Shown: in pieces, positions 1-64,000 of the stretch
Numbering within the stretch: the first letter of the stretch is position 1
How the letters are laid out: each line of letters starts with the position of its first letter
NCBI GenBank assembly: GCA_003313425.1
Contig: NHZP01000042.1
Location: 310,001-374,000 of the forward strand
Source of the DNA: Pseudopyrenochaeta lycopersici
Taxonomy: Eukaryota; Ascomycota; Dothideomycetes; Pleosporales; Pseudopyrenochaetaceae
Direction of reading: 5' to 3'
DNA: 64,000 nucleotides
Translations under genes and position numbers: made by a program
The notes under the pieces: generated by a model
Seen by the model: only the letters and a program-made list of their open reading frames with translations
Databases searched by the model: none
What the model was told of the DNA's origin: nothing

Positions 1-1970
1 GCTGCTGGTACCGCTAGAATTGTAGACGAGGAATCGAATGGCTCGGTGAAAGCAGAATACTTTTCAGGACGGGAGATGGTAACACGAGCATACTGTCGGC
101 ACTTCTTGAAGATACTAGTACCGACGATGTAGAGGAGCCTCTGCAAGACAACAATGGCGGAGCCTGAGCTAGACGGTGAACCGGAAGCCTCCGAGTCTGA
201 GTTTGACTTTATGTATTGGTGGAGAATGTGGGTCGACATTGCCAATGGGAGCAGTTCCGGTTTGGCGGCTGTAGCTTCTCCTTCTCCTTCTCCTTCTCCT
301 CCTCCTTCTCCTTCTGAGTCGCGCCCAAGGGTAGCAAGAAGAGACTCCGCCCAGGGCATCCCAAGGACTATGTAATCCGTGAGGAAATGCCCCATGTATA
401 TTTTGAAACGCTCTTTTATCACTGGAACGATGTCCTCCTGGTCTTCCGCTGATAGTCGATCACTTTCAGGGAAAGCCTCTCGGAAGAGGAAGTCCAGTCC
501 AACTTCATGAGCTTCCTGATTTGATACCCTCATGACCTGGTCAAAAGTATGTTGCGGGGGCTTTGATGGGGACACGGTGATGATCAGAATGTCGAGTTCA
601 ATCCAGTCCATGTCAACCTTGTGTACGGTCTCTTCCAGCCGCAGTTCAGGGGCACGAAGCTGCAGCCACAAGCTCTTGTGCGCTGGTCGCCGAAACCACC
701 GTGTCTCTCTCTGTCCTTTGGCATGCTCTGGTTTTTCACCAGATGACGTATCTAGGACTGATGCCTCATCGGAGGCGAGAGACAACAGTGCCACTATGAA
801 ATAAAGCTCATCGACGGAAGGCTGAGGTCGCTCCTTGGCCCTTTTGTACATCAACGGAATTCCGCAGGTGTTGAGAAGGATCGTGATCCTGTCGCTTGAA
901 ACCGCGCAGTCGTATTTCGAGATGGACATATGTCCAGCAGTTAAAGGCTGTCGAGGAAGCACCATGCTGTCATTCTCTTGAAGTATCGAGGGTATGAGTA
1001 CTCTGGCGTAGACGTCCATGAGTTCTCGTTGTCTCTTCACGTTTGCGACTGGCTCTACTTCAGCCGAACGTATATCCTTATAGAACTCGCCACACATATG
1101 ATTCAGAAACAGGATGTTGACCTCGATGATCTCCTTTTCAGGGCCGTATAAATACATCAATCGAGTGTCCGCGGGCTGAAGTTTGAGAGGATAATGAGAG
1201 ACCTTCAACTCATGACTACACCAGGCGCGCTGGAACCACCTAGCCGAGAGTATCTTGAGGAACACACCAGCCATAAGTACCCGCTCGTTGGCTTCCAGGC
1301 TTGGACGTCGGTCGTCCCTATCCGCCAACATGCTTCTCCAGTCTTTCCTGACGGTAGGATGTACCTGCTCATGCCACCCGTTAAGGATCCTCTTTTCCTC
1401 GGCCGTGATCCGCACATCCTCGATTAGAATGACCATTCGACGAGCACTCCGGTAAATGACATCCATTGCGGCAATGGCATTGATCTTGTCTTCATCATCG
1501 GCTTGCCGGATGCATCTCTCATCGATCCAAACGCCCTCGCTGGAGTCCTCACCGCCCTGAAGGGCACCGAGAATGCTGTGAACCATTGGTGCACCAAGTG
1601 GCCATGGATGCAGCCTTGACTCGTCGGCTTTCCTCCACTGGCTGTGTTTACCATGCCAACAGTAGCTCACGACAATGTATGACTGGACCGGAAGGTATTC
1701 TGGAGGATCCTTTCGCAACGCCTTGACGATAGGGGAGGTGGCCCGAAATATGAGACGGAGATTGACCTTCTCAAGTCCCAATTCCTTTGGAGCGAAGTCG
1801 CGAGCCACATTTTCGTTAAGCTGATTCAGCCGCGCAAGGAGTGGATCACAATTCTGTGTCCGTTGGGCAAATTCTGAGCATACTTCCTGGAAGAGATCCC
1901 GCTTATTTTCGTCACTGAGTCTGATGACAACAAATTCGTGTGTTGACAAGTCTTCTTCGATTACAGACAT
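1..1970 (-). CDS. HET-domain protein, 3' end beyond window
   Basis: One uninterrupted minus-strand frame runs from an ATG at 1970 to base 1 without a stop (656 codons seen), so the gene continues to the left. HET-domain motifs appear in order: SYCWHGK near residue 100, VWIDERCIRQADDEDK near 145-160, AAMDVIYRSARRMVILIEDV shortly after, and RWFQRAWCSHE near 245. HET domains in filamentous ascomycetes trigger cell death during heterokaryon incompatibility, usually fused to or activated by a partner. The C-terminal half has no motif I recognise; residues about 548-562 form a Gly/Glu run encoded by a CTCCTT microsatellite at 279-320. The start is the first ATG of the frame before the conserved region. 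No intron is needed. Partners and regulation cannot be read from the sequence. Confidence 0.88.
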   Translation of the reverse strand, partial: MSVIEEDLSTHEFVVIRLSDENKRDLFQEVCSEFAQRTQNCDPLLARLNQLNENVARDFAPKELGLEKVNLRLIFRATSPIVKALRKDPPEYLPVQSYIVVSYCWHGKHSQWRKADESRLHPWPLGAPMVHSILGALQGGEDSSEGVWIDERCIRQADDEDKINAIAAMDVIYRSARRMVILIEDVRITAEEKRILNGWHEQVHPTVRKDWRSMLADRDDRRPSLEANERVLMAGVFLKILSARWFQRAWCSHELKVSHYPLKLQPADTRLMYLYGPEKEIIEVNILFLNHMCGEFYKDIRSAEVEPVANVKRQRELMDVYARVLIPSILQENDSMVLPRQPLTAGHMSISKYDCAVSSDRITILLNTCGIPLMYKRAKERPQPSVDELYFIVALLSLASDEASVLDTSSGEKPEHAKGQRETRWFRRPAHKSLWLQLRAPELRLEETVHKVDMDWIELDILIITVSPSKPPQHTFDQVMRVSNQEAHEVGLDFLFREAFPESDRLSAEDQEDIVPVIKERFKIYMGHFLTDYIVLGMPWAESLLATLGRDSEGEGGGEGEGEGEATAAKPELLPLAMSTHILHQYIKSNSDSEASGSPSSSGSAIVVLQRLLYIVGTSIFKKCRQYARVTISRPEKYSAFTEPFDSSSTILAVPA
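279..320. repeat. CTCCTT/CTTCTC microsatellite inside HET gene
   Basis: A pyrimidine-rich hexamer run on the plus strand. On the coding (minus) strand it gives alternating Gly and Glu codons. Length change in steps of six would stay in frame. Confidence 0.8.
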
Positions 1971-2679
1971 TCGGAGGAAACAATTTTGGGTTAGTGATTT
2001 AGAGAAGCTGTGGGCTGACACAGAGGAGATCTCGCCGTGTTCCGCGGTAGACCTTTCTAAAGGTTGGTGTGGCTTCGCTAGTAACCTTCGCGTGGTATTT
2101 TGTACAAGTTGATGTTCCTCGGCGAACTCGAGGGGCCAACTGATTACCGGTGCGAATGGCCGAGCGTGGTGATGGGAACGGAGGATGAAGCGGATAGACA
2201 CGCGTTATCGGCTCACGGGAAATGGGCTTCCATTCAGATTACTCAGGGCAAGTAAAGGTGGCTATAGAAGAACTTGGGAAGTTGGGGAGAGTGAAGGCGT
2301 TGTTTGCGATTCTAGGGGGTGGCGCAGCAGTACAATAATATTGCGCCACCCAGCAAAGTTTTAGTGGCTTGTGGGAGAAGATATTGGTGGCTTGAGCTGA
2401 CGGAGAAGATGTTGGTTGTGGCGCTCTACCCGCTTTCTCTGCCTTTGCTCGGCATACCACAGTGACACACTGACACCAAAATTTCAATCATCTTCCACAA
2501 TAATAGTTTCTGAGCTGTTCACCACCGGGATATAGTTTTAGCACTATTTACTCCCAAATTTTATGACACAATCGCTTCCAACATGGATAATCCTACATCA
2601 AGCAATGCAACAGGCCACCCAGTCACTCTTTCAGCTTCTATATGGAACCGTTACTGCTGGAGTCACTGGATTATTCGCG
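1971..2679. other. Intergenic region between two minus-strand genes
   Basis: About 700 bp holding the upstream region of the HET gene and the downstream region of the AAA ATPase. The short ORFs here show no conserved motif. No RNA gene or repeat was recognised. Confidence 0.5.
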
Positions 2680-4071
2680 TTAGTTGAGTCCCTTTGTGTA
2701 TGCCTTGTACAGATCGCCAAACTTCATCTTTGAGAGCGAGGGCCCAAACTTCATCTTTGAGAGCGCGGGCTCGGAACATTCAGAGCTTGGAGAGACTTCC
2801 TGGAGTGCTTTGTGGAAATGTTTGGCGCGGAGTACTCGCCTCTCCGTAGGTTCGCCTGCTTGCTCTCTCTTCCGGGTTCTTCTTGCCCTGATGCCTGTCT
2901 GAAATTTCTTCGCTCCGTTCATGCCGAAGATGTCCTCGTAGACGTGTGCCAGCGCAGCTGCGACACAGACATTTTTGAGATCGGAGCCGGTGTAGTTTGG
3001 CGCTGATTTCGCAATGGCGGCGAGGTCCACGTCCGGGCCCAGCTTTTCGCCTCGGAGATGAATCTTCAATATCGCCTCCCTAGCCTCGACTGTAGGGACG
3101 TCGATCAAAATCCGCTGTTGGAAGCGTCTCACCACCGCCGGATCCAGGTCTGATATTCTGTTCGTTGCCATGATGATGAAAACACCCGCCGCGCTACTTC
3201 CAGAGGACCCATCCCACTCGCGGAGAAACTGGTTATTGATGGTCCGATACCATCCTTCGTCGCCTGCCGTGCGGCTCTTGAAGAGGCCGTCGGCTTCGTC
3301 GATAAACAGCACGCAGGGCTTGATCTTCTTGGCGAGACCAAAGGTGGCTCTGATCATTTTCTCGCTCTCTCCATGCCACTTGTTGAACATGTCTGCGCCA
3401 GAGACCTCCAGAAATGCTGCTCCAGACTCCTTTGCCACTGCTTGCGCTAACAGAGTCTTGCCCGTTCCTGGAGGGCCGTGAAGTAGCACGCCGGATCCTT
3501 TCGATTTCGCAAGCACGCCATAAGTGAAAGCCTCTGGAGAAAGCAAAGAGAGCATGATCAACGATCGAATAGTCTCTATCACGACTGTAGATACGTAGAC
3601 ATCGTTGAAAGTGACATCTATCTTGTCTGGAAGAGCTATCAGCGTCTATGAAATGATGGCTCCTGACAACATGTCCTTACACGGCGCTCTAATACACGGC
3701 AGCAGCGACTTCTCGTATTCGTTGCACTGCTTCTCGAGGCCATCCAGCTTGCCAGCCCACTCCTCCGCCTCCTCTAGGCTACACAAGTGGTCCAAGATAT
3801 GCGGACCTTCGGGGGAGACGAGAAATACGGTTGCGCCGGCCTTTGTTCCATCGCTCAGGTCGAAACATAGCTCAAAGTAGTCTCCGTTTGGCCAATGCGT
3901 GTCCAGGTCGGCCAAGGACAATTCGAAGACGTTTGCAGCAAAACCAAGCTCTCCAGACTCCACAGCTTCCGGGCAGAAAGGCAAAACCCAAGGAAACTCA
4001 TCGGCAGCCCTGTCCTCCAGGCCGAAAACTTCCGCTTCGAGTCGGCATTCCTCCAGTGAATCATGTGACAT
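2680..4071 (-). CDS. AAA+ ATPase, Msp1/ATAD1-like
   Basis: Two exons (4071-3681 and 3626-2680) joined across a 54 bp intron (3627-3680; donor GTAAGG, branch-like GCTGAT, acceptor TTCCAG) give 445 aa. Exon 2 encodes a full AAA module: the pre-Walker segment DVTFNDVYV, Walker A GPPGTGKT, Walker B CVLFIDEAD, sensor-1 MATNR and arginine-finger RRF. This resembles fungal Msp1/ATAD1-type ATPases, which extract mislocalised membrane proteins or remodel complexes. However, no N-terminal membrane segment is visible; exon 1 is acidic and resembles the poorly characterised N-domain of fungal AAA proteins. The C-terminus carries a duplicated LSKMKFG motif from a 27 bp tandem repeat. The start is the first ATG of the exon 1 frame; a further upstream exon is possible. 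Confidence 0.8.
2719..2772. repeat. 27 bp tandem duplication in AAA ATPase C-terminus
   Basis: A 20-base block starting AAACTTCATC occurs at 2719 and again at 2746. The period is 27 bp, so the duplication is in frame and repeats LSKMKFG in the protein. Confidence 0.85.
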
Positions 4072-4740
4072 TTTTTGGCGACGGTATGTAGCTTCACTCT
4101 CTCAGTCACGAAACAAGCACGAAAACTTGAATCGTATCAGATGGAAGCCGGGGGCTGGCGAGACGGTATCAGTTATTGCAGCTTCCTATCAATGGTGGCG
4201 TCCGCACAGCCTCGGAAACGTACGGTGGCTTCAAGCCCGAGCGGCTACAGCAGGCAGCAGCACTGAAGCGCTGGCGAGGAAATGATCTCAATCCCTTTTG
4301 CGCAGCTACCCGTGTCCGTGCACTCAACGCGCCTGTTCAGTCAACGCGCGCCTTGGCACCCCAACAAGCAATCTGGGATCTGGCGGTGAAGGGGTTCCCG
4401 ACCTGGTGCCAAGAAAATTGAATGTGGGGAATTTGAGTATCGAGAAGGAGATATTAAATCGTCTGGAAGTGAGCATGTGAGTGCAAAAGGAAGAAAAGAA
4501 GAGGTGGGAGAGAACCCTGGAAAAGAAATGCAGTTGTGATTGTCTGCGCATGGGGCAATCCAAAGGAAAACAGTGCGATTCTTTTGGCATATGGGTTAGG
4601 CGCTGATCGACGCTGATCTATTTCGGACAGACGCTTGGATTCTCGGCGAGGACAGGCGTCCTCACTTTGCGTGACGATTAGGAACACAACGTGGTCCGAG
4701 CGTTACTCCAGGTGCCTTTTGCTCTGCGGCACTTTGGTAT
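4072..4740. other. Gene-poor stretch upstream of AAA ATPase
   Basis: No convincing gene. Overlapping short frames on both strands have no conserved motif. It probably contains the AAA ATPase promoter. Confidence 0.4.
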
Positions 4741-5085
4741 GCCACCTAGCGCGATACGCAACTGCAGTCATCACTTTATGTCCCCCGTCTGTGCGTAACG
4801 GATCTGCTGCACGGCGTGCTGACTTGTGCGCCAACGCATCATCCTGTAGCCGTGCGTGGATATCCATCACCCTGGTTTTCCATCCGGGTGGAAGCCCATA
4901 GCTTGGAATATGCTTATTCGAATGCTTGTTCTTATGCTTGCTCTAGCCAATATACGTATTCCGCTCTACAGGATGATGTGTCGGCGCGCACGTCAGCACT
5001 CCATGCAGCCGATCACTGATGCGCACGGACTGGGGACTTGAAAGTGATGACTGCAGTAGCGTTTCGGTTGGGCGCATCCGAAGCG
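4741..5085. repeat. Decayed foldback (MITE-like) element
   Basis: The left arm (about 4741-4849) and right arm (about 4966-5085) are imperfect inverted copies. Both contain CTGCAGTCATCACTTT on the inward-reading strand and both end at CATCATCCTGTAG facing the centre. The arms encode the same short peptide, LTCAPTHHPV, on opposite strands. A spacer of about 116 bp separates them. Many differences are transitions. No transposase or target-site duplication was identified. Confidence 0.7.
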
Positions 5086-5815
5086 ACGACCCGGCGCAAC
5101 GGGTACCGCTTACAGTTACCGCCGATGCAGGATTGCCAAGCAGCTGATGATACTGAGGAAACAAAGCGTCTCGAAGTAATGAGCAGCGTAGGATGAATGC
5201 TGGTTGTGGCTAGATGCAAGTTCCTTCGGCACAATACCTCATGTGATGCTAATGATGATGCTAAAAACTTCACCTCCACAATATTCCGAAGTGTCACGTG
5301 CACAGCAAAGTGCAGCACGGGTCACGCTATAAGCGAGCTTCGAAGAACATCAAACCCCAGCTCAAACTTGGTTCAACAAGAGGGTCACCTTTATTGTACT
5401 GCGTTGGGGTTGAAAAGTTCATAGATGACCAAAATCACTCTGCTTTGTGTTTACTCAAGCAAATTAACATGTGCAGTGAGCGAAAGAGATCAGTGGTGAA
5501 TTCACGCAATGCAAGGAGAAAAACCTGGCCACTTTTCATGCGGTATCCACAGCAGACCTCAATCCAATCCGAAGCCGACTTGGTCCAATCCAGGTCCAAC
5601 CCAAAACAGTCCGATCCAAATCAAACACTGGCCGGGCTATCGTGCGGAAAATTAGGTATTAGCACTACTGCGGTCTAAACACCCAAGACAAGAACAGTCT
5701 GACAGGAACGCATGGGTGTCATTGCCAAACCGAAATGGTACATTCGTTCTACGACACGGACATCTGGCAAAGAGCAGTGCAGGCCTGAACCCGACTATAG
5801 TCAGAAACAAGACTG
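5086..5815. other. Intergenic, no recognised feature
   Basis: Short unsupported frames only. Around 5560-5630 there is a compositionally simple stretch rich in TCCAA-type motifs. Nothing else was recognised. Confidence 0.4.
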
Positions 5816-6139
5816 TCAATTGATTCGACGGAAGGAAAATGAAGTCACCTCTAGGAATTCCAGACGCTCTTCCTCGGCCGGAATATCTAGGCCTCCTGCT
5901 TGGATTCCGTGTTCTGGCGCTGTGATGCGCGCATCACCTTCCACCCCGGCTTGCTGGAGCATGGAACGCAGATCGAACTCGAACTGAAGATTATCCCGGT
6001 TGATGTGTTGTTTCTGCTGTTGGAGGGCTGTCTTTCGCCGCCGGCGCGATGCTCGGTTGGCCGCGTTAGCTGCGTCTCTTGCGCTCTCTTTAGTCTGATG
6101 TTTTCGTGGTCGACCACGCTTGTTGGGGTTTGCGGGCAT
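5816..6139 (-). CDS. Small basic AT-hook-like protein
   Basis: A 107-residue frame read from the ATG at 6139. It opens with MPANPNKRGRPRKHQ; GRPRK matches an AT-hook core. A strongly basic stretch follows (ANRASRRRRKTALQQQKQH), similar to a bZIP basic region but without a clear leucine heptad. The rest is acidic and unrecognised. The frame extends 20 codons further upstream, but the internal ATG is preferred because the basic motif follows directly. It is likely a DNA-binding protein if real. Small GRPRK-type basic proteins also occur in transposon-derived fungal ORFs. Confidence 0.5.
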   Translation of the reverse strand: MPANPNKRGRPRKHQTKESARDAANAANRASRRRRKTALQQQKQHINRDNLQFEFDLRSMLQQAGVEGDARITAPEHGIQAGGLDIPAEEERLEFLEVTSFSFRRIN

Positions 6140-6820
6140 GTTCTGCTCGTGTTGGAGAAGAAACAATAGAGGTAGAGACGTAGAGGACAGATAGCACACG
6201 CGGACACATGGTTAGAAAGAGGTTTTAAGAAATAGCGAGTGTGACAGTGGCGCGGGATCAATGTGATTGTGATTGTGACACGAGTGCTCATCAAACTCTC
6301 GCTGAAGACAGAGAGAGAAGAGGAAGATGTTGTAGAGCATCCCCTCGAGTCTAGAGAAGGCGCAGTTCCAAGTACAATCTCGTCACGGCGCTCGCGACAG
6401 GAGTTGTACAGGTCTTAGCTCATCTGCTCTGTGGTATACGTGGGTCTGTTATGTGTATGGTTTGCACGAGCACAGTCGCGACACAGCCTCATTTCAGCCC
6501 TGGCAATCAACGCTAGCAACATGAACAGTTAGTGGATTCCGTCCTTGCATAGCGCTAAGACTACCGCTGACTCAGAAGCCAGCCTTTTGCGGTCGTCGGC
6601 CGGCACTAGCCTTTTGAGGTGTCAGCCATCCAATTCTGCGCTAAGCAGCGAGGACCCACGCGCCAAGCGCAATGCCACATTGTATTGAAACTAGCCTCTA
6701 CCGTTATCCGCCTAGCTTCATCTGCAGGAGATTTCAAACATCGAGCGGACTCTCCACCACCATTCTGCCTCATCCCACCCATCAAGTGTGGCCCTATAAC
6801 CTAAGCAAGCAGCATTTTCG
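6140..6820. other. Intergenic between divergent genes
   Basis: This separates the minus-strand basic protein from the plus-strand hypothetical gene, so it should hold both promoters. No RNA gene or repeat was recognised. Confidence 0.4.
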
Positions 6821-8752
6821 ATGGGTGATCGTTCGCTTCAGCGCTGGAGCCAAAGTGATTGGACCATCTTCTTTGGCAGTCGCGGCCCGACGATTCGCGA
6901 GATTATTGAATGTTTGGGCCTCTCTTATACCACCACAGACCGCGGCGACCCAAAGTTTTCTGAGCGTGAATCACGACACCTATCCAACGACGTGCAAAAA
7001 CTTTCACAGACCCTTCCTACGGACCTAGATGCTCTGTTCCAATCTGCATCTGATCCTAGCACGCTTAATGAGGAACTTGACAGGTTGCTGGAAAACCACG
7101 GTCCTGCAATCTGGGGCGAGAATGCGGACCGTAGGCGACTACTGAAAGCCACCGGAACCTCAAAGACCAACTCTCCAAAGGAACTCTTCTTCGAGATTTC
7201 TGTAGACAAAGAACTGTAAGCCGGATACCGTTGTCGCGTTTCGCCGATCAACTGACCTCCTGTTGACTTAAAAAACATCTCCATCGCTGGATCTACAAGA
7301 AGGCATACACGCGTCTCCAAACAAGAAGGCCGACAAGGCAGTCTGCTGCGTGCGATCTCACGACCAACTCTGATCTTGATCCTACGCGATCCGTGGTGGG
7401 CAGGCCGGCATCGGTAACGACGCTCTAGTCCCTTGTTTACAGCATGCGACGTTCTAACAAGTGTTGCAGGTAGCAGTTGAACCACCGCCAGCTAGAGCCC
7501 TCACTGTTTCCAGCGCAACCCCTCCTGCACAGTCCGCGGATCAACTGGATGGCTCAACGAAACGAAAAGCCGACCCTCGCGATTCAGTCTCGAACACAGA
7601 TGGCGATGCTACTACTAGGAAGCGGTTCCGTCAAGATGCTGCCATGTCTGCGGAGCAGACCGCACAAGAGCTTGCTTCTACATCAAGACAAAGCTCTGAG
7701 AACATAACCTACTACCCTACCCCACACAATACCTGCTATTCAACCGCGGCCACCTATGCAGCTGTCCGCAATTCGGCTGTGACCTCTTTCGGAAGGCCAT
7801 TAGTGCCATCGGACGCTCCTTCTCAACATGCGCTGGAGGGCACACCTAATCCCGCTAACTCTCTCACCAGCACATTCGTTGCGTTCAATCGAGTTCCAAT
7901 CAGCGGGTCCTCGGCCACCGATAGTTGCAACATGACCAGCACGCATAATGCGCCTAGTCTTTCTGGAACGTCAGTCCTACCAATGGCTTCGTACACATCC
8001 ACTGGCCACGAGGAGTTGCGCGGGTCTCTCTCGACTAACGTGAAGTTTCAACAGGCTCCCAGATGTCGCATAGCCCAACGCCGCCTGCGGCTCAAGTCAG
8101 TCTTTCCGATCCTACTCCTGGAAACCTCCCCCGAGACAATGCTGCTAGAGCGATGCCATCGTCGCGGAATGGAGTTTCTGACCTGCATCGTGCCGCGAGC
8201 CACAACACTGATGAACAGAATAATTCGAGCAGCAATCGGATGCCTGGTTCTCGTGAGGTGACCTTTCAACAGTGCGACCTTTTATGTCTCCTGCTAGGAT
8301 ACTTGTTTCCCCGGAATGGAGAACAGGTGGAGGAATCTCTGTTGTGCAGTCTAGAACAAGTATGGGCTAGCCATGAACAGGACTTCAGGCACGTCATGGA
8401 ACGACTGTTTGACTGTCACCGCAAAGTCCTCCTCACATGGATCAGCGAGCGGCGGAAAACGAGTCAGCTTCGATTGATGATCGACCGCCAGCCTAGCGCG
8501 CAGCCACTGGAGATGGTAGACCGGGTGCTGATCATGGACGACCTCCGCGTTCTGCGTCTAAAGTGGAAGGCACTCAAGGTATATAGTAACACCCAAGACA
8601 TAACTCCGGAGAGCTTGCTATGCAGGACCTTCGCGATCATGACAAAAACAGAGGGGACTGAGGTGTTGTTCAAGGAAGGCCTGGATAGGCTCAAGGAAAC
8701 TTCGCCTGAGGTTTTGAGGCCTGACGACTTGACTATTTCTATATATTCCTAG
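6821..8752 (+). CDS. Hypothetical multi-exon protein
   Basis: Three consecutive coding-looking frames probably belong to one gene: 6821-7215 (starts MGDRSLQRWSQSD), about 7470-7990 (Ser/Thr/Pro-rich, with a basic KRKADP.. stretch that may be a nuclear signal), and about 8074-8752 (helical, ends DDLTISIYS). An intron at 7991-8073 (donor GTACAC, branch CTAAC, acceptor CATAG) joins the last two frames correctly. The first junction is unresolved: GTAAGC at 7216 only fits an acceptor at 7495, which would make a 280 bp intron. I do not recognise the family. The helical C-terminal block (CDLLCLLLGYLFPRN onward) is the most gene-like part. No neighbour suggests a function. Confidence 0.45.
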
Positions 8753-9489
8753 TAGTATTACATTTTATTCACCCTCATCAGCGCAGCCTGTCAATGAGTA
8801 TATGCACTGGACTTGAAAGACAAGCACAGGTAGAAGAGCAAAAGCGATTATGGAAGCAAGCCACCTTTCTTGCATTTTATGGAAGGCAGCGTTTCCTGTA
8901 GATGCGCGCCACACCCATGGCATCATTGACCCTTCCGCAAATCCTTCCACCCGATTGCATATGCTCTGGAACTAAGCCAGGACGCCAAGCTTTGGTGTGT
9001 GTTCCCCCGCAGTCGACGCGAGGGTTTCCTTCAACCATCTTAATTAAAAGTGTTCGAGACCATATCAAAAGCAGTATGAAACACGGGTAAACATGACTAT
9101 CAGCCAAAAAATAAAGTTCCAAAGCTGGCAGTGCCGTTGAAGCATGGGACAGGATAATGGCGTTCGATAATGGTACTGTGACGTTGGCACAAGTACATTT
9201 TGATGTCAGTCCATCTTTCGTTCGACAGCTTACTTTCAGACCTATAGAAGGGATTCCAGTCTTTTGTTCTGACTGCGCTTTTGGAGTTCTGGCTCATCTT
9301 TGGCTTCGAGTAAGCGTTCGCCCTCCTACCTTCCACACTTGAGGGCGTAGTAATGCTCCCGTCCCGGCGTGTCTTATCACCAGCTACCTTATTCTTATCT
9401 GGCTATGTCGTGGGGCATGACTGGCAGTTGAATGCGGGGCAGAAAGGCTTCGTCGTAGAATAGCTTTGCAGACGCTTTGCTTCGCTAGC
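8753..9489. other. Intergenic, no recognised feature
   Basis: Only short unsupported frames. No RNA gene, repeat or mobile-element end was recognised. Confidence 0.4.
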
Positions 9490-10390
9490 AAAGTGGATTG
9501 GTGATCGTGTTTTGGGCCGTGATCATTACGATGGGAGGTGTAACGACTTCCTTTCGTTCACAAATGTTGCGAAAATGCGCTCCTGAGTGATGCTGCCATA
9601 GTCCGACCAAGTCATCCATCATCCCAGCGATCAGAGACAAAAACCAAGGGCGCCAGACCCTCTCAGCCCCAGTCCATGAGCCAATGTAGCACGGCCACGG
9701 CCTTGAGGGCGTTGAAGCAGTTCCGCGTACTTTCAATCATGACTTGCTCCCTGACGACCAGTCTTTCGCTTGTCTTGGTGACAATCAGCAAATGCCAGTC
9801 ATGGCCTTGCGAGATTGGCACATGTATCGCCGGCCAATCCTCGTCCATAGCTGCGTGCGGAGTTCGGCCATCTTCCTAGAGAAGCTCACATCGCCGCAGC
9901 CAAGCGTCTATCCAGATCCCAATTTGAGGGTTTGTCGTCTGTCCATGACTTCATGGGGCCTTTAGTCTCAATGTTTATGGCAATAGGCAGATTCTGTAGA
10001 CGGGTGACATGATTCCAAGACTTTACGGTGTTGGCTGCCAATGGCCGGAGCGACCTATATGCGTGGGATATAGTCGAGTCTGGTTGGAGGCAGACGACGT
10101 AGTCGATGATGCGACCAGGAAGATTCCTGTTACAGAGCGCCGGAGGGTCTATGCGAGCGGATTTTCTGAGCAGTGTTAGTCTTGACCGCGAACGACGGGG
10201 AGGATGGGATGAGGGCAGACTCACACGGAGCGGATTGAGAGGGCGTTTGAGTGCCGACTTGTCTCAAGCGCAACCTTGAGCAGTGGATACTGCACATCTG
10301 TATTCCACTCGTCCTCGGCTCCTCCGGCACCAGAGTTCAACGCGCGCGCAGCATCAACAATGCTGGCGACCTTGCCGATCGCAGGTGTTG
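9490..10390 (-). pseudogene. PD-(D/E)XK nuclease-like gene, broken
   Basis: Read on the minus strand, the fragments follow a fungal PD-(D/E)XK nuclease-like protein. EDEWNTDVQYPLLKVALE lies before a clean 59 bp intron (10166-10224, GTGAGT..CTAAC..CAG). After it come IIDYVVCLQPD (putative catalytic Asp), PIAINIETKGP (the ExK motif), then QIGIWIDAWLRR, QGHDWHLLIVTK and a C-terminal VWRPWF. Lesions: a one-base shift between KSWTDDKP and QIGIW, an in-frame TAG just after WLRRCELL, and another shift before VWRPWF. In this family D and ExK bind metal; whether the fungal members cut DNA is unclear. The N-terminus upstream of about 10390 is not resolved; the ORF at 10337-10588 may be part of it. Confidence 0.72.
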
Positions 10391-10585
10391 ATCCATAATG
10401 AGCCCGGCGAGAGTGTTGGCCATTGGATATTGCAACCTTGTCCTGTCCAACTCAGAAAGCCCGGTAATTGACACGTTGAATGCATCGGTGTCGTCGTATT
10501 CCAGTATTTCGAATCCGTCAGCAAGCATTTGCGCTGCTGTGTGCATCATAGTAACATCTGGGCGCGCTTGCTCGCCCTCAGCTTC

Positions 10586-11290
10586 CAATCATCTGCTTTC
10601 AGCGTCGACAATGGAACCCGGTCGAACTCCACAGAACAATCTTACAGGAAGATGATTGGTTAAAATGCGGCAAAGGCGCCCTAGTACCACAGGGTCGGGA
10701 ATCATGGTGTTGACGAGAAGGCGAAGGCGGTTTCGCAAGCGACTGTACAGCTGTTTGCAAACCCGGCCTCATCCTCTGCACGACCAATCCATTTGTACGA
10801 CTCCTGCTATGTTGGAATAATCCTAGTTTGGACCAAGTGAACTATTGCTGATGCTTACAGTCTCAAATCAGCGAGATTGTCGCAGATTAGCTACTAGCCC
10901 CTTACGCACTAGTCACTCTAAGTACGTACCGCTCCGATCCGCCCGCAGTAAGCACAGAATTCTCCGATGCAGCGAAGGCTGTCGGTATCTATGCACGAAC
11001 ATGCTCTGTAATAACGCGCAATTACACAACTTATGCGACAAAAGCCGTCGGCACTTCGCCTGTCCTGTTACAGTTGCTTGCGAAACCGCCTTCACCTTTT
11101 TGCGCACACAAAGATTCTTGGCCCCCACTGCACTAGGACACCCATGCTGTTGTGTGGCCAATCATCTGCCTTCAGTCTTTGACAGCGGAACCCGCTCGAA
11201 CTCCGCAGAATCGCCTTACAGGAACATGGGTCAAAAATCTTCGTGTGCCCAAACGGTGAAGGCGGTTTCGCAAGCAACTGTATGAAGGCT
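10586..11290. repeat. Cluster of three decayed repeat copies
   Basis: A direct pair lies at about 10586-10747 and 11157-11283: both start CCAATCATCTGC, share GTCGAACTCC.CAGAA and end GAAGGCGGTTTCGCAAGC. A third, inverted copy lies at about 11060-11155 (contains TTGCTTGCGAAACCGCCTTC) and forms a near-palindrome with the 11157 copy. Copies differ by many substitutions and an indel. These are probably remains of a small non-autonomous element. Confidence 0.7.
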
Positions 11291-14200
11291 ACCGCAGCAG
11301 CCATCGGTCACCTTTGCTAACCAATCATGCATACGTACACGGCGAAGAGCATGAGATTGATGAACTGAGGGTTCGTTGCTGAAACCAAGCGATCACCCAG
11401 TAGCATCCAATGATTCAACGGGGAAGACCGAAAATGCTGACGATCTTCAGACGGGAATCGTGTTAGGCTGTATCGAGCTTAGTGCCACGTGGCCATATGC
11501 ACTCGTGCGCAATCGACGAGCGATCATCGAATGCTTACTCGCCTCAAAGCCAGATGGCGTTGATCTACAGCGCACCGGGCCGAACGATGAATGGCACTGG
11601 ATGAGCGATGACAGTCATCCAATTAGCTACCTGGTCAGCACTTGATTGTAGCGGAACGACCCGCGCCTAGTGCTGATGGTCATCACATGTGGCGCATTCT
11701 AGCGTGTTAATGCTGGTGTTGTGGTTACCCACTTAGAGGATAATGATTATGATCCCCTCAATACCACGTCAACGACCATCAGCGTTCTACTCACATGGCT
11801 AACCTGTCAATGCAAGCACTGTTAGGCATGACCGGTCATGACTCGTGGGTTCCATGCTTCATGACGCAAGCAACAAACCATTCATCCCACGCCAGTCCAG
11901 TCTCGGCTAAAATAAGCCTTTCCTGACTTCACGAGTTATGAGTCAGTCACGAAAATCTCCGGGCTAATCAAACAGCGGCGCCGGAAACTGGGCAATTGAC
12001 TGCAGAGGGGAGTGTTGGAGGCTCCTCCTCGAATCCTCACAGCTTGCCCACACATGTGGCAATGTAATGTTGCTGCTCGTTGTTATCATTACATGTTTCG
12101 TTTCGAATGTTGAGACGATGGTGCTAAGCCGCAATGGGCTGCCCTCCGCAAGGATATTGCACGCTGCGGCGTGGCGGCTTGCTGCTGCGTGGAAATGGGG
12201 CGTTGGCACATCAGCACGCGAAACAAGCAAGTACATCGTGGTGGGTACACAAGGACACCAGGTTACGCGGAGCTCTTCGATACTAACTGCTTACCTCCAT
12301 CACTACAATCGGCCAGTATTTTTGTGCTATCTCTGATCTGCTTATGCCTCCATGTCAGCTATGGTAAACGTATCAGGGTTAGCTTCGAATCATCGCTATG
12401 CTAGCAGCTGGCACTCCTATACTGATACCCTGCTTATCGCCCAAGCCGTTCATCATACTTTTGCCTCACGTGGAATTGATTACTTGAGAAAGCTAGTTTT
12501 TCGACACGGCGGACAGTAAGCACTGTAATGGAAGCCAGAACTGTGGTGCACAATATTGGCACTTGCTTCGCAGATGATATTCTATCAGCATAAGCGAACT
12601 GGAGGCCAGTGGCTATAAAGGTGTGGGGGCAGCATGTTCTAAGCCCTTGAATGTGGTCACACATCGCTACACCCAAGGCTCACTTCCAGCGAGGGATTGC
12701 GACGCAACAAGCGACTCAATCCAGCTTCGTCATTTCATACCACAAATTCTGTCCCAGTTCTCCTATATCGAGCCCGGTGTAACAGCCCGATACCCGGTGA
12801 AACAATGCTCTTGTTTTGAACGTCTGAGCGACAACGTGTTGGTGATGCCACAGTGGGCCGACTCTGCTAACCACAATATCTGCTGTTGAGACACTAGAGA
12901 AATGCCAGGTGCTGCGCTAGCTGATATTAGGGAAGGCCTCGCGCTCCAGGCTTGCGCGCGAAGTTTCGTGTTCAATTCCGCGTTCAATTCCGCGTTTCCG
13001 CTAGCTCCGTGCTTATTTCCGGTCTACATCCTCCTTTGTCCACTTGGTCAGTATCCTATAGCCTACATTATGCATGGTACTAACATGCCAGTACGGTTGG
13101 CGCCGCTTAGCACCGCATTCGTACTCTTTATACTTAGGCCTATAGTGCTTCTCAGGCTGTTTTACGAGGCGTGAGAGCTTCATTGAGGCCTTTGAGAGCC
13201 GAAGGCTGGCTTTGGGGAAATTCCTCAGCTATCTGGTAAATCTCGTGCGTCTCAGAGCGTGGTGCGCACACGGTCGCGTCAGCCGCAAGCGCGAGTCATC
13301 ATGGTCAAGTCCGGAGGTATCATCACATTGGCTTGTACAACCTCTAGTAACGTTAACGGCTGATATCACCTTCCCTTCGAGCAAGCTTTGCTAATCTCTC
13401 TCAGGCAATTGAACGCGTACACGAACAATAAAATCGAGATTCATCTACCTATCCGGGTTTCGTGCCCTGCATCCACAAAATTTCTTGTGCAACAACTGAG
13501 TATAATACGCCGAAATTGCTTGCCCATTCTACGACTGCTTGTTGAGATCTTTGCTGACTAGTGGCACGGTTTTGGCGTTGCATTCAAACACAAATCTTGC
13601 TCAGAATCACCGACAACTTCGAGAGAATTACTCGGATTGCGCGCGTCGTTGGTAGCTTGCCCCAACCTTTGCGATATTCTCTAGGGTCATCTACTCTACG
13701 TAAGTCCCGATCCAAAGAGCAAGCGGCTTGTTCGCCTCTTCAGCTCTATACCTATACCTCCCCATTCTTACTGAACAGAAGATCTGCGCCCTGGAAAATG
13801 TGCCTGCAGGTCAGCTTAAATCAAAATATCTATCGCTACATGCTAGGCGGGGCTACAGTATCAACGTCGTACGGGCTGACTACTGAAATAGGTCAATGTC
13901 ATGATATTCAGCCTTACCCATACGCTGCTCATATTCGTTCTCAATTAGACTACTCACAGGGTACCTCTCCTTTTTCACCGCAACTGGGTAAGTCCTCAAG
14001 GCCTTTTCGGGTCGCTTCTTCTACTCCCAGCTTATCCACACGGTCACCACCCCACGAGGTAAGAGTAAGTTCAATACCTTTGTCACCCTATTTGTACTAT
14101 ACACTAACTGTCGTGCCGGGTGCCTTTGCTAGAATATAAATCGCAGCATCGGCTGAGAGCATTTGTGGCTGTCAACTTAGGTGAGCGATTCACAAGGCTG

Positions 14201-15644
14201 TACAATCCTCGCCAGGCCGTGCTCAAGCAGGGCGTGGAGGCGTTGACCCCGCTTCTGCAGCTCGATTTCCGCTAATCCGACTCTCGCAGGGATCAGTCCG
14301 ATTATGCCCAACAGATGTTCCGCATCTATTGACAGTCAGTAAGTGATCGCTCCGTTTATTGCGGTTAAGTATGGCGACACTCAAAGGTTGACAGCACCAT
14401 GGATTCAATCTGGGGCTTCCCAGATTGGCCGCTTGCTGTAACACTGACATCCTTAAATTCAAGAGTAATCGCCGCCTAAGCGTGTGCCATTCATTCAAAC
14501 TTCTCGCAGCGTCGACCAATGGCTGAAACATGACCAGAAACTGTCATTCCAAACACTGAGGCAACCGACGTCTTCGATGCTGTCGAATGGCAACCTTCGC
14601 TCTACCATCCTACCTCTGTCGAGCTGAATCAAGATCCTCGAGGTCCACAAGAGACAGTAAGTCCTATATGGCCCTCAATGATCATCCGAGATGTATCAAG
14701 ACTGCGGGGACAAGCTTGAAGTCTGACTGACTAGTCCCTAGATCTCGTCTATCAACTTCGGATGCCGCTGAGGCGCGTATCTACAATCCGTCGTGTCCCA
14801 TAAAAGTATGTGTCCGTGGATCTCGCTAACGCCAATCAGCCTCCAAATCTTTGCAGCATGCGATCTATACAAGGGACGCACCGACCAACGTCGAAGAAGA
14901 CGCTAGCCGGCAGCTAAGTAGCTTCAAGCGCACTCCGACTCTTAGATGTCTCGCGGATTTGGATGCTCATACGCGACATTGAGTTCCCCTGCTCGCAATC
15001 GCAACGTCATCTGCTGACATCTGTCTCGTAGCGCCCTGGCACCGAATCAAGCTAGCGGTTGGCCTGGCTCTTGAGATCTACTGCGCGAAGGACCATCAGG
15101 TAAGCGGTCTTTCATCGTGCCTACTGGTTCTGTACAAGCTCTACCTAATCAGTAAGGCTTGATGTTAATATTTTCTACACTCGCGAAAGAAAGGTTACAT
15201 GTTTAGTGTGCTTCTAGCGACGTGCACAGCGATTTCACAACATTTTGAAGGCCCCTGGACCTGCAACCAGCTAACTGTTTGGAGCAGGGCCCGTAACGGC
15301 TCGTGTACGCAAGAGCATCATGTCGCAATGATATATGTAGCGTCCCATGGCGCGTGGGGCGAGTAAACTGTGTGAGTCTTTCTCCGCCCTGGCATCCTGG
15401 TCTGGCTTATTTACAGGAAACGGCACAATCAGTGATGCGGATCGCGACGATGAAGAGGAAGATTCAATCGCTCGAGACAGGTAGCCGGGGTAAGCACAAT
15501 CGGCAAAGTCTTCAGCAAATCGCTGTGCCATTCTCCGGTCCCAACCCAGGAATTCTTCATATCACCTTTTGGCGGCCGCTGACGTTAACACAGAATGCCA
15601 TACTACAAAACCGATTATACGACTAGCGGCCCAAGTGTAAACGT
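11291..15644. other. Long gene-poor stretch
   Basis: About 4.3 kb without a gene I can support. Frames such as 13561-14139 (192 codons) have low-complexity, non-conserved translations. From about 14640 to 15120 splice-like signals recur (GTAAGT..CAG), which may mark an eroded gene upstream of the O-methyltransferase relic, but no domain could be read. Confidence 0.4.
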
Positions 15645-16266
15645 GGAAAAGAGGGGCCAAGCCGCCTTGCTGTCCAGAGCGACTTCTCAGATCTCAATGG
15701 TCGAGTTACGTTCATGCCGCATGACTTCTTCACCACTCAACCCGTCTCAGGCGCACCAGCATATCTTTTGAGATACGTAACCCATAACTGGAACGACGTG
15801 GACTGTATCCGTATCTTCAGGGCGCTCCTTCCTGCCTTGGAGAAAAGCACTCCTAGGGCACCACTCTTGATCAACGATGTTGTACTGCCAGCACTAGGAG
15901 AAGCCTCAAGATTCCACGACAATCACATGCGCCAGGTCGACATCATGATGATGCTGGCCCTCGGGGCTAAACAGAGAACAGAAGAACAATTCCGGCGTTT
16001 GCTTTCGGATGCAGGTTCACGATTCAAGGTTAGCAAAGTGGAACTGATGTTGCTCTGAGACCATTCGCTCATGTCTCTTCCCGATCAAAGCTATTCACGG
16101 AAAGGGTAACGTGAGCCTGATCGAGGCACATCTGGATATTGATGCAGCTCGCCATACGGAAGGCTTAGCTGTTGCCGAAGCCTCCAAAGATGCGTCAGCG
16201 GATGACCAGGAGCAGGATGCATCCGCTGTCGCCAACCAGCAGAAGTGGACTGGAACCCGTCTCTGA
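15645..16266 (+). pseudogene. O-methyltransferase C-terminal relic
   Basis: The frame around the ATG at 15714 reads the C-terminal catalytic half of a fungal SAM-dependent O-methyltransferase: LAVQSDFSDLNGRVTF, then HDFFTTQPVSGAPAYLLR, HNWNDVDCIRIFRALLPAL (the HNW catalytic region), PLLINDVVLP, and RQVDIMMMLALGAKQRTEEQ. After KVSKVEL the frame stops near 16058, but the family's ending GNVSLIEAHLD continues in another frame at about 16093-16266. The N-terminal dimerisation half and the SAM glycine-rich motif are missing upstream. It is therefore a truncated, frameshifted relic. Its position 1.4 kb before the PKS relic, on the same strand, suggests it was the cluster's tailoring methyltransferase. 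Confidence 0.72.
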
Positions 16267-17660
16267 TCTACTGGAGCGCCACATCACTGGGCTGCATGAT
16301 GACCTGTAGAGTTCACTCTTGCCATCTCATTGAATGCAGCATACCCAGCATTGTATGCGAAACATGCATTGTATTGAGTAAGTGTAAACCACGTCTCTTT
16401 TGGTGTATGTGCGTCCAGCCCGACTGGGCGCCGATCCAATCACGGTGTGGTAAGTCAGCGCATCTGCCAGATACGCGCGCCATCGGTATATGTCAGCCTG
16501 CAAAGCGACCCCACCTCAACTCCTTCGCTTCTGGTACTGCATGCATCAACCCCCCGCGTTCTCCAGCTTCACATATAGGCAGCAGACGATAGCGAGTCTT
16601 TCACAATCGCCCAGGTTTACAAAGCAGGAACAAAGAACGCCGAGCAGCTTCAACCCTGATGACAGACAATCGCCTTCTTGATCCATGGTCCGTCTCAGGG
16701 TCCACTACATATTGGTTTTACCCTGGCGAACCTACAATGTAACGATTATCTGGTCTACCTAGTCCCTATGCTGGCCATACCTGCACCATCTCCCGGCCAT
16801 TATGTTGCAAGCGTCATGCATATACCTACATGCTCACCGCTCGTTTGCAGCTCCGGAGCGGGACGCGCCTGCCGCGCGGTGTTCATTACTTGGGCGAAGG
16901 CGGAGAAAAGTTCCGTAATGACGCCCATAGGCGAACGTCCCGAGCTTATCCTCACAACACCAAAGTCGATAACTCTACGAAGAATCCGCAACAGCAGCCA
17001 ACTAAGGCCCACCACGTATCAACAGACCTAGCTGCGGCCTGTCTCCCGGTCTAACCAGAAGCAATCATGCATCGGAGGAGCCGCTACGCATGCATATCAG
17101 AAGTGGAACTGATGAACTGTTGGTCTCTAACTGGGATAGGCTAACTCTCCACGCATAGCCTTCTTGCGTCTTTGGCAACAAATCAGCATTCATTCGTATC
17201 TGCAGGATTAAACAGCGCAACAGTACCAAGCAGGCAATGCCTAGGCTCAGTTGCATGTAAGTCGATCGCCCCGCAACGTCCTTGACGCGCGTGGAAAAGA
17301 TACAGACTGCCATGAATGCTTGAACATAATGCAGAGGTGCGTACCACTGATAATTGTCTCGGCCTCACCTCACTGCTTGGAGAAACACCGTCGGCAATTG
17401 ATTCCCACTATCCATGACAAACTAATTTCCTAGCTTTGTGTTGCAGACGCATTCCGCGTCTCATAGGCACGTGCACGAGAGCGCTCGATGGCTTCCTGCT
17501 AAGTCCATCCGTGATGACGGAGGAATAGCCTGTACTCTTCTGTACCTCCTAGCTATGTAAGTCATGTTCGCAGCAATACTAATCTCGCACTGCAGACCTT
17601 CGTGTCTTGAAGAATTCCGCGTAAAAAATAAGGTGCGACTCGTCCTATCATCCATCGACA
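16267..17660. other. Gene-poor stretch upstream of PKS relic
   Basis: No supported gene. It would include the PKS promoter. Short frames at 16678-17054 overlap in two phases without conserved motifs. Confidence 0.4.
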
Positions 17661-20600
17661 ATGGCTTGCAAAGACCCCAAGTCAACGTCGATCGCAGTCA
17701 TTGGCATTGGGTGCCGCTTTCTAGGCGATGTTATAAGCGGTGAGAAGCTGTGGGACATGTTGGTGGAGAAAAGGTTTGCAAGGAGCAGAGTGCCCTCGGA
17801 CCGTTATAATGTTGATGCCTTCTATCACCCAGATGGGGACCCTTACGGAACGGTAAGTAACGTTATGGCGCCATCTCCCGCGCGGTTCGTTATTCATGAG
17901 TTGCAGGCTGACTGTTTCAGACCAACAACGATGGTGGCCACTTCCTTACTGAAGACATATCCCTGTTCGATGCGTCATTCTTTTCGATTTCGCCTGCAGA
18001 AGCCATGGCAATGGATCCAATGCAGCCGCTTCTGCTGGAGGTGACATACGAAGCGCTCGAGAACTCCGGAACGCCACTATCCAGAGTGTCGGGATCCAAA
18101 ACATCATGTCTTGTCGGGTGTTTCACCAAGGATTACGAGGAGATGCAGCGGCGAGACATGGAGTTAGCACCGAAGTACCAATCTACCGGCGCCTCACAGA
18201 CCATGCTCTCCAATCGACTAAGTTACTTCTTCGATATGAAGGGCCCGAGCATTACACTGGACACGGCCTGCAGCAGTGGACTCGTTGCTGTACACTTGGC
18301 CTGCCAGAGTCTGCGAACGAGTGAGAGCTCAATGGCTGTGGTTGGAGGCAGCAATCTCATCTTGAGTCCGGATATCCAGAGGAGAGGGCGTTGGTGCTGT
18401 CATATTAAAACCGTTAGATCTCGCATTGCGCGATAACGATCCGATACGAGCCGTCATCCGCGGAACAGCTGCTAGCTCGGACGGACGGACACCGGGCATC
18501 ACGATGCCTTCGAAAGACGCACAGATCCATCTCATACGTTCTGCATATAAAGCTGCGGGTTGTGATGTAAGCCAGACAGGATACTTCGAGGCACATGGTA
18601 CAGGCACTGCTGCAGGTGATCCGACCGAAACCGGCGCGATTGGCGAGGTGTTCGCGGCACATCGTTCCCTTGCAGCAGACGGTGCGGCGATCCCTCTTTC
18701 AATTGGATCGTTAAAGGCAAACATGGGCCACTTGGGAGGAGCGAGTGGAATTGCTGGCTTAATCAAAGCTGTTCTCAGCGTAGAGAAAGGCGCAATTGCA
18801 CCGAACATCTGGTTTCAACGAGGTAACCCCGCCATCGATTTCGAAGGATGGCGGCTACAAGTCCCCACTGAGACGAAGGATTGGCCTTTGGAAGGCTTTC
18901 GACGCGCAAGCGTCAATTCTTTTGGTTACGGAGGGACAAATGCTCACGTCATTGTTGATGGTGCGTACCACTACCTCCAGCAATACCGCCGCTCTGGTGG
19001 ACACATCAGGAATGACTCGGGCTTCGTCAGTCCTGCCAGCGAAATGATATTCAGTGCCACTCCACGATCACGCTTGTTTCTGCTCTCTGCCAATGACGAG
19101 CGTGGTCTGGCTTATATGAGGAAATCGCTTGCCGACCACCTCCAAACACAATCCGACTTCGATGAGGAAGGCTTATTGGACAGCCTCGCTTATACCCTTT
19201 GTGAACGCCGCTCACGGTTTTCTTACAGTGCAACAATCGTCGCAAAAGACAAACTAGATCTGGAAGGGCGACTGCAAAGTCCTGTCCCAGTTTCCAGCAG
19301 TCGCGCAACACCGCCACGAATAGGTTTCATATTCACTGGTCAAGGTGCCCAATGGTGGGGTATGGGCAGGGAGCTGCTCCATTACCCAATATTCAAGAAC
19401 AGCCTACTGAGATGCGATACGATTACGAAAAGTCTGGGCGCTGACTGGTCTCTGATGGAAGAGCTTCTCAAGGATAAAACCACGTCACGAGTCAGCGAAG
19501 CAGAATTCAGCCAGCCGCTCTGTACCGCACTCCAGATTGCTCTCATAGATCTGCTCTCCGCATGGAACGTACACTCCCACTCCGTTATCGGCCATTCGAG
19601 TGGTGAAATCACCGCTGCCTATGCCACAGGCGCGTTGAGTTTTGAGTCAGCAATGACTGTTGCGTTCTTTCGTGGCTTATTAACACCAAAAGTGAAGCGC
19701 TTTGGGTACGACGGCCGTATGATGGCTGTCGGCCTTTCTGAAGAAGAAGCAAACAACGAACTCGCTGAGCTGGACGACAAGTTTGGAAAAGCTGTCGTCG
19801 CTTGCATTAACGGTCCTCGTGGCGGAACAGTTTCTGGTGATACTAAAGCTATGGTGGAACTCCACAAGGCCATAGTTGCCAAAGGTGTCTTTGCGAGGAT
19901 GCTTCAAGTAGATACTGCGTATCACTCGCGTCATATGCAGGCAATCGCTAAAGAATATCTTGCGCGGCTCCAAGAGGCACGCGTTGTACCACAATATGGC
20001 GAGCAACAGGCGACAATGTTCTCTTCAGTCACAGAAGACGTTGTCGACCAGCGCCAGCTAGGCGCCGAATACTGGGTATCGAACCTTGTTGGCTGCGTAC
20101 GCTTCTCTGGTGCGTTAGAAAAGCTCTGCTCAATGCCGTCGGTAGATGAGAGTTACGGAGTAGAAGTAATACTGGAAGTTGGACCCCATCCCTATTCAAA
20201 CTCCCCGTCCGAGAGATTCTCGAAAACACATTCGGAGAAAAGTCGCACATCCAATACCTCTCCACACTCATCCGCAACAAACCTGCCGATGCCACTGTGC
20301 TGGAAGCAGTTGGCTACCCGTGCGCCAACAACTACCCAGTCAACCTTCACGCAGTCAATTTCCCAAGTGAGCCGAAACAGTCTCTATGCGTCCTGACAGA
20401 CCTTCCTCGGTATCCTTGGAACCACACTCGCAGCTACTGTTGCGAGTCCCGACTCAGCCGTGATTACCGTCTTCGGCAATTCGCTAGAACTGACATTCTT
20501 GGTGCACCAGTCTATGACTGGAACCCGATCGAACCTCGCTTCAGGAATTTCCTGCGACCTCGAGAGCAGCCCTGGCTTAGAGACCATGTCGTTCAGGGCG

Positions 20601-23197
20601 ACGTCTTATTTCCAGCTTGCGGCTACCTCTGTATGGCAATAGAAGCTTGCAGACAGATGTGCATTATTGCACCATCGACATTCTTACCCCAAGGATCTAA
20701 GAACGTATTGGAGTACAGGCTACGAGAGGTCAGTATCTCTAGAGCACTAGTCGTCCCCGAATCCGACGAAGGTGTCGAAATCTCATTCTGCATGCGTTGC
20801 CAATCGAGCAGCGGCATTGCCCTATCAGACGTATGGCACGAGTTTCGTGTCTTCTCGTATCCCAACGATGGAGGATGGGTTGAGAATTGTCGGGGTCTTG
20901 TTTCCGTGTCGACCCAAGCGACTGGCGACGATGATCTGACGCAAGCATGCCTGAGTGAATGGACAGAAGCGCGTGCAGACGGCACGCAAAATATTGAACC
21001 GAAGAGCTTCTATGAGAGCGTCGACGCCATTGGTCTCTCGTACGGACCGTTATTCCAAGGCCTCCAAAGCATAACCATCGATCCTCATGTTCCCGCTCAA
21101 GTTGCCGGGGTGATCGAAGTGACCCACACGCGGATCGCCAATCCGAAAGAGTTTGTGCATGATCGATTATTACATCCTGCTACTCTAGATAGCTTTCTTC
21201 AGCTCGCACTTGCAGCCCTGGGGGTTCCCGACCTTCGTAAACTGAAGGGTGCAATGGTGCCCACATTCATGGAAGAAATATCGATTTCTGCAGATATCGC
21301 CGCCCAAATCGGAGACCAACTCAACGTTGTAGTAAGCGCCCAGCGACATGGATCAAGAGAAGCGAGAGCCAACATCTTCGCCCTGGATCCATCCACTTCG
21401 AAGCCAGTGGTGCTCATGGATGGGTCCACACGTACCCGCGACTGAAGTCTTACACATACACCGACATTTCATCCTACTTCTTCCAACGCGCCGCAGAGAA
21501 GTTTGAGGACTTCTCGCAGTTCATGAACCTTAAGAAGCTCGATGTCGAGCAAGATCCTGAAACACAGGACTTCAAGCCTGCGCCTACGATGTTATCGTTG
21601 CAGCCAACATACTCCACGCTACATCCGACATGCATCGCACGATGGCACATGCACGGAAGCTTTTACGGCCAGGAGGCAAACTCATCCTTCTTGAAATGAC
21701 CAATCGCCTTCTTGCAGCCTCAGTCATCTTTGGCACACTACGAGGCTGGTGGAACGCATCGGAAGAGTGGCGGACTGATGGCCCGCTGCTCACTGAGACT
21801 CAGTGGGAAGATGTGCTGCGCTCTACTGGTTTCGGTAGTCTTCAAGCAAGTAGCCCGGATGTACTGGACCCGCTGGAGGAGGGTACAAGGCTCATGATAG
21901 CCACGGCCGTCGAAACCAGGTCAACTCTCTGCAATGGCGTGCCCAGGCCGCCAGAGAACCCTCTCATTACCATCCTGTGCTCCGACTTTCCGATCAAGGT
22001 GAACAGGCTAGACATGCCGTTGGCGCTTGGGTCAGGATGGAAAGGCAGGCCTTCAAGTACAGCTTGCGTCGCTATCTAGGCTGAAACAGCAAGGTATAAC
22101 CGGCACAATCTGCGTCAGCTTTGTTGAGCTTGATGAACCACTCTTCGCCAGCCCTTCGACTGACCAATTTAAGACCCTCCAACACTTCGCTGACATATAC
22201 ACGGGCCTAATTTGGGTGACTCGTGGAGCAGCGTCTTCCAACCCCGAGCGCCCTGAGCTTGCAATTTTCCAGGGGCTTGCTCGTACCTTGAGAGCAGGGC
22301 ATGAAGCATTCTCTTGTATCACTGTCGATCTAGATGCGGAGAAGAAGTTACCTGCCAAGGGGGTCGCTGACCTTTTGTACCGCATACACGAAAAGCAATT
22401 GAGCCCAGGATCTTACTCTGTGTCTGATGACGGCGAATTCATTGAGAGAGGGGGCGTGCTTCATATCAAGCGCGCAATTGAGGATGAGACGTCGAATAAG
22501 TTCGTTGCCAGACGCACCGATCCGTTATCGCTGCCACTACAGCTGGAGGATATCGTACAAAGAGATCGCCGGCTGAAGCTCAAAGTCTCCGACTCAGGCC
22601 TGAAGGGGCCTTTTGTCTTCGAAGACGATCCGATAGCGAAACGGCCGATGTTGCCTCAAGAAGTTGAGGTCGAAGTTCAAGCTGCCAATCTCGACTCAAA
22701 GGGCATCCAAATACTTAGCGGTGAACTTTCGAATCAAAACTTAGGCCAAGAGTGCGCAGGTGTTGTTACAAAGATTGGTAATACCATTTCAGGTCTCTCG
22801 GTGGGTGATTGTGTCACTGCCTGGTGCACCGGCACTTTCGCCACGCATGTCCGCACTCCAGCAACTTTTGTGCACAGAATTCCCGATGATGCGAGCTTTG
22901 AGGCCGCCGCGAGCATTCCAGTAGCTTGTTCTACTGCCTTCCATGCCTTGGTACACACAGCGTGCATAGAGGCTGATGATACAGTCCTCGTTCACGAAGC
23001 TGCAGCTCCTATCGGTCAAGCTGCCCTTCTGATCGCCTCGATGCTTGGAGCAGTTATCTTCGTGACTGTCAATTCGGCCGAGGAGAAGACTCACCTCACA
23101 GAGTCATACGGCATTGATCCAGGCCGAATCTTCTCCAGTCAAGATCTGAAGTTTGTTGTTCCAGTCCGGCGAGCAACAAAGGGCCGTGGTGTGGATG
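17661..23197 (+). pseudogene. Highly reducing polyketide synthase relic (KS-AT-DH-cMT-ER)
   Basis: Starts MACKDPKSTSIAVIGIGCRF; a clean intron at 17853-17920 joins DGDPYGT to TNNDGGHF. KS: active Cys in DTACSS (codon 18269-18271) and His in EAHGTGT. AT: GQGAQW and the active Ser in GHSSGE. DH: DHVVQGDVLFPACGYL and LLHPATLDSF. cMT: the SAM-domain end DVIVAANILHATS. ER: GQECAGVVTKIGN. Lesions: a deletion of roughly 25 residues plus frameshift in KS near 18380, a one-base loss near 20190 (AT-DH linker), a deletion junction at about 21445 removing most of the cMT front, and further frameshifts near 21582 and 22020. The ER is cut at 23198 by an LTR, so KR and ACP are absent. The encoded enzyme cannot work; the product class was a reduced, C-methylated polyketide. 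Confidence 0.93.
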
Positions 23198-23414
23198 TGT
23201 CAGATGAAATGCTGAAAAGCGCTTTGCAGAATTAATGATTGCGATAAATCGATTGTGTGTTGATCATGATTGTATTCATTGTTGAGTTCTGTCTCCTGCT
23301 TTCTTCTATATCTCCTCTGCTTCCGGAGGTTCCGTCGATTAGCAATAGTTATCGGTCCTACTATTTATCGCTCTTTCCTATGCAGTACTTCTGAGCTTCT
23401 CCTTATATCTGACA
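23198..23414 (-). mobile_element. Solo LTR of Copia type
   Basis: Bounded by TGTCAG and CTGACA. The reverse complement matches the LTR of the Copia element at 37297, sharing GCGATAAATAGTAGGA, CGATAACTATT and CGGAACCTCCGGAAGCAGAG, but it is longer (217 versus 163 bp) and diverged. It lies in the opposite orientation and abuts the PKS ER domain. No matching 5 bp target duplication is seen (GGATG versus AAATT). Confidence 0.82.
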
Positions 23415-23640
23415 AAATTACTTAAAGCAGGTAATAGAAAGTAGTTAAATTTAATGTAGAAGTTAGGACTAATTTAAGTCGCAAATTTATTATAATTTAG
23501 ATCTAAAACACTAAGATTTAGGCCGCAAATTAATTTCATATAAATGCGAACAGCCTTATTTAAATTTTATAGCTTATGCGATCTTAAAATACTATGTTTT
23601 AGTTAAATTATCGCGATTATTTGGCTGCGAATAGCTGCAG
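23415..23640. repeat. AT-rich block
   Basis: A stretch of about 220 bp dominated by TTTAAATT/TTATAATTT motifs, strikingly richer in A+T than its surroundings, directly next to the solo LTR. The composition fits a repeat mutated by RIP-like C-to-T changes. No coding content. Confidence 0.65.
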
Positions 23641-23995
23641 ATGACTTTAGCGTTCTGGCCCCTGTCACTATCCCTGTCGCTCTCAAGCTCTCCATACATT
23701 GAGAGAATATCCAGCAGACGAAGGGATGACTAACGCCCTCAACGGGTTGCCCCACCCGTTTCTTCACTTAGGCTGCCACAGATGAGCATCCGGGACCTTA
23801 TTCCTTCCACATACGCCGCCAAATCTCCATGAAAAGCAATGCGTTGGTCGGTATGTTGTTAGGTATGACGTCCGGTTTCCTAATACCAAATTTCTATCCT
23901 ACTCATTCTTGCAAACGAGTAGACTTCACTAATTGAGAACACCAAATATCACGAATATGCGATCAATCGCAAAGGTGACTGAACAGCACCTTGAA
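23641..23995. other. Short intergenic stretch
   Basis: About 350 bp between the AT-rich block and the 3' end of the FAD oxidase gene. No feature recognised. Confidence 0.4.
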
Positions 23996-25837
23996 CTATA
24001 CTATCGGCGCATAAAAGTTGAACGATCCGTCTGGATCATATTTCCTTTTCAAACTCTTGAGTCTAGAGGTCCTCCACGGCTCATATCCGTACAACGCTTG
24101 AAGTGGCTCGTCTCCAAACGCATAATTCACGTACGCATGCAATTCATCTGAACCAGAACTCTTAAGAATTTTTCTCATTTCCTTTCCGGCTGCTATAGCG
24201 ACGCCGGAGAGAGAGTCATCGGCATAGGTAAAAAGTGGTGACCTAGTTGACATTGAAGTCAGCAATTTTGTGGGGGATTCGCAACGGCGGGAGTATGAAC
24301 ATACGTAAGCAGTTGTTCCTGTCGAAACAGAACTGCTGTGCTCTCTTCGGGGACAACTACAACCCCCTGCTTTGGATAGCCTTCAAAAAGGTATGCGGTG
24401 CCGGCAAATCCTGGGTCGGTAGTCAGGTTGTTGAAAATATTGTAGACTTCCCGCTGAGCGGACAGATTGAATTCCCTCAACCTGACAGGAGTCAAGTGTC
24501 TGTTGAGGTCAGGGTAACACGGTGGATCGTCTTCCATTTGACCATTGAGGTCGAAGACATCCGGATATTGTACGGATGTGGCGTTTCTCTCGGACACTGG
24601 ACCAATCTTTCGAAATGGTGCTGCGAATCGTACTAGTTCCTCTTCTGGCACTTCATACAAAGAGAATAGATGAAATGACGACCTTGGAAGTGCCAGTTAG
24701 TATTTCCCTAAGGGGCTTTTGGGGGTCGAGGCGGAACCAGTTGACTCACATTGTCTGGATCTATATCTGGCCTTCTCCCGAAGATGATTAGATGCATAAG
24801 CTCGGGTGGGTGGTTCGCTTCTTCTGTCAGCTTGTTTGCTTCTGCAAAAAATTGCTCCACCTTGTCGCCCCTGAAGAACATTTCGTTCCTTGTCCAAGGA
24901 CTGCCTCCAGGGTATATTTTGAACTTCAATTCGGATAGGATTCCAAAGTTATGCCCAACGCCTTTGAGAGCCCAGAACAAATCCGAATGCGATTTTGGCG
25001 ACACTGTTATTGCTGAGCCGTTAGCAAGAATGAGGCGGGCTTCAAGGAGCTGGTCCGCGGCCAATCCATACTGGCCCTGAATTATTCCGTGACCACCTCC
25101 CAGCGTGACGCCCATCATTCCGGAACACATGCAAGATCCAGTTACTACAATTGCGTTAGCATGAATGATTGCCATGTTCATTGTGGACACTACCTGTCCG
25201 CTTGTGTTTTGCCCAAAGCGCTCTGATCAGCTCTCCGTTGGTGAACCCGGGACCCAACCGCGCGAAGTCGTTGCTTATTTCAATTGATCTCATATTGCGG
25301 GTACGTATCTCAATTCCGTTCTGAAGCCATCCAAGTGTAGGTACAAAACCATGAGCGCCACCCGTCGCTAGGAATGGAATTGAGTGCTGGTTCGCAAATC
25401 GCACCTTAGATTCGCGTCAGTGTCTGTACAAGTCCCTCATTTACAACCGGTAATCAACTTGCTGTATTCTGAATATCACCTTCGGTGGCTACTTCAACAA
25501 CGGCTCGGAATGATGGTGCGGAGTAGGCCTGCCATCTCAATGTGGCATTTCCGAACCTTGGGTCCTCTGGAAACAAGATAGAGGCGTCAGGAGATAGTAC
25601 GGCCCCAAGCTCCGCAAAGCTACTAGGCTGCCCTGTAAAATCCCGACGATGCCGTGCATCGTAGCATTTCACAAATGAGGGAACAATTCCTAGGAAGAAA
25701 ACTGTGAGAATAGCACAAGACCTGCCATTTTGAGTGCGACGATTGGAAGCAGAATTGGATGACTTGCTCAATGCCTGTACGGCGTTAAGAGACATTAATG
25801 ATCCAAGGATGGTTTGCTGAGCACACGTCATAATCAT
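23996..25837 (-). CDS. FAD-linked oxidase (berberine-bridge type), one frame problem
   Basis: Five exons: 25837-25463, 25404-25194, 25144-24750, 24682-24305, 24242-23996. Introns of 49-67 bp have clear signals; the first is GC-AG (GCAAGT donor). Motifs: RWQAYSAPSF (PCMH-type FAD domain start), GPGFTNGELI, CSGMMGVTLGGGHG (FAD-binding glycine loop), and the BBE C-terminus YGYEPWRTSRLKSLKRKYDP with FNFYAPI. The family oxidises alcohols or closes rings using covalent FAD. At the third intron (24683-24749, GTGAGT..CTAAC..AG) the flanking frames differ by one base, so either a one-base indel has occurred or that junction is misread; the gene may be inactive. The N-terminal start is uncertain; a hydrophobic segment (AILTVFFLGIVPSF) suggests secretion. 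It faces the PKS relic. Confidence 0.8.
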
Positions 25838-26659
25838 GTTGAGGGTAATTAAAGCGAATAACCTCTTGCTCCGAAAAAGGAATAATATTGAGACATACCT
25901 TGAGAACCTAAAACTTGTTGCGGCAGCCTAGAGCATTCTTTCATCAACAGGATAAGGTCGTTCTTACCAACCAATATTTCAGGGCGATGGGTGGCGCTCT
26001 GTTGGGCCAACTTGTTGGGCGAACTTCCTTGGCTGTCTGTTTCTTCCACGTGAAGTGGGATCCTCGTCGGTGCTGCATAGGACTGGTAACTCTGACAGGA
26101 TCCGACTAAGAGTACTCCGCTTAAGTAAAGCTGTTCCCAAAAGATTTACGTTTGCTCCACGTGCTGAACATGTAATTCGGGAAAGATCACTGCTGCTATC
26201 GCAATACAGCGGGAGGACCTTAAACCCATTGGCGCCATGCAATGCAATTTGCGAGTGCTCCCCGGAGTAGAATATAAATCAAGCCAACGTGGAATTCTTC
26301 AGGTCACTGGAAGATACTGTAAGAGGCGTCTGCAAGTATGTAGCCAGACTCGTGCATGTGTCGATTGCATCTCGCTCGCGGTTCGACTCAAGATAACATG
26401 AAATGTACGCATGGTGTTTTTTAATATTGTCAAGGCGCAGAACTGCAGGATATCCTCCGGGTGGTGGGGAAGGCCATACAACGTGAGAGGCAAATTTTGT
26501 CAAAGCACGTATAGGAAGTACCTGTATCAGTATATTAACTTTCCCCTGGAGCAGCTGATTCAAATTCACTTCACCAAACTCTTCCACCGATCCTTTAACG
26601 CCCTCGCCGAGCAATCGCTTCATCTTCCCGAGCACCGACCATCAAATCCTGTGAACCTC
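25838..26659. other. Divergent intergenic region between two FAD oxidases
   Basis: About 820 bp between divergently transcribed oxidase genes, so it may have held a shared promoter. A 118-codon minus-strand frame at 26279-26635 has no motif I recognise. Confidence 0.45.
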
Positions 26660-28286
26660 ATGATGCTGATTAGAACACTCGTGCTATGTGCAGCAGCTCT
26701 CACTGGAAGTGCTGCACCAACGACGTGTGAGACCGAGGCTTCCGGTGCGGCGACTGCCTGCGAAATCTTCGAGAAACGCTTCCCAAACCAGACCTTCTAC
26801 CCAGGCACAGCCCACTACGACTTCGAAGCCAAAACTCGTAAGTATTCTCCAGATCGGAAGCACATGGAGTGTTGACAAATAATAGATCTGGGCCGTCCAA
26901 AATCACCTCGATCCGGCATGTGTCTTTGTCCCTCAAAGTGCGCACCAAGTCTCGTTTGCAGTCATCACATTGACGCTTACGAATACGAAGTTCGCTGTGC
27001 GTGGTGGCGGTCATATGCCTCTTGAGGTTTCAACAGTATTGGTGCACTTGGAGTCTTGCTATCGATGACGAAACTGAAAACCATCGCGCTAAGCGAAGAC
27101 AAGACCGTAGCTTCAATTGGGCCAGGGAACAGGTGGCTTGATGCGTATGAGTACCTTGAGCCTCACGGTCTTGTTGTCGTGGGAGGACGAGTCGGCCAGG
27201 TTGGTGTACCAGGGCTCTTACTTGGTGGTGGAATCTCGTTCTACTCGAACCAGTATGGCTTCGCGTCGGATAATGTGGTGAAGTATGAGGTACAATTAAC
27301 CCTGGGCCAATTTCTGTGAGCTGCTAACAACACAGTGCATTCTGGCTGACGGCAGGACCGCCGAAGTCACAGCTCAGAATTCATACTCTGACCTCTTCTG
27401 GGCTCTCAAGGCCGGTGGCAACTCTTTCTGCATCGTCACCCGCTTCGATCTTCAGACCTACCCATCTTCAAATGTATGGGTTGGCACAGCACAGTAATCG
27501 GCCAATCAGTCTTCCCAGTTCCTCGATGCCGTATACAACTTCGCTCAGCATGGCTCCTTGGACCCGAAGGCAGCACTCACTCCAATCGCCGCCACGATAC
27601 CTTCAAAGAACATAACCGTATACCGAGCGCTGCGCTTCTACGACTCCAAAGTTGATGTGCCACGGACCTGGGAGAACCTCAGCACGCCGCACATGATACC
27701 ATTGTCCGATGACTACTCGCTGCGCCCATTGACTGAGTACCTGAAAGCCGATGGCGGAACAGCGCCTGGCGCACTGCGCCGGAAATGGCGTTTCGTGTCA
27801 AGCGTTGTGAGCCGCGACGCAATCGAGATCATCCCCAATATCCTCATCCGCGAATCATATGCGCGACTATCCAACCGAGTCAATTCGACGGCCGGCGTCG
27901 CATTCCAACCCATCACTCAAGAGTTTCTCCGCCAAGGCCAGCTGAAGGGCGGTAACCCGCATGGGCTCGACAGCTCCAAGGGACCGTACTTCTGGAGCGT
28001 GCTGCAACTCGCTTGCGATGACAATGATGAAGACTACGAAGCTTTGCACGAGTTCGCCAAGTACTTTTTCGCTGAGGTGACCAAGGAACTGAAGGCGAAG
28101 GGACTGCATGCCGAGTACTTGTACATGAATGATGCTGGTGAAGGGCAGAAGGTATTCGAAAGCTACGGACGGGAGAATCTGGAGAGGTTGAAAGACATCA
28201 GGGAGAAGTATGATCCGCTAAAAGTGTATTCTAAATTGATGCCCGGAGGTTGGAAGGTCTACACAGCGGACCGGATCTTCTTATAG
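26660..28286 (+). pseudogene. Second FAD-linked oxidase, inactivated
   Basis: Starts with a signal peptide (MMLIRTLVLCAAALTGSA). It then reads as a berberine-bridge-type FAD oxidase: NHLDPACVFVPQSAHQVSFA, the FAD-contact stretch AVRGGGHMP, SIGPGNRW, GVPGLLLGGGISF, DLFWALKAGG, and a C-terminus ending IREKYDPLKVYSKLMPGGWK. Lesions: the frames flanking the first intron (GTAAGT at about 26837) do not join in phase; a base is missing between GGGHMP and FNSIGALGV near 27030; an in-frame TAA lies near 27496. The intron at about 27291-27335 is normal. The 3' 240 codons are open and well preserved, so decay is fairly recent. It lies divergent to the other oxidase, as in secondary-metabolite clusters. 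Confidence 0.85.
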
Positions 28287-28445
28287 CCAGGATTATTCCT
28301 ATAAGTGCCATTTGTCAATTCTTCGAATGTGACCGTTGCGGAAATATCACATAAGGAGGGATTGCTTCGTCGCCAACTAAATCTTCGGTGAAGCTAAACT
28401 CGCCAGTGTTGCTCCGTCGCAAAAGACGTATTGTTTGGCATATAG

Positions 28446-28796
28446 TTGGACAAGGGGCAAGCAGTAGGAATTATCATCATTCTCGCAGCTGGCGGCCTGG
28501 CGCTCGGCCAATCTGTCAACTCGTTCGGCTTACTTCATACCATTGCCGAGTCGATCACTAGCGGCATCGGGGGCATAAGTCTTTACAATGTTCTCGTCGT
28601 TTTTGCGGGGCTGGTCCTGGTCCTTGCGACATGTGTCAGTCATATGGTTGCGGCGCTGGTTGCACTTCCGCTTGTGCAGCAAGTTGGGCAACAGATGGTG
28701 AAGCCGCATCCTAATCTGCTGGTTATGGGCGCGCCGCTTATGGCTAGCGGAGCGATGGGGTTGCCGACTAGTGGGTTCCCGAACATGAGTAAGCAT
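28446..28796 (+). pseudogene. SLC13/PHO87-91-type phosphate transporter fragment
   Basis: About 115 codons match the penultimate membrane region of fungal low-affinity phosphate transporters: GGLALGQSVNSFGLLHTIA, VSHMVAALVALPLVQQVG, PHPNLLVMGAPLMASGAMG and LPTSGFPNM. The full protein is around 800-900 residues with an SPX domain; that portion is absent. The fragment ends just before the hAT terminus, at what could be an intron donor (AGTAAGC). A stop precedes it. It is a stranded fragment, not a gene. Confidence 0.82.
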
Positions 28797-28803
28797 ACAT
28801 GGG

Positions 28804-28922
28804 CAAATCGATATGCTTTAGCGTCGATATATCGATATATCGATATCGATATGGATTTTGAGGCTGATTTCGATATCGATATCGAAACTCACCCGTTTTC
28901 GATATATCGATATATCGATGAA
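28804..28922. repeat. hAT left subterminal ATCGATAT array
   Basis: Repeated ATATCGATATCGAT palindromes in two clusters around an 18-20 bp spacer. Such subterminal motifs are typical transposase-binding sites in hAT elements. The same motif array recurs at the right end. Confidence 0.8.
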
Positions 28923-29035
28923 AAGGCTTGGCAGCCCTTACAACCTAAAAATCTCTGCAGATACGTACTTTTATCCCTTAATATCTATCAACAAGCCGTT
29001 TTTTAACCTGATTAGTACTACTTACCTATTACACC

Positions 29036-31325
29036 ATGGAGTCCCTTTTATCATCAGATGTCGCACCATCTAGCTCTGCTAGCAACCCAATTAAGTTACC
29101 TAGTAACTTCTGGGATGTCATGGAACGACGTACCGTACCAAGCCAGAAACGTGGATCTCAAGGCACTCAAGAGTTTATATGCATGATGCATCCTCAATGG
29201 GGCCCTCAAACATCAAAACCTAATGCTTCATATCATTGTCGCACCCAGCACCCATTATCTCAGCAACAGCTACGTCAGCAGCGTTTGAACGACGCAGATA
29301 CGTCATTATCTCGAGGCCTTTTACCTTCAACCGCGGCCCTACATCGTACGTTCGATAGGGAAGCCTACAAAGAAGCAGTAGTTGGATTACTTACCCGACG
29401 GCGCCTACTATTTAGCAGTGTTGAGTGGCCAGAGATGCAAGCTCTACTTCTAGCCGCTAATCCCGAAAGTGGCCATGTTCTCATCAAGTCTCGACGCACT
29501 GTTATACGTCTTATGGCTGCTAATTACGTCATGTATCGAGATCAGCTTCAAGATACTCTTACCATGGCTCGCAGCCCGATTCACTTCCAAACAGATATCT
29601 GGACGTCGCCCCATCGAAAGGGCATGCTTGCTATCTGCGGGCAATGGATCAATCACGAATATAAGCTTCAAAAAGCCTTATTAGGCCTAGTTGAGTTACC
29701 AGGAGACCACTCAGGATCATCTCAAGCATCCTTAATCCATCGGGTTCTTAAACAATACGAGATCACGTCAAACCTTGGGTGGTGGTATACAGGCGACAAC
29801 GCGACGTCAAACGACACTTGTCTGGAATCTCTGGCATCTCGATTACTTGAAGAGCATCAGGTTTGTTTTCTACGTTTTCTAGGTACCTTACTAACACTAT
29901 ATAGGTTAAGTGCGACCCTAAAAGACGCCGTATACGCTGTATAGCCCATATCATCAACCTATCCCTTCAAGCCTTCCTCCTCGCGTCTTCTAAAGAAGCT
30001 CTTATCGCCGCGTTGTCCGCAGCAGCTGAGGTCGATGGAGAGGAACTTTTTGATAGGTTTTCCCTTATCTTAAGTTCCAATAACTCGAAAGACGACACTC
30101 TCGGCCGTAAAACTTGGCGAGCAACCGCGAAAGGCCGTGGATCGCGACAGGCGAGCCAGGATCACCAGGATTTCGATGGGATAGGCCGATTACCGGTACT
30201 CGAAAAGCTTCACGACCTGGGTATCTGGATCCATCGATCACCACAACGCGATAAGGACTGGCTTGAGGCTATTGGGATACAGATAGGGATTGATAATATG
30301 ACGCGATGGTCATCGTGGTATCTGTTTATCGATAAGCACTGCGGAAACAGAGCGAGATTAAGGTCTTTCTCGTTGATCACGAAGACGACCTAAATGGCAT
30401 TAAGCTTACTGCTGAGGATTGGGATATCCTTAGCAAAGCTCACTCATTCTTGCAACCGTTTGCAGGTGCGACTCTATACGCAGAAGGGGATAAGTCATCA
30501 ATTGGACAGAGCCTTGAGATTATGGATGTTCTCCTCTACCATTATGAACAAGAGAAGGTAAAGTAGACGTCTTATTAGCTATCTTTACTAATAAGTTATT
30601 AGGAAAGGTACTCTACGCCTGGTCAAGAAGATCCTCAGATGCTCCACGCTATTAATATGGGATGGTATGTCCTTAGTAAGTACTACGGCCTCACAGACGA
30701 AGCATCTGTATACGCTGCAGCCCTTCTTCTCGATCCTTCAAAGCGATCAGCCTATATCAAAAAGAACTGGACCCGAAGCTGGACAGCGCCAGCAATTGAT
30801 AAAGCTTATACACTTTGGGTAGAGGATTATAAAACGGCTTTAATCCCTGGTTCCAAACCTGTTCAACAGCCCCAACATCGAGATCTCTCTGGGTTTGATC
30901 GTTTACGCCGCAACTTAGCTGTAACGACAGCTAATTCGGATGAGGATGCCTTTAGCGTGTTTATTGAGGCCACACCCATTGCGATTAGCTGTACAGCTTT
31001 AGAATGGTGGTGCCCCGAGGATCAGAGACGCCGATATCCAAAGCTTAGCCAGATGGCTATCGATATACTCTCAATCCCTGCTGAATCTGCAGAGGCAGAA
31101 AGGGTGTTTTCAGGTGCGAGAAGGACTTGTAGATACGATCGACTCAGGCTATCGTGTGCCAATATCGAGAAAATCGAGTGTATTGGTAGTTGGCTTCATC
31201 AGGGATTAATTACGCCTTCATCCAGGTCCGGAAGGGGATTTCAATTTGAACCAGGCGAAAATGAGGCTACCCAGGGCTGGACAGATGAAGTGATTGATGA
31301 GATAACGCGGTTTGAGGACACTTAG
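29036..31325 (+). pseudogene. hAT transposase with one frameshift
   Basis: Starts MESLLSSDVAPSSSASN. Two small introns are clear: 29861-29904 (GTTTGT..CTAAC..TATAG) and 30558-30602 (GTAAAG..ACTAAT..TTAG). Domain landmarks are a BED-like N-terminus (TQEFICMM..H), catalytic-core segments HFQTDIWTSPHRKGMLAI and WYTGDNATSND, CIAHIINLSLQAF, and a full hATC dimerisation domain (YPKLSQMAIDILSIPAESAEA). Between TRWSSWYLFIDK and the continuation LRKQSEIKVFLVDHEDD one base is missing near 30340. That single lesion would stop full-length protein. The rest is intact, so the element was active recently. Confidence 0.85.
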
Positions 31326-31349
31326 CTAGCTAATTGATTTTTTATAGCT

Positions 31350-31449
31350 TATGTCATCGATAACGATCGATATCGACGTCGATATCGATATAAAAAACTT
31401 CAAATCGATATCGATATGAAATCTGCTATTTTATATCGATATCGATATG
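31350..31449. repeat. hAT right subterminal ATCGATAT array
   Basis: Three clusters of ATCGATATCGATAT near the right end, mirroring the left array. One cluster carries a variant with ACGTCGAT. Confidence 0.8.
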
Positions 31450-31455
31450 CCCATG

Positions 31456-33203
31456 TCTGGACTGAGTCTTCATAGTGTGAAGCCGAGCGAACCGGCTGGT
31501 GGAGTTGAATGCGTTTCTCATGACCTCCTAGCCCTCCTCCGAGTCAATCCACACCTTTGCAGCTCCAGCTCTTCTAAGACTCCGGAACCCAACACACGGT
31601 CCGCGAGACATGCCGTCGCCAATCACAATTGTGGTCGCACCACCTCCGGCATTGATTGCTTTGCAACCTCGGTTTGTGCTCGCCACCAAGGCACCCTCAG
31701 TTGTGGGTTCGACGCAATACCTTGTGGCGATACTAACATTTTACAGGACCTTCCGCGCAACTACATCGCTCACGGGAATCCCGCATTTGGCTGATCAAGC
31801 GATCGACGGCATAGACGATCTGACTGACCTTGAAAATGTCGACTTGCAACTGCATCACGTGTTTGGCGTTGTCCACACCACTTCCGCCGCGGACTCATGT
31901 GCTACTGTATATGAATTATTTGGATTGTCGGTGCTTGCAGACTACAGCTCTTCGCTAGTCGTAATATAAACGCAATGGTTACCTCTGACCGCACGACCAT
32001 AACTCTCTGACAGCATGAGATCCCTCCCTCTTTCAGTCGATGGATAACAATGCTTATGCGTCCCCTCCAAAGTCCTGAATAGTCGCTCTAAATCCTCTTC
32101 ATTTTGGTAACTAGCAACCTCCTCCCCGATTCCGTTAGCGTGAACATGAACAACGACCGGTAATTAGTGCCGCTTCCTCTGTTTGATGGGCCCAGACAAA
32201 GGCCAACACGATTCGACTGCTCTCGGACTCACGTTTGAGAACAGTCAAGAGCACTACACCCTTCAAACTTGGGTACCTGCGCGAGGCCAAATCACGGCTC
32301 ATCCACTTAAGCCGATTCGAGGCCCTCTGCCATGGTAGTATAGCCCGGCCCTAACAAACCTTATAAATCCTACCGTCCATGGCTCAACAAGCACTGATGA
32401 AAGAGGCTACTGTGTTGTGGTGGCCTTGTTTGTAGCAGGAAATATATGGTGTTGGGGCTGCCAAGCATTTCGCTGAGTGGGCTTTTTTCTTGCGAGCGGG
32501 TGGCACTGAACGGAAAATGGATGGAGAATGGATTCAGCTGCCAAGGAGCAGCCCACGAACAAGATGATACAGTGAGGCGAGGCGAATGAAACGCTGTAGT
32601 CCGATTTGACGCTAGTGACTAAAAACATCTGATCTTAGGACACATAACCAGTTCAGAGCTGAGAATGTACTGTATGTGAACCTCTCCGCGGTTATGGCTG
32701 AACTCAAAATCTGTTGAGCTGAAAATGATAGTACACGTATTGGTGGAAATAGTGATGTAAGAGGACAGGTTCTTTAGTCAGGCTTCCGAGCTAGCCGTTC
32801 GTAAGAGGTCGACGAAATTACAAGGACGACAAATCCAAGGTCGGAGTGCCTGAGGCATACTGTTGGGTTTCGTTTTCGACTTCGGTGAAGAGGAGGAACA
32901 AAGTCAGGCAGCCACTTCAGCTAGTGAGACTTGTGTAATCTTGGGAGCAAAGTGCCGGAATCACGTTCATTTGCAACCGGCATCGCGATAGAAGGTGTAC
33001 AGAGGTGTGGTCTTGGCAGAGGTGCGCATTTCAGTGGGGTACGCATTTTGGTGGTGGTTCACGTTATTAGAAATCAAAAGAAAAGGCTTTTTGGGTTCAA
33101 GTGCGGAGTACTCTAGATTAGGTAGATATTAAAGCATCCCTCACACAAAAATTATCGTGCGAATGATATCTCTGCCTACATATACTTGCGGTGCTGATCA
33201 ATC
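31456..33203. other. Gene-poor stretch before amine oxidase
   Basis: No supported gene over about 1.7 kb. Frames at 31447-31969 overlap in two phases without motif. The last few hundred bases should hold the amine oxidase promoter; TATAC lies at about 33180, close upstream of the start. Confidence 0.45.
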
Positions 33204-34658
33204 ATGCGTTCCCTACTCGTCCCGACAGCCATTTTCTCGGCGTGCCTAACGCCATCGACGTTTGCCAAACCAACCACCAATTTCAGTCTCAACGCATTCA
33301 AACCCCAAGATACTATAACCCGCGATGTAGCCATCATCGGCGGCGGCTCTGCCGGCACCTACTCATCCATTAGCCTGAAAGACAAGGGAAAGTCGATTAT
33401 CGTGATCGAGAAGGAAAATCGTATAGGCGGCCATACTCTAACTTATACCGATCCTGCCTCGGGGACGCCAATCGATATAGGTGTCATCGTCTTTCATAAT
33501 CATACTATTGTAAAGGACTACTTTGCACGATTCAATGTCCCACTGATTCCATTTGGGTCGGGCGTGGATCCCAATGAACCGGTGCAACAAAATGGGAATT
33601 ACGACTTAAGGACGGGTAAGGAGGTTAATGTCCTAAGTCCTACTGCTGAAGCTGTCGGCACCGCTTTTGCAAAGTACACTCAACAATTGCAAAAGTATCC
33701 CCTTCTGAATAACGGGATGTTTTTACCAAATCCGGTTCCGGAGGATCTGGTCTTGCCATTCGGCGAATTTGTGAAGAAGTACGGCGTTGAGGATGCGCTT
33801 GTCACAATGTTCGCTTATGCCCCGGGGCTAGGGGACATTTTGACGGTCCCGACGGTGGAGGTCATGAGGGTTTGGGGATTAAGCTTGGTCCAGCAGTTGC
33901 AGGGCGGTTTTCTGACCACCGCACGCCATAACAACAGCGAGTTGTATACGAAAGCTTCGGCCGAATTACTTGCCACGCAGAGCCTGCTGCTCAGCTCGGA
34001 GGTCGTGCATGCAGGTCGCAACAATAAAGGTGTCAAGCTTGTTGTCCAGACCCCAACTGGTTTGAAACTCATACAGGCAAAGAAGCTGCTCATAACCATC
34101 CCGCCTAAGCTGGATTTCCTACGCCCATTCGCCCTCAGCACGCAGGAATGGCAAATCTTTAGAAAGCTGATCAACACTGGATACTACACGAGCATCTTGA
34201 AGAACATCGGTCTACTAGACAACCTCAGCATCACCAATTACGCCCAGAACTCTCCATACAATCTCCCGACTCTTCCGAGTGTTTACAGTATCGGCTCAAC
34301 CGGCGTGCCAGGCCTGCATCTCACATTCTATGGCGCTCCACAAACCCCTAAAACCTATCCATTACGTGACGCTGTAGTGAAAGCGGACATCATCCTGTCC
34401 ATCAAAACACTCCAGGAAGCCAATCCGGACAAGTTCAATCAGACGGAGCCGGAATTTGTTATTTACCGCTCGCATGCACCTTACCATCTCCAGGCGAGGC
34501 CAGAGGATACGAAAAATGGGTTCTATGAAAAGATGTATGCACTGCAAGGGTTAAGAAATACGTACTGGACGGGTGCAAGCTGGCGATCACATGACAGTAG
34601 TGTTATTTGGAGGTTTACTGAGAATGAGGTGCTTCCGAAACTACTGGCTGGGTTGTAA
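33204..34658 (+). CDS. Secreted FAD-dependent amine oxidase-like protein
   Basis: An intact single-exon gene of 484 aa. It starts with a probable signal peptide (MRSLLVPTAIFSACLTPSTFA). The Rossmann dinucleotide motif VAIIGGGSAGTYSSISL, followed by VIEKENRIGGHT, is the FAD-binding signature of the flavin amine oxidase/beta-cyclopiazonate dehydrogenase-like family of fungi. The C-terminus has a second FAD-contact region (YWTGASWRSHDSSVIWRF). The family performs two-electron oxidations, often in secondary metabolism. It lies near the broken PKS and FAD oxidases and may be a surviving tailoring enzyme or an unrelated oxidase. No lesion was seen. Confidence 0.88.
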   Translation: MRSLLVPTAIFSACLTPSTFAKPTTNFSLNAFKPQDTITRDVAIIGGGSAGTYSSISLKDKGKSIIVIEKENRIGGHTLTYTDPASGTPIDIGVIVFHNHTIVKDYFARFNVPLIPFGSGVDPNEPVQQNGNYDLRTGKEVNVLSPTAEAVGTAFAKYTQQLQKYPLLNNGMFLPNPVPEDLVLPFGEFVKKYGVEDALVTMFAYAPGLGDILTVPTVEVMRVWGLSLVQQLQGGFLTTARHNNSELYTKASAELLATQSLLLSSEVVHAGRNNKGVKLVVQTPTGLKLIQAKKLLITIPPKLDFLRPFALSTQEWQIFRKLINTGYYTSILKNIGLLDNLSITNYAQNSPYNLPTLPSVYSIGSTGVPGLHLTFYGAPQTPKTYPLRDAVVKADIILSIKTLQEANPDKFNQTEPEFVIYRSHAPYHLQARPEDTKNGFYEKMYALQGLRNTYWTGASWRSHDSSVIWRFTENEVLPKLLAGL

Positions 34659-34724
34659 GCACCGTTAGTTATTAAGAAGACTCAACTGCGCTTGATCGCC
34701 TTAAGCACAGGGGTGAGCGTCCCG

Positions 34725-34864
34725 TGTTAAATGCATGGCTTGACTTACTTTCTAATAGCGAGGAAAGAGAACTGCATTAGTAACTATCGCTCCATGTTGA
34801 ATGCATAGCTTGACTTACTCGCTAATAGCGATGAAAGAGTACCTTATTAGTAGCTGTCGCTTTG
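34725..34864. repeat. 70 bp tandem duplication
   Basis: Two adjacent units begin TGTTRAATGCATRGCTTGAC at 34725 and 34795 and contain CTAATAGCGAKGAAAGAG. The copies differ at roughly ten positions, so the duplication is not recent. Confidence 0.85.
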
Positions 34865-35085
34865 TTGTGTCGATGAACCCCACTTGGCCGGCGTGATTTG
34901 TCCCCCCCGTTTTTGAGATTTGTCCCCCAGAAAATCGATGTGTCAACTTCAACCTCACATAACTCCTCACCAACACGGGCTAAATTTTGTTGGTGAGTAC
35001 CAAAAGAGGCTTCAGAGCCTGGAGGATCTTGCCTGATGTTTTAAATCACCAAAATTGGCCCGCGTTGTGGCTTAACGTGTTCCAC

Positions 35086-35150
35086 CACCTGATGCACGTC
35101 CCCACCTGATGCACGTCCCCACCTGATGCACGTCCCCACCTGATGCACGC
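35086..35150. repeat. 17 bp tandem units in pogo left end
   Basis: Units start at 35086, 35103, 35120 and 35137 (the last partial). They are identical apart from the last. The right end has fewer units, so the left array has expanded by slippage or unequal exchange. Confidence 0.9.
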
Positions 35151-35206
35151 GAACACCAAATTTCATCAAAATTTCAACGCGTAACAACACCACGAATATT
35201 AACGAT

Positions 35207-36991
35207 ATGGAGGACGCGCTTGCTGCGCTGCAATCCTTGAAGCTTGGAGAACCGTTCTGTTACGCGGATGTTGCAAAAAAAATATGGTGTTAACCGGTCA
35301 ATGCTGTCGCGCCGTCATAGAGGTGTTACTCAGAGCCATGCATCTAAAATCGATAACAGCAAATTACTCAACACTACACAAGAAGCTGAGCTTATAGAGT
35401 ATATTCATAAGCTTTGCAGACGTGGATTACCTCCTTCAAAGCCTATGATTCGAAATTTCGCATCCCAAATCGCTCAAAAGCCAGCAGGCAAAAACTGGGT
35501 TGACCGCTTCGTCGCACGGCATAACATCGAGCTCATATCTCACTGGGCATCCACCCTCGATCGTAACCGCTTCAAAGCTGATTCTGCCTTCAAGTATAGC
35601 CTCTACTTTGAGCTCCTAAAGCAGAAAATTACAGAATATCGTATTGATAGTCGCTATATGTACAATATGGATGAGAAAGGCTTCCTCATTGGTATACTCT
35701 CTAAGAGTAAACGCGTGTTTTCTAGGAGCATGTATGAGTCAGGAAAACTGAGGCACATCATCCAGGATGGTAATCGCGAGTGGATTACTACTATAGCTTG
35801 CATCTGTGCTGATGGTACAGCTCTTTCGCCAGCGCTCATCTACCAGGCTGCCTCTGGTGCCATACAAGATACCTGGTTACAAGATTTTGAGGCTGCACAA
35901 CACGAAGCCTTCTTTACCTCATCATCAAGTGGATGGACAAGCAACGATATTGGCCTAAGCTGGCTCAAACAAGTCTTCAATCGCGAGACTAAAGCTAAGG
36001 CGCGCAGCTCGTGGCGGCTGCTCATCCTCGATGGCCACGGATCTCACGTAACTATGGATTTTATAGATTTTTGCGACAACAACAAGATACTCCTCGCTGT
36101 ACTACCTCCTCATTCAACGCATACGCTTCAGCCGCTCGATGTGTGCCTCTTCGCTCCTCTCGCAGCTGCCTACCGCGATGAACTCGATATCTTTATGCAC
36201 AAAGCTCAAGGATTTACCTCGATTACAAAACGCGATTTCTTCAAGTTATTCTATAGTGCCTGGCACTCAGCGTTCACTAAAACAAGGATTTTGAAGGCGT
36301 TTGAGGTTACAGGGCTCTCACCTTTTGAACCAAACGTTATACTTAAAAGGTTCAATTCTGCAACACCACGCAATGAGCGGCCATCCTCGAGCAGCAGCAG
36401 CTCCTCTGTACTCAGCGCTAGCGATTGGAGAAAGATTGAGCTATTGCTACAGCGTGCTGTTGAGGATATATACGATTCGAAGGCACAGAAGCTTAGCCGA
36501 GCGCTCCACACAATGTCCAAAATACCTTACTTCAACACGAAAATGAGCAGCCTCGAGAGGCCCTCATCAATGAGAAGAAGCGTCGCAAGCGTGGCAAAGC
36601 TCTACTGCTTCAAGCTCCAGAGGAAAACCATGGTGGAGCTGTTTTCTGGTCACCTAAGAAGATTCAAGAAGCTCGTATACGGCAGGAGCAGAAGGACCAT
36701 AAAAATGAGGAGCTCCAGCACCAAAAAAGTGAGGCTATCCAGCTACGAAAGCAACAGAAACTTCTTAAGGCCGAGCAGCTTGAACAGAGGCGATTGATGA
36801 GGGTTACAGCCAAGGAAGAGCGTGAGCATTTGAAGCTTCAGAAAGCTGCCTATCGCGAGGAGCAAAAGGTCGCTCGTGAGCTTCAAAAACAGCTTAATAG
36901 CGACCTCAAATTGTCCAAATTAGGCAAGAGACGAAGCCTCAAGCTTATTGAAGCTTCAGAGGCTGTTGTGGTTGATGAGGATCCTGCTTGA
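35207..36991 (+). pseudogene. pogo/Fot1 transposase with two frameshifts
   Basis: The ATG at 35207 starts MEDALAALQSL. An eight-A run at about 35275-35282 shifts the frame by one, after which the long frame continues to 36797. The DDE core is intact: NMDEKGFLIG, LLILDGHGSHVTMDF and PPHSTHTLQPLDVCLF. A CENP-B-type helix-turn-helix region precedes it (LPPSKPMIRNFA, NWVDRFVARH). Near 36530 a second shift moves the basic coiled-coil tail into another frame, which ends normally at 36991 (EAVVVDEDPA). Only two single-base changes separate it from a complete protein, so the element is young. Confidence 0.9.
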
Positions 36992-37296
36992 GGTTGACGC
37001 AGCTGCTCATGCAAGCTCTCGCTCCGGGCGACCTATTCGACCGCCACAACGACATATTACGTAATATAAGACTGCGCAAATCTTCTATATAGTCGTTAGA
37101 TTGTGACTCTAAAAAATCTCGAAATAATAGCTATTGTTGGTGGCTGTACAGCTTCAATTATTTTGTTGGTTGCATGGTGTTGCGCGTGCATCAGGTGGGG
37201 ACGTGCATCAGGTGGTGGAACACGTTACCGAGGCTCACCTCGTAGCGATCGTCCCCTCGTAACGCACGCATTTCCTCACCAAAATCTGCCAAAATC

Positions 37297-40200
37297 TGTC
37301 AGATTGCCAAATACAAGGAAAGAGCGATAAATAGTAGGATCGATAACTATTTCGATCTACGGAACCTCCGGAAGCAGAGGAGCTATAGAAGAGAGGAACA
37401 GACAGAACACAATCAATTATCATCCCTTCTGACCAAAAACATTCATTAAATTCTGACAATTAAGAGCCTCACTGCCTCGATTACACACCGAAACGATGGC
37501 AACCCTAAGCACAAGGGACGCCACCGTCGTCATAACCGATTACAACAGCTAGACGGCCTAGTACCGCCAGTTTAAGATGAAGTGCGAATCATTGAGGAAC
37601 TGGCCCCTCGTCGACCCGGAAGGTACTGAAGAACCGAAACCGAAGCCAACAGTTCCACGATTACCGAACATTGCCGATTATCAACCTGCAGCGACAGTTT
37701 TGGCGAGGAGCACTACGTCAAGCTCTCGAACGCGCGGAAACACGCAACCAACACAACAAGAGGAGATTCCTTCCGCTACTATTCCAACAAGGATCTCCGA
37801 ACTCTCCCAGAGTGGACAGGAAGCATATAAAGAGGACCGCGATGACTATAAGATACACCTTGAATCGTACAAGCTCTTAGATAAGAAACATCAAGAAGAA
37901 AGGACGAAGTACGAGAAGCTGATCGAGCATATACTAGCCACTGTCTCACCTCATCTGCAACTAAGCTGCTGTGAGTCGGGCAAGTCGGTCCGGGAATGAG
38001 TAACCTCCCTCCGGGAGACGTTAGGTGTTGACCCACAGGAAGAACGAACTAAAGCGCGAGAGAAGTACCACGCTGCACTCAGGCCAATGAGAACCCCAAG
38101 CAATTGGGAAACATGGCTGACCGACTACGATCGAGCAGCAACCCGAGCTGAAACCCTAGAGGTTAGCGAAGCGCTGCAAACAGAAGATGTGAAAAATGAC
38201 TTCCTAGGCGCTGTCTCGAAGGTGGCCCCAACATGGGTAGCTGCCTTCTCCGGTTCTGGATATGACAGAACGACCATTAATAGGAAGAAGATGATGAAAC
38301 TCTTCCGCGACCATATGAGCCTACCCCACCCATTAAAGGGCACGCAGAAGAGCGCTTTCGCTGCGGGAGAAGCATCATACGTCTCTAACGGTGCATCCGT
38401 TCAGGGCACACAAAATGGGGACGCCCTGAGTGTGTCGGAAAGAGCGCCATCTGCCCCCTCACAGGGCGGCCAGGGAAACCCCAGGCAGAAACGAAAACGC
38501 GATGGTCAAATGACCAAATCCAAGCAGTTCCCGATTGGGAATACAACGGCAGCTGGAGATGATTGTCCTGCTTGTGGACAGCGCCACAACTTATTAGACT
38601 GTTACTACGTATATACCGAAAAGGCACCCAAGTGGTTTAAGCCAAATCAAAGTATCACTAAACTGGTACAGTACAAAATTGATAATGATAATGACTTACA
38701 GAGGGCGATACAGGAATCAAGCCCAGGGGCCAAGAAACCGCGCCTTTCCGCCGCATCGCGATCGATTACGCCGCGCATTAAAATATCACAAACACCAGAC
38801 GTATCAACAGATTGACTAGAAGGTCGTGTTATAGCAACTACTGAAGCGGTCATGGCCGCATCAACGTTCAACGCCAGTGGTCGAGAATACCCACTTAAGA
38901 ATGCATTCATCCTTGACTCCGGCTCGACCGCACACATCTGCAATAACATCAACCGAATCGAACACCTTCGCGAGCCGGTAATGGGAGACTGCATTTGGGT
39001 AGGCAATACACGAGTCTGGATTAAAGGCTATGGAACAGTGTACGTCAAAACCCAAGGAGTGGAAAGTAAGCATACTCTAAGGCTTGATAACGTGTTTTGG
39101 TGTCCTGACCTCCTCTGTAACCTGGTGTCATTCAGGCTACTTAGAAGACAGGGGATCTGGTGGGATAATAAACAAGAGCCACCGACACTACGGAGATGGG
39201 ACAACTCAATCATCGCATACCTGACAGAAGCACACGACCAATGGGTACTCGAGCAATCAGATGCAAACGACAGTGCCTTTCACACCCGATTCAACTCTTG
39301 AACCAAGCGGGCGCCACAAAGAGCAAGTGCAGTACTATGGCATAAGCGCCTAGGGCATCCAGGGCCCGCAGTGATCGAACACCTCGTCCAACAATCTGAG
39401 GGGGTGCGCATCAAAGGCGTCACTACAGTCGAGTGCGACGCATGTGGGAGAGCCAAATCAAAGCGCAGGATCCGCAGAGAACCTCGACTGAGCGAAGAAG
39501 GGCCGGGAGAACGAATCGCGATCGACTTTCACGACTACGAAGTCGGAAGCTACTCAAAGGAAAAGAGCCAAATGCTTATCACTGACCGATTCTCGGCATA
39601 TAACTGGGATTTCTACTTCACCGACAACAGACCAGCACGATCTATTATTCGATTACTGGATAATTTTACTTGCTTCCTATATACGCAGTTCAATATTTCT
39701 GTAAAAGTTATTGAGACGGACAACGAGATAGTGACCGTCAAGCCAGAAGTTAAGAGATGGTGCACGTCCAAAGGCATAAAGGTCGAGCCTTCTGCTCCTG
39801 ATACCCAATCACAGAATGGCGGAGGAGAACGCTCAGGGGGTGTGATAAAAGAAAAGGCACGTACGATACGGCTGGATGCTAACCTTCCCTGGGAACTATG
39901 GCCAGAAATCACAAGAGCGGCAGTATACCTATACAATAGAACGCCGAACTACTCAAACCGCTGGAAAAGCCCATACGAGGTATTCTTCACAAGGGTTGCT
40001 GCTATGAATGGTATCGTCACTGGACCACGGAAACCAAACCAAGCTCATCTTAAAGCATATGGCTGCAAGGCATTTGCAATGACCGACGATACCCACCGAG
40101 GAAAGTCGCGACTGCAACGCTTGGATCCAAAAGCCTGGATTGGCTATCTTATTGGCTATCAATCTACAAACATCTACCGAGTTTGGATCCCGTCACTAGC

Positions 40201-42471
40201 TAAAGTTATCAACACAAGAGACGTAGTCTTCGACGAAAGCGTAGTGTTTAGTGGCAAAACGGAAGACCTCATGGATAACCTTATGCACAACACCCTGCAG
40301 GAGATTGCAACGTGGGTGAAAACGATTGAACTGCCTACACCACCGCGACAGGAACAGCCTGAGACTGGGTCGTTCTACGAAGACGATACAATAATGGGAG
40401 AGAGTTCAAGTCCACAAGGTCAAAAGTCAAGAGGTTGCCGAAGTAGAAAAGCGATGGACTCATACCCAACGCCGCCAGACACTCCGCCACCTGTAGCTCT
40501 CCTTAGCCAGGCGTGGACTGACGAACTTGAAGCTAATAGCATGACGACACAGGGCACGTCAAAAACAGAACCATGGGCAGCAGCATTTATGGCCGGCACT
40601 CAAGCAGGGCACGTAGGGGAACACGAAGGCAAGCTCATTGACAAGGCACAGCTGAAGAGAATGCTGGCAAAGGGGGTGAAGCCTCACCGAAACCAATTGC
40701 CACCTCTGCCGACGACTTACTCAAAGCTTGAAGATCATCCTCTGTACGAAATGTTCAAGGAAGCAGAACGAGAACACCTAAGGAGCCATGAACAAATGAA
40801 GTCCTGGGCTGAAGTGCCAATCACTCCCATCAAACGGAAAGGTCACCAAATATTAGACTGCATGTGGGTGTATACTTACAAATTGGACAAACACCATCGC
40901 CTTATTAAATGCAAAGCACGACTGGTCGTTCGCGGCGATCAGCAACGAAACATCACGTCACAAGACACATACGCAGCCACTTTAGCCAGCAGGTCTTTTC
41001 GAATGCTCATGGCAATCGCTGCCAAGTTCAACCTTGAACTCAAACAGTACGACGTTACTAACGCATTCGTGCATGCAACCATAGATAGAGAAATCTACAT
41101 GAGAATGCCACGAGGATACCAGAAGCCGGGAACGATCCTTAAGCTTGAAAAGGCACTTTACGGTCTTCGAATTTCACCGCTCCTATGGCAGAAAGAATTC
41201 GTCTCAACCCTCGCCAAACTAGGCTTCAAACAAGTGCCACATGAGGCCTGCTGCATGATCAAGGATGGCATTATCATCTTCTTTTACGTCGATGACATTA
41301 TCTTAGCCTATCACCAGAAGAAGGAGGTAGAAGCTCAACAAGCTATCAAGGCTCTTCAAGAAAGATACACCTTCACAGGTGGAGAAGACCTGCAATGGTT
41401 CCTTGGCGTTGAAGTTATCAGAGACCGAGAACAACGATTAATTCAACTCTCCCAGTTGGCCTATGCCGACAAAATTAGCAGACTTGCAGATAGGAAAGAT
41501 GTCCGACATGATACCCCAATGGCAAGCGTTGAACTCCAGCCACGCGAGGGATTAGCATCACCTTCAGAAGTCAACAAATACCAGCGTAAGATTGGTTCCT
41601 TACTATTTGCCGCCGTTACAACACGACCAGATATAGTCTTCGCAACATCGCGCCTTGCACGCTTCCTCGTCAACCCTGGCACGGAGCATCAGGAGGCTGC
41701 TGACAGAGTCCTGCTCTACCTTGCAGCGACAAAATCAAGAGCACTCCAATTGGGAGGAGGCGACAAGCTTGAAGTAGCCAGCGACGCATCATTTGCCGAT
41801 AATACAGTCGATAGAAAGAGTTCGCAAGGTTATGTGATTAAGCTATTCGGTGGTCTTGTTACCTGGAGAGCAAGTAAACAGGACACGGTCACTACCTCAA
41901 CGACTGAAGCAGAACTGCTCGCACTCTCCCAAGTAGCAAAGGAAGCTATCTTTACCTCGCGACTTCTCAAGGAGCTCCAGGTATCATTGCCGGAGTCGAC
42001 TATTACAATTCAATGCGACAATACACAGACAATTCGACTTGTTACGGAAGAGATTGCAAAACTTCAAACCAAACTTCGACATGTAGACATCCACAACCAC
42101 TGGCTACGACAAGAAGTATTGCTGGGACGAATTCAAGTTAAATACGTAGCGTCCTCGCAAATGCTAGCAGACGGACTTACCAAAGCGCTGCCCTCAAACA
42201 AATGGGAGAACTTTCTTAATCAATTAGGACTGGTAAACAAGAAACCGGTCTTAGCAAAAGAGTTAAAACTCGAAGACATACAGACTCAAACAGAGGATCT
42301 GACAATCGCATAAGATATAGGTTTGTGGCAGCTTAGAAGATCACTCTAAGCTGAGGGAGTGTGTCAGATTGTCAAATACAAGGAAAGAACGATAAATAGT
42401 AGGACCGATAACTATTGCGATCTACGGAACCTCCGGAAGCAGAGGAGCTATAGAAAAAAGGAACAGACAGA
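37297..42471 (+). mobile_element. Copia-type LTR retrotransposon, 3' LTR truncated
   Basis: The 5' LTR spans 37297-37459 (163 bp, TGTCAG..CTGACA). The 3' LTR starts at 42362 after a purine-rich tract (GCTGAGGGAG) and matches the 5' LTR closely, but stops after 110 bp at the edge of the inverted duplication. The internal order protease, integrase, reverse transcriptase, RNase H identifies Copia (Pseudoviridae-like). The LTRs differ at only a few positions, so insertion was recent. The downstream target duplication is lost. Confidence 0.93.
37577..42313 (+). pseudogene. Copia Gag-Pol polyprotein with three in-frame TGA codons
   Basis: One continuous frame from ATG 37577 to the stop before 42313, interrupted only by TGA at 37997-37999, 38813-38815 and 39299-39301. 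Gag carries a zinc knuckle (CPACGQRHNLLDC). Protease: FILDSGSTAHIC. Pre-integrase: WHKRLGHPGP. Integrase: catalytic residues in AIDFHDY, IETDNEI and GGGERSGGVIKEKA. Reverse transcriptase: FFYVDDIILAY. RNase H: VASDASFAD and TSTTEAELLAL. About 1580 codons in all. All three lesions are TGA, consistent with transition mutation. The downstream 980-codon pol frame is undamaged. Confidence 0.93.
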
Positions 42472-45400
42472 GCTACTTGGTCACAAAGATTCGATAGTGC
42501 AAGAAATTCACGAGGTAACGGGAATCGGCGTTCGAGCCCTTCAAGGAGGCTCTTTGTCTCAGTTCAGCGTTGATGAGCGAATGTCATGGTCTGCAAGACG
42601 CAAGACAAAACGTGAAGAAGACTCAGCATACTCTCTACTAGGCATTTTTGACATCCATATGCCGCTCATCTATGGTGAAGGAAGAGAGAAGGCGTTCAAA
42701 CGGCTCCGGGAAGAGATCGACAAGGCCTTAAAGGGTAGGCCGTTCTCTCATGTTACTACCATTCTTTATGAAGAGTACAGATGTCATTGACTGATAGGAA
42801 GTTATTGACTGGGAATAGGCACTAAAAGCGAGGAATTTTTAATCCCCTTCAGTCTCTCCGATGTTTCTGAAATCGAACACTTTGTGGCAAGGGAGGAAGA
42901 GCTCTCTGAAATGCACGCGGCGCTTTGCGGCAACAGCAGCCGTCGCACTGTTGTTCTTCACGGGTTAGGAGGCATTGGCAAGACTCAGCTTACTGTTGCG
43001 TACGCGAAGCAGCACAAGGACAACTACTCAGCTATATTCTGGCTAAATATCAAGGACGAGGATTCTTTGAAGCAGAGCTTTGCCAAGGTAGCGAAGCAAA
43101 TATTACGGGAACATCCTTCGGCCAGCCAGCTAAATGGTGTGGATATAAAAAGAAACCTCGACGAGGTGATTGATGCTGTCAAGGCGTGGTTAAGTTTCCG
43201 TGACAATACGCGATGGCTGATGATATACGACAACTACGACAACCCTAAAATACCTGGTAACACAGATTCCACTGCAGTGGATATCCGTAAATTTCTCCCC
43301 GAATCATATCAAGGTTCGGTCATTGTCACAACGCGGTTGTCACAAGTCAAAATCGGTCATCCTATCCGAATCATGAAGCTGGAGAATATGCGCGATAGTC
43401 TCGAGATTTTATCAAACGCCTCGGGACAAGAAGCATTAATAAACGGTAAGGGCCTCATAGATTTGCGGGTACAGCTCTGACTTCAATGCTAGATCCCGAC
43501 GCTGTAAGGCTTGCCGGAGAGCTAGATGGACTGCCCCTTGCCTTAGCTACAGCTGGAGCATACCTTGATCAAGCAGCGATAAGTTTCTCCGATTACCTTC
43601 GCCTATACAACGCGTCATGGGCGAAGCTCCAGAAGATAAGTCCTAAGCTAAGCTCGTACGAAGACGAAACACTTTATTCTACATGGCAGCTTTCATTCGA
43701 CCGTGTCAAACAACAGAACGAACTTTCAGCCAAGCTTCTTTGCCTTTGGGCATTCTTTGATAATCAGGATATCTGGTTCGAGCTTCTTCATGAAGGTCAC
43801 TTGGGCGGGCCGGAATGGTTTTCCAAGTTGACTGAAGATGAACTTAGCTTCAATGAGGCCATAAGAGTGCTGTGCAGCCATGGATTAATAGAGGTGGATG
43901 CATCGTCCAAAGGGTATGGCATAGAATCAAGGGGATACAGCATGCATGGCTGCGTTCATTCCTGGACAATACACGTCTTAAATCGCGAATGGGACGTCAA
44001 TGCCGCTGCATTGGCCCTTCGCTGTGTTGGTTCACATGTCCCCAAAGAAACGGAACGAGAATATTGGATAACGCGACGACGACTTATTCGGCATGCCCAT
44101 AGATGCCGATCCCTTTTGGCCAACGACAAGGTTAAGGAACATGGGAGTATATCAACACTGCATTCAATACACTCTCTTGGACTTCTGTTCGTGAGTCAGG
44201 GAAAGCTAGCTGAGGCTGAGGAAATGTACCAACACGCGCTACAAGGAAGGGAAAAGATACTCGGCCCAGAACACATATCAACACTAGAGACGATCAACAA
44301 CTTAGGCATCCTCTACAAAAATCAGGGAAGGTTAGATGAGGCAGAGAAGATGTACGAGCGTGCACTACAGGGAAGGGAAAAGGCACTCGGCCCAGAACAC
44401 ATATCAACACTAGACACGGTCAACAACTTAGGCATTCTCTACAAGAATCAAGGAAGGTTAGATGAGGCAGAGAAGATGTATGAGCGTGCACTACAGGGAA
44501 GGGAAAAGGCATTAGGTAGAGAGCACACATTAACGCTACTTACAGCCAACAACTTAGGCATCCTCTACAAAAAACAGGGGAGGTTAGATAAGGCAGAAAA
44601 AATGTACGAGCGTGCACTACAGGGAAGGGAAAAGGCACTCGGCCCAGAACACATATCAACACTAGAGACGATCAACAACTTAGGCATCCTCTACAAAAAT
44701 CAGGGAAGGTTAGATGAGGCAGAGAAGATGTACGAGCGTGCACTACAGGGAAGGGAAAAGGCACTCGGTCCAGAACACATATCAACACTAGACACGGTCA
44801 ACAACTTAGGCATTCTCTACAAGAATCAAGGAAGGTTAGATGAGGCAGAGAAGATGTACGAGCGTGCACTACAAGGAAATGAAAAGGCACTCGGTCCAGA
44901 GCATATATCAACACTAGATACGGTCAGTAGCTTGGGCACTCTCTACAAGAGTCAAGGGAGGCTGGACGAGGCAGAAAAGATGTACGAGCGGGCATTGCAA
45001 GGTAAGGAAACGATATTTGGTCCAGAGCATGCATCAACACTAGAAACGGTCAACAGTATAGGAGGTCTCTACAAGAATCAGGGAAAGCTAGACGAGGCAG
45101 AGAAGATGTACATGCGTGCACTGCAAGGATATGAGGTGGTACTCGGTCTAGAGCACATATCAACACTAGATACGGTTAACAGCTTGGGTACTCTCTACAA
45201 GAATCAGGGAAAGTTGACCGATGCAGAACAGATGCACCAGCGTGCACTGCGAGGGTACGAAACGGCACTTGGTCTAGGACATGTATCAACACTCTCCACG
45301 ATCGGCAACTTAGGCCTTCTCTACGCAGATCAGGGCAAGTTGGACCTGGCGGAACAGATGTATCAGCGCGCACTAAAAGGATACGAAACTACACTTGGTC

Positions 45401-45600
45401 CTAAGCGTATTGCCACTTACGTACCAGCCTTGTATACGCTATATAACTTGGGCAACCTCTATAAGACTCAAAGAAATCTGGATCTTGCGGAGAGGGTGTA
45501 TTCGCGAGCTTTGGACGGATTTCGGGCTGTTTTTGGGGCAGACCACCAGACATTTCGTGACCTTGCTCGGGTACTTTCGTCACTTAGAAGGGACGCATGA
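42470..45600 (+). pseudogene. HET/NB-ARC/TPR NLR, 5'-truncated copy
   Basis: Identical to the right-hand NLR from residue 161 on. Exons are 42470-42734, 42819-43445 and 43493-45600. The first 160 residues of the HET domain (motifs AILSHTW and WVDTCCID) are missing and replaced by Copia LTR. The frame stays open back through the LTR to 42359, but no ATG lies in frame there; the first in-frame ATG is in RMSWSARRK. NB-ARC and all eleven TPR units are intact. If the LTR supplies transcription, a shortened NLR could be made; otherwise the copy is silent. Confidence 0.9.
44143..45500 (+). repeat. Eleven TPR-coding 126 bp units (left copy)
   Basis: Units of 42 codons (126 bp). Units 1-2 and 4-5 are almost the same DNA, with identical runs such as GAGGCAGAGAAGATGTACGA. 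The last three units are more diverged. The same array is at 59802-61159 on the other arm. Confidence 0.85.
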
Positions 45601-45900
45601 GAGGGATTCCCCATATCATTGAAAGGCAGTCGATCAGATAAAGTGGTTGGGCCGCTTGCTAGCTTCATTAATCCATACACACACACACATACCAACACCA
45701 TCAGCATTGTCAAATATCGGCTACTTTCCCAGCTCCTACAGCGCATCGTCCGAAGGAATCAGGCGGATCACAAATGATCATCAGCCAGGTCGAACTCTCC
45801 CTTCTCATTAACCTGTTATTCCTCCGTCCTAGCTCGCCCGTTCCTAGAGAGATTACGAAGTCCGGCTTTTTGACGGTCAGCTGACCCAAGTTTGGAATAA
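45601..45900. other. Convergent intergenic spacer (left arm)
   Basis: 300 bp between the NLR 3' end and the HET-NACHT relic, with a short AC microsatellite at about 45675-45688. Mirror copy at 59402-59701. Confidence 0.5.
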
Positions 45901-46634
45901 TTACAGGAGCGACACAGAGGCAGCTGATTCCGCTCTCCACATATTACACGTACCACCACCATAATACTCACTCGGAAACCCTAGAGAGATGAGACCGTAC
46001 ATGTCCCGTTTCAATGTGGCAGACATGAGTGCAAGCGACTGAGAGAACATGCCGTAGTGAGTCTTGCTTTGGGATGGCAGAACTGTAGCCCGCGCCTCGT
46101 CGCTCAAGTAGTCCTTAGCCGATTGGTGGATGAGGTAGACCTGGTCATCTCGGATGGTGAGGAACGAGCCACACATGGCCACAATCTTTCTTACTTTACC
46201 CGTTAGTGCCCCAACCTGTCCAGCCAGTCCACACAAGCTGCCCATCTCGGCCAAGTAAAGTGGCCGGTATGCGATCGTTGCCGTAGAAAGCAGGAGCCGG
46301 GTGTCTCTGTCGCAGTGGACACTGAAACATCCGACAGGAATACGTAGCATTTGGTCGCATCTCTATACCAACGAAACATCGAGTTGATCGCTTTCGAGCG
46401 CTCACGAAGGTTCCATTTATCGATGCAACATGTGTCGATCCAAAAGTACTGCAGCTGATCCTGGGCCACCTGCTCAGCGCAGAACTCAATCTTTCGATAA
46501 CCGCCCCTCTCTGTGTAGGTGCCATTTTGCAGATCTTCAAAGAGAACCTCGTCATCTCCCCATCTGTGTGAAAGAATAGCATATGGCGGAATGCTCTTCC
46601 CATAAACGGGAATAGAAACAACGAACACGGCCAA
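45901..46634 (-). pseudogene. HET-NACHT NLR relic with internal deletion (left)
   Basis: The 46634-46280 part reads a HET N-terminus: PPYAILSHRWGDDEVLF, FWIDTCCIDKWN, AINSMFRWYRDATKCYVF. Then, in another frame (46350-45901), comes the region that follows the NACHT domain in HET-E/HNWD-type NLRs: IAYRPLYLAEMGSLCGL, VAMCGSFLTIRDDQVYLIHQ, SAKDYLSDEA. The rest of HET, the whole NACHT ATPase and any C-terminal repeats are gone, and the junction shifts frame. It is a second, independent NLR family member reduced to a scar. Transcription would converge with the NLR upstream. Confidence 0.85.
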
Positions 46635-46686
46635 CCTCCTGAAGTGCAGGCATCAATTGTAGACCAGTACCTACGGCCAGAGGCGG

Positions 46687-46950
46687 ATGAACAGCAAAGC
46701 AGCAGCAGCTCTCAAAGTAGATCTAGCTGCTTTACAAGTCATGTACATTGATTCCACTATTAGGAACAATACCTTTACAATCGGGAAGTCTAGGTCTGTT
46801 CCAAATATTACTATTTATGTTATAGCAAGTCCAGGTGGAAACAAAAAGTCTGTAGCAAGTGGAGATGAAGACAAGGGTAATGTCCAAAGCGAAGGGCCTC
46901 CAGCTCGATTAACACGATTAAGAAAAAGAGCTCGAACGGGCGGATCGTGA
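46687..46950 (+). CDS. Small ORF, unknown (left arm)
   Basis: 87 codons, ATG start, ending in a basic tail (RLTRLRKRARTGGS) that could be a nuclear signal. No recognised domain. It lies head-to-head with the HET-NACHT relic. It may be a chance frame or a gene remnant. Confidence 0.25.
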   Translation: MNSKAAAALKVDLAALQVMYIDSTIRNNTFTIGKSRSVPNITIYVIASPGGNKKSVASGDEDKGNVQSEGPPARLTRLRKRARTGGS

Positions 46951-47155
46951 GACTATGAATAGAGATTTAGACCCATCATAATACAGACTCAGACCTATCC
47001 CTTTTTATGTGAAATTGCTACTTTTGTCTTTTATGGAGAGCGTCTTGGGGAGGGGTGCGAAGCCCACTAATAAAATGGTGGCATTTGGCTCCGAAACAGT
47101 GGTAGATGGGGAATTATTTCGCCAAGTAGTGGTAAGGCGGTCTTTTGCCGAATCA

Positions 47156-47200
47156 CAAACGGTGATGTGATGCGATAGCTCATCACTGTTTGTGATGAGC
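47156..47200. repeat. Nested hairpins (left arm)
   Basis: A perfect 9 bp stem, GCTCATCAC (47178-47186) and GTGATGAGC (47192-47200), with a 5 base loop. It overlaps a wider pair, CACAAACGGTGATG and CATCACTGTTTGTG, with one mismatch, so two alternative foldings exist. Mirror copy at 58102-58146. Confidence 0.75.
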
Positions 47201-47271
47201 CGCTCCCAAAACACACCCTTAGCTATCAACCCGTATATATATAGGTCTCTAGCTTGTAGGCAGAACAATCA

Positions 47272-47520
47272 TCACTTCTTCTTCCTATTCTCAACAGTGT
47301 TGTAGTACTTATGCAAGCTTGGACTTATAAGAACTGGATTCACATTGCATCTCTCAACTGCAAGTTGAAGCCAGCTCTCATCCCTAAAAATTGCTCCCCA
47401 AAGCAAGTTATGAGACTGTTGGGCTGTTGTGCGCTTAAACTTAAATATTTCAGCCGCTTTTGAAGCTGAAAATGCTGGGAGATACGATGTGATAGAGTCC
47501 CAAATCTCCTGAACGTGCAT
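47272..47520 (-). CDS. F-box-like small protein (left arm)
   Basis: 82 codons from ATG 47520. The pattern IWDSITSYLPAFSASKAAEI, then NLLWGAIFRDESWLQLA and NPVLISPSLHKYY, resembles short fungal F-box-like proteins (helix, hydrophobic, W..IF.D..W), which recruit substrates to SCF ubiquitin ligases. It is very short and ends in a lysine-rich tail. A TATA-like TATATATC lies about 50 bases upstream. Family assignment is tentative. Confidence 0.5.
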   Translation of the reverse strand: MHVQEIWDSITSYLPAFSASKAAEIFKFKRTTAQQSHNLLWGAIFRDESWLQLAVERCNVNPVLISPSLHKYYNTVENRKKK

Positions 47521-49941
47521 AGTACTGTGTTGTAAAGCAGAGCAGAATCTTAGCCATTGGCTACTTATATATCAAATTTTAGTCTGTGCTTTAGCAATAC
47601 TCTCCTACAAATTTATAAGAATAATGTCCCTCCCTGCATGGCGAGACAATTACAAATATTGTTATAATTCCATGGAAATAATCTGCTGTAGCTAATCCTA
47701 AATATCTATAATCAACTTCCTTCCCAAAATCCCGCGCCTGATTTATAGAGCACCCTCTTTTCTAGCGTAATAGGCTCTCCTTCCTACAGCGCCAAAGGTA
47801 AGTCTTCTCTGCTCCGGATTTTCGTAAAATGGCCTTATCCTAGCCTCAGGGCCTCCCTCTGATGCTCGGAAGGGTACTTCCAGCGGAAGCGAACCTCCGA
47901 TCCTTGCTAATCTTCTTCAGCATGATCATCTGGGAAGCGATTTTTGCGTTTTCATTTTACTACCACTACATCCACACGCATATTGCCATGCGAAGGTCGG
48001 AAACCAAAACCTGAAAACCAAAACCTAGAACCTGAACATTAACGCCCTTTTATCCACTCCCGTGCTCTAGACACTGTCCTCCCGATAGAATGGATTATCC
48101 CCTCCTTTGCACCTTTCGAACACGGCCTGTCGTTATTTACAGATATGTATGCGCGAACGTTTATATGCGGCTGAGTATTGAACATAGGTATCCATCCTGA
48201 AATTGGGTGTAGCACCATTCCGGCTAAATGAGGCGCACAAGGAATCTAAGTTATACAGATATTTTAGCAACTTCACGCGCAGTCTTGGAGCCAAACTTTT
48301 CGATTAGTTCAGTCATGTTGAATGGTTCGGGCGCTTTGTTTTGATCTATAGCTTAAGTAATTATGTAAGCTGATAGAAGTAAGCCATGGGAAAGCGGAAA
48401 AGTTGCTGAAGCTAATGAATTGGGAGTGTTGACACAGTGGGTCATGATTCAAGAATCGGACTAACGTTACGGTGATAGCAGAATATCTTGAGGGGAGAGT
48501 GGGCCGAGAAGGGCGCCGCCACAACCTGACCAATCAGCATTGAGTGGCTGGCACATACCGCTTCGTCCCAACAAGCGATGCCAGACGCCTCATGCTTATT
48601 GGGCAGAGACATATGCCATCACATATATCAAGAAGTAGAAGTGCCACTTCGCTGAACACTGTTGCTCGGCTATTATCACTTAAGATAACGTCACTCACTG
48701 CGTGGCGGGACACACTGTGGTGGGACACTTTTTTCCGGGACTGTTGAAGCAAGTGATTGTATTCGTTGTTGTTTTTCTACAGGCGTGGTGCCTCACTCTT
48801 ATATATACACCCACTGCCCCTGTCACATATTGCTGTTTCAGTCACTGTGATGTTTGACAGTTACACTCCATATTTAATACATATTTTGTGCAATGAGAGG
48901 TAACATCCCCCACTACGTAGCGAGAACCACACCGTAGCGAGAAAGCCAACAGGTACTTAGACTTCAACACATCAGAAACTCTTCCTATGTCTAGCTATCT
49001 ATATTTTACTAATTAGATAGTATAACTTAGCTATTCCTAGACATCTAGAACCCCTTCAATCTAAAAATTACGTTACGTATCATCGCCTTCGCGCCTGATT
49101 TATAGAGAGCCTTATTCTTCAGCGAAACAGCGTTCCTTCCCTATAGCACCACTATTAAGCTCTTGCTACTCTATAATACTTATATAATAGTGCTATCTAA
49201 GCCTTAGAACCTTACTATAATACTTAGGAGTTATTACTAGCCTTATGTCTGCTGTCGCACGCAAATTTATGTAGGGTCGCTACCCTAATTGGTACCGCTC
49301 CGGAACGATTACCAGTTCTGGCTAGTGCAAAACAGCCACATAATTATCACAGGTACTCCATAATTTAGTGGCTGCCAGGCCTGTAGCGGTGTGAAGTCTT
49401 GGCAAGCGGGCCGACTTTAGCCCCGCAGCCTTGCGATCTAACTCAACCTTGGCCATGCCTCTAGTCAACCAACTCACCTCTTACAGAATTCGCCACCTCA
49501 CAACCCTATGGCTGGAGCGGGTCAGCCATCCTCCCTGCTAGCGTTACTAAGGTGTTCGCGCGCTTCTCGAGATATAAGCATATTCGTCTAGTCGCTTACG
49601 AATTTACCTTCTGCTGAAGCCTGACTACTGCATGTCAGCCTTACCGCGCCACACTAGGCGGTGCAATCAGTTCACGAAGCTGAGCCGCAGGATCTCGACT
49701 CGGGCGCATCACCTTAATGAGCGAGCACGCAAGGAAAGCACCATTGCATTTATCAACTACCTAATGAGTGGACTGACATAGAAATGCTGAAAAATCAAAG
49801 GATAGTAGTCGTACGGAAAGGAGATAACGAGCAAACGGCTCGAGAAAGCCACATCTATACCTTATCCTTGTTATCCTTTGCGCTCTGCTGCATGTCAGCG
49901 CCACCGGGCCATCCGATCGCTCTCCTCCGTCCGGTAGCAGT
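47521..49941. other. Non-coding 2.4 kb of left arm
   Basis: No supported gene; short frames at 48309-48752 show no motif. It contains two related blocks of about 60 bp (47734-47794 and 49090-49150, both starting CGCGCCTGATTTATAGAG), and near 49515 a motif (GGTCAGCCATCCTCCCT) that recurs near 63520 in reverse. Probably old repeat remains. Mirror at 55361-57781. Confidence 0.5.
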
Positions 49942-50655
49942 TTAGGTCGCCCTCTCAATCTTAACCTTTAGTCCATGCACCTTCTCCATATGAACTCGGA
50001 CCTTGTCGATCCGCGGGTACGCGTAGGTGCAGGACTGAACGAGGCACTGATAGGCCGTTACTTCCTGGCGCTGGTGGATAGTACGCATGTGGCGGCGGAA
50101 CTCTGCAGGCCGACCGAAGGTCTTGTTGCAGCCAGGCCAGGTGCAGTGCTTGCGGTTGCTGCTTGGCAGTGGTATGCTTGAGGCTGAGTCGCTGTAGGGC
50201 AAGGCTAGCGCTGGCGCGATTGGTTGAAGTGCGCTTCCAGAGAAGGCTGGCGCTGGCGCGATTAGTTGAAATGCGAAGCCATTGTTGTTGAAGGCTGCCT
50301 TGCTTTGTGGAAACAGATAGCTGTTAATGGACATGTCGGCTGAGCCCAAGGCGGGAGCGAAGAGGTCCTCATTGGCGGAGGGGTAGCCCTGAGAAACCTG
50401 CAAGGGCGCAGCAGACCAGTCGGCAGAGCCCAAGGCGGGAGCGAAGAGGTCCTCATTGGCGGAGGGGTAGCCCTGAGAAACCTGCAAGGGTGCAGCAGAC
50501 CAGTCGGCAGAGCCCAAGGCGGGAGCGAAGAGGTCCTCATTGGCGGAGGGGTAGCCCTGAGAAACCTGCAAGGGTGCAGCAGACCAGTCGGCAGAGCCAA
50601 AGGCGGGAGCGAAGAGGTCCTCATTGGCGGAGGGGTAGCCCTGAGAAACCTGCAA
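49942..50655 (-). CDS. C2H2 zinc-finger protein with 29-aa repeats (left)
   Basis: The open frame has four tandem 29-residue units (LQVSQGYPSANEDLFAPA..) at its N-terminus, then a Pro/Ala/Ser-rich linker, then two C2H2 fingers: CTWPGCNKTFGRPAEFRRH..H and CLVQSCTYAYPRIDKVRVH..H. It is a likely DNA-binding regulator. The first codon of the long frame is TTG inside a repeat; the real start must be in an upstream exon, because coding continues (NAYSGAQTQTAP) to an acceptor-like CTAATGCAAG near 50695. The four 87 bp units are nearly identical. Confidence 0.75.
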   Translation of the reverse strand: MQVSQGYPSANEDLFAPAFGSADWSAAPLQVSQGYPSANEDLFAPALGSADWSAAPLQVSQGYPSANEDLFAPALGSADWSAAPLQVSQGYPSANEDLFAPALGSADMSINSYLFPQSKAAFNNNGFAFQLIAPAPAFSGSALQPIAPALALPYSDSASSIPLPSSNRKHCTWPGCNKTFGRPAEFRRHMRTIHQRQEVTAYQCLVQSCTYAYPRIDKVRVHMEKVHGLKVKIERAT

Positions 50656-50954
50656 GGGTGCAGTTTGCGTTTGAGCACCGCTGTAGGCGTTCTTGCATTA
50701 GCGTAAAAAAAAAACCCTTACATAACACCTGTACTCCTGTTTATTAATAGAGGAGATTCTGCTAATCTCCCTAAGAAATAGCCTCTGGTATGATTGGACA
50801 TAATGTAGTACGATACAACGTCCGAGAAGTAGACTTCGAAGGCTAAAGGTAATTAAATAGGCAATAGAGTATGGCTTAGGAGGCGAAAAGGCTTTTCAAA
50901 GGATGGCGAGGGAGGCTATCTAAGTATCCAGCGAAAATTTTCAAGCTGCAGCTA

Positions 50955-51009
50955 AAGGGCAACCAATAGGAGTTTGCGACCGCGCCCCGTCTCCTCACTG
51001 GTTGCCCTT
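50955..51009. repeat. 11 bp perfect inverted repeat (left arm)
   Basis: AAGGGCAACCA (50955-50965) and TGGTTGCCCTT (50999-51009) separated by 33 bases of GC-rich sequence, between the divergent zinc-finger and ankyrin genes. It could be a regulator site or an element end. Mirror at 54293-54347. Confidence 0.7.
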
Positions 51010-51188
51010 CCCGCCTAGGAGCCCCCATCACCAAAAGCTGATTTTGCATAATGGCAGGGCAGCCGCAGAAGCATTAGATATTATAAGCTACTTATTAACT
51101 AATAACGCTCAAGACCTTTGGAGCATTTATAGTCAAATGACAGATAATTTATATTATCCAAGACTCTAAGATCTCCCTTCGTTCACCA

Positions 51189-53306
51189 ATGGAAGCATCT
51201 GTTAATAAACTTCATTCTGGGCGATTCCAGTGCGATAGCTGCGACAAAATGTTTAAACGAAGACACGACCTTTGCAGACATAGAGCCATGCACAGAAGTC
51301 TTGCTTCGAGATTTTACTGCGTAGTACCTCATTGCTCTTTTAAAGGAGCCAGTCGAAAAGATTACCTTCTGAAGCACATGCGCATCATTCACGGCATGCA
51401 AAAAATCGCAGAAGATGTAAAGCAGGGTGAGATTCAGGCTGCTTATAAGCAATCATTAGAGAAGCAGGAGAGTTCAATAGGGCATTCAGGCTTACTATTT
51501 GCGGCAGACATTGGACATGTGCAGATGGTACAGCTACAGCTCGAGAATGGTGCCGACATCGCAACAAAATCGGATGTAGAAAGAACAGCATTGCATGTAG
51601 CGGCAGCGGGAGGACACGAGGCTGTGATTGAACTGCTCCTGGCGCGCTCTGACGTCGAGGCCGACTCCAAGGACAACGATGGACAGACGCCGCTATCGTG
51701 GGCGGCAAGGAACGGGCGCGAGGCGGTGGTCCTGCTGCTGGCGCGCTCTGACGTCGAGGCCGACTCCAAGGACAACGATGGACGGACGCCGCTATCGTGG
51801 GCGGCAGCGGGAGGGCACGAGGCAGTGGTCAAGCTGCTGCTGGCGCGCTCTGACGTCGAGGCCGACTCCAAGGACAACGATGGACGGACGCCGCTATCGT
51901 GGGCGGCGGCGGGAGGGCACGAGGCAGTGGTCAAGCTGCTGCTGGCGCGCTCTGACGTCGAGGCCGACTCCAAGGACAACGATGGACGGACGCCGCTATC
52001 GTGGGCGGCGGCGGGAGGGCACGAGGCGGTGGTCAAGCTGCTGCTGGCGCGCTCTGACGTCGAGGCTGACTCCAAATCCAAGTATAAAGGGACGCCGCTA
52101 TTACAGGCCGCAGCGGGAGGGCACGAGGCGGTGGTCAAGTTGCTGCTGGCGCGCTCTGACGTCAAGGCCGACTCCAAATCCAACTATGGACGGACGCCGC
52201 TATCACAGGCTGCAGCGGGAGGACACGAGGCGGTGGTCAAGCTGCTGTTGGCGCGCTCTGACGTCGAGGCTGACTCCAAGGACAAGGGTAGACGGACGCC
52301 GCTATCACAGGCTGCAGCGGGAGGGCACGAGGCGGTGGTCAAGCTGCTGCTGGCGCGCTCTGACGTCGAGGCCGACTCCAAGAATAAGGATGGACGGACG
52401 CCACTATTGTGGGCGGCAAGGGACGGGAGCGAGGCGGTGGCCAAGTTGCTGCTGGCGCGCTCTGACGTCAAGGCCGACTCCAAGGACAATGATGGACGGA
52501 CGCCGCTATCACAGGCTGCAGCGGGAGGGCACGAGGCGGTGGTCAAGCTGCTGCTGGCGCGCTCTGACGTCGAGGCCGACTCCAAATCCGCTTATGAAGG
52601 GACGCCGCTATCGTGGGCGGCGGCGGGAGGGCACGAGGCGGTGGTTAAGCTGCTGCTGGTGCGCTCTGACGTCGAGGCCGACTTCAAACCCGCCTATGGA
52701 CGGACGCCACTATCACAGGCTGCAGCGGGAGGGCACGAGGCGGTGGTCAGGCTGCTGCTGGCGCGCTCTGACGTCGAGGCCGACTCCAAATCCGCTTATG
52801 AAGGGACGCCGCTATCACAGGCCGCAGCGGGAGGGCACGAGGCGGTGGTCAAGTTGCTGCTGGCGCGCTCTGACGTCGAGGCCGACTTCAAAGCCGCCTA
52901 TGAAGGGACGCCGCTATCACAGGCTGCAGCGGGAGGACACGAGGCGGTGGTCAAGCTGCTGCTGGCGCGCTCTGACGTCGAGGCCGACTCCAAATCCAAC
53001 GATGGACGGACGCCGCTATCGTGGGCGGCGGCGGGAGGGCACGAGGCGGTGGTCAAGCTGCTGCTGGCGCGCTCTGACGTCGAGGCCGACTCCAAGAATA
53101 AGGATGGACGGACGCCACTATTGTGGGCGGCAAGGGACGGGAGCGAGGCGGTGACCAAGTTGCTGCTGGCGCGGTCTGACGTCGAGGCCGACTCCAAGGA
53201 CAACGATGGACGGACGCCGCTATCGTGGGCGGCAATGAATAGGCGCGAGGCGGTGGTAAAGTTGCTAAAGTTGCATATTTCCCTTTCTCAACCACATAGC
53301 TACTGA
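51189..53306 (+). CDS. C2H2 zinc-finger ankyrin-repeat protein
   Basis: 705 aa, single exon, ATG at 51189. Two C2H2 fingers lead (FQCDSCDKMFKRRHDLCRH..H and YCVVPHCSFKGASRKDYLLKH..H). One or two ordinary ankyrin units follow (LLFAADIGHVQMVQLQLENG, RTALHVAAAGGHEAVIELLL), then sixteen TPLSWAAAGGHEAVVKLLLA-type units of 34 residues (102 bp), almost identical in DNA. Ankyrins bind proteins; with NLR neighbours a recognition or scaffold role is possible but not shown. The 5' 115 bases lie in the inverted-repeat arm and the rest in the centre, so the promoter and zinc finger are shared with the truncated copy on the right. Confidence 0.88.
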   Translation: MEASVNKLHSGRFQCDSCDKMFKRRHDLCRHRAMHRSLASRFYCVVPHCSFKGASRKDYLLKHMRIIHGMQKIAEDVKQGEIQAAYKQSLEKQESSIGHSGLLFAADIGHVQMVQLQLENGADIATKSDVERTALHVAAAGGHEAVIELLLARSDVEADSKDNDGQTPLSWAARNGREAVVLLLARSDVEADSKDNDGRTPLSWAAAGGHEAVVKLLLARSDVEADSKDNDGRTPLSWAAAGGHEAVVKLLLARSDVEADSKDNDGRTPLSWAAAGGHEAVVKLLLARSDVEADSKSKYKGTPLLQAAAGGHEAVVKLLLARSDVKADSKSNYGRTPLSQAAAGGHEAVVKLLLARSDVEADSKDKGRRTPLSQAAAGGHEAVVKLLLARSDVEADSKNKDGRTPLLWAARDGSEAVAKLLLARSDVKADSKDNDGRTPLSQAAAGGHEAVVKLLLARSDVEADSKSAYEGTPLSWAAAGGHEAVVKLLLVRSDVEADFKPAYGRTPLSQAAAGGHEAVVRLLLARSDVEADSKSAYEGTPLSQAAAGGHEAVVKLLLARSDVEADFKAAYEGTPLSQAAAGGHEAVVKLLLARSDVEADSKSNDGRTPLSWAAAGGHEAVVKLLLARSDVEADSKNKDGRTPLLWAARDGSEAVTKLLLARSDVEADSKDNDGRTPLSWAAMNRREAVVKLLKLHISLSQPHSY
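51640..53270. repeat. Sixteen 102 bp ankyrin-coding units
   Basis: The 34-codon units contain the constant run GCGCGCTCTGACGTC. The second unit lacks one codon (33). Variation is concentrated at the DNDGR/SAYEG positions and WAA/QAA. Because the unit length is a multiple of three, open frames appear on both strands; these are shadows. Confidence 0.9.
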
Positions 53307-53519
53307 CCCTTTTCACCACCCGCCTCCGCGGATCAGTTTTCCTTACATACCGTTTTAGACTGTCACAGCACCCCATGCCACGTGCTAGCCCGAGGCTAGC
53401 GTCTCGCTTAGTTTCCTTTGCAGCCCACATTGCGTGTGTGTAGCTTCCTACTCTTTACGGCATAACTCAGTTAGTATAATCAACCTGCGTTCTACTCCGT
53501 GATAGAGATTCGAGCTTAT

Positions 53520-54113
53520 AATTTGCAACTAAATGTTTCGGGAGTAAAACTGCTTAAGTGGTGGATCTGTGACTGGCTCTAGAAGTTCAATGAGGTACTG
53601 CTGTTACGATCCAGGATCGAGGCGCGGGGCTCGGCCCTTATGATGGCGCGCCTGGTACGACTTCGGATAGGAGACCCCACGTGACCAGGCCTCGCTGCAG
53701 GTCACGTAACGTGTCATGGGATGTCACAATGTCCCACCGTAAGATTTCGTGAGATCCGTGAGATATCCTGGGACGACCAAGTATATAGCTCTCCGTGAGT
53801 GCTCCCGGGAACACTCGTGGTTAATCTTGCAGCCTTCATTACAATCAGAACAGATAGACTGCCCTATACTCTCTATTGTGAAGGTGGCGCCTGATATCCT
53901 GCTCACTCCCCGAGAACCAACCCGGGTCTTTAACACTAGCCACTCTAAGACCCAGTCCTGTTTGTTAGATCAGAGATCTCAACAGTAAAATCTCGCATCA
54001 AGACTTCTGTGCATGGCTCTATGTCTGCAAAGGTCGTGTCTTCGTTTAAACATTTTGTCGCAGCTATCGCACTGGAATCGCCCAGAATGAAGTTTATTAA
54101 CAGATGCTTCCAT
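53520..54113 (-). pseudogene. Zinc-finger/ankyrin paralogue remnant with LTR inside
   Basis: From ATG 54113 the first finger is identical to the ankyrin gene, then two substitutions appear (RSLDARFYC instead of RSLASRFYC) and a solo LTR interrupts at 53984. Beyond the LTR, 53520-53601 still resembles the gene's next stretch on the minus strand (GTACCTCATTG.., GAGCCAGTC..), but is strongly diverged and then fades. The product would be about 44 residues. So the right inner end is an old, damaged paralogue, not simply a cut edge. Confidence 0.7.
53602..53984 (+). mobile_element. Solo LTR at centre of the palindrome
   Basis: Starts TGTTACGATCC and ends CTCAACA (TGTT/AACA termini); a TATATAG box lies near 53782. 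Length 383 bp. It is not related to the Copia LTR by eye; a Gypsy-type origin is possible. No matching 5 bp target duplication (ACTGC versus GTAAA). Confidence 0.65.
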
Positions 54114-54646
54114 TGGTGAACGAAGGGAGATCTTAGAGTCTTGGATAATATAAATTATCTGTCATTTGACTATAAATGCTCCAAAGGTCTTGAGCGTTAT
54201 TAGTTAATAAGTAGCTTATAATATCTAATGCTTCTGCGGCTGCCCTGCCATTATGCAAAATCAGCTTTTGGTGATGGGGGCTCCTAGGCGGGAAGGGCAA
54301 CCAGTGAGGAGACGGGGCGCGGTCGCAAACTCCTATTGGTTGCCCTTTAGCTGCAGCTTGAAAATTTTCGCTGGATACTTAGATAGCCTCCCTCGCCATC
54401 CTTTGAAAAGCCTTTTCGCCTCCTAAGCCATACTCTATTGCCTATTTAATTACCTTTAGCCTTCGAAGTCTACTTCTCGGACGTTGTATCGTACTACATT
54501 ATGTCCAATCATACCAGAGGCTATTTCTTAGGGAGATTAGCAGAATCTCCTCTATTAATAAACAGGAGTACAGGTGTTATGTAAGGGTTTTTTTTTTACG
54601 CTAATGCAAGAACGCCTACAGCGGTGCTCAAACGCAAACTGCACCC

Positions 54647-55360
54647 TTGCAGGTTTCTCAGGGCTACCCCTCCGCCAATGAGGACCTCTTCGCTCCCGCC
54701 TTTGGCTCTGCCGACTGGTCTGCTGCACCCTTGCAGGTTTCTCAGGGCTACCCCTCCGCCAATGAGGACCTCTTCGCTCCCGCCTTGGGCTCTGCCGACT
54801 GGTCTGCTGCACCCTTGCAGGTTTCTCAGGGCTACCCCTCCGCCAATGAGGACCTCTTCGCTCCCGCCTTGGGCTCTGCCGACTGGTCTGCTGCGCCCTT
54901 GCAGGTTTCTCAGGGCTACCCCTCCGCCAATGAGGACCTCTTCGCTCCCGCCTTGGGCTCAGCCGACATGTCCATTAACAGCTATCTGTTTCCACAAAGC
55001 AAGGCAGCCTTCAACAACAATGGCTTCGCATTTCAACTAATCGCGCCAGCGCCAGCCTTCTCTGGAAGCGCACTTCAACCAATCGCGCCAGCGCTAGCCT
55101 TGCCCTACAGCGACTCAGCCTCAAGCATACCACTGCCAAGCAGCAACCGCAAGCACTGCACCTGGCCTGGCTGCAACAAGACCTTCGGTCGGCCTGCAGA
55201 GTTCCGCCGCCACATGCGTACTATCCACCAGCGCCAGGAAGTAACGGCCTATCAGTGCCTCGTTCAGTCCTGCACCTACGCGTACCCGCGGATCGACAAG
55301 GTCCGAGTTCATATGGAGAAGGTGCATGGACTAAAGGTTAAGATTGAGAGGGCGACCTAA
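54647..55360 (+). CDS. C2H2 zinc-finger protein with 29-aa repeats (right)
   Basis: Identical mirror copy of the gene at 49942-50655: four 87 bp units, two C2H2 fingers, stop at 55360. The same upstream acceptor-like signal lies near 54607. Confidence 0.75.
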   Translation: MQVSQGYPSANEDLFAPAFGSADWSAAPLQVSQGYPSANEDLFAPALGSADWSAAPLQVSQGYPSANEDLFAPALGSADWSAAPLQVSQGYPSANEDLFAPALGSADMSINSYLFPQSKAAFNNNGFAFQLIAPAPAFSGSALQPIAPALALPYSDSASSIPLPSSNRKHCTWPGCNKTFGRPAEFRRHMRTIHQRQEVTAYQCLVQSCTYAYPRIDKVRVHMEKVHGLKVKIERAT

Positions 55361-57781
55361 ACTGCTACCGGACGGAGGAGAGCGATCGGATGGCCCGGTG
55401 GCGCTGACATGCAGCAGAGCGCAAAGGATAACAAGGATAAGGTATAGATGTGGCTTTCTCGAGCCGTTTGCTCGTTATCTCCTTTCCGTACGACTACTAT
55501 CCTTTGATTTTTCAGCATTTCTATGTCAGTCCACTCATTAGGTAGTTGATAAATGCAATGGTGCTTTCCTTGCGTGCTCGCTCATTAAGGTGATGCGCCC
55601 GAGTCGAGATCCTGCGGCTCAGCTTCGTGAACTGATTGCACCGCCTAGTGTGGCGCGGTAAGGCTGACATGCAGTAGTCAGGCTTCAGCAGAAGGTAAAT
55701 TCGTAAGCGACTAGACGAATATGCTTATATCTCGAGAAGCGCGCGAACACCTTAGTAACGCTAGCAGGGAGGATGGCTGACCCGCTCCAGCCATAGGGTT
55801 GTGAGGTGGCGAATTCTGTAAGAGGTGAGTTGGTTGACTAGAGGCATGGCCAAGGTTGAGTTAGATCGCAAGGCTGCGGGGCTAAAGTCGGCCCGCTTGC
55901 CAAGACTTCACACCGCTACAGGCCTGGCAGCCACTAAATTATGGAGTACCTGTGATAATTATGTGGCTGTTTTGCACTAGCCAGAACTGGTAATCGTTCC
56001 GGAGCGGTACCAATTAGGGTAGCGACCCTACATAAATTTGCGTGCGACAGCAGACATAAGGCTAGTAATAACTCCTAAGTATTATAGTAAGGTTCTAAGG
56101 CTTAGATAGCACTATTATATAAGTATTATAGAGTAGCAAGAGCTTAATAGTGGTGCTATAGGGAAGGAACGCTGTTTCGCTGAAGAATAAGGCTCTCTAT
56201 AAATCAGGCGCGAAGGCGATGATACGTAACGTAATTTTTAGATTGAAGGGGTTCTAGATGTCTAGGAATAGCTAAGTTATACTATCTAATTAGTAAAATA
56301 TAGATAGCTAGACATAGGAAGAGTTTCTGATGTGTTGAAGTCTAAGTACCTGTTGGCTTTCTCGCTACGGTGTGGTTCTCGCTACGTAGTGGGGGATGTT
56401 ACCTCTCATTGCACAAAATATGTATTAAATATGGAGTGTAACTGTCAAACATCACAGTGACTGAAACAGCAATATGTGACAGGGGCAGTGGGTGTATATA
56501 TAAGAGTGAGGCACCACGCCTGTAGAAAAACAACAACGAATACAATCACTTGCTTCAACAGTCCCGGAAAAAAGTGTCCCACCACAGTGTGTCCCGCCAC
56601 GCAGTGAGTGACGTTATCTTAAGTGATAATAGCCGAGCAACAGTGTTCAGCGAAGTGGCACTTCTACTTCTTGATATATGTGATGGCATATGTCTCTGCC
56701 CAATAAGCATGAGGCGTCTGGCATCGCTTGTTGGGACGAAGCGGTATGTGCCAGCCACTCAATGCTGATTGGTCAGGTTGTGGCGGCGCCCTTCTCGGCC
56801 CACTCTCCCCTCAAGATATTCTGCTATCACCGTAACGTTAGTCCGATTCTTGAATCATGACCCACTGTGTCAACACTCCCAATTCATTAGCTTCAGCAAC
56901 TTTTCCGCTTTCCCATGGCTTACTTCTATCAGCTTACATAATTACTTAAGCTATAGATCAAAACAAAGCGCCCGAACCATTCAACATGACTGAACTAATC
57001 GAAAAGTTTGGCTCCAAGACTGCGCGTGAAGTTGCTAAAATATCTGTATAACTTAGATTCCTTGTGCGCCTCATTTAGCCGGAATGGTGCTACACCCAAT
57101 TTCAGGATGGATACCTATGTTCAATACTCAGCCGCATATAAACGTTCGCGCATACATATCTGTAAATAACGACAGGCCGTGTTCGAAAGGTGCAAAGGAG
57201 GGGATAATCCATTCTATCGGGAGGACAGTGTCTAGAGCACGGGAGTGGATAAAAGGGCGTTAATGTTCAGGTTCTAGGTTTTGGTTTTCAGGTTTTGGTT
57301 TCCGACCTTCGCATGGCAATATGCGTGTGGATGTAGTGGTAGTAAAATGAAAACGCAAAAATCGCTTCCCAGATGATCATGCTGAAGAAGATTAGCAAGG
57401 ATCGGAGGTTCGCTTCCGCTGGAAGTACCCTTCCGAGCATCAGAGGGAGGCCCTGAGGCTAGGATAAGGCCATTTTACGAAAATCCGGAGCAGAGAAGAC
57501 TTACCTTTGGCGCTGTAGGAAGGAGAGCCTATTACGCTAGAAAAGAGGGTGCTCTATAAATCAGGCGCGGGATTTTGGGAAGGAAGTTGATTATAGATAT
57601 TTAGGATTAGCTACAGCAGATTATTTCCATGGAATTATAACAATATTTGTAATTGTCTCGCCATGCAGGGAGGGACATTATTCTTATAAATTTGTAGGAG
57701 AGTATTGCTAAAGCACAGACTAAAATTTGATATATAAGTAGCCAATGGCTAAGATTCTGCTCTGCTTTACAACACAGTACT
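55361..57781. other. Non-coding 2.4 kb of right arm
   Basis: Mirror of 47521-49941 with the same repeat blocks at 57508-57568 and 56152-56212. No gene recognised. Confidence 0.5.
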
Positions 57782-58030
57782 ATGCACGTTCAGGAGATTT
57801 GGGACTCTATCACATCGTATCTCCCAGCATTTTCAGCTTCAAAAGCGGCTGAAATATTTAAGTTTAAGCGCACAACAGCCCAACAGTCTCATAACTTGCT
57901 TTGGGGAGCAATTTTTAGGGATGAGAGCTGGCTTCAACTTGCAGTTGAGAGATGCAATGTGAATCCAGTTCTTATAAGTCCAAGCTTGCATAAGTACTAC
58001 AACACTGTTGAGAATAGGAAGAAGAAGTGA
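57782..58030 (+). CDS. F-box-like small protein (right arm)
   Basis: Identical mirror of the ORF at 47272-47520, with the same upstream sequence for more than 2 kb, so any promoter is duplicated with it. Confidence 0.5.
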   Translation: MHVQEIWDSITSYLPAFSASKAAEIFKFKRTTAQQSHNLLWGAIFRDESWLQLAVERCNVNPVLISPSLHKYYNTVENRKKK

Positions 58031-58351
58031 TGATTGTTCTGCCTACAAGCTAGAGACCTATATATATACGGGTTGATAGCTAAGGGTGTGTTTTGGGAGC
58101 GGCTCATCACAAACAGTGATGAGCTATCGCATCACATCACCGTTTGTGATTCGGCAAAAGACCGCCTTACCACTACTTGGCGAAATAATTCCCCATCTAC
58201 CACTGTTTCGGAGCCAAATGCCACCATTTTATTAGTGGGCTTCGCACCCCTCCCCAAGACGCTCTCCATAAAAGACAAAAGTAGCAATTTCACATAAAAA
58301 GGGATAGGTCTGAGTCTGTATTATGATGGGTCTAAATCTCTATTCATAGTC

Positions 58352-58615
58352 TCACGATCCGCCCGTTCGAGCTCTTTTTCTTAATCGTGTTAATCGAGCT
58401 GGAGGCCCTTCGCTTTGGACATTACCCTTGTCTTCATCTCCACTTGCTACAGACTTTTTGTTTCCACCTGGACTTGCTATAACATAAATAGTAATATTTG
58501 GAACAGACCTAGACTTCCCGATTGTAAAGGTATTGTTCCTAATAGTGGAATCAATGTACATGACTTGTAAAGCAGCTAGATCTACTTTGAGAGCTGCTGC
58601 TGCTTTGCTGTTCAT
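58352..58615 (-). CDS. Small ORF, unknown (right arm)
   Basis: Identical mirror of the 87-codon ORF at 46687-46950. Doubling by the inverted duplication adds no independent evidence of coding. Confidence 0.25.
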   Translation of the reverse strand: MNSKAAAALKVDLAALQVMYIDSTIRNNTFTIGKSRSVPNITIYVIASPGGNKKSVASGDEDKGNVQSEGPPARLTRLRKRARTGGS

Positions 58616-58667
58616 CCGCCTCTGGCCGTAGGTACTGGTCTACAATTGATGCCTGCACTTCAGGAGG

Positions 58668-59401
58668 TTGGCCGTGTTCGTTGTTTCTATTCCCGTTTAT
58701 GGGAAGAGCATTCCGCCATATGCTATTCTTTCACACAGATGGGGAGATGACGAGGTTCTCTTTGAAGATCTGCAAAATGGCACCTACACAGAGAGGGGCG
58801 GTTATCGAAAGATTGAGTTCTGCGCTGAGCAGGTGGCCCAGGATCAGCTGCAGTACTTTTGGATCGACACATGTTGCATCGATAAATGGAACCTTCGTGA
58901 GCGCTCGAAAGCGATCAACTCGATGTTTCGTTGGTATAGAGATGCGACCAAATGCTACGTATTCCTGTCGGATGTTTCAGTGTCCACTGCGACAGAGACA
59001 CCCGGCTCCTGCTTTCTACGGCAACGATCGCATACCGGCCACTTTACTTGGCCGAGATGGGCAGCTTGTGTGGACTGGCTGGACAGGTTGGGGCACTAAC
59101 GGGTAAAGTAAGAAAGATTGTGGCCATGTGTGGCTCGTTCCTCACCATCCGAGATGACCAGGTCTACCTCATCCACCAATCGGCTAAGGACTACTTGAGC
59201 GACGAGGCGCGGGCTACAGTTCTGCCATCCCAAAGCAAGACTCACTACGGCATGTTCTCTCAGTCGCTTGCACTCATGTCTGCCACATTGAAACGGGACA
59301 TGTACGGTCTCATCTCTCTAGGGTTTCCGAGTGAGTATTATGGTGGTGGTACGTGTAATATGTGGAGAGCGGAATCAGCTGCCTCTGTGTCGCTCCTGTA
59401 A
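58668..59401 (+). pseudogene. HET-NACHT NLR relic with internal deletion (right)
   Basis: Exact mirror copy of the relic at 45901-46634: HET N-terminus from 58668, then the post-NACHT region in a second frame to 59401. The same deletion junction and frame shift are present, so the damage predates the duplication or was spread by conversion. Confidence 0.85.
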
Positions 59402-59701
59402 TTATTCCAAACTTGGGTCAGCTGACCGTCAAAAAGCCGGACTTCGTAATCTCTCTAGGAACGGGCGAGCTAGGACGGAGGAATAACAGGTTAATGAGAA
59501 GGGAGAGTTCGACCTGGCTGATGATCATTTGTGATCCGCCTGATTCCTTCGGACGATGCGCTGTAGGAGCTGGGAAAGTAGCCGATATTTGACAATGCTG
59601 ATGGTGTTGGTATGTGTGTGTGTGTATGGATTAATGAAGCTAGCAAGCGGCCCAACCACTTTATCTGATCGACTGCCTTTCAATGATATGGGGAATCCCT
59701 C

Positions 59702-62700
59702 TCATGCGTCCCTTCTAAGTGACGAAAGTACCCGAGCAAGGTCACGAAATGTCTGGTGGTCTGCCCCAAAAACAGCCCGAAATCCGTCCAAAGCTCGCGA
59801 ATACACCCTCTCCGCAAGATCCAGATTTCTTTGAGTCTTATAGAGGTTGCCCAAGTTATATAGCGTATACAAGGCTGGTACGTAAGTGGCAATACGCTTA
59901 GGACCAAGTGTAGTTTCGTATCCTTTTAGTGCGCGCTGATACATCTGTTCCGCCAGGTCCAACTTGCCCTGATCTGCGTAGAGAAGGCCTAAGTTGCCGA
60001 TCGTGGAGAGTGTTGATACATGTCCTAGACCAAGTGCCGTTTCGTACCCTCGCAGTGCACGCTGGTGCATCTGTTCTGCATCGGTCAACTTTCCCTGATT
60101 CTTGTAGAGAGTACCCAAGCTGTTAACCGTATCTAGTGTTGATATGTGCTCTAGACCGAGTACCACCTCATATCCTTGCAGTGCACGCATGTACATCTTC
60201 TCTGCCTCGTCTAGCTTTCCCTGATTCTTGTAGAGACCTCCTATACTGTTGACCGTTTCTAGTGTTGATGCATGCTCTGGACCAAATATCGTTTCCTTAC
60301 CTTGCAATGCCCGCTCGTACATCTTTTCTGCCTCGTCCAGCCTCCCTTGACTCTTGTAGAGAGTGCCCAAGCTACTGACCGTATCTAGTGTTGATATATG
60401 CTCTGGACCGAGTGCCTTTTCATTTCCTTGTAGTGCACGCTCGTACATCTTCTCTGCCTCATCTAACCTTCCTTGATTCTTGTAGAGAATGCCTAAGTTG
60501 TTGACCGTGTCTAGTGTTGATATGTGTTCTGGACCGAGTGCCTTTTCCCTTCCCTGTAGTGCACGCTCGTACATCTTCTCTGCCTCATCTAACCTTCCCT
60601 GATTTTTGTAGAGGATGCCTAAGTTGTTGATCGTCTCTAGTGTTGATATGTGTTCTGGGCCGAGTGCCTTTTCCCTTCCCTGTAGTGCACGCTCGTACAT
60701 TTTTTCTGCCTTATCTAACCTCCCCTGTTTTTTGTAGAGGATGCCTAAGTTGTTGGCTGTAAGTAGCGTTAATGTGTGCTCTCTACCTAATGCCTTTTCC
60801 CTTCCCTGTAGTGCACGCTCATACATCTTCTCTGCCTCATCTAACCTTCCTTGATTCTTGTAGAGAATGCCTAAGTTGTTGACCGTGTCTAGTGTTGATA
60901 TGTGTTCTGGGCCGAGTGCCTTTTCCCTTCCCTGTAGTGCACGCTCGTACATCTTCTCTGCCTCATCTAACCTTCCCTGATTTTTGTAGAGGATGCCTAA
61001 GTTGTTGATCGTCTCTAGTGTTGATATGTGTTCTGGGCCGAGTATCTTTTCCCTTCCTTGTAGCGCGTGTTGGTACATTTCCTCAGCCTCAGCTAGCTTT
61101 CCCTGACTCACGAACAGAAGTCCAAGAGAGTGTATTGAATGCAGTGTTGATATACTCCCATGTTCCTTAACCTTGTCGTTGGCCAAAAGGGATCGGCATC
61201 TATGGGCATGCCGAATAAGTCGTCGTCGCGTTATCCAATATTCTCGTTCCGTTTCTTTGGGGACATGTGAACCAACACAGCGAAGGGCCAATGCAGCGGC
61301 ATTGACGTCCCATTCGCGATTTAAGACGTGTATTGTCCAGGAATGAACGCAGCCATGCATGCTGTATCCCCTTGATTCTATGCCATACCCTTTGGACGAT
61401 GCATCCACCTCTATTAATCCATGGCTGCACAGCACTCTTATGGCCTCATTGAAGCTAAGTTCATCTTCAGTCAACTTGGAAAACCATTCCGGCCCGCCCA
61501 AGTGACCTTCATGAAGAAGCTCGAACCAGATATCCTGATTATCAAAGAATGCCCAAAGGCAAAGAAGCTTGGCTGAAAGTTCGTTCTGTTGTTTGACACG
61601 GTCGAATGAAAGCTGCCATGTAGAATAAAGTGTTTCGTCTTCGTACGAGCTTAGCTTAGGACTTATCTTCTGGAGCTTCGCCCATGACGCGTTGTATAGG
61701 CGAAGGTAATCGGAGAAACTTATCGCTGCTTGATCAAGGTATGCTCCAGCTGTAGCTAAGGCAAGGGGCAGTCCATCTAGCTCTCCGGCAAGCCTTACAG
61801 CGTCGGGATCTAGCATTGAAGTCAGAGCTGTACCCGCAAATCTATGAGGCCCTTACCGTTTATTAATGCTTCTTGTCCCGAGGCGTTTGATAAAATCTCG
61901 AGACTATCGCGCATATTCTCCAGCTTCATGATTCGGATAGGATGACCGATTTTGACTTGTGACAACCGCGTTGTGACAATGACCGAACCTTGATATGATT
62001 CGGGGAGAAATTTACGGATATCCACTGCAGTGGAATCTGTGTTACCAGGTATTTTAGGGTTGTCGTAGTTGTCGTATATCATCAGCCATCGCGTATTGTC
62101 ACGGAAACTTAACCACGCCTTGACAGCATCAATCACCTCGTCGAGGTTTCTTTTTATATCCACACCATTTAGCTGGCTGGCCGAAGGATGTTCCCGTAAT
62201 ATTTGCTTCGCTACCTTGGCAAAGCTCTGCTTCAAAGAATCCTCGTCCTTGATATTTAGCCAGAATATAGCTGAGTAGTTGTCCTTGTGCTGCTTCGCGT
62301 ACGCAACAGTAAGCTGAGTCTTGCCAATGCCTCCTAACCCGTGAAGAACAACAGTGCGACGGCTGCTGTTGCCGCAAAGCGCCGCGTGCATTTCAGAGAG
62401 CTCTTCCTCCCTTGCCACAAAGTGTTCGATTTCAGAAACATCGGAGAGACTGAAGGGGATTAAAAATTCCTCGCTTTTAGTGCCTATTCCCAGTCAATAA
62501 CTTCCTATCAGTCAATGACATCTGTACTCTTCATAAAGAATGGTAGTAACATGAGAGAACGGCCTACCCTTTAAGGCCTTGTCGATCTCTTCCCGGAGCC
62601 GTTTGAACGCCTTCTCTCTTCCTTCACCATAGATGAGCGGCATATGGATGTCAAAAATGCCTAGTAGAGAGTATGCTGAGTCTTCTTCACGTTTTGTCTT

Positions 62701-63312
62701 GCGTCTTGCAGACCATGACATTCGCTCATCAACGCTGAACTGAGACAAAGAGCCTCCTTGAAGGGCTCGAACGCCGATTCCCGTTACCTCGTGAATTTCT
62801 TGCACTATCGAATCTTTGTGACCAAGTAGCTCGCCCTCTGCAGAAAAGAATTCCACACATGACGGAGCAAGAAGCTCTTGCAGCGTCCAGCCCCGTTTAA
62901 ACCATCTGCTGTACCGAAAGGCTGATTTCCACGCCTGCTGAGAGGATAGATCATTATGAATGTAACCATTAATCGAAACATCCGGTAGATACACGTAGCA
63001 TTTAGCTGCATCATGGTACCAGCGGAACATGGAGTTGATGGCTTCTGAGAGCTCAGCGCTGCTCGATTTGTCGATGCAGCAAGTATCCACCCAGAAGTGC
63101 CTCAGGCCATCGCGAGTTGCTTGCTCTGCGCAGAAGCGAAGCTTTTTGTATCCAGCTTTTGTCCTCCTAGAGTCCATTGTCAAGTCTTTGAAGTTAACCT
63201 CGTCATGATCCTCTCCCCATGTGTGCGAAAGAATGGCGTAGGGAGGGATGTTGCCGATTAGATCGTCGGTCAAGTTGAACTCGCCGTTCTCGTCAACTTG
63301 TAAAAGGCGCAT
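59702..63312 (-). CDS. HET/NB-ARC/TPR NLR-type receptor
   Basis: Three exons (63312-62568, 62483-61857, 61809-59702) joined by introns of 84 and 47 bp give 1159 aa. HET domain, residues 1 to about 245: PPYAILSHTWGEDHDEV, HFWVDTCCIDKSS, EAINSMFRWYHDAAKCY, SRWFKRGWTLQELLAPS. NB-ARC: P-loop GLGGIGKTQL, Walker B WLMIYDNYD, GSVIVTTR, GLPLALATAGAYL. C-terminus: eleven kinesin-light-chain-like TPR units of 42 residues (LGxLYxxQGxLDEAExMYxRAL), several nearly identical in DNA. Fungal NLR proteins of this build sense non-self through the repeats, oligomerise through NB-ARC and act through HET in regulated cell death; ligand and partner here are unknown. The first ATG sits just before the HET core. The 3' two exons lie in the inverted duplication, the HET 5' half outside it. 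Confidence 0.93.
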
Positions 63313-63722
63313 TGTCGGGAGCGGATATCATGGCAGGTCGTACGTGTGAAATGGGCGGAGAGCGGGGTAGTTGAATCAGCTGCTGCCTTTGTGGCGGTCA
63401 GCCGGCCGCTTTCTTTGTACCGAAAATCCCGCTATAACAGAGTTAGCGATAGCATAATTAGCGATATTTACACCGGCGATTAAAGCGCTAAATACTTTGA
63501 ACTTGCCACCACTAGTAGGGAGGATGGCCGACCCGTATCGGCCACACACTTTCGCGAGAGGCGAATGGCCTGCCAGCGAGGGTGTGGAGAGAGCTATGGT
63601 CGGCCCCTGGGCGGCGAGACCACGGGGATGATTGCTTCCCGCGGACACCGGATGTATCAAATAGCAGCACGCGTAGAATCGCCTCTGCCGTTGCTGATTT
63701 GTCTCCATAGGGTGAATGACCG
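63313..63722. other. Upstream region of the complete NLR
   Basis: Includes the NLR promoter and a stretch with repeated TTAGCGATA motifs (63440-63470). The block CTAGTAGGGAGGATGGCCGA at 63513 matches sequence inside the arms (near 49530 reversed), suggesting a shared repeat end. Confidence 0.45.
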
Positions 63723-64000
63723 TTACTTCCTTGAATCATCGGCTGAATAGTCTATAGTAATCTGGTTTCGGAGCTTGAGCGGCAAAAGACCTGCTAGAGC
63801 GAAGATCTTATCGCGTGGATCAGTTGAGGTGGTGATCTGAGCAAGGTTCAGCAGCGGCGACCGTAGCTCTGCATAGGTAAGGATCTCTCTCTTTCCTGAT
63901 AAATTGCTCCAGTCTCTCAGACGCCCAACCCACCATAGCAGCCCATATGCGGTCCTGAATTGATTTTGAGTCGAGATAAATAATTTCTGTCCAACGATAC
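63723..64000 (-). pseudogene. HET-domain gene fragment at window edge
   Basis: Minus strand: a frame ending at TAA 63723-63725 carries ITTSTDPRDKIFALAGL and QITIDYS, the DPRDK..ALLGL motif typical of HET-domain proteins. Upstream the frame has a TGA, while another frame reads QDRIWAAMVGWASERLEQF; either a short intron (acceptor TTTATCAG) or a frameshift joins them. The reading stops soon after the motif, so the gene looks truncated. It continues beyond 64000. Confidence 0.6.

Follow-up and report, generated by a model that had tools for sequence, protein, structure and literature searches.

A near-perfect 8.8 kb palindrome in a fungal genome with one whole and one truncated NLR gene: a candidate repair-born inverted duplication

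Introduction

Large sex-chromosome palindromes are kept identical by arm-to-arm conversion. In yeast, inverted duplications that form by fold-back are centred on short, imperfect inverted repeats, and they are healed via repeats or near Ty/delta elements, according to the sections available to us of two studies (PMC10622511, PMC10164571). The available sections of the former add that nearly all clones had their mismatches corrected and that wild-type cells rarely show the fold-back class, repair mutants having supplied most of the cases (PMC10622511). Those of the latter report that, compared to a spacer of 12 bp, one of 1.5 kb cut inverted-repeat rearrangements 31-fold in wild-type yeast (PMC10164571).

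Here we describe a palindrome in a window of 64,000 nucleotides (C42:310001-374000) from a genome of 62.7 Mb in 188 contigs. If it is real, it is a natural inverted duplication of which both edges can be read, and it would show how a fungal immune gene was copied, truncated and joined to a retroelement.

Results

Two identical inverted arms surround a unique centre

The palindrome is present in the assembly (Table 1). In a pairwise comparison the two arms were reverse complements of each other over all 8,834 bp, without a single difference or indel. Complementarity was 100% about a constant coordinate sum of 105302 in each 200-bp step from 42600 to 51199, ending at 42470 and 51303, and every 25-mer of the arm (8,810/8,810) was common to both. 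Chance cannot account for this identity. The arm length, the absence of indels, the coordinate sum and the 2.7 kb centre given by the initial annotation are thus all borne out.

A genome search found no third place for the full 8,834-bp arm among the matches listed (best 40 of 399 candidates scored), while portions of it recurred, among those matches, at C43, C69, C66, C25 and C34. The innermost ~1.6 kb (arm positions 7202-8834) had no counterpart elsewhere among the matches listed, simple repeats being skipped. The centre was found at full length at one genome place; the next-best match listed was 69% identical (ankyrin repeats), and no near-identical copy was listed elsewhere, again with simple repeats skipped. 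We considered an older matching palindrome at C34 and rejected it: the pieces there are inverted, yet they are scrambled and lack colinearity. At C69:75881-79399 and C66:92411-95855, arm positions 3350-3502 (3404-3502 at C66) lie reversed beside NLR copies, perhaps through a small local inversion.

Table 1. Features of the palindrome and its flanks, in window coordinates.
Feature	Position	Strand	Remarks
Left arm	42470..51303	+	8,834 bp; no mismatch with reverse-complemented 53999-62832
Right arm	53999..62832	-	Colinear with C43 from 58185 outward
Centre between arms	51304..53998	.	2,695 bp
Copia retroelement	37297..42469	+	3' LTR starts at 42360
~640-bp repeat, left copy	48901..49544	+	Outer end TAACATCCCCCACTACG
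~640-bp repeat, right copy	55758..56401	-	Mirror of left copy
Complete HET/NB-ARC/TPR gene	59702..63312	-	1,159 aa; Pfam HET, NB-ARC, TPR
Left NLR copy	42470..45600	+	Cut inside the HET exon, without HET domain (ORFs, Pfam)
C2H2 zinc-finger/ankyrin gene, intact	51189..53306	+	102-bp (34-aa) repeats
Mirror of zinc-finger/ankyrin start (homologous part)	53985..54113	-	Frame stops after 44 codons
Solo-LTR-like stretch	53602..53984	.	383 bp; TG...CA on either strand
Diverged zinc-finger gene homology, continuation	53550..53601	-	~55 bp; local score 35
C2H2 zinc-finger ORF, left copy	49942..50697	-	About four 84-bp repeats
C2H2 zinc-finger ORF, right copy	54605..55360	+	Pfam zf-C2H2
HET-domain relic, left copy	45901..46711	-	Several frames; Pfam match made on right copy
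HET-domain relic, right copy	58591..59401	+	Pfam HET on 58650-59099; frame-broken

The outer edges differ

On the left, the arm abuts a Copia element whose 3' LTR ends at 42469 after 110 bp. In other copies this LTR is ~162 bp long, a length matched by 7/7 of the Copia copies that we fetched. The cut LTR and the arm overlap by 2 bp, 'GA'. Insertion of the Copia element was rejected as the cause of the left boundary, as its 3' LTR is cut short and the window to the left of the element yielded no further part of the HET exon. Further left, beyond a transposon-rich stretch, lie ORFs at 18366-23235 that look polyketide-synthase-like from their translation.

On the right there is no junction, and the sequence is colinear with C43 far past the arm. 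C43 matches both arms at 42470-47117/58185-62832 and beyond that tracks the right copy only. This colinearity runs to 72738, where the fetched part of C43 stops, so that 58185-72738 (window numbering, past the window end) and C43:379801-393000 form a segmental duplication of >13 kb with 99.7-99.9% identity; C42 holds ~1.35 kb that is missing in C43 and overlaps a Tc1-like transposase ORF. One outer end is continuous and the other is a novel junction, the arrangement expected of a repair-born inverted duplication.

Imperfect inverted homology lies at the inner edges

The start codon of the zinc-finger/ankyrin gene, at 51189, lies inside the left arm, and a mirror fragment of the gene's start spans the opposite edge. 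Past the last identical inner base, 14/16 bases match (2 of the 16 being part of an LTR end); the solo-LTR-like stretch follows, and then a diverged homology to the same gene. None of 5000 shuffles reached the score of this homology (0/5000). Among random window stretches 7/5000 scored at least as high, and these may overlap the locus itself; we therefore base significance on the shuffles. The intervening stretch would be an LTR judging by its ends, one of which shows a 74% match at C43:278762-278902; no target-site duplication was found at 53602..53984.

The centre thus carries the inverted homology expected of a repair-born inverted duplication, a feature missing from the initial annotation. 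On the other hand, its mismatches are not corrected to the template: those at 51304 and 51306 sit right at the edge and differ from their partner bases. In our view this would count against a repair-born duplication without excluding it, since correction is usual but not universal in yeast.

Only the right NLR copy is complete

The right NLR gene has exons at 63312-62568, 62483-61857 and 61809-59702, separated by introns of 84 and 47 nt. This model fits the relatives and holds in three paralogues, and on that evidence a 29-nt second intron was dropped in favour of the 47-nt one. Because the HET exon ORF (stop-to-stop, 62512-63327) reaches 495 bp past the arm, with its first 165 residues outside it, the whole NLR exists on the right only. 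The Pfam HET match covers residues 30-114 of this ORF; in the left copy these residues would fall beyond 42470, and the whole Pfam-matched HET domain is missing. A HET domain, a nucleotide-binding domain and C-terminal repeats within one open gene, as an NLR should have, are found on the right and not on the left. The right gene is, by its predicted structure, an ordinary HET-NLR, and the left copy, without HET, is probably non-functional.

This gene structure is likewise open at C43, C69 and C66, where the products differ from it by 5, 19 and 25 amino acids respectively, and the C42 gene is therefore one member of a dispersed family. Database relatives of the right NLR, from Elaphomyces, Leptodophora and other ascomycetes at the top, are 46-69% identical among the matches listed (120 of 7,909), the top match having 67% identity over 99% of the query. 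No solved structure was found for the HET exon ORF at E<=1e-3. Pfam searches returned many HET and NB-ARC/NACHT matches in the genome, which together with the top database relatives would point to a filamentous ascomycete. Matches to HET, NACHT or NB-ARC with equal scores occur on pairs of larger and short contigs (C73/C111, C34/C88, C34/C96 and C57/C121), which may be either duplicated segments or duplicate contigs.

The initial annotation had spoken of a duplicated NLR immune locus with an NLR relic, an F-box-like ORF and a zinc-finger gene in each arm. NLR sequence does lie in both arms, but the duplication of the gene is partial, the left copy lacking its HET domain. The relic is likewise present twice, although what remains of it is a frame-broken HET remnant. 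A C2H2 ORF was found in each arm, as claimed. No F-box turned up among the ORFs scanned, which were 8 in a first set (Pfam, E<=1e-3) and five arm ORFs in a second (E<=0.01). Uniform, frame-keeping tandem repeats occur in three genes, at 50335-50663 (84 bp), 44196-45381 (126 bp) and 51600-53266 (102 bp).

A ~640-bp repeat forms inverted pairs, 8 of 13 around immune-gene domains

Each arm carries one copy of a ~640-bp repeat that has at least 40 copies in the genome (44 matches listed, best 40 of 97 candidates scored); for this count, split copies at C5 and C68 were merged and short tail rows at C13:874323 and C68:51497 dropped. Among the matches listed, 14 couples of neighbouring copies lay within 25 kb of each other; 13 of them were arranged + then -, one was -- and none was - then + or ++. 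This geometry is not chance. The 13 inverted pairs lie at C42, C54, C14 (two), C46, C13, C43, C5 (two), C68, C34, C45 and C2.

A listed HET, NACHT or NB-ARC domain is enclosed by 8/13 pairs, compared to averages of 1.2 and 1.7 in random placements. Eight enclosing pairs were reached by 1/20,000 trials when placement was within 100 kb and by 0/20,000 on the same contig, the lengths of C2 and C13 being approximate in this procedure. The HET list comprises 150 matches (150 of 520 candidates scored), so the immune-domain counts rest on the matches listed. Inside the C45 pair lie weaker HET and ankyrin matches, and inside the C42 pair an ankyrin gene; those at C2, C34 and C68 enclose nothing among the domain matches listed.

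The outer ends of the repeat are sharp. At 8/10 of the ends read outside C42, unrelated flanks begin within one base of TAACATCC; the other two, both at C34, have more of the C42 flank in common. Inverted repeats at both ends and sharp outer ends are what a TIR DNA transposon would have. However, no target-site duplication was found at C54, C14 or C46 (3/3 tested; the flanks at C42 are mirrored), and of the 107 Pfam MULE transposase matches in the genome one, a weak one (C34:440992, E 1.6e-5), lies inside one of the 13 pairs when compared by eye. We therefore make no transposon claim.

The arms are more alike than C42 and C43

With 0/8,834 differences, the 95% upper bound on arm-to-arm divergence is 0.034% per site. 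C42 and C43 differ by 23 substitutions over 9,769 bp and by 5 over 3,436 bp. Assuming similar rates, the copying between left and right, or else the latest homogenisation, would be younger than the C42-C43 duplication. RIP was rejected as a source of divergence: a CpA/TpG context was found for 1/16 and 1/3 of the transitions between C42 and C43 (2/19).

Discussion

On balance we think it probable that the palindrome is a recent repair-born inverted segmental duplication, formed by fold-back or break-induced replication, in which one NLR is whole and the other truncated. Such an origin fits arms that are identical and edges of which one is homologous and the other, at a retroelement, nonhomologous. 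On this reading the right arm would have existed first. An end left by a break on the left side of the ankyrin gene would have annealed with the inverted remnant of the zinc-finger gene on the right-hand side, or invaded it; synthesis would then have run outward for 8.8 kb with the right arm as template, and the end so made would have been joined to Copia-flanked sequence. We infer the timing and direction of this copying from the layout of the locus. The short and interrupted inner homology speaks against a fold-back origin, and with no more than 2 bp in common at the outer join there is too little for homology-driven healing at Copia to be claimed.

The uncorrected edge mismatches and the rarity of fold-back duplications in wild-type yeast leave room for gene conversion, in which an older inverted duplication had its arms homogenised recently. 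We regard this as unlikely. The sharp drop at the inner edge from 100% identity to diverged homology is what conversion could produce, and at C14 (97.4%) and C46 (99.7%) each copy of the ~640-bp repeat is most closely related to its own mate, which makes exchange within inverted pairs plausible. Yet the mates at C54 (95.6%) are no closer mutually than to other loci, those at C34 are only 80.1% alike with one diverged in its inner part, and a conversion tract would have to span the whole arm with no difference left in 8,834 bp. An assembly artefact, whether similar arms collapsed into one consensus or a misjoin across a dispersed repeat, we consider quite unlikely. Parts of the arm do occur at C43, C69, C66, C25 and C34, and identity stops where homology weakens, as a consensus collapse would give; but this assembly separates repeats of 99.7% identity over 9.8 kb (C42/C43) as well as many Copia copies, and the innermost ~1.6 kb of the arm and the centre have no near-identical copy elsewhere among the matches listed. 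A fold-back chimera predicts neither a 2.7 kb centre nor two different outer flanks, and as a sole explanation it is disfavoured by these and by the diverged inner homology.

It is highly improbable that the palindrome is a functional switch in which inversion, hairpin RNA or copy-number change governs NLR expression. Identical inverted arms are able to recombine, and an RNA that starts in the centre and runs on into an arm would presumably form a hairpin. However, crossing-over between the arms flips the centre and leaves the ankyrin gene, the C2H2 ORFs and the NLR copies unchanged, so an inversion switch would have no visible output, and the left NLR lacks HET. The control by inversion that had been suggested for this locus is not supported: the arms are identical, the ankyrin start codon at 51189 and its presumed promoter lie inside the arm, and a flip rebuilds the same genes. 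The accompanying argument from palindrome instability is softened by the 2.7 kb spacer, given the spacer effect in yeast. The palindrome has no demonstrated function, as judged from its sequence.

The palindrome itself is of modest novelty; the possible immune-gene cassette is the more novel lead, and the pattern merits separate study. The ~640-bp inverted pairs could be the concrete means by which fungal NLR genes spread. Tentatively, and with more doubt than belief, we suggest that HET/NLR cassettes bounded by these repeats are mobile or recombination-prone and spread immune genes, and that the palindrome is one such cassette extended by repair synthesis. In a search chiefly of titles and abstract openings that took in few subscription papers or preprints, we found no account of fungal NLR genes flanked by inverted repeats, and such repeats are not described in the available sections of PMC1805685 and PMC12258605.

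Comparison with known systems

The locus shares near-perfect arms and a unique spacer with sex-chromosome palindromes, but its arms do not both keep an intact immune gene.

With the yeast fold-back inverted duplications, as presented in the available sections of PMC10622511 and PMC10164571, it shares imperfect central inverted homology, duplicated arms and an outer end healed through or near repeats. In contrast to them, its centre is 2.7 kb long, an LTR-like stretch interrupts the homology and the edge mismatches are uncorrected. The C42 event is also natural and undated, while the yeast cases come mostly from mutants.

Long inverted repeats and copy-number change by breakage-fusion-bridge are described in Candida albicans (PMC7371428, available sections); these are likewise fungal long inverted repeats that act as rearrangement substrates. 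In the assembled sequence of C42 we saw no amplification, dicentric or drug link.

Like the HET/STAND NLR families of filamentous ascomycetes, as described in the available sections of PMC1805685 and PMC12258605, the C42 NLR has a HET domain, a nucleotide-binding domain and near-identical C-terminal repeats, and it is multicopy. It differs from them in having TPR and NB-ARC instead of NACHT-WD40, and in that one copy lies across the palindrome edge.
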